Below, piece after piece: positions 1 to 64,000 of a stretch of DNA of 64,000 nt. Source of the DNA: Trametes villosa (Eukaryota; Basidiomycota; Agaricomycetes; Polyporales; Polyporaceae); assembly GCA_002964805.2 (NCBI GenBank), contig PUDQ02000057.1, positions 682,001 to 746,000 on the forward strand, in the 5' to 3' direction. Numbering within the stretch: the first letter of the stretch is position 1; every line of letters starts with the position of its first letter. Position numbers and translations under genes: made by a program. The notes beneath the pieces are model-generated. The model was not told where the DNA came from and ran no database searches. It was given only the letters and a program-made list of their open reading frames with translations.

Positions 1-808
1 GCGCTGGGTTATATATTTTGGGGGGAGATGTTTAGGGCCGGCCTGCCGGGACGTCTGCGAAAGCTTTGAAGACGGCCGCCTCCTCGAACTTCAATTCATA
101 CAGCCACCATCTCTTTGCACCTCGGAATCATATCTCCCGTAATTCGTCTGTCTATCAGTCTTGGGTTCTCGCCGGAACTACCGACCGAGAGAGCAACCAG
201 ATCCAGCCCGTGAGGCCCTGCCTCAGCCATGCGCAGACTGAACTCGAAGCCGACTCCGTACACTTCGCGTCTTGCCGAAGCAAGCAATCCCCCGGTGTAG
301 AAAACTGCTCTGTATGTATGTCGAGCACCGCAGAGGGCTTGTTGCTATGCAATGCGATGCAACCGGTGCTGCTGTTCAGGCCGTCTTGGAGGTGCCGTCA
401 CCGTCCGTGTAGATCTGGTATGTCAGTTCTGCCCGAACATCTAACTGCCTGTAGGCTTATGCGCACTTTGGAGACTTTCGCCCTGAGAGGCATACTGCCT
501 ACATTCCTCGACATTTGACCACAGGCCGTCGAGAACCCGGATTAAGCGATGCGTAACCTCCGTCTCTCCGTTTTCCTTCTACTCATCATGAAGAAGTTGA
601 CGGGAGGGACCGCGGTGGGCGAGGCTATGCACCTCGCATTGGAATACAGGCAGCATGCGGGAGACTGCGATCGACAGTTGCGCAAGAACTCAAATATCGC
701 CCCATCATAAGGTGACGCTCTTCCGCGAGAGGCTATCGGTCTGCGCCCCCCTTCCCCTCTGCACGAAACGATAGTCGCAAACGAAGTCTACGCCGGCTCT
801 CGAAAACT
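1..808. other. Left edge, no gene seen
   Basis: I see no convincing gene. The open frames here are short, overlap on both strands, lack paired splice signals and resemble no neighbour. The last ~100 bases must contain the promoter and 5' leader of the gene starting at 809, but I see no clear TATA box. Confidence 0.5.
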
Positions 809-2167
809 ATGCGGCGTAGCGCTGTCAGGATGCGGCACGCCTCATTCATCCTTGTACTCGTTTGCGTTACCGCCAGCTGTGGTCTTCCGTCCAATCGCAC
901 AATCGACGATCAGAAGGGCGACAGCGTAACAGGGGCCGTGCCCACCTTCACACCCTTGGACAACTGGAACATCGGTCAAACATGCTTCATCTGCGCCGTT
1001 CATCCCGGCATCGTCGATCCCGGGCAGGCCTTCGGCGGGACATGGCACGACGCGTCCCATTACGGGACGGGCAACGTCAATATCACTGTGCAGATCGACT
1101 TCACGGGCACCGCTATTTATATGTACAACATTCTCGTCAATACCGTCAACACGACAAGCACCCTCACGCAGCTCAACTTCTACCTCGATGGCATCCAAGT
1201 GGGCACGTTCGAGCACAAGCCCGACGAGTCGTCACAGGTGATCTACAATGCGCTCGTATACAAGAACACAACGCTGCCCAACGCGCCGCATTCGCTTCAA
1301 GCAGTGCTCTCCACGGAGAGATCGGGGATAACCCTCTTCGACTACGCCATCTACACAGTGGAGGATGACACCGAAGTTCCCTCTCAGTCGTCGACATCTA
1401 CGTTGCCGTCATCCTCACAAGTGAGTCCCCGCATGCGCCGGCAAGCAAGGAGCTGACATGATTTTGACAGTCATTGCCCGCAGCTCACGATAATCGTCAC
1501 GGCTCGAGCGTCGCGGCTATAGCAGGCGGTGTCGTAGGCGGGATCGTCGCGTTCACCGCTGTCTTGCTAGCATCCCTTTTTCTATACCGCCGCCGTACTC
1601 AGAAACGGCGACGGTTGTCCTCGAGAGCCGGCCAATACTCAACTCCAGTCTGGAAGGGGAGAGGCAGTTCCGGCCTCGCCGCGAGTCCTTACACAGTCGC
1701 AGAAGCGGGGTCACGGCCGTACGTTCCATCCAGTAAGCTCGGTCTTATAGGGGACGATCGTGAGTGGCGCTTGCACTACTACCAGAGATGCCGCATTGTG
1801 GCTGACATAAGACTGGCTGGCAGAGCTGCGACTTCCCGCTACAGCTACCGTGCCCCCTCCGCCGGAAACGCTTCCAGCCAACACGCTGCGCGCCGCAGAC
1901 GATCCGAACGCCCGAATTTCCCCAATAGAGCGCTCAGCTCAGCTCGTGCAGCAGATCCAGGCTCTCCAGGCGCAGGTCGCTGAACTCTGCGCTGCGCGTG
2001 GCGCTTCTGCCGCTGGCAGCGCGGATCCCTCGTCGGATATGGAGCGAAGTCTGTCGGCGGTGCTCGCGGCGTTCCGGGGCGAGATGGCGGCGCTGCGCGC
2101 GGATCTCAGCGAGCAGCAGTATGCGATGACGCCGCCGCTTGAGTTGCCGCCGTCCTATGGAGGGTAG
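809..2167 (+). CDS. Receptor-like transmembrane protein, copy A (ectodomain, TM, coiled coil, PPxY)
   Basis: Exons 809-1420, 1471-1759 and 1824-2167 give 414 residues. Residues 1-25 are a signal peptide. NRTIDDQ (29-35) opens a ~170-residue ectodomain with GQTCFICAVHPGIVD and several N-x-S/T sites. Then come a short Ser/Thr stalk, a glycine-rich membrane helix (about 217-241), a basic stop-transfer patch (YRRR), a coiled coil (about 338-395) and a C-terminal PPSYGG. Both introns have GTGAGT donors, CTGAC branch sites and matching phase (0, then 1). A second acceptor at 1844 would drop 21 nt in frame. It is the first of five tandem plus-strand paralogues. PPxY is a known ligand for WW domains such as those of Rsp5/NEDD4 ligases; the rest of the function is unknown. 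With copies C and D it forms a short-stalk subgroup. Confidence 0.86.
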
Positions 2168-2819
2168 GCGTTCTGATGAAGGATAAAGGTGAGTCCGCGG
2201 TGTCCTCTGTGCGCGCATGGGAATGCTAAGTAATGCGGTATCTAGTAGTAGAACATGTCGAGCCTGCGCTATATGATGAATTGCATTCTCGCTCCTGTTG
2301 CAGAATCCGGGAGTTAACCTCCCACGCAGCCCATCCGGCGTCCACAGCTGACCAGATCCAGAGTCGGGGCCATGCTCGCGCGTGGACGATGTAAATGCGA
2401 CCTTTTTACACGACCTTCCATCCTTCGCGTTGCGCGCCGGGAATTGCCAGGTAAGCGAATCTCCAGATTCCATGTTCTTGCGTTTAATCATCCTTACACC
2501 AAATATGAGTAGGATCTCAAGTGCGCAGAGCATAGGGCCAGTAACCATAGAAGACCCCTCCAGCTCAGGTGTTCCTTTCCGTATTATGGCCTGAAACGTG
2601 TATGACGGTTCAGTCGAGCCGAGTCGGTAGCGGACCTCGGTATGAGGTTTATTATTGGCGATGGTGATGTCTAACAGTTGCTACCACACTTACCGGATAA
2701 CTGACACTGCGTTCAGCATGGTATCGTAGGCCAACTGTCGTGTCCGTCGTGTCTTGCGCCACCAACAGGCTACTAGCTCCGAGCACAGGGTTTAGTCCTA
2801 CCAGTCCACCAGTCCGGCA
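2168..2819. other. Intergenic between copies A and B
   Basis: This is the spacer between two tandem paralogues. I find no coding pattern or repeat. The AT-richer stretch around 2470-2520 may belong to the terminator of copy A, and the last 150 bases should be the promoter of copy B. Neither shows a motif I can name. Confidence 0.4.
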
Positions 2820-4312
2820 ATGCTCGCGCGCGCTGTCTTTCACCCGACATTGGCGAAGCTCCTCCCTTGGCTCCTTCGAGGCACTGTCGCTGCAGGTGCC
2901 CTAGTCAACCGCACCATCGATGATCAAGAGGGCGACAGCGTCACCGGCGCATTGCCGAAGTACCTTCCCGGGCCATGGAACGATGGGCAGACGTGCGCGA
3001 CGTGCCACCTTCACCCCGGGATCATCGACGCCAGCCAGGCCTTCGATGGGACGTGGAGCGACATGACTTACAGGGGCCTCGGCAGCCCCGACCAGGTGGT
3101 TCAAATGAACTTCACCGGGTCAGCTGTCTACGTCTACAACATCGTCGTCACCAGCATTGTACCCCTCACCGACACGCGCGCGAACCTTACATTCTACCTG
3201 GACGGCACGCTCGTTGGCGGTTTTTTCCAGGAACCGGTCAGCATCCCCGACGGCACGCCTCCGCAGGTCTCGTACAACTTCCTGGTCTACAGCAATGCCT
3301 CTCTACCTCCTGGCGATCACTTCCTCCAAATGGTGACGTCCGGCGTCAGACCAGCGAACGTGCTCTTTGACTACGTCGTATATACCGCCGAGGATGGAAC
3401 ACCGTCGCCTTTGCAGCCGTCCGGCTCGTGTACGTCTACGTCCACGCCTGCGTCTTTGCCTTCACCCCAGCCCCCTGCCCATCCATCATCCCTGACGGAC
3501 CCTCCCTCTTTGTCATCACTATCAGCGGGATCCTCCAGTCCAACAACAATCGCGTCGATATCTCCGTTGCAGTCGATACAGACACGCTCCGCTACCATGG
3601 GCTCCCCGTCGTCGGGAACAACGCTCCCGTTACAATCCCTGACCGTAACCCCCACACCCACCATCTCGGGGACCATACCGACTTCAGCATCACAACGTAA
3701 ACGAGCTATCAACCGCGCTGCTCTCGCGGGTGGTACTGCGGGTGGCGTCGGGCTGATCCTATTATCGTTGCTGGTCTTCGTCTTGGCTCGACGGCTTGGT
3801 GGGCGGCGACGGTGTCGAATGCGGACATGGCGTACGTCCATTTGCAACATCCCAGCACATCAGGCTCGGACTTCCCAGACGATTTCGCCGTATAATGTGA
3901 TTGTGGTGGAGCCTCCCAGCGGCGACCGAAAACCACTCCCCCTAGGCCAACACAGTACGTACGCGCACCTTCCCAGACCGTCTTGTTCGAAACTGCAGTC
4001 CTGACGAGGAGCTTAGGCGGGCCCGGGCTCCCACAAGCCGAGAACGCATCGCCAGCGCAGGATATATCTGGCGTGTTTAATCACAGCCCTCAGGCTCAGG
4101 ACGAGAGGATGGGCTATCTCATGAGGCAGATCGGGGCCTTGCAAGCGCATATGGACGTGCTGCCCGCTGCCCGAGATACCTCCGGTAGCAGTGCGGCTGT
4201 TGCAGCGTCGTCCGAAGCAGTCGAGCACAGCCTCGCGTCTATGCTCGCTGCATTGCGTGGCGTGGCGAGGTGTCGGCGTTACAGGCAGTGCTTGGCCAGC
4301 CGCACGGGGTAG
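2820..4312 (+). CDS. Receptor-like transmembrane protein, copy B, with a frameshifted C-terminus
   Basis: Exons 2820-3954 and 4017-4312 give 476 residues. A signal peptide (about 1-28) is followed by VNRTIDDQ, GQTCATCHLHPGIID and FDGTWSD, a long Ser/Thr/Pro stalk, a membrane helix (LAGGTAGGVGLILLSLLVFV) and an RRLGGRRRCR stop-transfer. The phase-1 intron before the coiled coil is shared by the whole family. The stalk is much longer than in A, C and D, and the first intron of those copies is absent, as in E, F and G. The coiled coil breaks at 4257-4266, where GTGGC is present twice in tandem. The shifted frame ends at 4312, while the ancestral frame stays readable to a stop at 4356 and contains GEVSALQ and PPAYRE. 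The tail with PPxY is therefore lost unless the duplication is an assembly error. Confidence 0.82.
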
Positions 4313-4356
4313 CACCGTGTTCGCCGGCGGAGGTTCCTCCTGCATATCGGGAATGA

Positions 4357-5342
4357 GTTGAGAGCGCGACACGTGTTTTTGGGCAATTCAGTAAGTCGGT
4401 CGCGCTATTTATGTTCAGTGCTCTATCATTGACATTGTAGGGACTAGGACGTGTTCGCTCTTCCCCGTTGTAACCGGCGACCCGCCGTAGGGACTCAGGG
4501 CCCGAATCATAATGGAGAAACTGAAAGACAAGATTATGTACTGCTCGAGATTCTGCAAAACTGACTGGGATCATTGACCGTGGCTGTGGTCGAAGGCCGA
4601 GGTGAGCTATAGTCCGCTGATTCCGGGAGAAGTGCTACGGGTGCCACGCGCACTCTAGCGCTTGAGCTTGAACCCATACCATACGGCGGTACCGCCGTAG
4701 CCCTTCCATGAGCCAATCTCTACGCCGCTACGTCTGCGCGCGTTTTACAGCTCGGGCTGCACTATAATTGTCGCCCGTCGGGGTACCTGATCATCTGTCG
4801 CAGATATAATGCCGCAGGCTATCCGTATGCATCCCGCCGCAACAAGATAGCAGGCCTCAAGCGAGCTCGAGAACCTAGCTACGCAAGGCCAACGATGTAC
4901 TGCTTCGGCGTCACAACACACGCGGCGGTGACTCCTCTATTAGTGCGGGTCGGTACTGTCCCTGGAGACCGACATCTTTCACAACTATTTGCGAGCTTAT
5001 CTGAAGTGTCTCGCGCGGCCTCTCCTCCGACTCGGAGATGTCGAGGATCCGTTTAGTACAAGCAAGGTTCGTCCCTGGAAGTTTGCTCTTGCTGTGGTGC
5101 TCACCTTATCACGAAGTCGTCAGAGCGTCGTGTGGATCATGCGATTATACCATCCGCACATGGGTGCGGTACGATCGGCGGCAAGAGTGCTTAGAGTACT
5201 CACTCATTAAGGTGAGCCCTCTCACGACATAGTCGCTGGCTGGCTCCCTCCCTCATTCCTCCTTTCCTAAGCAACGCCAAACATCAACCGCTGCGGCTTT
5301 CGCACTCGCCAACGGTCGATAGCACGCTCATTCATCACCAGA
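4357..5342. other. Intergenic between copies B and C
   Basis: About 1 kb with no gene I can support. Open frames at 4989-5232 overlap one another, carry no splice signals and resemble no neighbour. The bases just before 5343 should hold the promoter of copy C; no clear TATA box is visible. Confidence 0.4.
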
Positions 5343-6582
5343 ATGCAACACCCTTTTCTGGCAGGCCCCTTCCTGTTGCTCTGTACCGTCACGTCCAGCC
5401 ATGCACTCCCCTCCAACCGCACGATCGATGACCAGAAAGGCGACAGCGCTACAGGTGCGATGCCCGTGTACACCGGCGGGTGGAACATCGGGCAGACGTG
5501 CTCCAAGTGCTCCGTCCACCCCGGCATTATCGACCCCGCTCAGGCGTTCGGCGGGACCTGGCACGACACGACCAACTATGGCGGGGGTCCTGACTCCGGT
5601 ATCAGCGTGCAAGTAGTCTTCGTGGGGACCGCGGTCTATATGTATAACATCCTTCCCAACACCGTGAACGGAGCAAATACACGCACACAGCTCTCCTTCT
5701 ACATCGACGGAGATCTAGTGGGAAACTTCACACACGAGCCCAACGAGACCACTGCGCAGGTGATCTACAACGCGTTGGTATACAAGAACGCGTCGCTGTC
5801 AAACACTCCGCACACTCTCCGGGCGGTTCCTCTCGGCACTGGCAACATTCTGTCCCTCTTCGACTATGTCATCTATACTGCGGAGGACGACGCTCAATCC
5901 ACTGGACCCTCTCCGTCACCAGCATCGGCCTTGCCATCCGCTGCGGTGAGTAATTCCTCGTCTTGTATGTTAATTCTCTTCAAGCGCTGACATATTCTTG
6001 GAAGCCGTCTTCAGAGGCAGCGTCCAGCCCCGCAAGTCAAGACCACCCCAACGCCACCACCACGGTCATTGTGGGCGGCGTTGTGGGCGGTGTAGTGGCG
6101 CTCATCGCAGCTCTGCTTCTGCTGTTTCTGTGGCACCGCTACCGATCTCGACGGCGTCGAAGGCCTTCGCAACGCGAAACGCCCCCTACCCCAGCGCACT
6201 CCGATCCGAGCAGCTGGGGTCCGGGCGCAAGCCCTTACGTTGTGCGAGCACGAGTAGGCCGCCTTTCGGACAAGCTGTCTCCCGGCGTGGAAACAAATGG
6301 TCAGTGAGCCCATAGCTACTGCTTGAACCGCCCATCTCTGCCAATGTGCTGACGGTTGTGAACCTGTCAGGAAGAGCCTATCCTGCAACAATAGCAAGCT
6401 CCGAGTTCTTCCCTCGCCCCGACAGCCGCATCTCCGTACCCTCTTTCATATACGATCCCAGCTCCCTTGCGTCACAAAGCGAACACCCCGACGCACGACT
6501 TGTACAGCACATCCAGGCTCTGCGGGCGCAAGTTTCGGAGCTCCGCGCTGCCCGCGAGGACGTCGGCTCTCCGCTCAGCTGA
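5343..6582 (+). CDS. Receptor-like transmembrane protein, copy C, truncated tail
   Basis: Exons 5343-5945, 6005-6299 and 6371-6582 give 369 residues. Signal peptide (about 1-21), SNRTIDDQKGDSATGA, GQTCSKCSVHPGIID, FGGTWHD and VYMYNIL place it with copies A and D. The membrane helix lies in exon 2 (VIVGGVVGGVVALIAALLLL) and is followed by a run of arginines. Both introns sit at the same positions and phases as in copy A. The third exon begins the coiled coil (VQHIQALRAQVSELRAAR) but stops early at 6582. The second half of the coil and the PPxY tail of its sisters are missing and I cannot find them within the next 150 bases. It is either a tail-less variant or a gene in early decay. Confidence 0.82.
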
Positions 6583-7327
6583 GCCTCAGGTCCTACTTCA
6601 GAGCCAACGGCTTCGGCGATAGTTCATGTTCATCCTCCGGACAGTTGATGTATTGATAACGGACGTGTTTACATCATGTACACGTTCTCGAAGAGATGGA
6701 TTAGAGCTAACATGAACACTCGATCATCATCATGTTGTAGCAGACGGCTAAGTACTATTACTACTTAGTATAGCAGTTTAGGGCCGGCTGGCCTGCGCGT
6801 ATGTTGCGTGCGTCGAGGCGCGCGGGGCTGCCTTATACTGAACTTCCAATCTTGAACGTACTCTCGTACAGCCACTACCGCACCCGACAATGCTCATGCA
6901 CCGCCTTGGGTCTGGAAATACGATTTCTAGACGATGTCAGGTCTTCCGGGCACAGTGGGTTACTTGCTAGAAAAGGCGGCCACTCTCCTACGTGAAGACA
7001 GCTTGTTCCACCATCCCTGAGCAGGGGTTGTCTAGCCCCAAATGTGAAGCTTTCCTCGGGCGTTCCGACTCTCGGGCATCTTGAGGGGACTGACTGGCTA
7101 CATCACGGATGACGAGGCTATACTGTCCGTGGCGGCAAGCCGGCAGATGAGTAGAAACCGTGGTCGACAGCTCACAAACTCAATCATCTCGTGCACGTAA
7201 GTATGCACTCCTCCTCCCCACCGACGCACACGTTCACGCCTCGGGCACCTCTCTTCGACCCCGACACTAATCGCAGTTGCAAGCACATCGAACTCGCTAT
7301 TCAGCCACTACGCGGCGTTCTAACAGG
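6583..7327. other. Intergenic between copies C and D
   Basis: No gene supported. A small perfect hairpin at 6748-6768 (7-bp arms, 7-nt loop, AT-rich) is the only structure I noticed; it lies 170 bases past the stop of copy C and may be part of its 3' region. The region before 7328 should contain the promoter of copy D. Confidence 0.4.
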
Positions 7328-8803
7328 ATGCACTGCGCCGTGGCCTTGCTGCTCTCGCTTTTTCTCTGGAGCCAGTTCGGCCGCAGCGCCCTTCAGAACC
7401 GCAGCATCGACGACCAGAGGGGCGACAACGTAACCGGCGAATTGCCGACATATCTCCCACTCAACGGGTGGCACATCGGCCAGACCTGCACTGGCTGCGG
7501 TATCCACCCTGGTATCGTCGACCCAGGCCAGGTGCACGACGGAACATGGAGCGACGTGACGTTCTATCCTGGCGGAACCAATATCAGTGTGCAGGTCAAC
7601 TTCACAGGCACAGCCGTCTACATGTACAACATCCTTGTCAACGCCGCGGGTACAGTGAACACCTTGACGCAGCTCGACTTCTACCTCGACGGAGATCAAG
7701 TCGGGACGTTCGTGCACAAGCCAGCCGCAGCCGGGTCACAGCCTCAAGTCATCTATAATGCGCTGGTTTATAACAACACAAACCTGCCTAATGCACCACA
7801 CTCGCTTCGGGCTGTTCTCTTCAACGATATCAAGAGCCTCTCCCTCTTCGACTATGTCATTTATACGTTCGACGATGACGACCCGCCCCCCTCTGATTCG
7901 GGGACGTCTTCGCTGTCCTTGCCTTCTGCGTCGGAATCATTATTGCCCTCAGGATCTACGCCGGTGAGTCTTTCGCCTTGGGTCAACACCAAACATATCA
8001 CTGAGTTGAAGACAGTCGTCGTCCGAAATATCTCCACTGCCGTTATCCTCCGGAGTGCGTCCTTCATTTTTTCTGGCCACCACTGATGGCTTACGTCGTT
8101 GTAGTCCTCGTCCGAATCCCAAGCCGCTCACTCGTCCACCAACATCGCGGCGATCGCAGGCGGCACTGTGGGTGGTGTCGTCGCGGTGATTGTGATTTTG
8201 CTCTCGATCTGCCTGCTATGCCGCCGACGTGTTGGTCGCAGGCCGCAATCGACTTCCCAACGCGGATCGCTACCACCTCGAGTGCACCCGGAGACACGCA
8301 GTGCGGGTGTCCTCGTGACCCCCTATTCTATCGCAGGAGTAGAGGCACAGCCGAACCGCCTCTCTGAGCCAAAGCACCGCCCAATGCCAAACGGTGAGTG
8401 GCAGTATCCTGTCCATCGGACATAGACTTCGCACTGCAGCTGACAAGCCGCCGCTCCTCCAGACCCGTTCTCTACTGTAACCATGGTCCACTCCCTCGAC
8501 TCGGAACGACCCACCAACTTGCGGGCACCTTCCAGCGCATACAGCGCTAGCGCTACCGGCGGCGTATCCTCGACTGAGCGCTCCACGTACCTCGCGCGAC
8601 AGATCGAGCTCCTGCAGGCGCAGGTCGCCGAGCTCCGTTCCACGCGCAGCGCACGCTCGGATAACGCGGAGGAGGCGGAACAGACTCTGTCTGCCTCGCT
8701 TGCCGCGCTCCGGGGCGAGATGGCAGCGTTGCGAGCGGACCTGGGCGAGACGCAGCATGTGGGCGCCGAGGCGCTCGAGCTGCCACCGTCGTATGGTGCG
8801 TGA
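7328..8803 (+). CDS. Receptor-like transmembrane protein, copy D
   Basis: Exons 7328-7963, 8016-8054, 8105-8393 and 8463-8803 give 434 residues. The ATG at 7328 is the first methionine in frame and gives a clean signal peptide (MHCAVALLLSLFLW). The ectodomain has NRSIDDQRGD, GQTCTGCGIHPGIVD, VYMYNILVN and LFDYVIYT. The stalk is Ser-rich and split by an extra 50-bp intron (8055-8104) that copies A and C lack. The membrane helix is IAGGTVGGVVAVIVILLSIC. The last exon carries a textbook coiled coil and ends ALELPPSYGA, so the PPxY tail is intact. All four exons join in phase with GTGAGT or GTGCGT donors. Confidence 0.87.
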
Positions 8804-9665
8804 ACGGGGAGAGGTGAGTTCGCGAACCGCCAGACGTAGACGCTAGGGGATGTTGATGGTGGCTATGCAATCTAGGGGAACGTGCGGCCAAGTTGTGAAA
8901 TGACTTCAAGTCCTGCGCATATATTCCGTGTAACTTACCCTCCTTGCGCCCAACGGAAGCCGACTGAATTGCACAGCCGCTTTCCCTGTGAGGGTGTTAG
9001 ATCGCATGGATGCCACTAACCTTTAGAATTCACGCGCCTCTCATCCCTCCTGCGGTTGTCTGATGTATCTATGTCATCCGCACGATGCGCATGGCAGCGG
9101 CATTGATAAGGGTGAGCTTTGCGGTAATTCGTCGGATTGTTACGCTCATCCCGCTTGAAGTTCTATCTCGTCAGGTACAGATCCGCTCCCTCGTGAGACC
9201 GCGCCCGAGCCAATATGCTCGCGGTGATCATCAACGCAAAAGGAAGGCCGCTCTATGAGCGCTGCGATGATCTTCACAACATTTCGGAGTGCAGCGCTGT
9301 CGCTGCTACAAGCCTTGCGTACCACGACAAAGGAGATGGGGCTATAGGTATTACCTAGCGTCACTGTCGAGAGGTGGTCCATGCACCACTCGCGTTATTT
9401 CGGCACCTTGGGCCTTGCTTTGGCAACAAGGCGAACCGCTACCTTGTCGAATATGACATAGCGTGTGGAGGCGCGCAACTTCCCGACCTATCATATCAAG
9501 AACGTACGTGATGGCTGACTGCAGAAGCATCCATGGCAGATGGTGCTACCCCAGCACAGGACAACCATATGCTTATCCCAACAGAGATAACAGGCGGCTG
9601 GACGGCACCCACTCTACAGCTCTTCTCGTTTCCTCGTTCTACCCGCTGGCGAGCTGAGCAGCAAG
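8804..9665. other. Intergenic between copies D and E
   Basis: I see no supported gene. A short stretch near 9260-9330 faintly recalls the coiled-coil exon of the family, but the match is too weak to call. The bases just before 9666 are the probable promoter of copy E. Confidence 0.4.
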
Positions 9666-11152
9666 ATGACGGTACTCGGATTCCTGTCCCCCTCGCTCCG
9701 AACCGCGGCGTCAATCACACTCCTCTGCCTCCTTCGAGGGACATTGGTCGCCGGTATCCTCGTCAACCGTACGATTGACGACCAGAAGGGCGACAGCATA
9801 ACCGGCGCGCTCCCCGGCTACGCTCCCGGTGCATGGCAGCAAGGACAATTATGCTCTGGGTGCAGTCTTCGCCCCGGAATCATCGACGCGAACCAGGCCT
9901 TCGACGGGACCTGGAGCGACGTGACCACCCCCGACCCCGGCGGCCAGGACAGCATCCTTCAAGTCCGCTTCACGGGATCTGCAGTCTATGTCTACAACAT
10001 CGTCGTCGACAGCATCGACCCCGCGACGGGTACGCCCCCGACGAATCTCTCGTTCTTTATGGACGACGAGCCTGCCGGCACGTTCTTCCGTGCGCCGACC
10101 GCGATCGACTCCCACTTCTCCGATCCGGACATCTCCTACAATGTGCTGGTATACGGGAACCCTTCCTTGCCGTATGGTCCGCATACCCTTCGGATGGTCG
10201 CACCCGGCGCAGAGCCGAACATCGTGCTCTTCGACTACGTCGTGTACACGACGGACGATGGTACCCAGCAGCCACCGCCTCCATCCTCACCTCAGCCATC
10301 CCTCAATCCATCTGTCCAGCATTCCTCAGCTATACCCCATTCCTCATCCCCGATATCGACGGACACGCATTCCCCGACGACAGCCCCGACGCCAACTTCA
10401 AATAACCGCTCTTCATCCTCTTCGGGCGTTGCAGAAACGGCCTCGCCCTCACAATCGTCGGGCACGGATCCACCAACACCCTCGCTTTCCACGTCACTCC
10501 TTCGAACAGCCTCTACCCCGCCAGCCTCCAGCCATTCCACTGCTTCCGTCTCAGCTGCTTTGTCTACTTCCACAGCGCAACCGACTCCGCCCTCTCATAC
10601 TGCCGCTATCGTGGGAGGCACTGTTGGTGGTGCAGCGCTCATCCTCCTCGCACTCGTCGCCTTCCTTTTTCTCCGCCGGTCACACACGCACCGGGCCCAA
10701 AGGGCCGCCTCGCCACACCAACTCCTAGGGGATACGCTTAGGGGCTCAGGCAAGCTCGCGTTTTCGCGATCGGAGGGTGCGCGACAAATTTCCTCCGTCC
10801 TACTTATGAAGGTGCTGACAAGGTCTTTACAGCATCATTACCCTCGGCATCGCCCACAACCCGGCTCCCACCGACCCCCGAGCATCCGGCCGATGCATCA
10901 GATGTCTTCGCGAACGCTCAGAACGAGAGGTTTGCACACCTCGCACAGCAAATCCGCTCTCTGCAGGCCCAGTTCGACGAGCTCCGCGACCTACGAAGTC
11001 TCTCCGGTGGAAGCGCAAGTACCGCAGAGCCGTCTGAGGCTGAAGAACGCATGGCGTCGATGCTCGCGACACTTCGCAACGAGATGTCCGCGTTGCGGGA
11101 ACAGCTCGGGGAGCAGCTCTTCCAGGAGGCGCCTCCTTCGTATCAAGGATAG
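9666..11152 (+). CDS. Receptor-like transmembrane protein, copy E
   Basis: Exons 9666-10776 and 10833-11152 give 476 residues. Signal peptide (about 1-30), then LVNRTIDDQKGDSITGA, FDGTWSDVT, VYVYNIVV and VLFDYVVYTTDDGT. This long-stalk subgroup (B, E, F, G) has a ~120-residue Ser/Thr/Pro stalk, fit for heavy O-glycosylation, before the membrane helix (IVGGTVGGAALILLALVAFL). The usual CxxCxxHPG reads CSGCSLRPG here, so the histidine is replaced by arginine. The 56-bp phase-1 intron precedes a long coiled coil (LAQQIRSLQAQFDELRDL) and the tail ends APPSYQG. Without splicing, translation would run in another frame to 11228 and lose the coil and PPxY. Confidence 0.88.
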
Positions 11153-11699
11153 TATATGTGTGCATTTGGATGCTCTATGGTATGTCATCCGCACCACACT
11201 TCTCAGGATCCAGGAACAATCGAACTGACCCAATTGCATCCTCCACTATCCTCCAGCCTCCGGTACCTGTCAGTCTTATCGGGTGCCGTCCTCAGGCTAG
11301 CTCTGGAACCCCTGCACCGTCCTGCGAATACCCTTACGCGTACGTCTCGAGAGGAGGCGTCCCACTCGCAGGCGGGCGCAGTGCGGCGGCTTGACTCCGA
11401 AGTTCGTGGTGCGTTTTCCTGTCACTGGTGACATCTGCGGTCAGAATGGAAAGCGGTTAGCCAGCCAGCGAGGGAGAATCTCGTCGCAGGAGGATATATA
11501 GTCATGAACCTAGCAACTGGTCCTCGCTGTTTGACCGTCAGTGCTGTGGCGAGCAACTGAACGACTGAAAGATAAGAACATAGAAGTTCACAAGCGCCTA
11601 TGTAAAGCAGTGCCACGCGGTCAATTGCGGCTGCCGCCGCCAAACTTCTCTTGGCACTGGGCCTCCCGACTCTATGGTAAGCACTTCTCCCTCTTCCTC
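11153..11699. other. Intergenic after copy E
   Basis: No gene or repeat I can support. It separates the last intact plus-strand receptor-like gene from a decayed one. Confidence 0.35.
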
Positions 11700-12080
11700 T
11701 CCTCCACCAGAATGTCTGTATGAGTCTTTCTGCGAAATTAGAGGGCTCAGCAGAACTGCCAGAACATCCCGCAGACTGTAATCTGAGCAACGAAGAACTT
11801 CGAAGCCTCTCAGATTGCTATGCTCCCTCCGTCGCTTCAACCGTTCTTCTGGCGCGCCCGATCGACTTGGTCACACACGGCGAGGATGTGGCCGTGCTCG
11901 ACTTGAGCGAATGGCCGGTCGGAGGGAGTGCAGCAATTCTGCTCTTGCAGTACCTGCCAACGACCTTTCGTTCATGCATATGGCTTCGATACGACGGTGT
12001 ACTCTGGAGGCTCAGCTCGAATCCCTTTTTTCCTCTGCAAACTTGCGCTTGGCGCCCTCAATTCTGTCCGTGATTGGAAG
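11700..12080 (+). pseudogene. Decayed 3' part of another receptor-like family member
   Basis: The plus strand here resembles the last exon of copy E in pieces and in changing frames. ELPEHPAD near 11752-11777 matches TPEHPAD at the start of that exon in E. Around 11970-12060 a second frame reads MHMASIRR, then LEAQLESL, then ANLRLAPS, which follows the order MASMLATLR, LREQLGEQL, APPSY of the coiled coil and tail. No ectodomain or membrane helix is recognisable upstream. I read it as the remnant of a sixth tandem copy, broken by indels. Chance similarity cannot be excluded without an alignment. Confidence 0.42.
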
Positions 12081-12238
12081 TTAGCCGTCGGAGGCGAGAG
12101 GGAGAGTCATCGAGATCGGCGGGTGAGGCACGCCGCCAGGCCTCGATCGCAGTAAATTGCACCGATCCGGAACGAGCTTGTTTCACAAGCGTCGTCGTCC
12201 ATGCATACGCCCAGCCCGAACGCGGCGGCCTAGCAACA

Positions 12239-12278
12239 TCTCTTTCTTTCTCTCCTCCTCCTCCTCTTCCTCCTCCCA
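12239..12278 (+). promoter_or_regulatory. CT-rich core promoter tract of the GH16 gene
   Basis: A 40-base run of almost only C and T ends 27 bases before the GH16 start codon. Pyrimidine tracts just upstream of the start are a known feature of fungal promoters and leaders. The assignment rests on position and composition only. Confidence 0.5.
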
Positions 12279-12305
12279 TACCTAACCCCTATACTCTCTG
12301 GCACT

Positions 12306-13924
12306 ATGATGCGCCGCGCCGCCGCCATCCCGTTGGCATACGCTCTTTTCGCGACCCCCTCCGCCCTCGCGGCGTTCAACCTGGCCAAGGAGTACTCCGG
12401 CACGAGCTTCTTCAATGGCTGGGACTTCGGTAACGGCTCCTACGATTCTACGACGCATGGTAAGCATCTCGCTTGCTGTGGCGAGGCATTTGCGCTGAAG
12501 TGACGGGCGTAGGACACGTGAACTACCTGAACCAGTCGGCCGCGACGGGCCAGAAGCTCGCGTACGTGAACGACGCGGGGCACGCGGTCCTCAAGGTCGA
12601 CGACTTCAACTTCGTCGCCTGGCAGGACAAGCGTAACTCGGTGCGACATGACGCGTCTACTACAGATGCAATGGGATCTGAACGCACACGCAGGTCCGCA
12701 TCGAGTCCACCGACTACTTCCCCGTCGGCAGCGTTATCGTCTTCGACGCCACCCACCTTCCCTTCGGCTGCTCCGTACGCGCCCCTCTCCCTCTCTTCTT
12801 CCTCACCTCTGCCCTGCTCACACTCCCCTCGTAGGTCTGGCCCGGCTTCTGGACGAAAGGCCCGAAGTGGCCACAAGGCGGCGAAATCGACATTGTCGAA
12901 GCCATCAACCTCATGGGCAAGAACCAGATGGCGCTCCACACCCAGCCCGGCTGCAACCAGCCCGCGGACGTGAAGCAGCTCGGGTCCACCGTGGGCAGCG
13001 ACTGCTCGTCCGGCACGGACTCCGCGGCCGGCTGCGCGGTCACGGACGCGCAGGCGAACAGCTTCGGCGGGGACTTTGCGGCCGCGGGCGGAGGCGTGTG
13101 GGCGACGCAGTTTGACGAGACGGGTGTCTTGTGAGTCCTGTCTGTCTTCTCGTGGGCTGGCTGGGTATTGACGCAGTGGGCGTAGCATCTGGTTCTGGAG
13201 CGTAAGTGCCGAGAGTTGTGCGCGATTACCGTAGCGCGTTGCTGAACTCCGCCACAGCGTAAGGACATCCCCGACGGCGTCACGAACGCGAAGGACACGA
13301 TCGACCCCTCGAGCTGGGGCACGCCCTCCGCCGCGTGGCCCGCCTCGTCCTGCGACGTGAACAAGTTCTTCACGCCCCAGCAGCTCGTGCTCGACATTAC
13401 GCTCTGCGGTGACTGGTACGCCCCCATCCCGCCTTCTCCCACCGCTGCCCCTCGGTACTGACGGAGGGCGTGCGTCCAGGGCCGGTCAGCCGAACCTCTA
13501 CCAGCAAACCTGCGGCGGCACGCTCGGCAACAGCACCGTCGACGTCTGCGTACGTCCTCTCCCCTTCCCTCTCCTCTATCCTCACATCGCTAAAGCTGAC
13601 CCGCGCGCGCAGTACATCGACAACGTGATCAACAACAACGGCACCAAGTACCACGACGCGTACTTCGAGATCTCCTCCATCAGGGTCTACACCGTCAACA
13701 ACACGATCCTCACCCCCACTGTCTCCGGCGACAGCACCGTGCTCGCCACCGCCACCGCCACCGCCACCGGCGGTTCCAGCAGCGGCTCGAGCGGCTCAAG
13801 TGGCAACGGCACGACCGGTAGCGGCAGTGGCGGGAACGGCGCGCTGCCCGCAGCGGGCGCGTACGCTGGGCGGCCGATGGTCGGCGCGACCGTCGTCGCT
13901 GCGTTCTCGTGGATGCTGCTCTGA
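12306..13924 (+). CDS. GH16 family beta-glucanase-like, secreted, probably GPI-anchored
   Basis: Exons 12306-12459, 12513-12640, 12694-12774, 12835-13130, 13186-13201, 13258-13415, 13480-13549 and 13613-13924 give 404 residues. Signal peptide about 1-22. The catalytic motif GGEIDIVEAIN places the GH16 ExDxxE residues at Glu138, Asp140 and Glu143 (nucleophile first, acid/base last). FWTKGPKWPQGGE is typical of the fungal laminarinase-like subgroup acting on beta-1,3 or mixed glucans, including wall glucan. The C-terminus is Gly/Ser-rich and then hydrophobic, which suggests a GPI signal and a wall or plasma-membrane role. Exon 5 is only 16 nt (IWFWS), yet both flanking introns keep phase. Substrate specificity cannot be read from the sequence. 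It converges with the gene at 14235. Confidence 0.9.
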
Positions 13925-14234
13925 GATGGGCGGGCGTGACTTGGACTACGTTGGACTTTAGACGCCTTGGGCGCGCATACAATACAGCTCCTGTTGTATC
14001 GGGATAGCTATTCGCAGTAACACACTACCTACGTTGCGCTGGGCGAGCTTTTGAGGAGTGCCTGGAATAGCGCACCTTTCTCTAGGGACGCTGCTTGAAG
14101 CTTCTAGCACTCCGTGAATGATTTTATATGCTGCAGATGGTGTCTGCAACGAGCCTCCGACTCTGCACGGCGAGGATGCATCTGAAGAAATCTCCAAAAG
14201 AATAAGATTAGTGTACGTGGGCTATGCAATATGT
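13925..14234. other. Convergent 3' ends of GH16 and Lhs1
   Basis: This 310-base spacer lies between two stop codons facing each other and should hold both 3' UTRs and polyadenylation signals. I see no gene. Confidence 0.5.
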
Positions 14235-17200
14235 CTACAGTTCGTCATGGCCGTGCTCGTCCTGGGCCGGCGGTGGCGGCGCGGTGCCCTCCGTCTCCTC
14301 CGCAGCCGCGCTCGTCGCCGCCGTGCTGCTTCTACTGCTGCTGCTGCTTGAGCTCTTCTTCGGCGGCTTCGGCGCGCGCTTCTTCACGAGCCGCTGCAGG
14401 TGGTTCTCGAGCACCTTCGCGCGCGCGCGCATCTCGCTCGACAGGATCACCGGGTCCTCGTTCATCTTCACCGCCTTCTGCTTCTCCACCCACTCGTTCA
14501 GCCACGTCTCGTGCTCCTTCAGCGTCTTCTCCAGCTCGTCGATCTCCTCCTTCGTGAACCGCCCCAGCGCGCCCGTCTCGGCCTCGCGCGTCAGGTTCTG
14601 CCGCGCCTCGGTGATGAACAGCCGCGTGCTCCAGTTCCACATCTGGCTGTTGTTCAGCGCCTTCGGGAACTCCTCGATCTCCTTGTAGCGGTGCACTACC
14701 GGGCGCTCCAGGCTCCTGTGTGGCGGTCAGCAACAGGGTGCGGAAACGGAGAGCGATGCACGTACTCTAGCGCGGTGCGCTTGTCGATGTACTGGATCGT
14801 CTCCGCGTCGTCGCCGTGGTCCGCGAGCCACGCAAGCGTCTCGTCTGTCTTCTCTGCGAGCGCCTTCCGCTCCGCCGCCTGCGAGCACTTCACGAACGGC
14901 GACTCAGGCGTCTCCTCCGAGAGCAGGTCGCGCAGCTTGTACAGGTAGCCCTCGAGCGTGTTGCGCGCCTCCTCGCGCTTGCGCTTCGTGCTCTCCTCCG
15001 CATCGACGGCAAGAAGCCGCTCACGCCCTGCACGCTTCTGCTTGACCGACATAGGCGCGACCGTCGGGAACCGGACCTCGACCTCGAGCGCGATCGGCTC
15101 TTTGGGCTTCACGGCGGTTGCGGACGGCTCAGCCGCAGACGAGGACGCGGACGGGCTCTCAGTGGCCTCTTCCTCGGCGGTGCCGACGTCCGCGGTCGTG
15201 GCGTCGACGGACTGCGAAGACGACGAACCTTTGCCAAAGAAGTCCTTCAGTTTGCCTGCACGACGCATGACTCACACCGTAGTACACATAGAGAATTCGT
15301 GCTTACCGGTGATCGACTCGTCCTTGAACTCGCCCGAGACGAAGGCGTCGCGCACAGAGGCGAAGCCGGACTCGGAGAGCATGACGGTAGCCTTCACGAC
15401 GGGATCCGTCGCCCCTGCCTCGGTGAGGTTCTTGATCGCCTCGCCGATGCCAACAATCTCTGCTTCGATGAACTCGGTCGGGAAGCCACTACGCGTATAT
15501 GAGCATTAAACAGTGAACTATTGTTTCAACGGACGTACGGCGCAGGAGGAGCTTTGTACGCGAGCTTGACGGCGAAGTCGTCTTGACGCTTGAACGTCAG
15601 CGTCTTCTTCGTGCCAGTCTTCGAGCCGGAGGGGAACACGAGGGTGTTGATCGTGCGCGGGCGCGCTCCGGGGCTCTTCGCCTCTGCCTGGTAAGACACC
15701 TGGATGTCGTACGGGCCGATGTCGGAGATGCGGATGTCCTTGGTCTTGAACTGGCGGCTAAGGGCTGCACCGTGCAGCGCGGCACCGAGAACCGCTGCCT
15801 CATCGGCATTCACGTTCTGAGCGATCTTGCCTCTGTAGAGCATGTCAGACGAATGGCGGAAACCATATGCTGAATCACTCACGCTCCGGCAGCAGACTTA
15901 ACGGCTTCCTGGATCATTGGAGTCCTCGAGCTACCGCCGGTGAGAACAACGGAGTTGATGTCGTCCTGAACTACGTGAGCATCTTGCTAGATAGTCCAGT
16001 AAAAGCAGCACCTACCAAACGCAAACCCGCGCTCGCAAGCGCCTGCAGGAGGGGGACCGCATACCGCATCTTCAAGTCCTTGCACGCTGCCTCGAACTCT
16101 GCGCGCGTGATCTTCGCCTTGTAGTCGATATCGAAAGCAAGGCTCTCGATCTGGACACGCTAACGTTAGTCCCTGTGGCAGGAGTGGGCAAGCAATGGTA
16201 CCTCACCGCTGCCATAGCCTCAGTGTTCGCGCTCAGGATCGCTTTGATGCGGCCCGCCTCCTTCCACAGTTTCGCCATCGCGCGTTTGTCCGTGCTGATG
16301 TCGCGCTTGTAACGCTTCTGGAAGTCCGCGACCATGATATCGCGAAGCCGCCTGTCGAGCTCCGTTCCGCCCGTCTGGCGGTCGTACCCAACACCGTGGA
16401 CGGTGATTTGCGTCGCGTCCTTCGCCGTCGACTTGGACTTCGGGTCGCTTTGGACGGACGCGAACTGCACGACCGTCGCGCGGATCGAGGACGCGCCGGC
16501 GTCGTAGATGACATGGTACTCGGGCTCCGGGAACGAGCGCGTCATGGCGTAGTTGACCGCAACCGCGGCGCCGTCGTTGATGAGCGCGAGCGTGCGGAGG
16601 CCCGCAATTTCAATCGCGTCCACGACCGCGTCCCGCTCAAACTGCGTGTAGTACGGCGGGACGGTCACGATGACGTCGTGCACCTTCTCGCCCGCGGTGC
16701 TCTCTGCGAGCTCGCGCACATACGCGAACTGCATCGCGATGAGCTCCTCGACCGCCCATTCCGTGCCGTCGGACCGACGGAGACCGACGGTGCCGCGCTC
16801 GGTCTTGACGACGTCCGCGGTGGATATGGAGGTGTAGAAGGAGACAGCGTCGGACTCGTAGGGGGCGGCTTGAAGGAACTTCAAGGAAGAGAAGGAATCC
16901 TGCGGGAATCGACCGGCCTGTTCCAGAACGTCAATACATATTTCCCAATCAAACTATATGGCAGACATCCCCAGGGGGACTATGATATGCCTCGGTACAC
17001 ATTCCACGGTTTGCATGCCAGGGCAACAAAAAGAGAATTTCCCCGACGTGAAAACCGTGGTACATATGCCGTGATCGTGTCGGGAGTTCTGGGAAGGGCG
17101 GTTGTTTGCCGTGTTCACGCCTTCCCCCCGCGTCTCGAGGGTGCTGTGGCACGTACGATTGCAGCTGCGTCCGACCCAAATAGTCTATCGTTCTTCTTCC

Positions 17201-17384
17201 ATCCGACCGTTGACTGAATCTTGCGTTTCGAGTCGCGGTTCAGCAGCACGTCGAACGGCTGGCCGGGTTTCATGAGCGACGCCTTGATGAAGTCCGCGCC
17301 ATAGTCGATAGCCAGGACGGAGCCGAGGACGTGTTCTGACCATAGCGAGAGCCACAGACAGAGAAAGAGAAAGAGCCGGGACAT
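14235..17384 (-). CDS. LHS1: ER lumenal Hsp70-like chaperone Lhs1/GRP170
   Basis: Exons on the minus strand: 17384-17157, 16917-16207, 16150-16016, 15965-15883, 15832-15539, 15488-15307, 15255-14766 and 14715-14235, giving 867 residues, close to yeast Lhs1. A signal peptide (MSRLFLFLCLWLSL) precedes the Hsp70 ATPase start VLAIDYGADFIKASL. VTVPPYYTQFERDAV, LINDGAAVAVNYA and VVLTGGSSRTPMIQEAV are the expected nucleotide-binding segments. A Ser/Ala/Glu-rich loop and a charged helical lid follow, and the last four residues are HDEL, the fungal ER-retention signal. Lhs1 is the nucleotide-exchange factor for Kar2/BiP during translocation and folding. All eight exons join in phase; the first intron (239 bp) is unusually long for this window. 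It is divergent from Cho2. The name rests on domain order and HDEL. Confidence 0.92.
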
Positions 17385-18403
17385 GGTGGCGGTAGGCGAG
17401 TGTGCAGGCAAGCGCGCCGGGCTTGCTGTATTTATGAGTTACACGTCACCCGTTACGCGCTACGTGTTAGTCTTGACACGTGTCGAGGCGCTGAAGTCTG
17501 ATGCCCAGATTGGCTGCGTGCTCTCCAGATGTTTCGCCGTCCGCCACAGACAATCGCGGCGATGCAGTAAGGATTCAGCAAGGACAGTGAGTGCGGAAGA
17601 GGTGGTGGTTTGAAACAAGGAGGAAATGATTAAGGTTCGCTCCGGAGAGCTGTCAAGCTTGCGTAGTACACCCTAACCCTAGTATGAGGTTCCTATCATC
17701 GTAACCCAGATGCCACTCCTCGGAAGTACAAATGCGCCACAAGTACTGAGTAACGTTTGTATACGCAAGTACTTTGCCTACACAGGGCCTATGGTTCAGG
17801 TACACCGTAGCAGGTCTGCGCCTTTCGAGGTCATGATGCACTTCACGAAAGTGACGCAACGTTAGCATGCAAGGATGGCAGTGGAGCTTCCCTCATGCAA
17901 GCAAGGCAAGGTTGCAGAGGGTTGTAAAGGCGTCTACCCTTGCTAAGGATGAATTCCTGTGGTGAGCTCCAGAAGCTTCGGTGCTGCTCTTGGAAACACG
18001 TAGAAGGTTTCGAGGGCTGCGCTGCCAGCACGCCACTGTGCTGTCCGCTTGCGCTGTCACCTCAAACCCCCCCTACTCAGTGCGCCAGTGGAGTATCAGT
18101 TCTCTGAGTATGCTCTCCTGAGTGTCTTCGCTCGTGCACATAGTACGCCGTACCAATAATAGCAAGGTCTATGATTCGCCCTCGCGTGTCGGGCCGCGGG
18201 ACAGTCAAAATCAAAATCGCGCATCGTGGCGGTGGCGAGGCGCGCCCGCGCGAAAGGTTGACGCGACGCGCCTTGGGGATGATGAGGGAAAACACGTGCC
18301 AGCAGCCCTCGCGCATTGGGGCGACGGGCGACGAGGCCTTTACGTCTTTACGCGCCTTCCTTACTCACTTCCTCCTACCGCCTCCACGTCACGGACGACC
18401 GCG
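17385..18403. promoter_or_regulatory. Shared divergent promoter region of LHS1 and CHO2
   Basis: A 1-kb spacer between two outward-facing genes. On the LHS1 side a TATA-like ATAAATA (minus strand) lies at 17429-17435, a CACGTCA (TGACGTG on the minus strand, the core of the metazoan unfolded-protein response element) at 17442-17448, and a perfect palindrome GACACGTGTC at 17475-17484. I see no gene in between. Assignment to the unfolded-protein response is inference from the motif and the chaperone downstream. Confidence 0.4.
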
Positions 18404-21400
18404 ATGGCAGCGACGGAGCCCACTTTACGCCAGCGGCGGAAGGACCAGCGCACAGCGTCGGACGAGACGATCACGAGTACCGCCGCCGAGGAGGCCCCGA
18501 AGCGCGATGAGGTGGTATGGGGCAAGACGCCCGGAGGCGAAGGTACGTCGCCAATGAACTCGAGAGGGGTGACTGAACGCAGAATACGACATCGCAGTGT
18601 TCCGGGTACCCACCACGCACGATGTGCTGACCCTATTCCACCCCGGATACCCCAAGTCGCACATCGATCTGTTCAATCTCGCACTGCTGGGGCTGCAGAT
18701 CGTCTTGTACCTGTCTCTCTCCAGGAAGGCCTCCCAGGTGTTCTTCCTGTTTTACTTCGCTTTCTGGCGTGCGGCGTACGACTGGGGTCTTGGCTGGGTC
18801 TTGACGAAGCAAAGCAAGCGGAAATGGATCGTGCGGGAGGTCCAGCGGCTCGGCTGGCTCGACGAGAAGCGCAAGCCCGAGGTTAGGCAGTGGATCAAGA
18901 AACAGCTCGCAGGCAAGATGGGCAAGGACTATTCGTTCGATGTTCGTCTCAGTTATATAGTGCTCACACGACCAATTGAATACTAACTCAGACTGCGTGC
19001 TATGAATAGGAACTCCCGCTGGAGTACAACACGTGGCTGCTCTTCCGCCAGCTCGTAGATATCATCCTACTGAAGTTTGTTTTTTCTGTGTCCATCTTGC
19101 AGTGCACTCAAGCTGATGTGTGTGTACGATATGTAGTGATTTCCTGGCATATTGCATGTTCGCATTCTCGTGCTTCCGCGTCCCCGAGGGGCTCTCGATG
19201 ACCGTGCACGTCATGAGGTATGCTATTACTTCCCGCACCACCCGTTCGGAGCCGGCAAACTCAATTCCTATTCAGGTGGATCGGCGGGATCGCATTGATT
19301 GCCTTTAACCTCTGGGTGAAGACCGAGGCGCACAACGTGGTCAAGGACTACGGCTGGTACTGGGGCGACGTCTTCTTCCAACGCGGTGCGCTTGTCTTCG
19401 ATGGCGTCTTCGAGCTTGCGCCGCACCCGATGTATTCTGTCGGTACGTCCCGGTATTTGAGTGACCGTCGTATCGCCGTAAGTGCTAAATGAGGATGCTA
19501 CAGGTTATGCGGGCTACTATGGTCTCTCGCTTATCGTCGGAAGCTATGCCGTGCTGTTTGTCAGTCTTGCCGGGCACGCCGCCCAATTTGGCTTCCTCGT
19601 CTTCTTCGAGAACCCTCGTAAGCCCCTTACACCTTCACTTCTCTTCCGCTCGTCATCTGAATGGTGCCCTGCCAGATATTGAGCGCACGTACGGCCAGCG
19701 CAAGCCTCTTGCGGCACGGTCCCCGGTGCTGCCGAAGGCCTCTCGCAAGCTCGAGGACGCCCCTGAGACGCACTCGAGACAGTCCTCGGTCTCTTCCATC
19801 GCGTCCACGGAGGCGCCCACCCCCGCTGCGACGGAGGGCGAGACCGCCACCGAGTCCGAGGAGGTGTACACTGAGACGGAAACGGAGCAGGAGCTCGAGC
19901 GCACCCCTAGCATTAAGTCGAAGCGCCACAACAGCTTAGGGCTATCCTCCGTCTCCTCGCGAGAAGACGTCCCGCGGAAACATGCGAAGCGCGTGCAGGC
20001 GACCTCGACGCATGACCTCTTCCATAAGTACTTCCGGCAGGACGTCGTGTTCCTCAACAACTTCGATCTTCTCCGGTGTGTCTCCCTGCCCTTCATATCC
20101 CGCGTCACCCCTCCGTATTCAGCGGGTTATCATACTGACGTAACCCGCCTACACAGTGCATCTGACTTCCAGCTTGTGGTCGTCATGACCTATGCGGTCG
20201 GATTCGCGTTCGTTCCTTCAGTCGCGCGTGGATCCGGGGGCGCACTCGCGCTGCACGTTGTGCACGCGCTCGCCTGGTGCCTGTTCCACTCGTTCGGGCT
20301 CGGTCTGCTCCTCCGCGCGCAGTCGCAGAGCAAGTTCCTCGTCCGGCACTACCTGAAGCATTATCACTACCCGCAAAACGACCGTGGCGAGGGCGCCGTG
20401 CAGGAGGCGTTCCAGAACTGGAAGGTGATCTACAACTTGAGCATGGTCATGACTTACGGTAAGTGTCCATCTGTTTCCGATGGGTCTACCAGCAGATGAG
20501 CGGGGCTGACTGTGGGGGATAGTGTCGTTTATTGGTCTTGCGTGGAGGACGTACTCTTTCCCGCAGCAGTGGACCGTAGGGAACGAGTTGCTGCGCCATA
20601 CGCTCGGCTTTGTGAGTCCAGCCACCGCTTTTCTGCTGCGCGCATTCTTGACACTCTCGAAACAGATCATGATCGGGCTGCAAATCTGGTCCACGCTTGA
20701 GTCGTACGAGGTCCTCGGACTGTTTGGCTGGTTCTTTGGCGACTTCTTCATCGAGGACTTCCCCTCTCACCTGGAGTACACCGGCATCTACCGGTATGCG
20801 CTGTTCCATACGTGCCTGGCGTACCCTCTAACCACCCTGCAGATACCTGAACAACCCCGAGATGATCAGCGGCGCCGCCTTCTTCGGTCTCGCGCTCATC
20901 AGCGGGAGCAAGCTCGTCTTCGCGCTCGCCGTCGTCCGTCTCCTCTCGCAGTGGTGGTTCCTCAGCAAGGTCGAGAAGTACGCCCCTTCCCCCCTCCTGG
21001 TCTGCGTGCACCCACTAACCTTGCCTACAGCCCGCACATGCGCAAGCTCTACGGCGACTCGATCCGGAGTGACGCTGGCTTCGTGAAGGTGATCAAGAAG
21101 GTCGCACAGAAGAACGCGCGCCTGCTCGAGTCGCGCGCGGGCCGCCACGCGCCTGAGATCAAGCGCGTCGCGCGGGAGGTCAAGGGCACGTTCGACAAGG
21201 TGTACGAAGAGACTGCAGAGGTCGTCGAGGAGTTCCTCGCGAAGTGTGAGTTGCTTCCCCCCCTCTATTTTGCGTGTCCTTTCTGACAGCCCCTCAGCGC
21301 GCCCACGTATTTCGGAGGTGGTGCAGGACACGAAGGTTCTCCTACAGCAGTCGCGCGAGCGCCTCGTGATCTCGCGCGTCGCGAGCGACCTCTCCGCCTA

Positions 21401-22294
21401 CGACACGAAGAAGTACACAGTCTCGATCGTCCCCGCCGCCGATGGCACCTGCCGCTTCCACCTCGGTGAGCCCATCCGCGTTAAATGGCGCGCGCCCCTC
21501 CGTCACTCGCGCAAGGACTGGATCGGCATCTACCGCGTACGTCTCCCCCCTCCTGTCATTTCATTTCACACTAACGCGCGGTGGCTTTCTGCAGGTCGGC
21601 GCAAACCAGTCGAACCTGGTCACCAAGACGTCCTCGCTGGGAATGTGGGTGCCCGTACACGACGACGAGTGGGACGGTGACATTCCGCTGGGCCTGCACA
21701 CGCCAGCTGCGGCCGCGCCTGGCGCGCCCGACGTCGAGGAGGGCGAAGTCGTGTTCCGCAGCGGCACGCTCCCGTGGCGGACGGGCCGCTACGAGGTGCG
21801 CTACCACCACGACGGCAAGTACAACGTTATGGGCCTCGACGGGCCCTTCGAGGTCGTCGGTGAGCCCCCTTCCCTCTCATGCGTTCGTGTCAAGATAGAA
21901 AGTATGGAGCTGATGAGTTGTGCGTTGCGTAGTTGACAAGCCGAGCAAACTCGACTTTGCGAGCGTGCGCGAGACGCTCATGCGCATCGTCCCGCTCTGC
22001 CTCGACAGCGACCCCTCGCTGATCCCGCAGTCATGCAAGCCCCAGCTCGCTTCCTCTCCCTCATCCGCGGACAGCTCCAGCGACGCACTACAAGAAGAGC
22101 CGGCGGCGGAGACGGAGGACGGGCGCAACCCGGACGACTTCCGCTTCTGGTCCGAGCGGCAGGCGCGGCGGATCTCGCTCGCGGTCGAGCAGGCGTTCGA
22201 CGTCGAGCTCACGCCCGAGCTCATCGTCGCGGACGCGAACCTCTCCGCGCTCGCCCATCGGATCCTCGTCTCGAAGGAGCTCCTCTCCGACTGA
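18404..22294 (+). CDS. CHO2: Phosphatidylethanolamine N-methyltransferase
   Basis: Exons 18404-18542, 18583-18941, 19010-19074, 19137-19217, 19276-19442, 19504-19617, 19676-20075, 20157-20458, 20523-20611, 20666-20793, 20843-20977, 21031-21245, 21298-21536, 21595-21859 and 21933-22294 give 1019 residues. The protein makes the first S-adenosylmethionine-dependent methylation of phosphatidylethanolamine on the way to phosphatidylcholine, in the ER membrane. [45 protein letters not shown] and [16 protein letters not shown] are characteristic of Cho2 and its two methyltransferase halves. A Ser/Glu-rich linker (about 309-440) separates the membrane bundles. The C-terminal part (WIGIYRVGANQ) looks like a beta-sandwich domain. 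Fourteen introns of 40-80 bp all keep phase. Frames reading into it from 18122 are upstream sequence: the methionine at 18404 is the sensible start. Confidence 0.94.
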
Positions 22295-22792
22295 GCTACT
22301 CGCCACTTACCACTCACGACTTTACGGCTTTCTCACGCACATACGACGATTGAGGGATGAGGACGGGGATGGGGGTAGGGTAGGGGCGTTCTTGGTTACT
22401 GCTAGATGAATATCTTGGGCAAAACGGGGAGAGGGCGGATCTGGATACCCGGCCCTACAGAGGCCTGGCCCTTGAGCGGGCGGCACGTATTGTATCGTCG
22501 ACTGCTGCACTTATTGGAAAGTAGTGTAGGTACGGATCACACGTAATACAAACGACATACAACCCAGCTGGTGCACGTTCGAGTCCGTCTGCGCATGCGC
22601 GCCCTCGCGTCAAACACCAGGTGAGTGTCAAGTATGTACCCATAAGTACGATGATACAGCGCTCGGCAGTAGTATACATGCATAAGTATCAGGAGAAAGT
22701 CTAGCGATAGTAATGCAATAAGTCAGAAGCGGAGAAGTCCCAGCGACAGATCCAGCCTACGGGTGGCTCGAAGGCCCACCCGTCCAGCTTCG
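22295..22792. other. Convergent 3' ends of CHO2 and the DUF6533 gene
   Basis: Spacer between two facing stop codons with no gene. It should hold both 3' UTRs. Confidence 0.5.
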
Positions 22793-24475
22793 CTATCGCG
22801 GTAGAGGCACTGGTGGAGACAAGGGCGATGGCGGCGTCTGCGACTCCATGTCGCTCGGGCTCAGCATCGCCGCCTCGCGGTTGATTGTGCGCCTTCTCGG
22901 GTTCAGCGCGACGTGCTCGCCCTCGCCCTCCTCTTCCTCTCCTTCGCTCTCCCCCTCTCCCGCGCTCCCGTCATCATGCCCCATCATGTCCCTACATGAA
23001 TTAATCACTGCGGAGTCCTCCGGATCGTCGAGGTTCAGCTCGGAGTAGAAGTGCGAGGGGATGTGGAAGCGGAGGTCGCCGAGCGAGGACGGCCCGCCGA
23101 CGTTATTCGCGTGTTGGGCGCGTAAATTTAAGATGAGGCGCGGCCCCTACACGAGAGTCACTGATCAGCACCGTGGTAGAGAAGAACGCGTAGGTGGATG
23201 GGACGTACCGCGGATCCAAGGATGGCGAGTAGCCAGCTGTGATGAGATAGCATACAGCAAGGTGAGCGTACAATCCCGGCGCCTAGGGATGAATTGGGAG
23301 GGCTACTGACGGGAATCCGAGGGTAACCAGTGTGGACGGCGCCAGTGTGAACAGGATGGTGTTCATGAGCATGACCACTATAAGCCTCCGTCAGCACGCG
23401 GGACCGTCATATCTCCAGCAACTTGAAAGACTCACGGAATATGGCGATAAATGCGACAGCACCGTCGCGTACGAGGGTGTTCAGCAGCGTCGTATCCGAG
23501 AACCCGTCCTTCGCGCCCCGAAGGATGCCGTACATCATGAGGCTGAATAGGAACGCCTCATACACGATCGAAGCGGTGCTGTACGCAGGGAGACGTCGCG
23601 TGAGACCGAGTATTATATATTGGAAACCTACCGTCACTGCTCACCTGTAGAGAACCATCTCCGTGGGCAGATCGGCCGCTCTGCAGTCCCAGCCGGTCCG
23701 AACCTTGTTGATGCTCAAGCCCAAGCTGACGATCATGATCGCCAGCTGAACGGCGAGGCCCAGCAGCATGATGCGCAGGACCTTCGGTTGGGTTGCGTAT
23801 ACCGCATATACTGCGCACATGGCGTCAGGCCGGCAACGTGAGGGGAAGCAGAGCGGAAATGAACGCACTTCGCAGGATGATGATCACTTCCACGGCGGCC
23901 TCGACCAGGAAAGTGGACATGACTTGGAAGATGAGCCACGGTACACAGGGTACGGCAACCCGGACATTCTGTATGCTGGACGCGCAGGGGGAGGGCTGTC
24001 AGCACGACGCCGCGCACTGGTAGAGGGTACCCGTAGTGGACATACGTCAGGGATACCAGGGAGTAGTATCGAGCGAAAAGGTACAGTGATTTCGGCAGCG
24101 TCCACTCGGATCTGTCATCAAGTGCCAATCAGGTACACATTCGAACCGACAGGGTTGCATTGCACGCACGGCCAGATTAGCTTGACCTTTAAGTGGATCG
24201 GTGATTTAGACTCTTCGTGAAAGCTGTGATATCGCATGCACGCACCTCTTCGTCCATCGTCGTCAGGATATCCCACGCCAACACCGCGAGTGCCGCAACT
24301 AGCCAGATTTCAGGGTAGCGTGAGCAGCCGACTCCGGACGGTGACCGGGCGGGAACGCACCAGAACTCCTCGCTGCGCCCTGCGCTTGCGATAGCGCTGC
24401 GAAAATCCGCTCCGCATCGGGCCCCAAGATTTGGTCGAGTGTCTGCGTGCCGCTGAGGTGGCCGCCTGGATCCAT
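22793..24475 (-). CDS. DUF6533 multi-pass membrane protein, complete copy 1
   Basis: Minus-strand exons: 24475-24361, 24298-24246, 24186-24170, 24111-24031, 23975-23869, 23810-23645, 23578-23436, 23377-23311, 23236-23209 and 23146-22793, giving 376 residues. VAALAVLAWDILTTMDEE followed by VKLIWPSEWTLPKSLYLFA is the DUF6533 signature (first helix, then the W-S-x-W motif). LRIYAVYATQPKVLRIMLL, YGILRGAKDG and PRLILNLRA are the usual later landmarks. About seven helices are followed by an acidic, Glu/Gly-rich cytoplasmic tail. Exon 3 is a 17-nt microexon (VKLIW) whose inclusion restores the family motif exactly. The first intron is a choice: reading through it also gives a hydrophobic start but no methionine. 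Function of the family is unknown. Exons 1-7 lie in the duplicated segment; exons 8-10 are unique to this copy. Confidence 0.88.
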
Positions 24476-25979
24476 AGGAAGCGAGGCTTGCGGCGGTGGT
24501 CGAGGTGGGATCGCAGAATCAGCGGGACAGCACGTTTCGGGGCATCACCACAGGACGAGCGAGGGGATAGCGAGGACGTCTATGTTTGCGCGCAAAAGCG
24601 ACCGAGGGAGGCCATGCTCGAGGGTGAACACAACGCCTCATGACCATGTCTCGGCGCAAGTGCCCATTTTGAAGATGCTGTGTCTTCCAGCGCAGCGCTC
24701 ACGCGGAGCTTCCGTCCTCCGGTGATTGTTCTGATCCTGCATGCTGTAGCCGAGTTTCGTGAGATTCGGCGAAACCAGTACGAGACAGCGGTGTTGAGCG
24801 AGTATATGAGGTGGGGTGGTATGATCGATGTCGAGCACAGAGGGGACAAACAAGTAGCGCGAGATGGAATGAAGCAGAGACACGCGCGCTCACGCTCGAG
24901 CGCCTCAAAAGGGTTGAACGTCACTTCATCCCACCAACGCGTCCTCGCGATGACGTCGTCGCCAGATCGCGCGCGCCTCTGCCATCTGTCCTGTCCTCGC
25001 CTCGTCTGTCTCTTGGCTGCCCTTGCTCAGTCGATGGCCCACTAGTGCTCTCAGTCCTCTGCTTTGTCCCTTGCGCGCTCTCTCGCTCCCGTCCAAGCCT
25101 CTTCGCGCGGTGCTCATGGCCGCTTGAGCAGCCCAACACGCCCCTCGGACAGCAGCCCGCGCGCGCAGCCGCCGCAGTCCTCGACGTCCCGCCGCCATAC
25201 TTGGGGAGCACGCTCCAGTACGCCACGGAATGGTGTATACGCGATTCCATGGCCGCCGGACAAGGCCTCCGCCCGGAATGGCGCCGATGCTCGAGCACAT
25301 CGTCCACCTCCCTCCCGTCGTTGTGCGCCGTGCGGCGTGTAGTGCGAGGTCGAGGGCGCCCTGACACACATCCTGGTGAGTTTCCAGCCTGTCTCGATGC
25401 GAAATACGCTCGCTAGAGCCCGATTACGGCTGCCCCGCGCACTAATCCGTCAATCGCCGCCCCCCAGCTGCCCGCGCACGTACTCAGCAACGTGCACGCT
25501 CACAGTGCACGCAGGCTGTATGCGCTCGCGCCAAAACCGGCCGTCAAGACCGCGTTCCGCGAGCCCAGGCAGGCAGTCCGTACACTCCCCGGCGGAGAAC
25601 GCTCAAGCGCATGCGTTCGCGCGCGCGCCCCGTGTTGTCGACACTTGGCGGACGTACGCTGCCCTCGGACGATGGCGCAGGTGCACGCGCGAAGGCGCCG
25701 TCGACGTTGTTCGCCGGGAACAGCGCCTGGCCGCCGGCCACTTCTCCGCCACCTTCCCCCCGCTCTCCCGCCGTCTCGGCTACGCAAACACGGCCGTCTA
25801 TTGTGCCGAAGGCTACTACGACATGTACTCTAGTGTAAGGTGCGTTCTCAGCCTCTCGGAGCGCGAAGTGCGCCCACGGCGTGCACTTTACAGTCCACCC
25901 GCCCTCGCCCTGCCGGCGCGCACGACGGCCGACCCCCGCCCCCAAATGCGTGATACACACGCTCCGCACCCCGCGCTGC

Positions 25980-26905
25980 CCCCCACAACTGCGCAGAAGC
26001 GTCCCCGACGCGGTCCCCGAGCTGCACGCCGCCCCGCCACCGGCCTCCCCCGCCGACAAAACACGTCCCCGCGCTCGCCCTCCTGCCCGCCCCGGCTCGC
26101 AAACACGACGCGCGGCTCCCACGTACCGCGGCGCATACACCCAGCGCGTCTCACCGCGATTCGGGCCGAAAAAATGTCGCCGATTTTTCGCAATTTCATG
26201 GGGCGCCGCCGAGCGATGTGCGCGTCCCCGCACCGTCCCTCCCCCGGAGGCTGCGCAAATCGGCATGCAAGTCGGTGAGTACCTCCTCTATCGTATTCTG
26301 CTGTGGGAGAGCGCGTGCGGGCGGCTTCGAGGCCGGGGTGTGGCTGGTGGACGCCAACGGGCCCGAAATCGTCGCGCCCCGCTCTCAGTGCGCCCCGGAC
26401 GCGTTCGCAAACACGACAGTGGGCTTTCATGAACCATTTTGCGTAGGCCCAGCAGGTTTCAGCGCGATCGGACGCGAAAATTTTCGCGTCGTTTCGCGCG
26501 ATTTCATGGGCGCGCCCGGGACGCCGCCACCGCCGACGCACCGTCCCGCGGCCGTCCGTCGCGCAGCTTCGCAGGAACACTCCGGCACGCTCCCCCAGAC
26601 ACCTCCCGCCCCCGGACAACGCGCGTGGGCGATACCCCGCGCGCTGTCCGTCGATCCGGCCGCGAAAACCCCCAAAACGCCGCGCCCGGTCCGCAGTGCG
26701 CCCCGCACGCGCGCACAAGCACGATTGCGGGGCTCCCTGAACCAGGGTGCATCAGCGCTGCGAGTATCAGCGCCGCAGGAGGAGAAAATTTTCGAGGTGG
26801 TTTGGGCGATTTCATGGGCGCCGGCGGTGGGACGGCTGTCGCGGCTCGCCCTGGCCCCCGACGACCGCGCCGTTTGGCATGGGCACGCCGGTGTGCTCGT
26901 ACTAC
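25980..26905. repeat. 308-bp tandem repeat, about three diverged copies (unit 1)
   Basis: The block around ATTTCATGGG recurs at 26194, 26502 and 26810, exactly 308 bases apart each time. It is preceded in each case by a similar AT-richer core (GAAAATTTTCG or a variant) and followed by similar GC-rich DNA. Copies are clearly diverged from one another, so the array is older than the segmental duplication, which carries it at the same spacing in unit 2. Confidence 0.75.
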
Positions 26906-29900
26906 CGCCCTGCGCAAGGAATCGAGCGGGTCGGGGTGGGTTTGGAATCGAGGGCGAGGCGGGGGCGGCCGTCTCGCGGCTCGAACGAGTCGCCGCGGTC
27001 GCCGGCGGTGTGTACGGTGCGCGGCGTCGGCGCCGCTTTGTACTACGTACTACAGTGTGTAACTATACGCTCCGCACACGCCGCCGCTGGGGCCGGACGC
27101 GTTGGCGGACGACGCCAGACCGCGCGCCGACGCGTTGCGCGTTCTGCGCCGTTTGATCGCGGTCGACCGAGCCGAGCCGTGCGCTCCCCCGAGAGGTACA
27201 GCAGGGGCGGGAGGACGGACGTACGCACGCGGACGCGCCGCCGGGCTTCTGCAGAACAAGGTGAGTGGGGGTACTCTTCGAGGCGCACGGCGGCTCACTA
27301 CACGTCAGGTTCCAGCCGCGACGTGGGCTGAGTGGGAACGGACGAACGGCCGAGCGACGAGTGGGACACGGGAGGAGGGCAGGGGGAACGACTGCCTTCC
27401 ACCCCGCCCGTCGCATGCTTTATGCGCCCCCGCGGACGCACGGACCACCGCTCCCCTGCCCGCATCTCGCGCTCTTCGACTCCCCCGCCCGGGCTCTCCG
27501 TCTCCGCCGCGAAACGACACGCCGGGCGTGTGTCATGCGCACGCGCCCGTGCATCACGCCTGCGCGCTGAACTTCCGGGCTCGAAGCGACGCGCCGACGC
27601 TGCACAGCCCGGGTGTCGAATTGCGAAGCTGTGCGGCGCCCCGGACCCACTCCTCCTAGCCGCCGCATCTCGTTTCTCGAGTATCGGGACTCGCGCTGTA
27701 CGCCGCGCGCCGCCGCTGCTGTCAGCCCCTCGACGGGAGGGCGCCACTGAGGACCTGCCGCCTCCGAGCGTCCGCGCCGCGCCGACGGACGAGACTCGGC
27801 ATCCGCATCCGACTCGAGACAGTCGGCGGATTTGCGTCAAGCACACACCGTCGTGCGACCCTGCGCCGCCGCTGCGTCCCCGCTCGCGTCTGGCTGGGGT
27901 GCGGGTGAGGTAAGTTCCGTCCCGCTGTCAGACGGCCATCGACTCGGGCGGTCTGTGTGCCGAGCGGGGGCCAGAGGCGGATGTGGCGGGGGTTGCAGCA
28001 GGCGCATCGTCGTGCCGTCGAGCCGTCTGCGAGGCTCACCGTGTATCGTAGCAGGAGTTTGTGTATGCCAATACGCACCTCGCGTCGAGCGAGTCGAGCG
28101 TTCGCATTGTGTGAATGCCGGCGGGTATTCGTACAGCACGGAGAACAGACCGGGTGCCCCCTACTCAGCAAGACGGCCAGCAGCCCGTCATCTGCACTGA
28201 ACCGCGGGCGACGGAAGGAGGCGGGTGGTCGCCAGTAGTGGCTCGGGATATGCGCCCGCGGCATACCCCTTGCGCCTGCGCTCTCCGTGTGCCCGCCCGA
28301 GACGAAGACAGCCCGCAATGAAGCCCCACAGTCGAGGTGCGAACACCGCTCGCTTTCGAGTGCTGCACCCCTCGCCACCCGCCTCCCGCCGCCTGTCAAC
28401 CACAGGGCCCTCATATCGGTACGCCAAGTCCTCCCGTCCGCACGAAAGCGCACACTAACCGTTCGGGCCGTCATTCAGCGAGCATCGCTCGCCGGACGGC
28501 GGCGCAGATACGGCTGGCACGCGAGGGACTGACTCCCCGCCGCCTTGTTCTCTCGGGCGTTGCTTCGTCTGGTAGATGTCCGCCACGCCGAGCACCGGGT
28601 GCATCCCGCTCTCGCGGGAATGCGTATCCGCTCGCCCCTTCGCGCCCTGCTCCGAGTCGTGGGATGTCGGTAAAGCAACCGTCTGACGCGAAGATGCGCG
28701 CTCGGTCGAGGCCCGTCATGTATTTTCCTGTAGTTCCCGCCGTCAAGCACTCGTTTCAAATCCGTGCGGCCCCTTCGAATGTCGGCCGGGCCTGCGTCAT
28801 GCTCCGCCCTCGGGGGCGGATGCAGAGGATAGAGAGAGACCCCGAGGGCCTAGTACGGTAGTATGCACCCGAGCACGACAGTCCGTGACACCAGGGCCGC
28901 GGATGTGCTGATACATGATACACTCTCAAGCGGAACTGCACACAGCTCTCGCAAGGACATGGATGGGCAGTTTGCGCAATGGGCAAACGGCCGCACCACG
29001 ACTGCAACAACTCCCACAGTGTGGTGCGGAACACGAGATGCACGAAGCAACACCGCGGACACCTTCGCCCACGCGCCACTACTAACGCAGTGGACCCAGC
29101 GGTGGTCGCCGCGCCCGCATCCCATACCGATCGACGCCCGCCGGGATGGATGAGCGTGAACAGGGACGCTAAGCCGTTGGTACACCGCTCTTTCCTGTCT
29201 CCGAGCCTCCGTATCATTTCTCAATCTTTCTGTCGTTTGCACGATACTGCGCGTCCGGACTCTCAGGCCGCATCTACTCCCCATCAACAAATCCGCGCGT
29301 TGTCCGGCGCCGCACCGTGAATGATACAAATCGACGAAACACTTCGCATACCTCAGACCGCGCACTGCACATCGCCGTTCGCGTGGGGTTCTCCCGGCAC
29401 CCGACGTCTTCGGTTGTGCGCGAAGTCGTGGACATGAAAGGTACTGATTCCGGATCCCTGCCCCAATCACGGCATGCAAGGAAGTGGCACGCTCCCCGCC
29501 GGAATCTGAGCCGCTGGGTGCGTTCCCTGCGTCGCGGCAGCCCCTAGTAGCCCCCTCGAATTGCCTGAAGAAGTGCATTAGCATCCGCCGACATCGGGAA
29601 ACTCACCGTGCATGCTCCCCAAGCGCGAGCTTCGGGGTCGCGGCGCGGTGTTCAGCCTGAAGCGAATCTGCGCGAGCCGAACTCACCTGGTCGACGCACC
29701 GAGGCCTCCGTGCTTTGGCAATTCCAGACCGTAATTGGCGCGCTGCGACGCGAAGAACCCGTAGCCTCGATCAAACATATCCGGCCTTGCCCAATCTTCG
29801 CCGCCCGACGTCATGATATTTTGGCTACCGGTCCAGACGGAGCACCGCCCTCGTCATCCACGGTCGTAGCCAGTTGAGATCGGCCCTGTCGGTGTGCACC

Positions 29901-30273
29901 ATTGCACGGCGTGTTCTCCTGCAAGTGTGTATAGTAGTACTATGCCTGTGGAATTCGCCCTATATTTACTACTCACTCCGTGCGCGCGAGAGGCCACCGC
30001 AGATGAGACTGAAGGAAAGCGCGAAGCGCACCGCGCACTCGGAGGCGCTGCTTGCGCTTGTAGGTTCGCGTGGCCGTTGCTGCCGCTCGGTGACCCTGTA
30101 GACTATTGCGTGAGGAGCACAGCGCATGCGTACGGGCTTCGCGGCGCGGTCCGCTTGAGTCGGTCGCGGGACGCGAGTGAGGTTGGGCTGGCGCCGGATA
30201 TCGTATGCGCGGGGCTCGGTGTTCCGCGTCCGCGTCTTAGTCCACTGCGGGGAGGTTATGTGTATGAGGCGGG

Positions 30274-30280
30274 ATATAAA
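30274..30280 (+). promoter_or_regulatory. TATA box of the 250-residue gene, unit 1
   Basis: ATATAAA lies 119 bases before the ATG at 30399 in a GC-rich setting and is conserved at the same place in unit 2. Confidence 0.55.
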
Positions 30281-30398
30281 GAGCCGGCAGGGGGAAATGA
30301 GAGCGTACTGCGACGTCCCCCGCCATCCGCCGTCTGCCGTCCTCATTCTCTACACAACTCCCGATCCACGCCGTCACGGTCGTACTGCCTACTGAGAT

Positions 30399-31204
30399 AT
30401 GCCGAGGACCGTCAAAGCCTCTCGCGTGCACGCCGACCCGACAGCGGCCCCCGCACCGCGGTCCGCCGCGTCGAAGCGTCCGAGCAGGCGTACGAAGCTG
30501 CGGACGGAGGCGCGAGACCTGATTGATGGCAAGTTTGGTAAGCTCGCGCGCATTCCCTGCAGAGCTCCCCTGTACTTACCATTTGCGAAGGCGGGGTCAC
30601 TGGCGACCCTTACGCCGGCCTGTGGTACGCCATCGAGGACTACGCCGAGACCTGCGTGATCTTCTACGGCTTCAAAATCAAAGGCTGGCCCGACCGGATT
30701 CCGTTTCGGAACCTGAGCAGCATCGGCGGCTGCGACGTCCTCGAGGACCTCCTGGCGCTCTGGAAGTCGGACGAGATCCAGTTTGTCCCTGCGACGGACC
30801 TCGACAAGCTCAACGCCGCGCTCGACCCGACGCTCGTCGCGCCCGGCAAGAACTTCGTCCACCGGAAGCAGTCCGGCGGGCGGAACGACATCGGGCGGTC
30901 GCGCTACCGGTGGGTGACGAAGCCCGATGGCGGACCTCTGCGGCGGCCAAAGGACGGGCCAAAGAGCGACAAATTCGTACGCGACTCGGACGATGAGGAC
31001 GAGGCGCAACCCCTTCGGCTGCAGCCCTTGCCGTTGGCGTTTCCGCTCACGGCTGGAGCTCTCGGCGCGTGCTCGTCTGGCGGCCCTTCAGGGAGCGGCG
31101 CGGAGGTGACCGAGGACGAGATAAGCGAATTCTCATCGGATGACGGGGCGGCGGGCTCGGAGATCGAGACGGTGGCGGGTTGGAGCAGTGAGCGCGAGTT
31201 GTGA
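30399..31204 (+). CDS. Unrecognised 250-residue protein, copy in unit 1
   Basis: Exons 30399-30537 and 30591-31204 give 250 residues; the 53-bp intron has a GTAAGC donor and joins in phase 1. The N-terminus is basic and unstructured (about 1-35). A compact region follows (TGDPYAGLWYAIEDYAETC, then FYGFKIKGWPDRIPFRNLSS, then ALWKSDEIQF, then RYRWVTKPDG), and the C-terminus is acidic and Ser/Gly-rich. I see no signal peptide or membrane helix and recognise no catalytic motif. It has the feel of a nuclear or cytoplasmic Agaricomycete-specific protein, but that is a guess. The copy in unit 2 is also intact and nearly identical, unlike the WD40 relic beside it. Confidence 0.8.
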
Positions 31205-32180
31205 TTGTGCTGCAGGCGACGTTGGTGTTTCCCGGCGAGACTGCTTAGTTTTTGGTAGTATAGACACCGTATAATGCGATTCAGGCCGCGCTGCGACAAC
31301 TCCGGGGGTATGATCGCCAGGTGGAGGTTGGTGCACAAGTGAGCGCAGGGTCAAGCCGGCGCGTCGGCGCTTGCGAACCACACCGCATTCCGTATTTGGG
31401 ATGTAAGCGCTGAATTGGCTGCAGGCTCGCCGGGCGCGGCGGCTGCTATTTCAACTCGCTTGACCTCCACCACTCCAGACCGGTGCGCGGCGATTTCATC
31501 ATACGCGGGCGCGCATCGAAGCGAGTGATCAGAGGATTAGCGTGGGCGGCGAGGGCGATAGCCCAGTACTATGTAGGCTACCTGGAAGACTCAAGTCTCT
31601 GCAATATATCTGGGCTTCACTCACCTGCATTGGAATACAATATGCTTGGCCAGACGTGCAGAGAAAGGACGGTTGGACCATGCAGGCATTCTGCTTGTCC
31701 CAGCCATCCTTGTCCTGGATGCCTGGCCCTGTCCGATGGAGGGCGTGAGCGTGCGAGCACAGCGGACGTGAGCGGAGTGATGCGGGCAGAGAAGACTCTG
31801 CCGATTGTGAGATGTGAGAGCAGGCAGAGGGGACAGACCAATCAGGGTGCACCCATTCACGCTCTAGACCAGCTCAGATTAACTCAGGCTATGCAAGAAG
31901 TGATCAAAGGCGACAGGAAGCCGGAGGACCCTGGAGGGGGAGAGCTAGGCGAGTTTGCCGCTCTCCCCGGAGATACAGAAATATATTCATGGCAGAAGCG
32001 GAACTGTCACCTCTCCGACACGCTCACAGGTGCGGTCCAGGTCTTCCGCTCGCCGGTATTCCCACCATCTCCCTCCCCGCCTGCAGCAACGTCCTCCAGC
32101 ATGATCTTCTCATCGCCTGCACAGTCCCTTCCCCCTTCCTTCACGAGGCTTCCGAGCCTGCGCGCACACTGCACAACGCA
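31205..32180. other. Between the 250-residue gene and the WD40 relic, unit 1
   Basis: A 234-codon open frame (31483-32187) covers much of this stretch and its counterpart in unit 2 (42709-43332) is also open, but the residues suggest no fold and another frame is equally long. It may hold the decayed 5' part of the WD40 gene. I do not call it. Confidence 0.3.
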
Positions 32181-34110
32181 ATGGTAAGTGTCTTGCTATA
32201 ACGTGCAGTAGCTCAACTAATCAGCATTCGCATCCACTTTACATCGCCGCCGGTGGCCGTTAGCACAGCTGCAAGAGGAGCCAGAACACAGACAACTACT
32301 ACACGCATCGCCCGCCCGCCCGCCCGCCCGCCCACTCGATCCGTCCGCCAAGGAACCCCGCAGCACACGCCACGAAGAACCCCTCTGAGGCCCGAGGGCG
32401 ATTGTGAACGCCCCGCGAGCTAGGACACCGTGGCGAACGAGCACACACCGAGGATGGAGGCGGGAGTGGACACAGGCTCGGCAACAAGAGACGATAGGTA
32501 CAAAGTTTATAACATGCCAGAATCATTCGCCCGCGCTGACCTAGCCCGCAGACGCCTGGAAGGCCCTCGGCCGTTGCACGCGTGCGCGCGCACGAGGGCG
32601 ACGTCGACAGCTTGCGTGTGCGCGAGAGAGCGGAGGGCGCACAAGACGCTCTGACAGGCGCAAGTGCGCGCTCGCGAGCGGACACCGCGGCAACGGTGCT
32701 CCGGCGAGCTGCGAGGTTCCGAGATTGAAGGCGGAGACGGTAAGTACGTAGTTCGCGAGTCCCTTGTCTTCGAGATCGCACACTGACGGAATTAGTCGAC
32801 GCGTGGCTGGCGAGTGGCCACCGTCGCATGCATGGGCGAGCAGGACACCGGCGGCCGGCGTCGTAGAAGACTCAGGCCGCCGCGAGCGCGGCTGTGGACT
32901 CGTCGCGACAGGTGGCGCCACAGCGAGCGACCGCACGGCGGCGATCCGTGAATCCGCGAGGACGATGGCTGCGGCGGAGGCGGAAGACGGTCAGTAGTTC
33001 CTCCGGACCTCCTCCCGCTGAATGCATCGTTCGTGCACTGACCCAATCGACGGAGGCGCAGGCGGACGGCGGCCATCGCGCGCCACGACAGGCAGTTCGG
33101 AGATACGACGGTCGGCGGCCCGAGGCGTACAACATACCGGATACGGCGGAGGGTGCAGCGCGGCGCGCAGACGCAGGCACGGATGGCGGACGGCAGGTCG
33201 GCGACGTGCTGCGACGAGTGGTAAGTATCCTACCAAGTACGATATTTGTGTACTAACCGATGATGCAGATATTCAGTGGCCGGCGGCCGCCACGCGCACG
33301 TGCACGGAACGCCGAAGGCTTGCGCCAGGCCGAGCCTCGCAGAGAGCGCATCCCCGGGCGCTCGCGCGTGAGCGGCCCGCAGCGGGCGGCGAGTTCTTGG
33401 GGAGTTCACGGGCGAGTCGGCATTAGCAGAAGTTCGCGGTAAGTACTGTTGTTAGCGGTAGTGTTCGTGTACTGACCACGTACGCAGACGTGCCGGTGGC
33501 CATCGGCCGCCCTGCCGAGTGCGAGATGTACCGCCGGCCTGCTGTTCGCGCGAGCGGGCTGGCCGAGCGGCGCGCGCGAATAGCAGTCCGGAGACGCGAC
33601 GGTCGGCGGCTGGGTGGTATACAACATACCGAGTGGCGCGCGGCGGAGGATGCGACATCGCGCGTGGACGCGGGCGCGGGCGGCAAATCGGCGAAGAGCT
33701 GCGATTGATGGTCAGTACTTATCAAGTTGCATCATTTGTGTACCAACCAGCGATGCAGATCTCGAGTGGCCGGTGGCCGCCCCTCGCGCGTGCGTGCACG
33801 GGACGTTGGCGCTGGCGCTCGCAGGGGAGCAGTGCGCAGCGTGCTGCGAATTCGCGGAGAGTCCGCGAGGGAGCTGGCGTCGACGGAGATCTGCGGTAAG
33901 TACATCTGTTAGCTGTGACGTTCCTGTACTGACCCAATTCGCAGACGGGCAGGTGGCCAGCGGCCGCTCTGCCGGGTGCGAGATACGCGGCTGGCCTACT
34001 AGAGCGCGGGCGAACGAGCCGGACGGGCGGTGTGCTTGTGGGAGAGCCTACAGCGTGCGTTGCGGTGCTGACATCGCCACGCGCGTAGTCCAGCTGTGGG
34101 GGCAGGACTT
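32180..34110 (+). pseudogene. Decayed WD40-repeat gene with regular exon-intron modules, unit 1
   Basis: At least seven modules of 160-250 bases follow each other. Each ends in a GTAAGT or GTCAGT donor and a 48-72 bp intron with a CTGAC or CTAAC branch site and CAG acceptor. Introns I can place: 32740-32795, 32990-33061, 33221-33268, then donors near 33439, 33710 and 33895. Exons carry WD40 fragments such as HEGDVDS, RQVGDVLR, PVASGRPA and DGQVASG, but in shifting frames and with stops (TAG near 33424 before the donor). The original was probably a WD40 protein with one intron per repeat, as in fungal NACHT-WD40 genes; no NACHT part is visible. Confidence 0.55.
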
Positions 34111-34421
34111 GCTAGCGAGAACCCGATGAGCGCGCGGGGAGCAGACCGGGAGAGAGAAGCTGCCCAGCGAGACTTGGAGCCATGATATGGGCTGATATCG
34201 TGGGGCGAGAGCTCGAGAGTGCACGTGTAGCAGAGTTGAGGAGTGTAGCATTCGTTCGGGCGGGCGGAGCAGAGGACGCGACGGGCGAGGACATGGCGGC
34301 GAGAGACGAGATGCGATACATAAGCGCCCGCGCGTGCAAACACTGTCTCCTGCCACACAACGACAGCTACTACACCCCCGTCTCCCCCCGTCTCCTGCAA
34401 CATGTCCGGAGTCCCACAAAG

Positions 34422-35616
34422 TCAACGGCCACTTTTCGTCTGCGCCAAGTAAATATATTGCGCGTCTATGTACACCCGCCCGACTCGCCGCCCGCCGCCC
34501 GCCGCCCGCCGAGATGCCCCTGCGCCGCCACCGCTCCTACGTTGTCGTACCTTCAGATACTTGCAGGGCTTACGGAATATGGCGATGAACGCGACCGCGC
34601 CGTCGCGCACAAGGGTGTTCAACAGTGTTGTGTCCGAGAATCCATCCTTCGCGCCTCGAAGGATGCCGTACATCATCAGGCTAAAGAGGAACGCCTCATA
34701 CACGATCGAAGCAGTGCTGCACGAAGAGAAACGTGCCGCGTGAGACCGAGCACTACATAGAAGGCGCGTTCTGCCACCACTCACCTGTAGAGCACCATCT
34801 CCGTTGGCAGATCGGCCGCTCTGCAGTCCCAGCCGGTCCGAACCTTGTTGATGCTCAAGCCCAAGCTAACGATCATGATCGCGAGCTGGACGGCGAGGCC
34901 TAGCAGCATGATGCGCAGGACCTTCGGCTGGGTTGCGTATACCGCATATACTGCGCGCATGGCGTCAGGCCGGCAACATGAGAGGAAGCAGAGCGGAAAT
35001 GAACGCACTTCGCAGGATGATGATCACTTCCACGGCGGCCTCGACCAGGAAGGTGGACATGACCTGGAAGATGAGCCACGGTACGCAGGGTACGGCAACC
35101 CGGACATTCTGTATGCTGGACGCGCAGGGGGAGGGCACGTCAACACAATGTCGCGCACTGGTAGAGGGTACCCGTAGTGGACATACGTCAGGGATACCAG
35201 GGAGTAGTATCGAGCGAAAAGGTACAGTGATTTCGGCAGCGTCCACTCGGATCTGTCATCAAGTGCCAATCAGGTACACATTCGAACCGACAGGGTTGCA
35301 TTGCACGCACGGCCAGATTAGCTTGACCTTCAGGTGGATCGGTGATTTAGACTCTTCGTGAAAGCTGTGATATCGCATGCACGCACCTCTTCGTCCATCG
35401 TCGTCAGGATATCCCACGCCAACACCGCGAGTGCCGCAACTAGCCAGATTTCAGGGTAGCGTGAGCAGCCGACTCCGGACGGTGACCGGGCGGGAACGCA
35501 CCAGAACTCCTCGCTGCGCCCTGCGCTTGCGATAGCGCTGCGAAAATCCGCTCCGCATCGGGCCCCAAGATTTGGTCGAGTGTCTGCGTGCCGCTGAGGT
35601 GGCCGCCTGGATCCAT
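34422..35616 (-). pseudogene. DUF6533 gene copy 2, lacking exons 8-10
   Basis: Minus-strand exons 35616-35502, 35439-35387, 35327-35311, 35252-35172, 35115-35009, 34950-34785 and 34716-34574 match exons 1-7 of the complete copy, including the 17-nt microexon, with all splice sites kept. After exon 7 homology stops. Reading on through the donor gives about 50 Arg/Gly-rich residues and a stop at 34422. Exons 8-10, with the last helices and the acidic tail, are missing. It may be a dead 3'-truncated gene or may express a shortened five- or six-helix protein. No frameshift is seen in the retained exons. Confidence 0.75.
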
Positions 35617-37119
35617 AGGAAGCGAGGCTTGCGGCGGTGGTCGAGGTGGGATCGCAGAATCAGCGGGACAGCACGTTTCGGGGCATCACCACAGGACGAG
35701 CGAGGGGATAGCGAGGACGTCTATGTTTGCGCGCAAAAGCGACCGAGGGAGGCCATGCTCGAGGGTGAACACAACGCCTCATGACCATGTCTCGGCGCAA
35801 GTGCCCATTTTGAAGATGCTGTGTCTTCCAGCGCAGCGCTCACGCGGAGCTTCCGTCCTCCGGTGATTGTTCTGATCCTGCATGCTGTAGCCGAGTTTCG
35901 TGAGATTCGGCGAAACCAGTACGAGACAGCGGTGTTGAGCGAGTATATGAGGTGGGGTGGTATGATCGATGTCGAGCACAGAGGGGACAAACAAGTAGCG
36001 CGAGATGGAATGAAGCAGAGACACGCGCGCTCACGCTCGAGCGCCTCAAAAGGGTTGAACGTCACTTCATCCCACCAACGCGTCCTCGCGATGACGTCGT
36101 CGCCAGATCGCGCGCGCCTCTGCCATCTGTCCTGTCCTCGCCTCGTCTGTCTCTTGGCTGCCCTTGCTCAGTCGATGGCCCACTAGTGCTCTCAGTCCTC
36201 TGCTTTGTCCCTTGCGCGCTCTCTCGCTCCCGTCCAAGCCTCTTCGCGCGGTGCTCATGGCCGCTTGAGCAGCCCAACACGCCCCTCGGACAGCAGCCCG
36301 CGCGCGCAGCCGCCGCAGTCCTCGACGTCCCGCCGCCATACTTGGGGAGCACGCTCCAGTACGCCACGGAATGGTGTATACGCGATTCCATGGCCGCCGG
36401 ACAAGGCCTCCGCCCGGAATGGCGCCGATGCTCGAGCACATCGTCCACCTCCCTCCCGTCGTTGTGCGCCGTGCGGCGTGTAGTGCGAGGTCGAGGGCGC
36501 CCTGACACACATCCTGGTGAGTTTCCAGCCTGTCTCGATGCGAAATACGCTCGCTAGAGCCCGATTACGGCTGCCCCGCGCACTAATCCGTCAATCGCCG
36601 CCCCCCAGCTGCCCGCGCACGTACTCAGCAACGTGCACGCTCACAGTGCACGCAGGCTGTATGCGCTCGCGCCAAAACCGGCCGTCAAGACCGCGTTCCG
36701 CGAGCCCAGGCAGGCAGTCCGTACACTCCCCGGCGGAGAACGCTCAAGCGCATGCGTTCGCGCGCGCGCCCCGTGTTGTCGACACTTGGCGGACGTACGC
36801 TGCCCTCGGACGATGGCGCAGGTGCACGCGCGAAGGCGCCGTCGACGTTGTTCGCCGGGAACAGCGCCTGGCCGCCGGCCACTTCTCCGCCACCTTCCCC
36901 CCGCTCTCCCGCCGTCTCGGCTACGCAAACACGGCCGTCTATTGTGCCGAAGGCTACTACGACATGTACTCTAGTGTAAGGTGCGTTCTCAGCCTCTCGG
37001 AGCGCGAAGTGCGCCCACGGCGTGCACTTTACAGTCCACCCGCCCTCGCCCTGCCGGCGCGCACGACGGCCGACCCCCGCCCCCAAATGCGTGATACACA
37101 CGCTCCGCACCCCGCGCTG

Positions 37120-38045
37120 CCCCCCACAACTGCGCAGAAGCGTCCCCGACGCGGTCCCCGAGCTGCACGCCGCCCCGCCACCGGCCTCCCCCGCCGACAA
37201 AACACGTCCCCGCGCTCGCCCTCCTGCCCGCCCCGGCTCGCAAACACGACGCGCGGCTCCCACGTACCGCGGCGCATACACCCAGCGCGTCTCACCGCGA
37301 TTCGGGCCGAAAAAATGTCGCCGATTTTTCGCAATTTCATGGGGCGCCGCCGAGCGATGTGCGCGTCCCCGCACCGTCCCTCCCCCGGAGGCTGCGCAAA
37401 TCGGCATGCAAGTCGGTGAGTACCTCCTCTATCGTATTCTGCTGTGGGAGAGCGCGTGCGGGCGGCTTCGAGGCCGGGGTGTGGCTGGTGGACGCCAACG
37501 GGCCCGAAATCGTCGCGCCCCGCTCTCAGTGCGCCCCGGACGCGTTCGCAAACACGACAGTGGGCTTTCATGAACCATTTTGCGTAGGCCCAGCAGGTTT
37601 CAGCGCGATCGGACGCGAAAATTTTCGCGTCGTTTCGCGCGATTTCATGGGCGCGCCCGGGGCGCCGCCCCCGCCGACGCACCGTCCCGCGGCCGTCCGT
37701 CGCGCAGCTTCGCAGGAACACTCCCGCACGCTCCCCCAGACACCTCCCGCCCCCGGACAACGCGCGTGGGCGATACCCCGCGCGCTGTCCGTCGATCCGG
37801 CCGCGAACGCCCCCAAAACGCCGCGCCCGGTCCGCAGTGCGCCCCGCACGCGCGCACAAGCACGATCGCGGGGCTCCCTGCACCAGGGTGCATCAGCGCT
37901 GCGAGTATTAGCGCCATCGGAGGAGAGATTTCTCGAGGTGGTTCGTGCGATTTCATGGGCGCCGGCGGTGGGACGGCTGTCACGGCTCGCCCTGGCGTCC
38001 GACGGCCGCGCCGTTTGGCATGGGCACGCCGGTGTGCTCGTACTA
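37120..38045. repeat. 308-bp tandem repeat, about three diverged copies (unit 2)
   Basis: The TTTCATGGG anchor recurs around 37336, 37644 and 37952, again 308 bases apart. The array has the same order and phase as in unit 1, so no copy was gained or lost since the segmental duplication. Confidence 0.75.
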
Positions 38046-41000
38046 CCGCCCTGCGCAGGAATCGAGCGCGTCGGGGCGGGTTCGGAATCGAAGGCGAGGC
38101 GGGGACGGCCGTCTCGCGGCTCGAACGAGTCGCCGCGGTCGCCGGCGGTGTGTACGGTGCGCGGCGTCGGCGCCGCTGTGTGCCACGTACTACAGTGTGT
38201 AAGTATACGCACCGCACACGCCGCCGCTGGGGCCGGACGCGTTGGCGGACGACGCCGGACCGCGCGCCGACGTGTTCTGGCGCCGTTTGATCGCGGTCGA
38301 CCGAGCCGAGCCGTGCGCTCCCCTAGAGGGGTGCGACAGGGGCGGGAGGACGGACGTACGAACGCGGACGCGCCGCCGGGCTTCTGCAGAACAAGGTGAG
38401 CGGGGGTCTTCATCGAGGCGCACGGCGGCTCACTATACGATAGCTTCCCGGTCGCGTCGCGAGTGGAGTGGACGGGAAGGGCGACGGAACGGCCAGCTGG
38501 GCACGGGAGGACGGCAGGGGAAACGACTGCCCTCCACCCCGCCCGTCGCATGCTTTATGCGCCCCCGCAAACGCGCGGACCACCGCTCCCCTGTCCGCAT
38601 CTCGCGCTCTCCTCGGACTCCCTCGCCCAGGCTCTCCGTCTCCGCCGCGAAACGACACGCCGGGTGTGTGTCATGCGCACGCGCCCGTGCATCGCGCCTG
38701 CGCGCTGAACTTCCGGGCTCGAAGCGACGCCGCACAGCCCGGGTGTCGAATTGCGAAGCTGTGCGGCGCCCCGGACCCACTCCTCCTAGCCGCCGCGTCT
38801 CGTTTCTGGAGTCTCGGGGCTCGCGCTGTACGCCGCGCGCCGCCGCTTTCGTCAGCCCCCGACGGGAGGGCCTGCCGCCTCCGAGCGTCCGCGCACCCAC
38901 CAAGGGGCGACACTCGGCATCCGCATCCGACTCGAGACAGTCGGCGGATTTGCGTCAAGCACACACCGTCGTGCGACCCTGCGCCGCCGCTGCGTCCCCG
39001 CTCGCGTCTGGCTGGGGTGCGGGTGAGGTAAGTTCCGTCCCGCTGTCAGACGGCCATCGACTCGGGCGGTCTGTGTGCCGAGCGGGGACCAGAGGCGGAT
39101 GTGGCGGGGGTTGCAGCAGGCGCATCGTCGCCCCGTCGAGCCGTCTGCGAGGCTCACCGTGTATCGTAGCAGGAGTTTGTGTATGCCAATACGCACCTCG
39201 CGTCGAGCGAGTCGAGCGTTCGCATTGTGTGAATGCCGGCGGGTATTCGTACAGCACGGAGAACAGACCGGGCGCCCCCTACTCAGCGAGACGGACAGCA
39301 GCTCGTCGCCTGCACGGAACCGCGGGCGACGGGAGGAGGCGAGTGGTCGCCAGTAGTGGATTTTCGCCGCGGCATACCCCTCGCGCCTGCGCTCTCCGTG
39401 TGCCCGCCCGAGAAGAAGCCAGCCCGCAATGAAGCCCCACAGTCGAGGTGCGAACACCGCTCGCTTTCGAGTGCTGCACCCCTCGCCATCCGCCTCCCGC
39501 CGCCTGTCAACCGCGGGGCCCTCATACCGGTACGCCAAGTCCTCCCGTCCGCACGAAAGCGCACACTAACCGTTCGGGCCGTCATTCAGCGAGCATCGCC
39601 CGCCGGACGGCGGCGCAGATACAGCTGGCACGCGAGGGACTGACTCCCCGCCGCCTGGTTCTCTCGGGCGTTGCTTCGTCTGGTGGATGTCCGCCACGCC
39701 GAGCACCGGGTGCATCCCGCTTTCGCGGAGATGTGTATTCGCTCGCCGCCCCACACCCTGCTCCGAGTCGTGGGTTCGTCGGTAAAGCAGCCGTCTGACG
39801 CGAAGATGCGCGCCCGGTCGAGGCCCGTCATGTATTCTCGTACAGTACCCGCCGTCAATGCTCGTTTCATGTCCATGCGGCCTCTTCGAATCGCGGTGCC
39901 CGGTTTCCGGGCCTGCGTCGTGCTCGTTGCTCGGGAACGGGTGCAGAACACGGAGAGCGACCCGAATGGCCTGCACTGTGCACCTGAGCACGACAGCTTG
40001 TCTGCACCAGGGCCGCCGGCGTGCTAATACAGGATACACTCCCAAGTGGACCTGCACACAACAAGCGTGCTCGGACCTCGCTCAGAGCTCGCGCGAGGAC
40101 ATGGACGGGCGGTTTACACAATGGGCAAACGGCCGCACCACGACTGCAACAACTCCCACAGCGTGGTGCGGAACACGGGATGCACGAAGCAACACCGCGG
40201 ACACCTTCGCCCACGCGCCACTACTAACGCAGTGGACCCAGCGGCGGTCGCCGCGCCCGCATCCCATACCGATCGACACCTGCCGGGATGGATGAGCGCG
40301 AACAGGGACACTAAGCCGTAGGTACACCGCTCTTTCCTGTCTCCGAGCCTCCGTATCATTTCTCAATCTTTCTGTCGTTTGCGCGATACTGCGCGTCCGG
40401 ACTCTCAGGCCGCATCTACTCCCCATTAACAAATCTGCGCGTTCTCCGGCGCCGCACCGTGAATGATACAAATCGACGAAACACTTCGCATACCTCAGAC
40501 CGCGCACTGCACATCACCGTTCGCGTGGGGTTCTCCCGGCACCCGACGTCTTCGGTTGTGCGCGAAGTCGTGGACATGAAAGGTACTGATTCCGGATCCC
40601 TGCCCCAACAACGGCATGCAAGGAAGTGGCACGCTCCCCGCCGGAATCTGAGCCGCTGGGTACGTTCCCTGCGTCGCGGCAGCCCCTAGTAGCCCCCTCG
40701 AATGGCCTGAAGAAGTGCATTAGCATCCGCCGACATCGGGAAACTCACTGTGCATGCTCCCCAAGCGTGAGCTTCGGGGTCGCGGCGCGGTGTTCAGCCT
40801 GAAGCGAATCTGCGCGAGCCGAACTCACCTGGTCGACGCACCGAGGCCTCCGTGCTTTGGCAATTCCAGACCGTAATCGGTGCGCTGCGACGCGAAGACC
40901 CCGTAGCCTCGATCAAACATATCCGGCCTTGCCCCATCTTCGCCGCCCGACGTCATGATATTTTTGCTGCCGGTTCAGACGGAGCACCGCCCTCGTCCTC

Positions 41001-41415
41001 CACGGTCGTAGCCAGTTGAGATCGGCCCTGTTCGTGTGCACCATTGCACGGCGTGTTCTCCTGCAAGTGTGTATAGTAGTACTATGCCTGTGGAATTCGC
41101 CCTATATTTACTACTCACTCCGTGCGCGCGAGAGGCCACCGCAGATGAGACTGAAGGAAAGCGCGAAGCGCACCGCGCACTCGGAGGCGCTGCTTGCGCT
41201 TGTAGGTCCGCGTGGCCATTGCTGCTGCTCGGTGACCCTGTAGACTATTGCGTGAGGAGCACAGCGCATGCGTACGGGCTTCGCGGCGCGGTCCGCTTGA
41301 GTCGGTCGCGGGACGCGAGTGAGGTTGGGCTGGCGCCGGATATCGTATGCGCGGCGCTCGGTGTTCCGTGTCCGCGTCTTAGTCCACTGCGGGGAGGTTA
41401 TGTGTATGAGGCGGG

Positions 41416-41422
41416 ATATAAA
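41416..41422 (+). promoter_or_regulatory. TATA box of the 250-residue gene, unit 2
   Basis: ATATAAA, 118 bases before the ATG at 41540 and in the same sequence context as its unit 1 counterpart. Confidence 0.55.
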
Positions 41423-41539
41423 GAGCCAGCGAGGGAAAGGAGAGCGTACCGCTTGAACGCCATCCCCCGCCGTCCGCCGTCCATCCTCCTCATTGGCTGC
41501 ACGACTCCCGATCCACGCCGTCGTACTGCCCACTGAGCT

Positions 41540-42345
41540 ATGCCGAGGACGGTCAAAGCCTCCCGCGTGCACGCCAACCCGACAGCGGCCGCCGCTCCCC
41601 GGACCGCCGCGTCGAAGCGTCGAAGCAGGCGGACCAAGTTGCGGACGGAGGCGCGAGACCTGATCGATGGCAAGTTCGGTAAGCTCGCGCGCATTCCCCG
41701 CAGAAGTCCGCTATACTTACCATTTGCGAAGGCGGGGTCACTGGCGACCCTTACGCCGGCCTGTGGTACACCATCGAGGACTACGCCGAGACCTGCGTGA
41801 TCTTCTACGGCTTCAAAGTCAAAGGCTGGCCCGACCGGATTCCGTTTCGGAACCTGAGCAGCATCGGCGGCTGCGACGTCCTCGAGGACCTCCTGGCGCT
41901 CTGGAAGTCGGACGAGATCAAGTTCGTCCCTGCGACGGACCTCGACAAGCTCAACGCCGCGCTCGACCCCACGCTCGTCGCCCCCGGCAAGAACTTCGTC
42001 CACCGGAAGCAGTCCGGCGGGCGGAACGACATCGGCCGGTCGCGCTACCGGTGGGTGACGAAGCCCGACGGCGGACCTCTGTGGCGGCCAAAGGACGGGC
42101 CGAAGAGCGACAAATTTGTTCGCGACTCGGACGATGAGGACGAGGCGCGACCGCTCAGGCTGCAGCCCTTGCCGTTGGCGTTTCCGCTCGCGGCTGGAGC
42201 TCTCGGCGCGTGCTCGTCTGGCGGCCCTTCAGGGAGCGGCGCGGAGGTGACCGAGGACGAGATAAGCGAATTCTCATCGGATGACGGGGCGGCGGGCTCG
42301 GAGATCGAGACGGTGGCGGGTTGGAGCAGTGAGCGCGAGTTGTGA
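41540..42345 (+). CDS. Unrecognised 250-residue protein, copy in unit 2
   Basis: Exons 41540-41678 and 41732-42345 give 250 residues with the same intron phase and exon lengths (139 and 614 nt) as the copy at 30399. Changes between the copies sit mostly in the basic N-terminus and acidic C-terminus or are silent; the central FYGFKVKGWPDRIPFRNLSS region differs by one conservative residue. Keeping an open frame of identical length in two copies, while neighbouring DNA collects indels, suggests the protein is or was recently under selection. Role unknown. Confidence 0.8.
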
Positions 42346-43320
42346 CTGCACTGCAGGCGACGTTGGTGTTTCCCGGAGAGACTGCTTAGTTTTTGGTAGT
42401 ATAGACACCGTATAATGCGATTCAGGCCGCGCTGCGACGACTCCGAGGGTATCGCCAGGTGGAGGTCGGTGCAGAAGTCAGTGCAGGGTCAAGCCGGCGC
42501 GTTGGCGCTTGTGAACCACACCGCATTCCGTATTTGGGATGTAAGCGCTGAACTGGCTGCAGGCTCGCCGGGCGCGGCGGCGGCTATTTCAACTCGCTTG
42601 ACCTCCACCACTCCAGACCGGTGCGCGGCGATTTCATCATACGCGGGCGCGCATCGAAGCGAGTGATCAGAGGATCAGCGTGAGCGGCGAGGGCGGTAGC
42701 CTGGTACTATGCGGGCTACTAGCTACCTGAAAGATTCAAGTCTCTGCAATATATCTGGGCTTCACTCACCTGCATTAGAAGACAATATGCTTGGCCAGAC
42801 GTGCAGAGAAAGGACGGTTGGACCATGCAGGCATTCTGCTTGTCCCAGCCATCCTTGTCCTGGATGCCTGGCCCTGTCCGATGGAGGGCGTGAGCGTGCG
42901 AGCACAGCGGACGTGAGCGGAGTGATGCGGGCAGAGAAGACTCTGCCGATTGTGAGATGTGAGAGCAGGCAGAGGGGACAGACCAATCAGGGTGCACCCA
43001 TTAACACTCGAGACCAGCTCAGATTAACTCAGGCTATGCAAGAAGTGATCAAAGGCGACAGGAAGCCGGAGGACCCTGGACGGGGAGAGCTAGGCGAGTT
43101 CGCCGCTCTCCCCAGAGATACAGAAATATATTCATGGCAGAAGCGGAACTGTCACCTCTCCGACACGCTCACAGGTGCGGTCCAGGTCTTCCGCTCGCCG
43201 GGATTCCCACCATCTCCCTCCCCGCCTGCAGCAACGTCCTCCAGCATGATCTTCTCATCGCCTGCACAGTCCCTTCCCCCTTCCTTCACGAGGCTTCCGA
43301 GCCTGCGCGCACACTGCACA
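42346..43320. other. Between the 250-residue gene and the WD40 relic, unit 2
   Basis: Counterpart of 31205-32180. An open frame at 42709-43332 aligns with that of unit 1 but suggests no known domain. No call. Confidence 0.3.
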
Positions 43321-45260
43321 ACTCGATGGTAAGTCTCTTGCTATAATGTGCAGTAGCTCAACTAATCAACATTGGTGCAGACGGACGTCGAGGACACCAG
43401 CGGTAGACACAACAAGAAGCACATCGCCGCCGGTGGCCGTCAGCACAGCTGCGAGAGGAGCCAGAACACGGACAGCTACTACACGCATCGCCCGTCCGCC
43501 CGCCCACTCGATCCGGCCGCCAAGGAATCCCGCAGCACACGCCACGAAGATCCCCTCTGAGGCCCGAGGGCGGCTGTGAACGCCCCGCGAGCTAGGACGC
43601 CGTGGCGGGCGAGGACACACCGAGGACGGAGGCGGGAGTGGATACGGCAACAAGAGACCATAGGTACAAAGTTCCTAACATGCTAGCATCGTTCGCCCGC
43701 ACTGACCTAGCCCGCAGATGCCTCGAAGGCCGGCGGCGGTCGCGCACATGCACGCACACGAGGGCCACGTCAACAGCTTGCGCGTGCGCGAAAGACCGGG
43801 ACGGACACGGCGGCAATGGCGCTCCGGCGAGCTGCGAGGTCGCGAGGTTGAAGGTGGAGACGGTAAGTACGTAGTTCGCGAGTCCCTTGTCTTCGAGATC
43901 GCACACTGACGGAATTAGTCGACGCGTGGCTGGCGAGTGGCCACCGTCGCATGCATGGGCGAGCAGGACACCGGCGGCCGGCGTCGTATAAGACTCAGGC
44001 CGCCGCGAGCGCGGCTGTGGACTCGTCGCAACAGGTGGCGCCACAGCGAGCGACCGCACGGCAGCGATCCGTGAATCCGCGAGGACGATGGCTGCGGCGG
44101 AGGCGGAAGACGGTCAGTAGTTCCTCCGGACCTCCTCCCGCTGAATGCATCGTTCGTGCACTGACCCAATCGACGGAGGCGCAGGCGGACGGCGGCCATC
44201 GCGCGCCACGACGGGCAGTTCGGAGATACGACGGTCGGCGACCCGAGGCGTACAACATACCGGATACGGCGGAGGGTGCAGCGCCGCGCGCAGACGCAGG
44301 CACGGATGGCGGACGGCAGGTCGGCGACGTGCTGCGACGAGTGGTAAGTATCCTACCAAGTACGATATTTGTGTACTAACCGATGATGCAGATATTCAGT
44401 GGCCGGCGGCCGCCACGCGCGCGTGCACGGAACGCCGAAGGCTTGCGCCAGGCCGAGCCTCGCAGAGAGCGCGTTCCCGGGCGCTCGCGCGTGAGCGGCC
44501 CGCAGCGGGCGGCGAGTTCTTGGGGAGTTCACGGGCGAGTCGGCATTAGCAGAAATTCGCAGTAAGTACTGTTGTTAGCGGTAGTGTTCGTGTACTGACC
44601 ACGTACGCAGACGTGCCGGTGGCCAGCGGCCGCCCTGCCGAGTGCGAGATGTACCGCCGGCCTGCTGTTCGCGCGAGCGGGCTGGCCGAGCGGCGCGCGC
44701 GAACAGCAGTCCGGAGACGCGACGGTCGGCGGCTGGGTGGTATACAACATACCGAATGGCGCGCGGCGGAGGATGCGACACCGCGCATAGACGCTGGCGC
44801 GGGCGGCGAAGAGCTGCGATTGGTGGTCAGTACTTATCAGGCTGCATCATTCGTGTACCAACCGACGATGCAGATCTCGAGTGGCCGGTGGCCGCCACTT
44901 GCGCGTGCGTGCACGGGTCGTCGGAGGCTGGCGCAAGGCACAGAGCGTCGCAGAGCGTGTCCCCGGGCGCTCGCGGGATCCGGAGCTGTGCGTGGCGTGC
45001 AGCGAATTCACGGCGAGTTTGCGAGGGAGTTGGTGTCGACGGAGATCTGCGGTAAGTACATCTGCTAGCCGTAATGTTGACGATCCTGTACTGAGCCAAT
45101 TCGCAGATGGGCAGGTGGCCAGCGGCCGCTCTGCCGGGTGCGAGATACGCCGCCGGCCTACGAGAGCGCGGGCGAACGAGCCGGACGGGCGGCTTGCTTG
45201 TGGGAGAGAGCCTACAGCGTGCGTTGCGGTGCTGACATCGCCACACGCGTAGTTCAGCTG
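43320..45260 (+). pseudogene. Decayed WD40-repeat gene, unit 2
   Basis: Second copy of the relic at 32180, with the same chain of short introns (43864-43918, 44344-44391 and others). It keeps the clearest WD40 signature of either copy: HEGHVNS at 43755-43775, followed in shifted frames by remnants of the SGS, DRTVR and W-D parts of a blade just before a GTAAGT donor. It also keeps an exon start near 43380 that a deletion of about 50 bases removed in unit 1. The stop before the donor at about 44562 is shared with unit 1, so decay had begun before the duplication. Confidence 0.55.
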
Positions 45261-45743
45261 TGGGGACAGTACTTGCTAGCGAGAGCCTGAGGAGCGCGCC
45301 GGAAGTCCCGGAGGCTGCATCTGGTGTCCGAGATGGGCTGATCGCGCCAGAGGAAAGTTTGAGAGTGCGCGTGTAGCAGAGTTCGAGAGTGCGAGTGTAG
45401 CAGAGTTGAGCAGTGTAGCATTCGTTCGGGCGGGCGGAGCAGAGGACGCGACGGGCGAGGACATGGCGGCGAGAGACGAGAAGCAATCCGTAAGCGCCCG
45501 CGCGTGCGAACACTGTCTCCTGCCACACAACGACAGCTACTACACCCCCGTCTCCCCCTGTCTCCTGCAACATGCCCGGAGTCTCACAAAGTCAACGGCC
45601 ACTTTTCGTCTGCGCCAAGTAAATATATTGCGCGTCTATGTACACCCGCCCGACTCGCCGCCCGCCGCCCGCCGCCCGCCGAGATGCCCCCGCGCCGCCA
45701 CCGCTCCTACGTTGTCGTACCTTCAGATCCTCGCAGGACTTAC

Positions 45744-46780
45744 GGAATATGGTGATGAACGCGACGGCGCCGTCGCGCACGAGGGTGTTCAGGAGCGTCG
45801 TGTCCGAGAACCCGTCCTTCGCGCCCCGGAGGATGCCGTACATCATGAGGCTGAATAGGAATGCCTCATACACGATCGAAGCGGTGCTACGCGCAGGGAG
45901 ACATCGCGTGAGACCGAGCATTATGTTGTAGAAACCTGCTGTCACTACTCACCTGTAGAGCACCATCTCCGTTGGCAGATCCGCGGCTCTACAGTCCCAC
46001 CCGGTCCGGACCTTGTTGATGCTCAAGCCCAAGCTGACGATCATGATCGCGAGCTGGACCGCGAGCCCCAGCAGCATGATGCGCAGGACCTTCGGCTGGG
46101 TTGCGTATACCGCATATACTGCGCACATGGCGTCAGGCCGGCAACATGAGGGGAAGCAGAGCGGAAATGAACGCACTTCGCAGGATGATGATCACTTCCA
46201 CGGCGGCCTCGACCAGAAAAGTGGACATGACTTGGAAGATGAGCCACGGTACGCAGGGGACGGCGACGCGGACATTCTGTATGCTGGACAAGCAGGGGAA
46301 GGGCTGTCAAAACTAGGCCGTGCACTAGAGGGTACCCGCGGTGCACATACGTCAGGGATACCAGGGAGTAGTATCGAGCGAAAAGGTACAGTGATTTCGG
46401 CAGCGTCCACTCGGATCTGTCATCAAGTGCCAATCAGGTACACATTCGAACCGACAGGGTTGCATTGCACGCACGGCCAGATTAGCTTGACCTTCAGGCG
46501 GATCGGTGATTTAGACTCTTCGTGAAAGCTGTGATATCGCATGCACGCACCTCTTCGTCCATCGTCGTCAGGATATCCCACGCCAACACCGCGAGTGCCG
46601 CAACTAGCCAGATTTCAGGGTAGCGTGAGCAGCCGACTCCGGACGGTGACCGGGCGGGAACGCACCAGAACTCCTCGCTGCGCCCTGCGCTTGCGATAGC
46701 GCTGCGAAAATCCGCTCCGCATCGGGCCCCAAGATTTGGTCGAGTGTCTGCGTGCCGCTGAGGTGGCCGCCTGGATCCAT
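45744..46780 (-). pseudogene. DUF6533 gene copy 3, lacking exons 8-10
   Basis: Minus-strand exons 46780-46666, 46603-46551, 46491-46475, 46416-46336, 46283-46177, 46118-45953 and 45886-45744 have exactly the same lengths as exons 1-7 of the complete copy (115, 53, 17, 81, 107, 166 and 143 nt) and open frames. Homology ends at the same exon 7 donor as in copy 2. It lies in the third, partial unit of the duplication. It may express a truncated protein; I treat it as a pseudogene because the last helices are missing. Confidence 0.75.
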
Positions 46781-47252
46781 AGGAGGCGAAGCGAGGCTTG
46801 CGGCGGTGGTCGAGGTGGGATCGCAGAATCAGCGGGACAGCACGTTTCGGGGCATCACCACAGGACGAGCGAGGAGATAGCGACTCGGAGGACGTCTATG
46901 TTTGCGCGCAAAAGCGACCGAGGGGGGCCATGCTCGAGGGTGAACACAACGCCTCATGACCATGTCTCGGCGCAAGTGCCCATTTTGAAGATGCTGTGTC
47001 TTCCAGCGCAGCGCTCGCGCGGAGCTTCCGCACTCCGGTCGGCGGTGATTGTTCTGATCCTGCATGCTGTAGCCGGGTTTCGTGAGAGTCGCGAAACCAG
47101 TACGAGACACCAGAATATATGGATGTGGTACTATGGTCGAGCACAGAGGAGACAAACAAGTAGTGCGAGATGGAATGAAGCAGAGACGCGCGCACACACT
47201 CGAGCGCCCTCGAGCGCCTCAAAAGGGTTGAACGTCACTTCATCCCACCACC
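45744..47252. repeat. Tandem segmental duplication, partial unit 3 (about 1.5 kb)
   Basis: The segment repeats the first 1.5 kb of units 1 and 2 (DUF6533 exons 7-1 and upstream DNA). Similarity ends near 47252, just after the shared stretch TTCATCCCACCA. It has more small indels than the other copies, for example around 46783 and 46880. Confidence 0.88.
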
Positions 47253-47502
47253 TGGTCACGCCCGCAACTCTTTGGAGCTTTGACATAAAATTCCATTATC
47301 ATGCCGAATGGCCGCCTGACTTGTACATCTACCGACTACTCGATTTATGTCAAACCAGGTTAGCTATTTGACTGTCAACAAGCTCGAGGGCCGGTATCTC
47401 GAGACGGATGCGACTAGGTCAGCTCGATGTTCCTGACACTAACAGGCCTCGCACAGATACATAACTTGAACGTACCATATCGCATCGCCATGAGCACACA
47501 CC
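46781..47502. other. End of the duplicated array and spacer
   Basis: To 47252 this is duplicated upstream DNA of the DUF6533 gene; beyond that it is unique sequence up to the stop of copy F. No gene seen. Confidence 0.45.
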
Positions 47503-48932
47503 CTATCCTCGATACGAAGGGGGCGCCTCCGGGAAGAGCTGCTCCCCAAGCTGCTCCCGCAACGCGGACACCTCGTTGCGGAGCGCCGCGAGCATGGACG
47601 CCATGCGTTCCTTGACCTCAGACAGCTCTACTGCGCCCGCAATACCGCCGGAGTCACAGGCTCGCCCATCGCGAAGTTCGTCGAGTTGGGCCTGCAGTGA
47701 TCGGATTTGCTGTGCCAGGGAAGGAAGCCTCTTTCTCTGCGCGTTCACCATGTCGTCTGGTGCATCGGGCGAATCCTCGGGAGTCGACGAGAGCTGATTG
47801 GAGGACGAGGCGTAGGGTAGCGATGCTGTCGCGCCCTTGTGAGAACCTTACTGTGGAGAACGAAGAGAGATGATCGCGTACCCTGTGACCGCGAAAGCGT
47901 GAGCTTACGTGCAATGCTCAGCTTGGTCTCCCCCAGGAGTCGGTGTGGTGAGGCGGCCCTCTTGGCCCGATGTGTGTAGGATCGGCAGAGAAAAAGGAAG
48001 GCGAGTAGTGCGAGTAGAATGAGCCCTGCGCCGCCGACAGTACCTCCCACGATAGCGACGGTATGAGATGGCGAAGTCGGCGATGTGGATAGCGAGGTTG
48101 TTGGCGGACTTGCGCGTGACGACTGTAAGGGCCAGGCCGTCTCTGCAAGGCCCGAAGACGGTGAAGGGGGATTATTCGAAGTCGGGCTCGGCGCTGTCGT
48201 CGCAGCATGCGTGTCCGCCGATGTCGGGGACGAGGATTGGGGTATCGCCGAGGGATGCTGAGCAGATGGATTGAGGGAGTGCTGAGGTGAGGATGGAAGT
48301 GCCGCCTGAGAGGAATTCGCCGAAGATGGCTGCTGGGTACCGTCCTCCGTCGTGTACACGATGTAGTCGAAGAGCACAATAGACGGCGCATCCGCACCGG
48401 CCGCAACCACCTGGAGGGAATGCTGTCCGTGCGGCAAAGAGGCGTTACCATACACCAGCAAGCCGTACGAGATATTCGGCGTCGCGCCTGAGGGTAGAGC
48501 GCTCGGCGCGTGTTGAAACGTGCCGACGAGCTCGTCGTCAATGTGGAACGCGAGGATCGTGGGGGGCGTCCCTGCCGTGGGATCGACGGCGAGCACAAGG
48601 ATGTTGAAGACATAGACGGCCGACCCCGTGAACCCGATCTCCACGACGTTGTCCGGGTCGCCGGGCCTCAATGTAGTGTCGCTCCAGGTCCCGTCGAATG
48701 TTTGGCTCGGATCGATAACGCCGGGATGAAACTTGCACCCAGTACACGTCTGTCCTTCTTGCCATGCACCAGGCGCGTAAGTTGCGTGCGCGCCGGTCAC
48801 GCTGTCTCCGTTCTGGTCGTCGATGGTACGGTTCACGAGAATGCCAGCGACCGCTGCCCCTCGAAGGAGCAAGAGCAGGACCACCGACACCGTAGAGTGA
48901 AGCAAAGCCTGTAGGGATCCGAGCACGGTCAT
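47503..48932 (-). CDS. Receptor-like transmembrane protein, copy F
   Basis: Minus-strand exons 48932-47882 and 47825-47503 give 457 residues. I chose the ATG at 48932 over the one at 49040 because it gives a proper signal peptide (MTVLGSLQALLHSTVSVVLL) and is the start conserved in copy G. The ectodomain has LVNRTIDDQNGDSVTGA, GQTCTGCKFHPGVID and FDGTWSDTT; a Ser/Thr/Pro stalk leads to the helix IVGGTVGGAGLILLALLAFL. The 56-bp phase-1 intron is at the family position. The tail forms a coiled coil (LAQQIRSLQAQLDELRDG) and ends APPSYRG. It is closest to copy G, with which it shares promoter sequence, so the two arose by a local duplication of about 3.2 kb. Confidence 0.87.
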
Positions 48933-49589
48933 CTTGCCGCTCGGCTCGCCGGTAGGTGACAGGAGAAGGGAGCGCGAAGGACTGTGGGGTGGGCTGGAGT
49001 CAGTGGTTGGCTTGTTATCAGGGTTGGGATAGGTATTCATCCCTCGGGTGCCTGCGACGCCATCTGCCTTTCTAAGTTTTCCTAATTTCAGTCATTGCAT
49101 TCTTGATATGATACATATGAAAAATTGCGCACCTCAAGCCCTCACTATCACCTAGGGTCGTCTGGGCAACGCCTGCCCCTCAGGTTAACCCTAGTGTGCC
49201 GAACTCAACCTCGACCATAGTGGTGTTCAGTGGTTGCGGCTATGACCCCTGTGCCCACGACACTCGGGTTTCCGTGACGGCGTTTGACTGGGTAACATTG
49301 TACAAAATGAGGCCGCCCGCAGAGCGGTCCCTTCTACGATGATATCAGATGGTTGCCCTGAGTATACTTGTACCTTCATGCGAGCGGACGGATCCTTACT
49401 GTAAATTTGTCGCAAGATGAGCGCAACTACCGGACGGATTGCTGAAGGACTGACCACTATTTAAGCCGGCGGATCGCTCACCGGCGGACAGTCTTCGGGG
49501 ATGATAGGGTGAGAGCCGCGATGGCGAAGGGGAGTAACATACTCCGGCCCTCGACATTCTCAGACGTCGATGATGGCAGCCCGAGCGGC
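48933..49589 (-). promoter_or_regulatory. Promoter region of copy F, duplicated upstream of copy G
   Basis: Sequence from about 48933 to 49545 recurs upstream of copy G (52163-52810). Two blocks are almost unchanged: GGTAACATTGTACAAAA at 49291 and GATGATATCAGAT at 49338. They lie about 359 and 406 bases before the start codon, against 361 and 412 in copy G. No other gene is seen here. Confidence 0.5.
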
Positions 49590-49838
49590 GCCGCCACCGC
49601 ATACTCACCCAGGTTTGCCTACAGCGCAGCCATCTCGCCCCAAAACGCAGCGAGCACGGCGAGCAGGGTGGACAGGCTCCGTTCCTCCCGACGAGCTATC
49701 CGAGTTCGCGCCTCGCTTGGCGCGGATCTCGTCGACCTGCGCTTGCAGACGTTAGATCTGCTGTGCCAGGTGAGCGGAGTGCTCGGTTGGGGACGCGGCG
49801 GCGACGGGCTCGTACGCAGCAACGGGTCCCCCATGTAG
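49590..49838 (-). pseudogene. Relic of the coiled-coil exon of another receptor-like copy
   Basis: On the minus strand the sequence reads ERSLSTLLAVLAAFWGEMAAL, one residue per codon, and after an in-frame TAG continues ANLGEYAVAAPLGLPSS. This matches LAALRGEMAALRADLGE followed by LELPPSY in copies A and D. A preceding stretch resembles the start of the coil. No ectodomain, helix or PPxY remains. It lies between copies F and G in their orientation, so it is what is left of a third member of the minus-strand group. Confidence 0.65.
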
Positions 49839-50676
49839 TGAAAGCGACCGACTCGTCGTGGTGGAGAAGAGGATAAAGCCGTGGGAAAATGTATACACAG
49901 GCGTGCCGGACTATGTACGAGCTCCCGCCGCAGACTAGTACTCAGACTCTCACAACACCCCAGTTAGAAATGGGTCCGTCAATCTCCGGAAGTATACGGC
50001 ACGCTATGCAGTTAGCGGAGCCGCCACGCGCCGTACTATGCCAATATCCGCGAGCGTCTAGTTTTCTCCGCCTTTCTCTGCACGAATGTAATGTACCTCC
50101 CACATGCGCCCCCTGCACGGCCATTTTGGCGTGCCATACAGCCCTCCGTAATGTATGTAGTGTTCGGAATGAGATGTGCACTGCACGTGCGGACGCGCAC
50201 ACGTCGGTGTGCAGCCAGCACTTTCCTTTTGCTTCCACCGACTCGGAGTGTGTGGAATGAAGCAGAGACGCGCGCTCACACTCAGGTGCCCCGGAAAGTC
50301 ACCTCATCCTGCCACCCAAGCCGCCCGAAGAACTTGACCATCTAACGGCCGCTGCACTATCATTTAACCAGGCCTTTCTACTCAAGTACTCATCTAGGCA
50401 GCCATGTCCCGTTTTAACCGCAGAAAATGACGCAAGGGCCGAGTCCCTTCCCGAGAAAGCACAATGCAAGCCCCATAGCCAAACGGGTTTACAGGCGCAT
50501 TGCCGAAGAACCTCGGCGGGGATAACATAGCAGCCAGAGCTTGTGTAGCTTGAGAGCACCTACTGTGGAGAAGGGCCGGTACCTGGAGATGCAACTGAGT
50601 CAGTTTAGATTGCACCCAACAACCCCTCGCGCGGACGGTAGTAGACTACGGAGCATCGAAACATACACCTACAGTA
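49839..50676. other. Intergenic between relic and copy G
   Basis: No gene. At about 50250-50320 a short stretch (TGGAATGAAGCAGAGACGCG and flanks) matches the upstream DNA of DUF6533 copy 3 near 47165-47250, so a fragment of the segmental duplication may have landed here. Confidence 0.4.
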
Positions 50677-52162
50677 CTATCCTCGATATAAAGGCGGTGG
50701 CTCCAGTGGCGTGAGGATATGCCCACCGAGCTCTTCTCGCAGCGCAGACATCTCGTTTCGCAGCGCGGCGAGCACGGACGACAGGTTTTGCTCCGCCTCG
50801 GACGGCTCCGCGGTACCTGATGCTTCATCGCCATGGGCATTTCGCACATCGCGAAGCTCGTCCACCTGGGCCTGCAGTGATCGGATGTGTCGCCCGAGGG
50901 AGGCAAACCTTTCGTTCTCAGTGCTTGCAGCACCGTGCGGCACATCGGACGGATCGTCTGGAGCCTTCGACGGGAGCTGGGCAGGAGGTGAAGCGGAGGA
51001 TGATTGTGATGCTATTGAACGCTTGTGAGCACCCCACAAAAACGAGGGGATAAAATTGCGCACCCTCTGACGGCGAAACCGCGAGCTTGCGTAGGCTTCG
51101 GGGCTTCTTTCTTAAGAATCGATGGGATGGGGCAACCTTGCGGGCCAGATGTGTATGGGATCGTCGGATCAGAACGAACACGACCAGCGCGAGGAAGATG
51201 AGCCCTGCCCCGCCGACAGTACCGCCCACGATAGCCGCGGCATGAGACGGATGAGTCTGTTGCGCGGTTGGGGGTTGCGAAGCAGTTGTGACGGGAGAGG
51301 CGAGAGGCCTCGAAGTCGAAGCAACGGGGGCTGCAGAAAGGAAGGACGTCTCCGAGGGTTGTGCGGGTGGGGCCGTTCCTGTAAGGCTCGTTGAAGACGA
51401 GAAAGAGGAATGTGACAGAGTCAACGCCGACATTGTCGTCGGAGAGTGCATGCCCGTCGATGGGGCCTGGGGTCTTGCCGAAAGACGCTGGGTAGACAGG
51501 TTGAGGGACGGTTGAAATGAGGAGGAAGATGTGGCCTGGGAGGGCTCGGCCGAGGACGACTCCTGGGTATCGTCTTCCGTCGTGTACACAATGTAGTCAA
51601 AGAGCACGATAGACGGCGCATCTTGCCCTGGCGCGACCATCTGGAGGGAATGCTGTCCATGCGGCAAAGAGGCATTGCCGTACACTAGCACCCCGTACAA
51701 AATATGCGGCTCCGCGCCCGAGTGGAGTGCGAGCGGTACATGGCGGAACGCGCCGACGAGCTCGTTGTTGATGTAGAACTCGAGGATCGTGGGGGGTGTC
51801 CCTGCCGCGGGATCATTGGCGTCCACGATGATGTTGTAGACATAGACGGCGGTCCCCGTGAAGCCGACCTCGACGCCGTTGTCCGGGTTGCCGGGCTTCA
51901 GGGTGGTGTCGCTCCATGTCCCGTCGAAAGTTTGGCTCGGATCGATAATACCGGGATGGAAATTACACCCAGTACACGTTTGTCCTTCTTGCCATGCACC
52001 GGGAGCGTAAGTCGCGTGCACGCCGGTTATGCTGTCACCGTTCTGGTCGTCGATTGTGCGATTGACGAGGATGCCGGAGACTGCAACCCCTCGGAGGAGC
52101 AAGAGAATGGCAGCTGACGCTGTAGAGTGAAGCAAGGCCTGTTGGGATCCAAGGGCGGTCAT
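50677..52162 (-). CDS. Receptor-like transmembrane protein, copy G
   Basis: Minus-strand exons 52162-51064 and 51011-50677 give 477 residues. Signal peptide (about 1-30), LVNRTIDDQNGDSITGV, GQTCTGCNFHPGIID, FDGTWSDTTLKPG, FTGTAVYVYNIIV and IVLFDYIVYTTEDD. The Ser/Thr stalk is longer than in copy F. The membrane helix is IVGGTVGGAGLIFLALVVFV and the family intron (52 bp) is in place. The coiled coil (SLGRHIRSLQAQVDELRDV) leads to a C-terminal PPPLYRG, which still satisfies PPxY. All landmarks of a working protein are present. Confidence 0.87.
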
Positions 52163-55064
52163 CTTGCTGCTCGGCTCGCCGGTAGGTGGCAGGAGAAGGG
52201 AACACGAAGAACCGCAGGGTGGGCTGTAGTCAGTGGTTGGCTTGTTATTAGGGTTGAGATCGGTATTCGTCCCTCAGGTACGTGCGGCGCCATCTGCCTT
52301 TCGAAGCTCTTCTAAATTCAGCCATCGCATTCTTGATACGATACATTTGAAAAACCGCGCACCTCAGGCCCTCACTATCAGCTAGACTCCTCTGAGCAAA
52401 GCCTGCCCCTCAGGTTAACGCCAGTGTGTCGAACTCACCCTTGACTACAGTGGCATGCAACGGTCGCAACTGATCCCCTGTGGCCCAAGCAAGGCTCAGG
52501 TTTCCGCGACGGCGCTTGACTCGGTAACATTGTACAAAAGGTGGCTGCTCGCGCGCAGAGCGGTCCCTTCTAAGATGATATCAGATGGTCGCCCTGAGAA
52601 TACTTGCACGCTCATGAGAGCAGACGGATCTTTACTAAAGTTCATCGCAAGATGAGCGCAACCACCAGACAAAGTGCTGACAGACTCACCGCTATGGGAA
52701 GCCGGCGTATCGTTTCCCCGACAATTTCCAGGGGCACTATTTGTAGTATTAGGCAGATTGAGCTGGGCGCGATGGCAAACGGGAGTAGTATACGTGCGGC
52801 TTCCGACATTGTCACAAGGTTATACTAATATGCTTTCCTGAATTGAAACACGTCGTTCAGTACGCAACTGACAGCTTGCGAGCTCACCGTGTCACCGTTC
52901 ATGCGCCTGCGACGGTGGTAATTCAAGCTCAAGTGGCGAGAGCCCTGCATATCCAGAGACTCGCCATGATGCATGATATATCGTGTGGCCGAAAGTGTTC
53001 GGCAGTCGCCGCGATTGGCCGCGTGTTTTCGAGTTTTGGGTGAAAGAGACGCCCAGAAAGCATCCTTCGAGCCTCGAGGCGTCCACCACCACGGTCAACT
53101 GCTAACGCTCGTTCTTGTATCCAGCTCGTCCCAGAAACCTGAACCACTTGTATGAGGCATGGTGCTCAATGACTTCATCAAAATATACCAAACTGCTTGA
53201 AGACGTGCTCTATAGAAGAAGAATATTTTGTGGACGTCGAGACGGGATCTATGGGCCCCTACCTGCTGCACGACATATCGCAAGGTCAGTATCAGTGAAC
53301 TGCTGCGTTCTGACTATGACAATAGCGCCGTTGCCTCTTGAGGCTCATTCCGTTCAAGCCATGGTCTGAGCGTGGCACGAACTCAGCGCGCAAGTAAGGC
53401 GGCTTTGTCAAGACACTGACAGGAGTCACTACTTCGATGCTGCGAGCGTTACACATTGCTCCCGACGAGGATCTCACGTACGTACACCACTCCGCCTCTT
53501 GGGTACATGCTTATGAGACTGTCATACTCAGCGTGTGCCTCGCGTACAGACACCGGGACATATGTTCTTCCCTTTGTGCTGATGTACCTGTATGCGTCCC
53601 ACCGACACCGCCTCCTCGGTCACACTGCTTCAAAATAAACCACACCTTGACCAATGATTCGCACCTCTTGTGCCTAGTCACTGCTATCGTCAAGTCCTGT
53701 GCGAAGCAGCGATCACGGAGGATCCGGCCGATGCAACTGGGATGGCGACACCGTCTGCCGGGCGATGGGTGTGACCAGATGAGCTACTCTCAGACGTGGA
53801 GGCTACATCCACTGAGCTCGGTAGGTGTTATAGTGTCGCTATATGCTTGGCTGAGAGGAAAGCTGACATTGCGACAGACAACGTATGTCTCTGACATTTT
53901 AGCGCGTTCGTGGCGCTCGTATATGGCCCGCTCTATCTCCATTGCCGCTACACATCGGTCTGGTGGCCCGACCATGATGCACGAGGCTTCGGCGCTGACA
54001 TTTGCAACCTTCTTGTGCTGGTGTCTCATACTACTTTGGTAACGACGACGCAATGAATGCTCCGGGTTTACGTCTCTAGGATCGCGGTCGAAATTTTACG
54101 AAGGACAAGGACTATCGACATCTCGTTACTGTACCTTACACATGCAACACTCGCATCGCGCTAAGGTGGATCGTTCTACATCAGGATATCGTCTGAGTAA
54201 GTCAAAGCGCTCTCCTCATCGCGTCTCGGCTCCTCTGCTCACTTCTGCAGATGGGAAGAGCATGACTACACGCGTTCGGCACAAGACCAGTATGCACCCC
54301 TCTTCCGTCGGGACCACCCGCTGCCAGGGGCACTTTCGGTCTTCTCTTCTGCGCAGCTCGCCAAGGCCCATCCTTGTCGGACTCTACGTCTATCGGGACG
54401 CCTTCGCAGGCAGCTCCGAGTCTATCCAGGACCGATCCTTCATGCCGCTACCCCATGACGGACAGGAAGCCCAGGCCCTTCCCACGGCACCAGTCATCCG
54501 GTAAGCCTATCAACTTCTCGGACACACTCCCCGGCCTCGCCTCATACTCTCTTCCCGCTCCCAGCGTGCAAAGTGCTGCGGCCCACCAGGTACAGCCCTC
54601 ACCGTTCTCTCGCCCACGGCGCGCGGGGGTTATCAGATAGTTCCCAAATCTGATAAGATGAAACGCGGACGCCCTCCCGCTCCCACCGTGTCAATCAAGC
54701 TGCCCCAGGGGAGGAGAAGCGCCACGAAGCCGCCAACTCCGCCAGGTGCGCATCTGCCTCGCCCTTCCGTCCTTCGCTGCATTCTCACCAGACAGCCGGG
54801 CGCACATCAGCCCTTCTCCCCGCGCGCCCTCGGCGTGCCGCGTCCCCCCACCTGCGCTCTCACGTCCGCGCCCCCGCATGGCAGCACGCCTGCCCGTCTC
54901 CCAGGGGGCGTGTCGTGCCGCGCGGGCGGCCGCCCCAATGCAGCTCTGGTGTCCCACCCGCTATCTGATAAGATGAGCGGGGGCGACGGGAGGGAGGGCT
55001 TCTCGCTGCACTGCACCCCCTCCATCTGGCGCAACGTGCTCTCCCAGCTGAGCCCATACATCGG
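52163..55064. other. Long spacer with promoter of copy G and unresolved coding-like pieces
   Basis: 52163-52810 is the promoter region of copy G, duplicated from or to copy F. Between 53436 and 54502 several plus-strand stretches look coding in different frames, for example FVALVYGPLYLHCRYTSVWW near 53907 and HDYTRSAQDQYAPLF near 54260, separated by plausible splice sites. I could not assemble them into one gene and recognise no family; a decayed multi-exon membrane-protein gene would fit. The last 450 bases hold GATA-type sites of the next gene. Confidence 0.35.
54630..54656. promoter_or_regulatory. Inverted pair of GATA-factor sites upstream of the MFS gene
   Basis: TTATCAGAT and ATCTGATAA are perfect reverse complements, 9-bp arms with a 9-nt spacer. 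Each arm contains a TGATAA core as bound by fungal GATA factors of the AreA/Nit2 type. A third copy, ATCTGATAA, lies at 54963-54971, 93 bases before the start codon at 55065, within a 13-base word shared with the first pair. Binding is inference. Confidence 0.45.
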
Positions 55065-57460
55065 ATGTCCTTCCAGAGGCAGAACAGCGTGGAGAAGAAG
55101 GCGCCCGTCGACGAGCAGGAGAAGACCTCCGTCGATGTGCGGGACAACGGCTCGAGCCAGGGCGAGGAGCTCGCGTACAACGAGGGCGGTGCACCGTCGA
55201 AGCCCAAGCTGCCCTACTCCTGGCAGCTGGCGATGATCGTGTTGACGTGCTTGTGTACTTGTGAGTCTGTGTTGTCGGTTTGTGTGCTATGTTTTGCTGA
55301 GGGGCCGATACGACGCAGTCGGCAATCATTGGTCGAACGTGAGTACAAACTCTCCCCACCCTCGGGGACCTATCATTGACGACGAGGATACTGTAGGGTC
55401 TTATTGTGTTAGTGTACTTTCTGCCTGGGTAGGTCGTTAGCGACCTCTCACTCGAATCATCCGCAGGTCTCTCAAGACCACCATCATCAAGGAGACGCAC
55501 ATCAACAACTCGCAGTTTGCAACCCTAGTACGTCCTCGTGAACTACGCACAACACCCTCTGAGCTCACCCAAACACCGCCTATAGGTCGCCGTCACTAAC
55601 CTCGTCAGTACCCTCACCATACTTTCACGAGTACCCGCTCAACTCTCCCCTACAGGTCAACACCTTCCTATGCATCGGCCTCGGCTTCTACATCGACAAG
55701 CTCGGCGGGGCGCTGATGTCCGTCGTCCTCGCCGGCTTCCACCTCTCTGGCGCGGTGGTCATGTCGGGCGCCGCGACGAACCATCTCAACAGCTACCCGC
55801 TGCTCATCGTCGGCAAGGTGCTCGCGGCCATCGGCGACGGCTCCCTCGACAACGCCCAGCACCGGATCTTCTCGACCTACTTCGCGCCTGGGAAGGGCTT
55901 CGCGTTCTCCATCGGTGCGTTCTCTCTGTCTAGCTGTATATCTAGGCTCTAACGGCTTTCCTTCGACGTAGGTGCCATCTGGTATGTCGCCTCCCTCAGC
56001 ATGCGCATACAAGCAGTATCTCTGAACTAACCTTCCCCAGGTGCGTCGCGAACCTCGCCCAGTTCACCGGCCAATCCACCGCAAACGTGATCGCGACGAA
56101 CCTCGGCACGTACGCTTGGGCGCTCTGGATCTCGTCCGTCATCGCCGGGTTCTCCTTCGGCTGCGCGGTGACCGTCTTCTTCCTCGACCGCTACCTGCGC
56201 GCGCGCTACGACGTCACGGACCAGACGAGCGGCCGGCGGCACACGGGCGCGGTGCGCCGCGGGACGTTCAACATCGCGGCGATCCGCCACCTGCCGATGA
56301 CGTTCTGGCTCGTCGTCGCGTTTGCGGTGTTCGAGAACGCGGGCGTGCAGTCGTTTGTGTCGATCTCGACGTGAGTGGCGGGTAGCTTGTTTGACAGGGT
56401 GGCTGGATGCTGATGCGTGCGGGACGGTGTAGGCAATTTGCGCAGCAGCGGCTGAAGAAGGGCGCGGTCATTGGCGGCTGGGTTTCGAGCTTCTACCTGC
56501 TCCTCCCTGCTGGCCTGACGCCGTTCTTGGGCATCTACATCGACGTCTACGGGAAACGCATTGGCTTCCGTACGTCTGTTGTCTATTTTTCCATTCGTAA
56601 AGGCGGCTGACAGTCGTGGTGTGGCGTACTTAGTCTTCTTGTCTGGTCTTACCTTCCTGATCTCTATGCTCCTCCTCAAGTTCTCGCACTCGGTCGAGAC
56701 GTTCAGTGCGTGCAACGACAGCTGTTACGTATGGCCGAGCTAACGTGCGGTTACAATCTAGTTGCCGCGTATGTGTTCTACGCGCTGTCGCAGGCCGTGA
56801 CGCCTGCACCTCAGGTGGAGATCATCCGGAGCATCATCCCCGACCCTCAGTACTTCGCCACTGGGTAAGCCTTTCGCTTCCGCTGTCCAGGGACTTTCAC
56901 TGATATTTGCATTCGTAGCTTCGCAATCAAGAGTACGTTGCACTGTCATTTCTTGGTCACGTCTCGTCTCACTCACACTGTCCACAGAGTCCGTCGTCCA
57001 AGCGTCCATCGTGATCATCACCACCGCCGCCGGGCGCCTGCAAGACCTCTCGCCGACGGACTCGCTCGACCCCGCCGTGACGCTCTGGCTCGTCTACGCC
57101 TTCCTCTCCGTCGCGATCTCGGGCTTCATGCTGCTCATGTCCATCTACGCGCCGCACACGCTCCCCGCCGCGCGCCTCTCGCAGGTCGCGCCGCGCGACC
57201 TGCCCGCGGAGGTCGAGGCGCTCGCGCACGCGCGCGGGCTCGTCGTCGCGAAGCCGGACGCGGACGAGGTCGCAGATGGGGCGACGGAGCTGAAGCGCAA
57301 GGAGCGCGCGCTGAAGGCGCCCGTGCATCAGAGCGGCGCGCTGAGCTGGGCGTATCTGGCGATTGGACTCGGGATCATCTTCATTGGGTGGATCATGTTT
57401 GGGCTGGGCGTGAACTGGGGCGTGCATGGGAGCGTTGTTGCGGGCACTGTGGGGGAGTAG
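55065..57460 (+). CDS. Major facilitator transporter, MFSD1-like
   Basis: Exons 55065-55260, 55319-55338, 55397-55428, 55467-55527, 55586-55603, 55656-55914, 55972-55981, 56041-56370, 56433-56569, 56634-56705, 56762-56864, 56919-56932 and 56988-57460 give 574 residues. After a charged ~45-residue N-terminus comes TFGNHWSNGLIVLVYFLPG, then about twelve helices, with GLGFYIDKLGG as the MFS loop 2-3 motif, RIFSTYFAPGKGFAFSIG, and a C-terminal helix with no extension. This matches the MFSD1 group, whose animal member exports dipeptides from lysosomes; in the fungus a vacuolar or endosomal site is likely, by analogy only. Exons of 20, 18, 10 and 14 nt all keep phase, and the 10-nt one supplies the G-A-I-W junction. 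Possible GATA sites upstream suggest nitrogen control. Confidence 0.85.
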
Positions 57461-58570
57461 GCGGGGGTCGGTATGCGGAGTCTGTTGAAGCAGCGCGTTT
57501 AGCGTTGTTGTACGAAGTACACTGTCATGTTATAACGTCTGCAGCCTTATTCATGATGGAATACAGTCATATCGTTCTCTACAGGAGACAGAAGCCCAGG
57601 TCATCGACGACTCGAGCGCATTACAGGGGTTCGAGACAGCGAGAGTTACGGATGTCGACGCGCCCACAACGCCCCTCCAAGTCCACGACTTCAGCTACCG
57701 GCTCACTCTTGTCTCCCATAAGTAAGGTATCCTAAGAGAAGGGGGATGATCTCGGCTCGGTCTAACTGCCATCGCCGATTGTGACAACGTTCGTACGGAG
57801 TCATTCATATTCAATAAGCATTACTGCGGGGACGTGGTGTCGCTCATGGACGTGGACGTGTTCGTTGCCAACAACCCGGACTATCCAGGACCTGTTTCTG
57901 GGGATCCGTATCCGCTGCCATACTTTGATACAATGCGGTTTGCGCTCAGGCAGGCGTACACGAACGCGTGTGCGCGAGAGGATATCCCTTGAAACTAGCT
58001 GGGCGGGCCGCGCGGAGCATTCCTTTGAAAGTGCTGCTGATCGAGGATCACCGATTCACCAGGCTGCGAGGAGCGTGTTGCACTCACCTCATCGCCACAG
58101 GTAGATCCGTGGACCTTGACGAGCTTCGGTAAGTGCAAGAACACTACTGTATACATCGAGGTCTTTGCAGGCGTCCAGAGTGGCTGACCTGCTAAGTTCT
58201 TCCGCGATCCTCGTGCGGAAGGAGCGGGCTTCAAGGAAACGCTCAAGATCGTACGCGTGAGAAACCGCGAGTCGAGGGTCTAGACCGGTCGATGGCACGA
58301 AGGAGGAGGAAGGGATCACGCAAAACGCCACAGGCGGAGCAGCGGCTAGCAGCGGGGGCATATGGGCGCCTACGGGCTACGCGACGCGTTAGCGTTTGTG
58401 CGCTGACGTCACGGTGACCGCGCCTGGTACGGGTGCGGGGTGCGTCATTGGGGCGAGCAGAGAGCCACAGCAGGCGTCGGCGGGCGAGTATAAGACCGGC
58501 CTCGTCGCGTGATGGACAGCCCAACTCCCTTCTGCTCTCTCTCTCACGACCACCACTAACGACCACCACG
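57461..58570. other. Spacer with unlisted coding-like fragments
   Basis: Two plus-strand stretches read as plausible protein: 57586-57723 (starts at a CTCTACAG acceptor, includes VIDDSSALQGFE and VHDFSYRLTLVSHK, ends at a GTAAGG donor) and about 57782-57991 (includes SLMDVDVFVANNPDYPG and PYFDTMRFALRQAYTN, ends in TGA). Their phases do not fit one simple intron, so this is either a broken gene or one I cannot splice. On the minus strand 58089-58270 also reads sensibly (YDLERFLEARSFRTRIAEEL). I recognise no family in either. The final ~150 bases are the promoter of the Ish1 gene. Confidence 0.3.
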
Positions 58571-60302
58571 ATGAGACCGACTCTGTTCCTCCTCGCCCTC
58601 ACCGCGGGCTCTGCCGTCCAGGCGTCCTGGTTCAGTGCCAACAACGCAAACCAACCAGCAGGTGGGTCGCCCATGTTCCCACTCAAATTCTCCCGGAGTG
58701 GCTCCGAGACTGACCCCGAGCTCCTAAGAATACACCACATGGTCAACACAAGAGCTGCAGCACTGGCTCGACGCACACAACGTACCATACTCCCGCGACA
58801 CCGCACCATCGCAGGCAGACCTCCAGGCCGCTGTCAAGGCGCACTGGGACTCCGCCACCGGCTGGAGCGCCGAGCAGATCAACAAGGCGCAGGCCGCGTT
58901 CTCCGCATACAAGGCCGACGCGTTCGACACCTGGGACGAGTCGCGCCTGCGCGAGTTCCTCCTCGAGCAGGGCGTCGTGAACCCCTCGGGCACGCGTGAG
59001 CAGCTCGCCCTCCTCGCCAAGCAGAAGTGGCGCCAGTACTCGAGCGCGGCGAGCGCATATAGCAAGACTGCGAGCCGCACGGCGAGCTCCGTAGCGAGCG
59101 AGGCGAGCAAGTCCGCTGGCTCGGTCGTGAACCAGGCGACGAAGAGCGCGGGCTCGGCGGCGAACCAGGCGAGCAAGAGCGCGAGTTCGTTCGCTAGCTC
59201 TGCGTCTGCGCAGGCGAGTACGGCTGTCTATGGCGACTCGTGGCAGCAGGCGTCGAAGTCTGCTACGTCGATCGCTGCTCTGGCTACCGACAACGTTGCG
59301 GCTGCGCTGGACGATACCAAGGACTACGTCTATTCGACGTGAGTAACATGTCATATTGTCGCCTTTTTGAGCGCATGTACTGACTTCATTCGCAGATGGG
59401 ACGACAACCGCCTCCGCTCATACCTCCAGGAGCACGGCATCGTCGAGCCTCCCGCGACCCCGCGCAACAAGCTCCTCGCGAAGGTGAAGGAGACATACAC
59501 CGCGACCGTCAGCCCCGTCTACAAGGCGTGGTCAGACTCGTACATCCACAACTGGCTCATCACGCACGGCATCCTCAAGGACGAGACGACGAAGCGCCGC
59601 GAGGAGCTCCTCGCGCTGATGGACCGCTACTACTACGACACGAAGACGAACGTCTGGGATACCTGGACGGAGTCGCAGACGAAGGCGTGGCTCGTCGACC
59701 ACGGCATCATCAAGAGCGACGCCCAGCTCACCCGCGAGAAGTACCAGAAGCTCGTCGCGTAAGTCTGATCGCCAATCTCCCCCAAAACCATCGCTGACTT
59801 GACGACTCCTGTCTTCAGCGACAACTACGCGCACGCGCACGACTCGGCCTGGGCCGCGTGGAAAGACTCGGACATGCGCCAGTGGCTCATCGAGCACGGC
59901 TACCTCCGCTCCGACGCGCAGAAGACGCGCGACGAGCTCACCAAGCTCATGAACGAGAAGTACACGGACGTCGCGGCGCGCACCGCCGCGTACCTGACCT
60001 GGCCGGACGCGCGCCTGCGCGCGTTCCTGCGCGAGCACGGCGTCGACGACGCGCGCCTGCCCGCGACGCGCCCGGGCCTCCTGCAGGAGGTGCGCGTGCG
60101 CTGGGTGCAGGGCAGCGGGCGCGCGGGCGCGGTGTGGCACCGCGTGAAGGGCATCTTCGACTCCGGCGTCGAGGTCGCGGAGGACAAGTTGGGCCAGATT
60201 CTGGATATCCTCACGGGCTCGGCGGAGGGTGCGAAGGAGGGCGCGAAGGAGGGGGCGTATGCGGGGAACGAGAAGCACAAGGCGGCCAAGGTCGAGTTGT
60301 AA
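58571..60302 (+). CDS. Secretory or nuclear-envelope protein with Ish1 repeats
   Basis: Exons 58571-58661, 58753-59338, 59396-59758 and 59819-60302 give 507 residues. A signal peptide (MRPTLFLLALTAGSAVQA) is followed by about seven Ish1/Msc1 modules of ~38 residues with the pattern W-x-x-x-x-L-x-x-(W/F)-L-x-x-H/Q-G-(I/V): near 31, 82, 226, 272, 316, 360 and 408. A Ser/Ala-rich, possibly helical linker (about 125-200) separates modules two and three. In yeasts Ish1 is a stress-induced nuclear-envelope protein and Msc1 affects meiotic recombination; the family targets the ER/nuclear envelope. The C-terminus is Lys/Glu/Gly-rich. All three introns keep phase. Confidence 0.9.
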
Positions 60303-61134
60303 ACGCCCTCTCCCGCTCTACCCCGCTCTCCCGGTCTCTCCATCTTTCCCGACCCCATCCCTTCCGACCCCACGACAAAATACCTCGATCTCCGAACTCC
60401 GAACCCCGCCCCTACTGCTGACTGCTATGTTACGACGCGTGTACGATCCTGACGACGACTGGCTGCGGCGGACTGCTACTTGTATGATTGGCTATTGAAG
60501 ATGTACCACCCGAGACTCGAGTAATCGCAATACACTAGTACTCATCCATCTCATTCCTCGCGTGTGTGCTCGTACGATGTTACGTTGCGTCCGCGTTTGT
60601 GAAGTCGAGGGGGTTGTCGTACTTGGGAGTAGTTGGGATATCCGTTCAGTAGGAGGTGGTACCTGCCTCCAGATACAAGAGCTGACGTAGGAATCTGTCA
60701 TGCACGTGTAGACTTCAACGCACGGCGAGGAGCGAGCGGGAGGAAGATCTGGACCGAGCTCGAGCGCGCAAGACTTGGTGGCTTCTTGCAAGATGAGCGC
60801 AAGAAACGGGGATAGTGAGCGTACGAGGATGGGGACAGGCGGGCACCGCATAGCACTAGAATTCGGGGCGCGAACCTACCAGACAGCCTAAGAAAATCAC
60901 CGAAGCCACTAGCTCACACCAAGTTGTTCAGCATGCGCCCGCGAAGAGGCCGACTTCGTTACTCGTGGCTACTCCTGCCCGTACAAATCGTGATCGTGAT
61001 CGTGAGGTTGCCGTGAAGCAAAACTACTTCAAATTCTCGTACGGGGGCCCACAAGGTCTACCGGCGGGCCCGCGCTCGTCGTTTGTCGTCTCTCGTTTGT
61101 CGTCTCTCGCGTGCCATCGCATGTCCTCGTCTGC
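60303..61134. other. Convergent 3' ends of the Ish1 and GH18 genes
   Basis: Spacer between facing stop codons. Small open frames (60492-60851) have no support. No repeat seen. Confidence 0.45.
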
Positions 61135-62314
61135 TCAGCTGAACGCGCTGCCCTTGACAGCCCCGATCCACGCCGTGTCCGCGTGGGGGAACTGGAAGGC
61201 CATGACGCCGGCCTTCCAGCCGCCCGCGACCGCGGTCTGGACGCACTGCCCGAGCGTCGCGGGGTCGATGAAGCCGCCCTTGGTGATGTCCGCGGGCGTG
61301 CCCGGCTTGCCGATCACGAGCTTGCTCACGTCGACGCCTGATTTCTGGATCGCAAAGAGGGAGGAGGGCGTGCTGTTCAGGAGCGAGTCGCAGTCGTCGT
61401 ACCCGGGCGAGGGCGATTCTACGGGGGGAGGGGCGTGTGAGTGTTAGATGGCGCATGTGTGCTGCGTAGCGGAGGGGACACGCACGGTTGTAGAACTGGA
61501 TGTTGTACTGAAAAACGAAGACCTGTGAGTTGGGAGAATATCGCGATGGAATGAGAAGGTACGTACCCAATCGATGAGTGACCCGACGTTCTTGTCGACA
61601 GTGAGGTAGCAGCCGCCAGGGCAGAAGCCAGGCGAGAACCACGGGCCGACCGCTATCCCACATCGTCAGCAGGCCAAATCTTCGCTCGCACTCGCACACT
61701 GAAACAAATCACGTACGCGCATGGCTCAGGATGAACTGGCCCTGGGGCAGCTTCTGGCGGAGCGTCTGCGTGAGCGTCGAGAGCCACGTCTCGGCGACGC
61801 CCGGCTGCGCGAGCACGAGCGCGAACTCCTCGAAGTCGACGTCGACGCCGTCCAGGTCGTTGTCAAGCACAAACTGCGCGACGCTGTTCGCGACCGCCGT
61901 CGGGTCCTGCGTCGTCGGCGTGTCCGTCTCGCCGAACGCGGAGACCACGAGCGACACGCCCGCCGCGTTGTACTGCTACTTCAGCGTCTGCCGCTGGTCT
62001 TCGGGGAGCGCGGCCCAGGCCTGCGCCTGGTCTGCGGGCCCGGTCGTGAGCAGGAATGCCAGGTTGCTGCGTAAGGGGATTAGTTCGGCTCGTAAAATGA
62101 GGGCTAATGAGAACGCCTACACGACGTTGAAGCCCTGGATCTGGTCGAGTGGGGGCAGGACGCTGCCGCTGATCGGGGCGTCGGTGTAGATGACGAACTT
62201 CGGGCCGGAGGGGATCGTGGTGGCGCGGCGAGCGTGGGGGGCGGCATAGCCGACGCTCAGCGACGCCAGCACCGAGCAAAGGGTGAAAAGACGCGAGAAA
62301 GACGAAGAGAACAT
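61135..62314 (-). pseudogene. GH18 chitinase-like gene interrupted by an in-frame stop
   Basis: Minus-strand exons 62314-62121, 62066-61717, 61652-61567, 61507-61486 and 61418-61135 join in phase to a ~310-residue class III-type chitinase: signal peptide (about 1-24), DGVDVDFEE at 137-145 with catalytic Glu144, PWFSPGFCPGGCYLT, then VMAFQFPHADT near the end of the barrel. GH18 enzymes hydrolyse chitin, in fungi for wall turnover or feeding. Codon 95, at 61978-61976, is TAG in a position where the flanking residues (QTLK before, QYNAAGVSL after) read on perfectly. No intron can remove it. One base change from CAG or AAG would explain it, so it is a recent pseudogene, a readthrough case or a sequencing error. 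The downstream methionine lacks the signal peptide. Confidence 0.8.
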
Positions 62315-62343
62315 CCCTAAACCAGAGGGTGGAGTAGTGCGTG

Positions 62344-62415
62344 AAAGCGAAAGGGGGAAGGAGGAGGGGGAGGAGGAAGAGGAAGAGGAGAAGGAGGAGG
62401 AATAGAAGACGAAGT
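62344..62415 (-). promoter_or_regulatory. Pyrimidine-rich promoter or leader of the GH18 gene
   Basis: A 70-base run almost without C or T on the plus strand, hence CT-rich on the coding strand, starts 30 bases before the GH18 start codon. It mirrors the CT tract before the GH16 gene and fits a fungal core promoter or leader. Confidence 0.45.
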
Positions 62416-64000
62416 ACCGACCAAGCGGGGTGAGGATTCGTCGTCGCCGTGCCCTCGTCTTTATACGAGGTCCCAGGGGCACGCAGCAGCGCTTGGGTAG
62501 GTAGTAGGAAGACGGCGCTGCAGCTACGGTCATCGCCAGCGCGGACAAGACACCGTTGCGATGATGCAGCACGTAGTGCGCGCACTGCACTCATCAGCGT
62601 ACAGCGCGGCCCAGTGTTGCCGGACACGCAGATGACTAGAGGGATGAACTTTTGAAGCCGCACAAAGGTACTCCAACGGCCTCACGTCCACTCATTTGCT
62701 GTAGAGGCATTGCCAATACCCAGGCACAAATCTGTTCTTGCTCACAATCAGTTTCTTTGAATGCTGTGCCGGGGAGAAAAGTACTGCCACATACCTAGTA
62801 CCTGCCTCATTGACGGTTAGATGGTCAACGAGTCGGTGGCAGACCGATAGAGACCGATATCTTCATAGCACCTACATATTGAGGAGAACGGATACTCAAC
62901 CAGCGGCGTGAACGTTGTCAATATCTTCACCCACGAGATATCAGCGCTTCCATCTATGCTCCGAACGCAGAGATGTCCTGGATATCATCACTGCGCAAGT
63001 AACACCGAAGGATGGCGGCCCAATTCCGCATCGCAATGTCGACACTCAACTTCGACCCCGGCCGTGTATACGCTGCGCCCGAAGGAGATGCGTGTTGCAT
63101 GCACCTCGACACTCGTGCTGTGGACCAGCGATGCATGATGCACGATGCTCGATGCTCGAAGAGTGACCCCGGGCCACAGATGATACAGTGTTAGATGAGA
63201 GACGTGTCGTCTTTGAGTCGGTGCTGGCCAGTGGTTTGAGGATGCGGGAAGTCTTTTCAAACAATTCAATTTCTAGACCTGCGCACGGGCATCATCTAAG
63301 ATGTGATAGAATCCAGATGCCTGAACTTGAGCCTACTCACAAAAAGGCATTAACCGATCCATTCGCGCGGCGTGACCCCGCACGCCCCGAGGACGACCGT
63401 GGCGGGCTGAGCCTGGATGAGGACGACGAGTTGTCTCCCATAGGCAGACGATAGGTGAGGTGTGATCTAATGAGTGGGGGAGGACGATCCAGACGACGAG
63501 GACTGGTGCAAGTTCGACGAAGGCAAGGGTCCGATCTCAGTCCGCGCGCCGTGACCGGAGACGCCCTCGTCCGATACGCGCGCTACTTACTCCGAGTCCA
63601 AGCCCAACGCATACCCTTCGAGAGCCTTCCGTGCGCTGTCGTCGGCGGGCGCAGAACAGGAGGCTATAGCTAGAGACTTGAAGAAGCTTCAAGCTCGGCA
63701 TAGTCACACAACAAATTCAGTCCACGATAGACGGCGGCGAAAAAAGCGAGGATATATTTCACGAAGATACAGAGCGAATGTAGCTCTGCGAAAGGAGTAG
63801 TAAACGCTATGGACCATCATGATCGCGCGCAGTTGGGTCTGGTATGCGCCGATGGTCATCCACACAAGACGCAATCGTGCGCCGTCTGAATCGCGACGAC
63901 GTTCACGCTGGTGGTCGCCGGCGCGGGGCTGCTCGCCTTACGGCGGCGCGCGCAATAATGGGTCTCACGCTGGGCAAAGCTGTTGCGGCCGGCGCCCTCA
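62416..64000. other. Right edge, no supported gene
   Basis: Up to about 62700 this is upstream DNA of the GH18 gene. Beyond it I see only short frames. Two acidic stretches on the plus strand, 63316-63454 (ends IGRR) and about 63481-63555 (EDDPDDEDWCKFDEGKG), could be pieces of one gene, and VVAGAGLLALRRRAQ at 63912-63957 looks like a membrane tail but has a stop just before it. None can be tied together. Confidence 0.3.

What the first reader, a model, noticed from the sequence alone, without database searches (positions are those of the whole stretch)
809..52162. A receptor-like family: ectodomain, stalk, one helix, coiled coil and C-terminal PPxY
Seven genes and two relics share an unusual order: secreted domain opening with NRTIDDQ, glycosylation-prone stalk, GG-rich helix, cytoplasmic coiled coil, and PPSY, PPLY or PPAY at the very C-terminus. 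Seen directly: order and motifs. Known: PPxY binds WW domains, including those of Rsp5/NEDD4 ubiquitin ligases, and coiled coils mediate oligomers. Inferred: the proteins may sense an extracellular ligand and use clustering and ligase recruitment for sorting or signalling. I know of no described system of this form.
Basis: partly seen in the sequence, partly recalled or inferred. Interest (0 to 1): 0.75.

Follow-up and report, generated by a model that had tools for sequence, protein, structure and literature searches.

The report
Mushroom surface receptors with ubiquitin-ligase tails
Mushroom-forming fungi carry a large, unstudied family of single-pass surface proteins with a sugar-binding-like outer domain and a tail ending in a motif that usually docks ubiquitin ligases, so they may sense something outside the cell and control what is kept at the surface.

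The parts
809..2167 (+). Gene A, full receptor-like protein (407 aa); exons 809-1420, 1471-1759, 1845-2167 (second acceptor may be 1823 instead of 1844)
   Evidence: hand splice model with GT-AG and branch-like sites
893..1357 (+). Gene A ectodomain, NRTIDDQ to FDYAIYT; CBM35-like beta-sandwich
2147..2167 (+). Gene A C-terminal PPSYGG-stop
2820..4356 (+). Gene B; ectodomain, stalk, helix and first coil open; frame shifted before the second coil, so PPAYRE (4336-4356) is out of frame
5343..6653 (+). Gene C; ectodomain, short stalk and helix open; coil out of phase and PPxY lost
7328..8803 (+). Gene D (434 aa); exons 7328-7963, 8016-8054, 8105-8393, 8463-8803; ends PPSYGA
9666..11152 (+). Gene E (476 aa); exons 9666-10776, 10833-11152; long S/T/P stalk; ends PPSYQG
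47503..48932 (-). Gene G (457 aa); exons 48932-47882, 47825-47503; ends PPSYRG; recombinant of F-like and E-like parts
48339..48459 (-). Approximate recombination junction in G (best split near 48399), at the end of the ectodomain
   Evidence: maximum chi-square 121.7, 0 of 1000 permutations as high; the span is my own margin around the best split
49568..49820 (-). Relic: coiled-coil tail fragment with stops, no ectodomain or helix seen beside it, no PPxY
50677..52162 (-). Gene F (477 aa); exons 52162-51064, 51011-50677; ends PPLYRG

Best explanation
The genes encode a large family of type I single-pass surface proteins (all named members found are Agaricomycetes) that work as lectin-like receptors or cargo adaptors for an Rsp5/NEDD4 ubiquitin ligase. 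A signal peptide exports a compact beta-sandwich of carbohydrate-binding-module type, held off the membrane by a disordered, glycosylation-prone stalk. One helix with a GG-rich outer half crosses the membrane. The cytosolic tail is a disordered linker, two helices that probably form an oligomeric coiled coil, and a free C-terminal PPxY that docks WW domains of Rsp5. Ligand at the wall or outside the cell would cluster the protein or hold it with a partner, and Rsp5 would then ubiquitinate the receptor or the partner for endocytosis and vacuolar sorting. Shown by computation: fold, order, topology, conservation of PPxY, presence of Rsp5, clustering of copies in the genome and one module swap. 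Inferred: ligand binding, oligomers, WW binding, ubiquitin-dependent sorting. Confidence is about 0.9 for topology and domain order, about 0.65 for WW/Rsp5 docking, about 0.4 for a glycan ligand.
Confidence: 0.5

Rival explanations
1. Wall-integrity sensors or wall anchors of WSC/Mid2 type: the stalk and the CBM-like head hold or probe the cell wall, and PPxY is only the turnover signal of the sensor itself.
For: S/T/P-rich stalks of 34-119 residues; 6 of 81 members match Pfam Mid2 weakly, best E 0.0095, and some database entries are named 'Mid2 domain-containing'; the wall is the nearest source of glycan.
Against: No WSC profile among the 25 of 68 families shown; the Mid2 matches are weak and, like those to ErbB, EphA2 and syndecan, of the membrane-helix kind. 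Known wall sensors are few per genome (recalled), whereas this genome has 33 loci.
Confidence: 0.25
2. Cargo adaptors only: the ectodomain binds a partner membrane protein rather than an outside ligand, and the protein brings Rsp5 to that partner, as Comm, PRRG4 and Rcr1/2 do.
For: The known short single-pass PY proteins act this way (PMC5578492, passages), as do yeast Bsd2 and Tre1/2 (PMC2171029, passages). Tails are lysine-poor relative to arginine (K/(K+R) 0.11-0.16 against 0.42 outside), as expected if the protein is not itself the substrate.
Against: Lysine is not absent: 76 of 77 tails keep at least one beyond the juxtamembrane part, and two other frames of this genome are also lysine-poor (0.22 and 0.31). 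A 33-locus expansion with an elaborate head is more than a generic adaptor needs.
Confidence: 0.3
3. The PPxY serves another WW protein, or is a trafficking signal read by something other than Rsp5.
For: Five WW places outside Rsp5. Most Agaricales members listed have an extended form, roughly WAxGL[ST][DN]xPPPGY, which suggests a larger docking surface than a plain PY motif.
Against: The three WW domains of yeast Rsp5 are group I, the PPxY-binding kind, and a PPAY in the C-terminal cytoplasmic part of yeast Sna3 is needed for Rsp5 binding (PMC2171029, passages).
Confidence: 0.15

Closest known systems
Commissureless / PRRG4 / Rcr1-Rcr2 group of single-pass PY-motif proteins
   Same: One membrane helix, small protein, cytosolic PPxY/LPxY docking NEDD4/Rsp5; controls surface level of other proteins (PMC5578492, passages)
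   Different: Ectodomain here is a 155-162-residue CBM-like beta-sandwich, not Gla or a short stretch; a coil precedes a PPxY near the very C-terminus; expanded in gene clusters; no RCR Pfam match of note (best E 0.021, 3 of 81)
Yeast Sna3, Bsd2, Tre1/2 (Rsp5 membrane partners)
   Same: Membrane proteins with cytosolic PY motif; Sna3 has a PPAY in its C-terminal cytoplasmic part that binds Rsp5 and drives endosomal sorting (PMC2171029, passages)
   Different: No secreted domain of this type (recalled); not receptor-like
CBM35 carbohydrate-binding modules
   Different: 9-14% identity in those rows, no Pfam match; attached to a membrane receptor frame and not to an enzyme
Eph receptor ligand-binding domains
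   Different: No kinase seen; sequence unrelated; shared fold only
WSC/Mid2 wall-stress sensors
   Same: Signal peptide, S/T-rich stalk, one helix, short tail (recalled)
   Different: Different head, PPxY tail, large copy number

Membership tests
Single-pass PY-motif adaptors of NEDD4/Rsp5 (functional class) | One membrane helix with cytosolic tail | tested here: met
   positive-inside in 93 of 94 homologues and in all 7 window genes; helix in model
Single-pass PY-motif adaptors of NEDD4/Rsp5 (functional class) | Conserved cytosolic PPxY or LPxY | tested here: met
   63 of 82 homologues from the ectodomain-only search; PPxY in 26 of 33 own loci
Single-pass PY-motif adaptors of NEDD4/Rsp5 (functional class) | Binds WW domains of Rsp5 | not testable with these tools
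   a three-WW Rsp5-type gene exists in the genome
RCR (PF12273; yeast Rcr1/2) | Significant match to the RCR profile | tested here: not met
   3 of 81 members at E <= 0.1, best 0.021; no match in the own genome, but that search's control rang nowhere, so it alone shows nothing
PRRG / proline-rich Gla proteins | Extracellular Gla domain | tested here: not met
   ectodomain is modelled as a beta-sandwich with pLDDT 92
CBM35-type carbohydrate-binding modules | Beta-sandwich fold of this superfamily | tested here: met
CBM35-type carbohydrate-binding modules | Recognisable sequence profile | tested here: inconclusive
   no CBM profile in the Pfam scans of 3 and 10 proteins, one CE2_N match at E 0.17; for 81 members only 25 of 68 families are shown
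CBM35-type carbohydrate-binding modules | Binds carbohydrate | not testable with these tools
   needs binding assay
WSC/Mid2 wall-stress sensors | WSC or Mid2 profile | tested here: inconclusive
   Mid2 in 6 of 81 members at E <= 0.1, best 0.0095; WSC not among the 25 of 68 families shown
WSC/Mid2 wall-stress sensors | S/T-rich stalk between head and helix | tested here: met
   47-61% S+T+P in all 7 window genes

The most novel reading that the evidence does not exclude
Agaricomycetes run a diversified surface-recognition repertoire: cluster-expanded lectin-like heads coupled to a constant Rsp5-recruiting tail, with heads and tails exchanged between paralogues by recombination (as in gene G), so that outside cues or non-self glycans are read out as ubiquitin-dependent removal or signalling. 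This would be a fungal counterpart of pattern-recognition receptors, which are missing in their LRR form from fungi.
Probability: 0.2. Interest if true: 0.88.

Novelty: new variant of a known kind. Interest (0 to 1): 0.62.

Why it matters
Named hits lie in about 40 genera of mushroom-forming fungi (my count of names), this genome has 33 loci, and I found no Pfam family for the head; most database entries say 'hypothetical' or 'uncharacterized protein'. If the tail docks Rsp5, basidiomycetes have a large set of receptor-like ligase adaptors with outward-facing heads. A survey reports that fungi lack LRR pattern-recognition receptors and may have novel classes instead (PMC2939053, abstract); this family is a concrete, testable candidate. 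A C-terminal motif, one ligase and a compact head make the test simple in Coprinopsis cinerea, which has a member (P0073).

Tried and rejected
An automatic splice search over-spliced the genes and forced a path to each stop, including B's PPAY; it was discarded for hand models. The claim that all seven copies end in PPxY was rejected (B, C). A 'lysine desert' argument (tail avoids self-ubiquitination) was weakened: 76 of 77 tails keep lysine and two other frames of this genome also favour arginine; the two papers on lysine deserts were seen in the listing only. The alignment search A1 gave 12 hits, 7 of them new; its two Fusarium hits and two unnamed ones (P0029-P0032) lack the ectodomain motif and I do not count them as members. 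The profile search of solved structures gave generic helix and coil matches in the 60 of 181 rows shown. A tRNA scan of the window found none. Membership in RCR and PRRG was considered and not met; WSC/Mid2 stays open. Bacterial origin was rejected: the only prokaryote hits are three copies on one 24.6-kb contig labelled Candidatus Ichthyocystis sparus, with apparent introns, most likely fungal contamination; that scan used one short pattern only. In the VIA list families not shown are not excluded. One paper with all three terms was checked by passages: it reports 'galactose-binding domain-like proteins' among genes induced in wood contact in two Armillaria species (PMC7827401); whether these belong here I could not tell.

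Full report
The window is G000:C56:682001-746000 of a 46.7-Mb assembly in 140 contigs.

Observation. Six-frame scans found NRTIDDQ in six genes and NRSIDDQ in a seventh, at the places given. Hand splice models gave A (407 aa), D (434), E (476), F (477) and G (457), each open from ATG to an in-frame C-terminal PPSY or PPLY. B carries an extra GTGGC that shifts the frame before its second coil, so its PPAY is not in the reading frame; C lacks the PPxY. One tail relic with stops lies at 49568-49820 on the minus strand.

Conservation. Three homologue searches gave 119 proteins, with named hits in about 40 genera of Polyporales, Agaricales and Hymenochaetales (orders by my own knowledge; names counted) besides two Fusarium proteins that lack the ectodomain. 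The searches reach only relatives sharing short exact words. Of 119, 103 have a predicted helix and a tail over 60 aa; 70 have PPxY in the last 30 residues, 78 with LPxY, against 0.7 expected by shuffling. That set includes a few non-members, and the first search used the whole protein with its tail. The cleaner set is the third search, by ectodomain only: 91 proteins, 9 dropped for lack of helix or tail, 57 of 82 with PPxY and 63 with P/LPxY, 0.56 expected. Nineteen of 82 have neither; some look like fusions or truncated gene models, which I did not check one by one. In the own genome, 35 matches make 33 loci by my grouping, a lower bound; 26 have PPxY within about 20 residues of a stop, on the same strand and for those measured 1.0-1.5 kb past the ectodomain, mostly without a splice model; 7 do not (B, C, C22:82833, C22:92117, C83:25560, C83:15467, C10:53522). 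Most Agaricales members listed have a longer motif, roughly WAxGL[ST][DN]xPPPGY.

Partner. The genome holds a NEDD4-type ligase on C10: three WW domains and a HECT domain by profile and a C2-like segment by eye. Five other places match WW.

Evolution. Most loci lie on C56, C22, C83 and C10, many within a few kilobases of each other. In ten window gene pairs, dN is below dS for ectodomain and coil-PPxY, though many dS values are near saturation; stalk and linker are the least alike parts in most pairs. G is a recombinant: over the upstream DNA and most of the ectodomain it is 76-89% identical to F and 65-79% to E, F being nearer in 11 of 11 windows; past that it is 65-88% identical to E and 49-77% to F, E being nearer in 14 of 17 windows with 2 ties and 1 against. 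The best split is near window 48399, chi-square 121.7, 0 of 1000 permutations as high. So a head and a tail can be recombined at the domain border.

Mechanism. Established: PPxY binds WW domains of the Rsp5 kind, and membrane proteins with cytosolic PY motifs recruit NEDD4/Rsp5. For yeast Sna3, PPAY is needed for Rsp5 binding and sorting (PMC2171029, passages); Comm, PRRG4 and Rcr1/2 are short membrane PY proteins that change surface levels of other proteins (PMC5578492, passages; the same paper notes that Rsp5 is not required for Rcr1's activity in chitin deposition, so a PY motif does not prove that the ligase is needed for function). Shown here: the right parts in the right order, under constraint, with the ligase in the same genome. 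Inferred: docking, clustering, ligand and outcome. I rate docking at 0.65 and a glycan ligand at 0.4.

Comparison. By working it resembles the Comm/PRRG/Rcr kind; by descent I could place it in none: no RCR match of note, no Gla-like head, only weak Mid2 matches. The head has a known fold without a known sequence family. Of ten searches of the open library, eight were aimed at the family and none showed a paper on it (long lists were cut); subscription papers are not held there. One Armillaria study names 'galactose-binding domain-like proteins' induced on wood (PMC7827401, passages), a lead only.

Verdict. It is a new variant of a known kind, with a credible chance of being a fungal recognition repertoire.

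Noticed in passing
window 23406-36077 and 34544-47250: A direct repeat, in pieces 87-96% identical (longest 8891 bp at 94.7%), lies between the two gene clusters; the three long frames tested inside it had no Pfam match.
   Followed up: partly
P0001-P0119 tails, mostly about 10-50 residues after the helix: A second short cytosolic motif, [VIATEDSN][TSEDN]P[FY], is in 40 of 77 tails against 7.4 expected by shuffling; it resembles endocytic adaptor motifs (resemblance recalled).
   Followed up: no
tails of 77 homologues: Lysine is scarce relative to arginine in tails (K/(K+R) 0.11-0.16 against 0.42 outside), but two other frames of this genome are also lysine-poor.
   Followed up: partly
L046-L048 (NZ_FKII01000081.1): Three family genes with apparent introns lie on a contig labelled Candidatus Ichthyocystis sparus; most likely fungal contamination of a bacterial assembly.
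   Followed up: partly
C83:25560, C22:82833, C22:92117 (L016, L012, L027): Paralogues that keep ectodomain, helix and coil but have lost the C-terminal PPxY; natural controls for its function.
   Followed up: no
window 16072-16953 (-) and 20510-21286 (+): Frames matching HSP70 and phospholipid methyltransferase, ordinary genes between the clusters.
   Followed up: no
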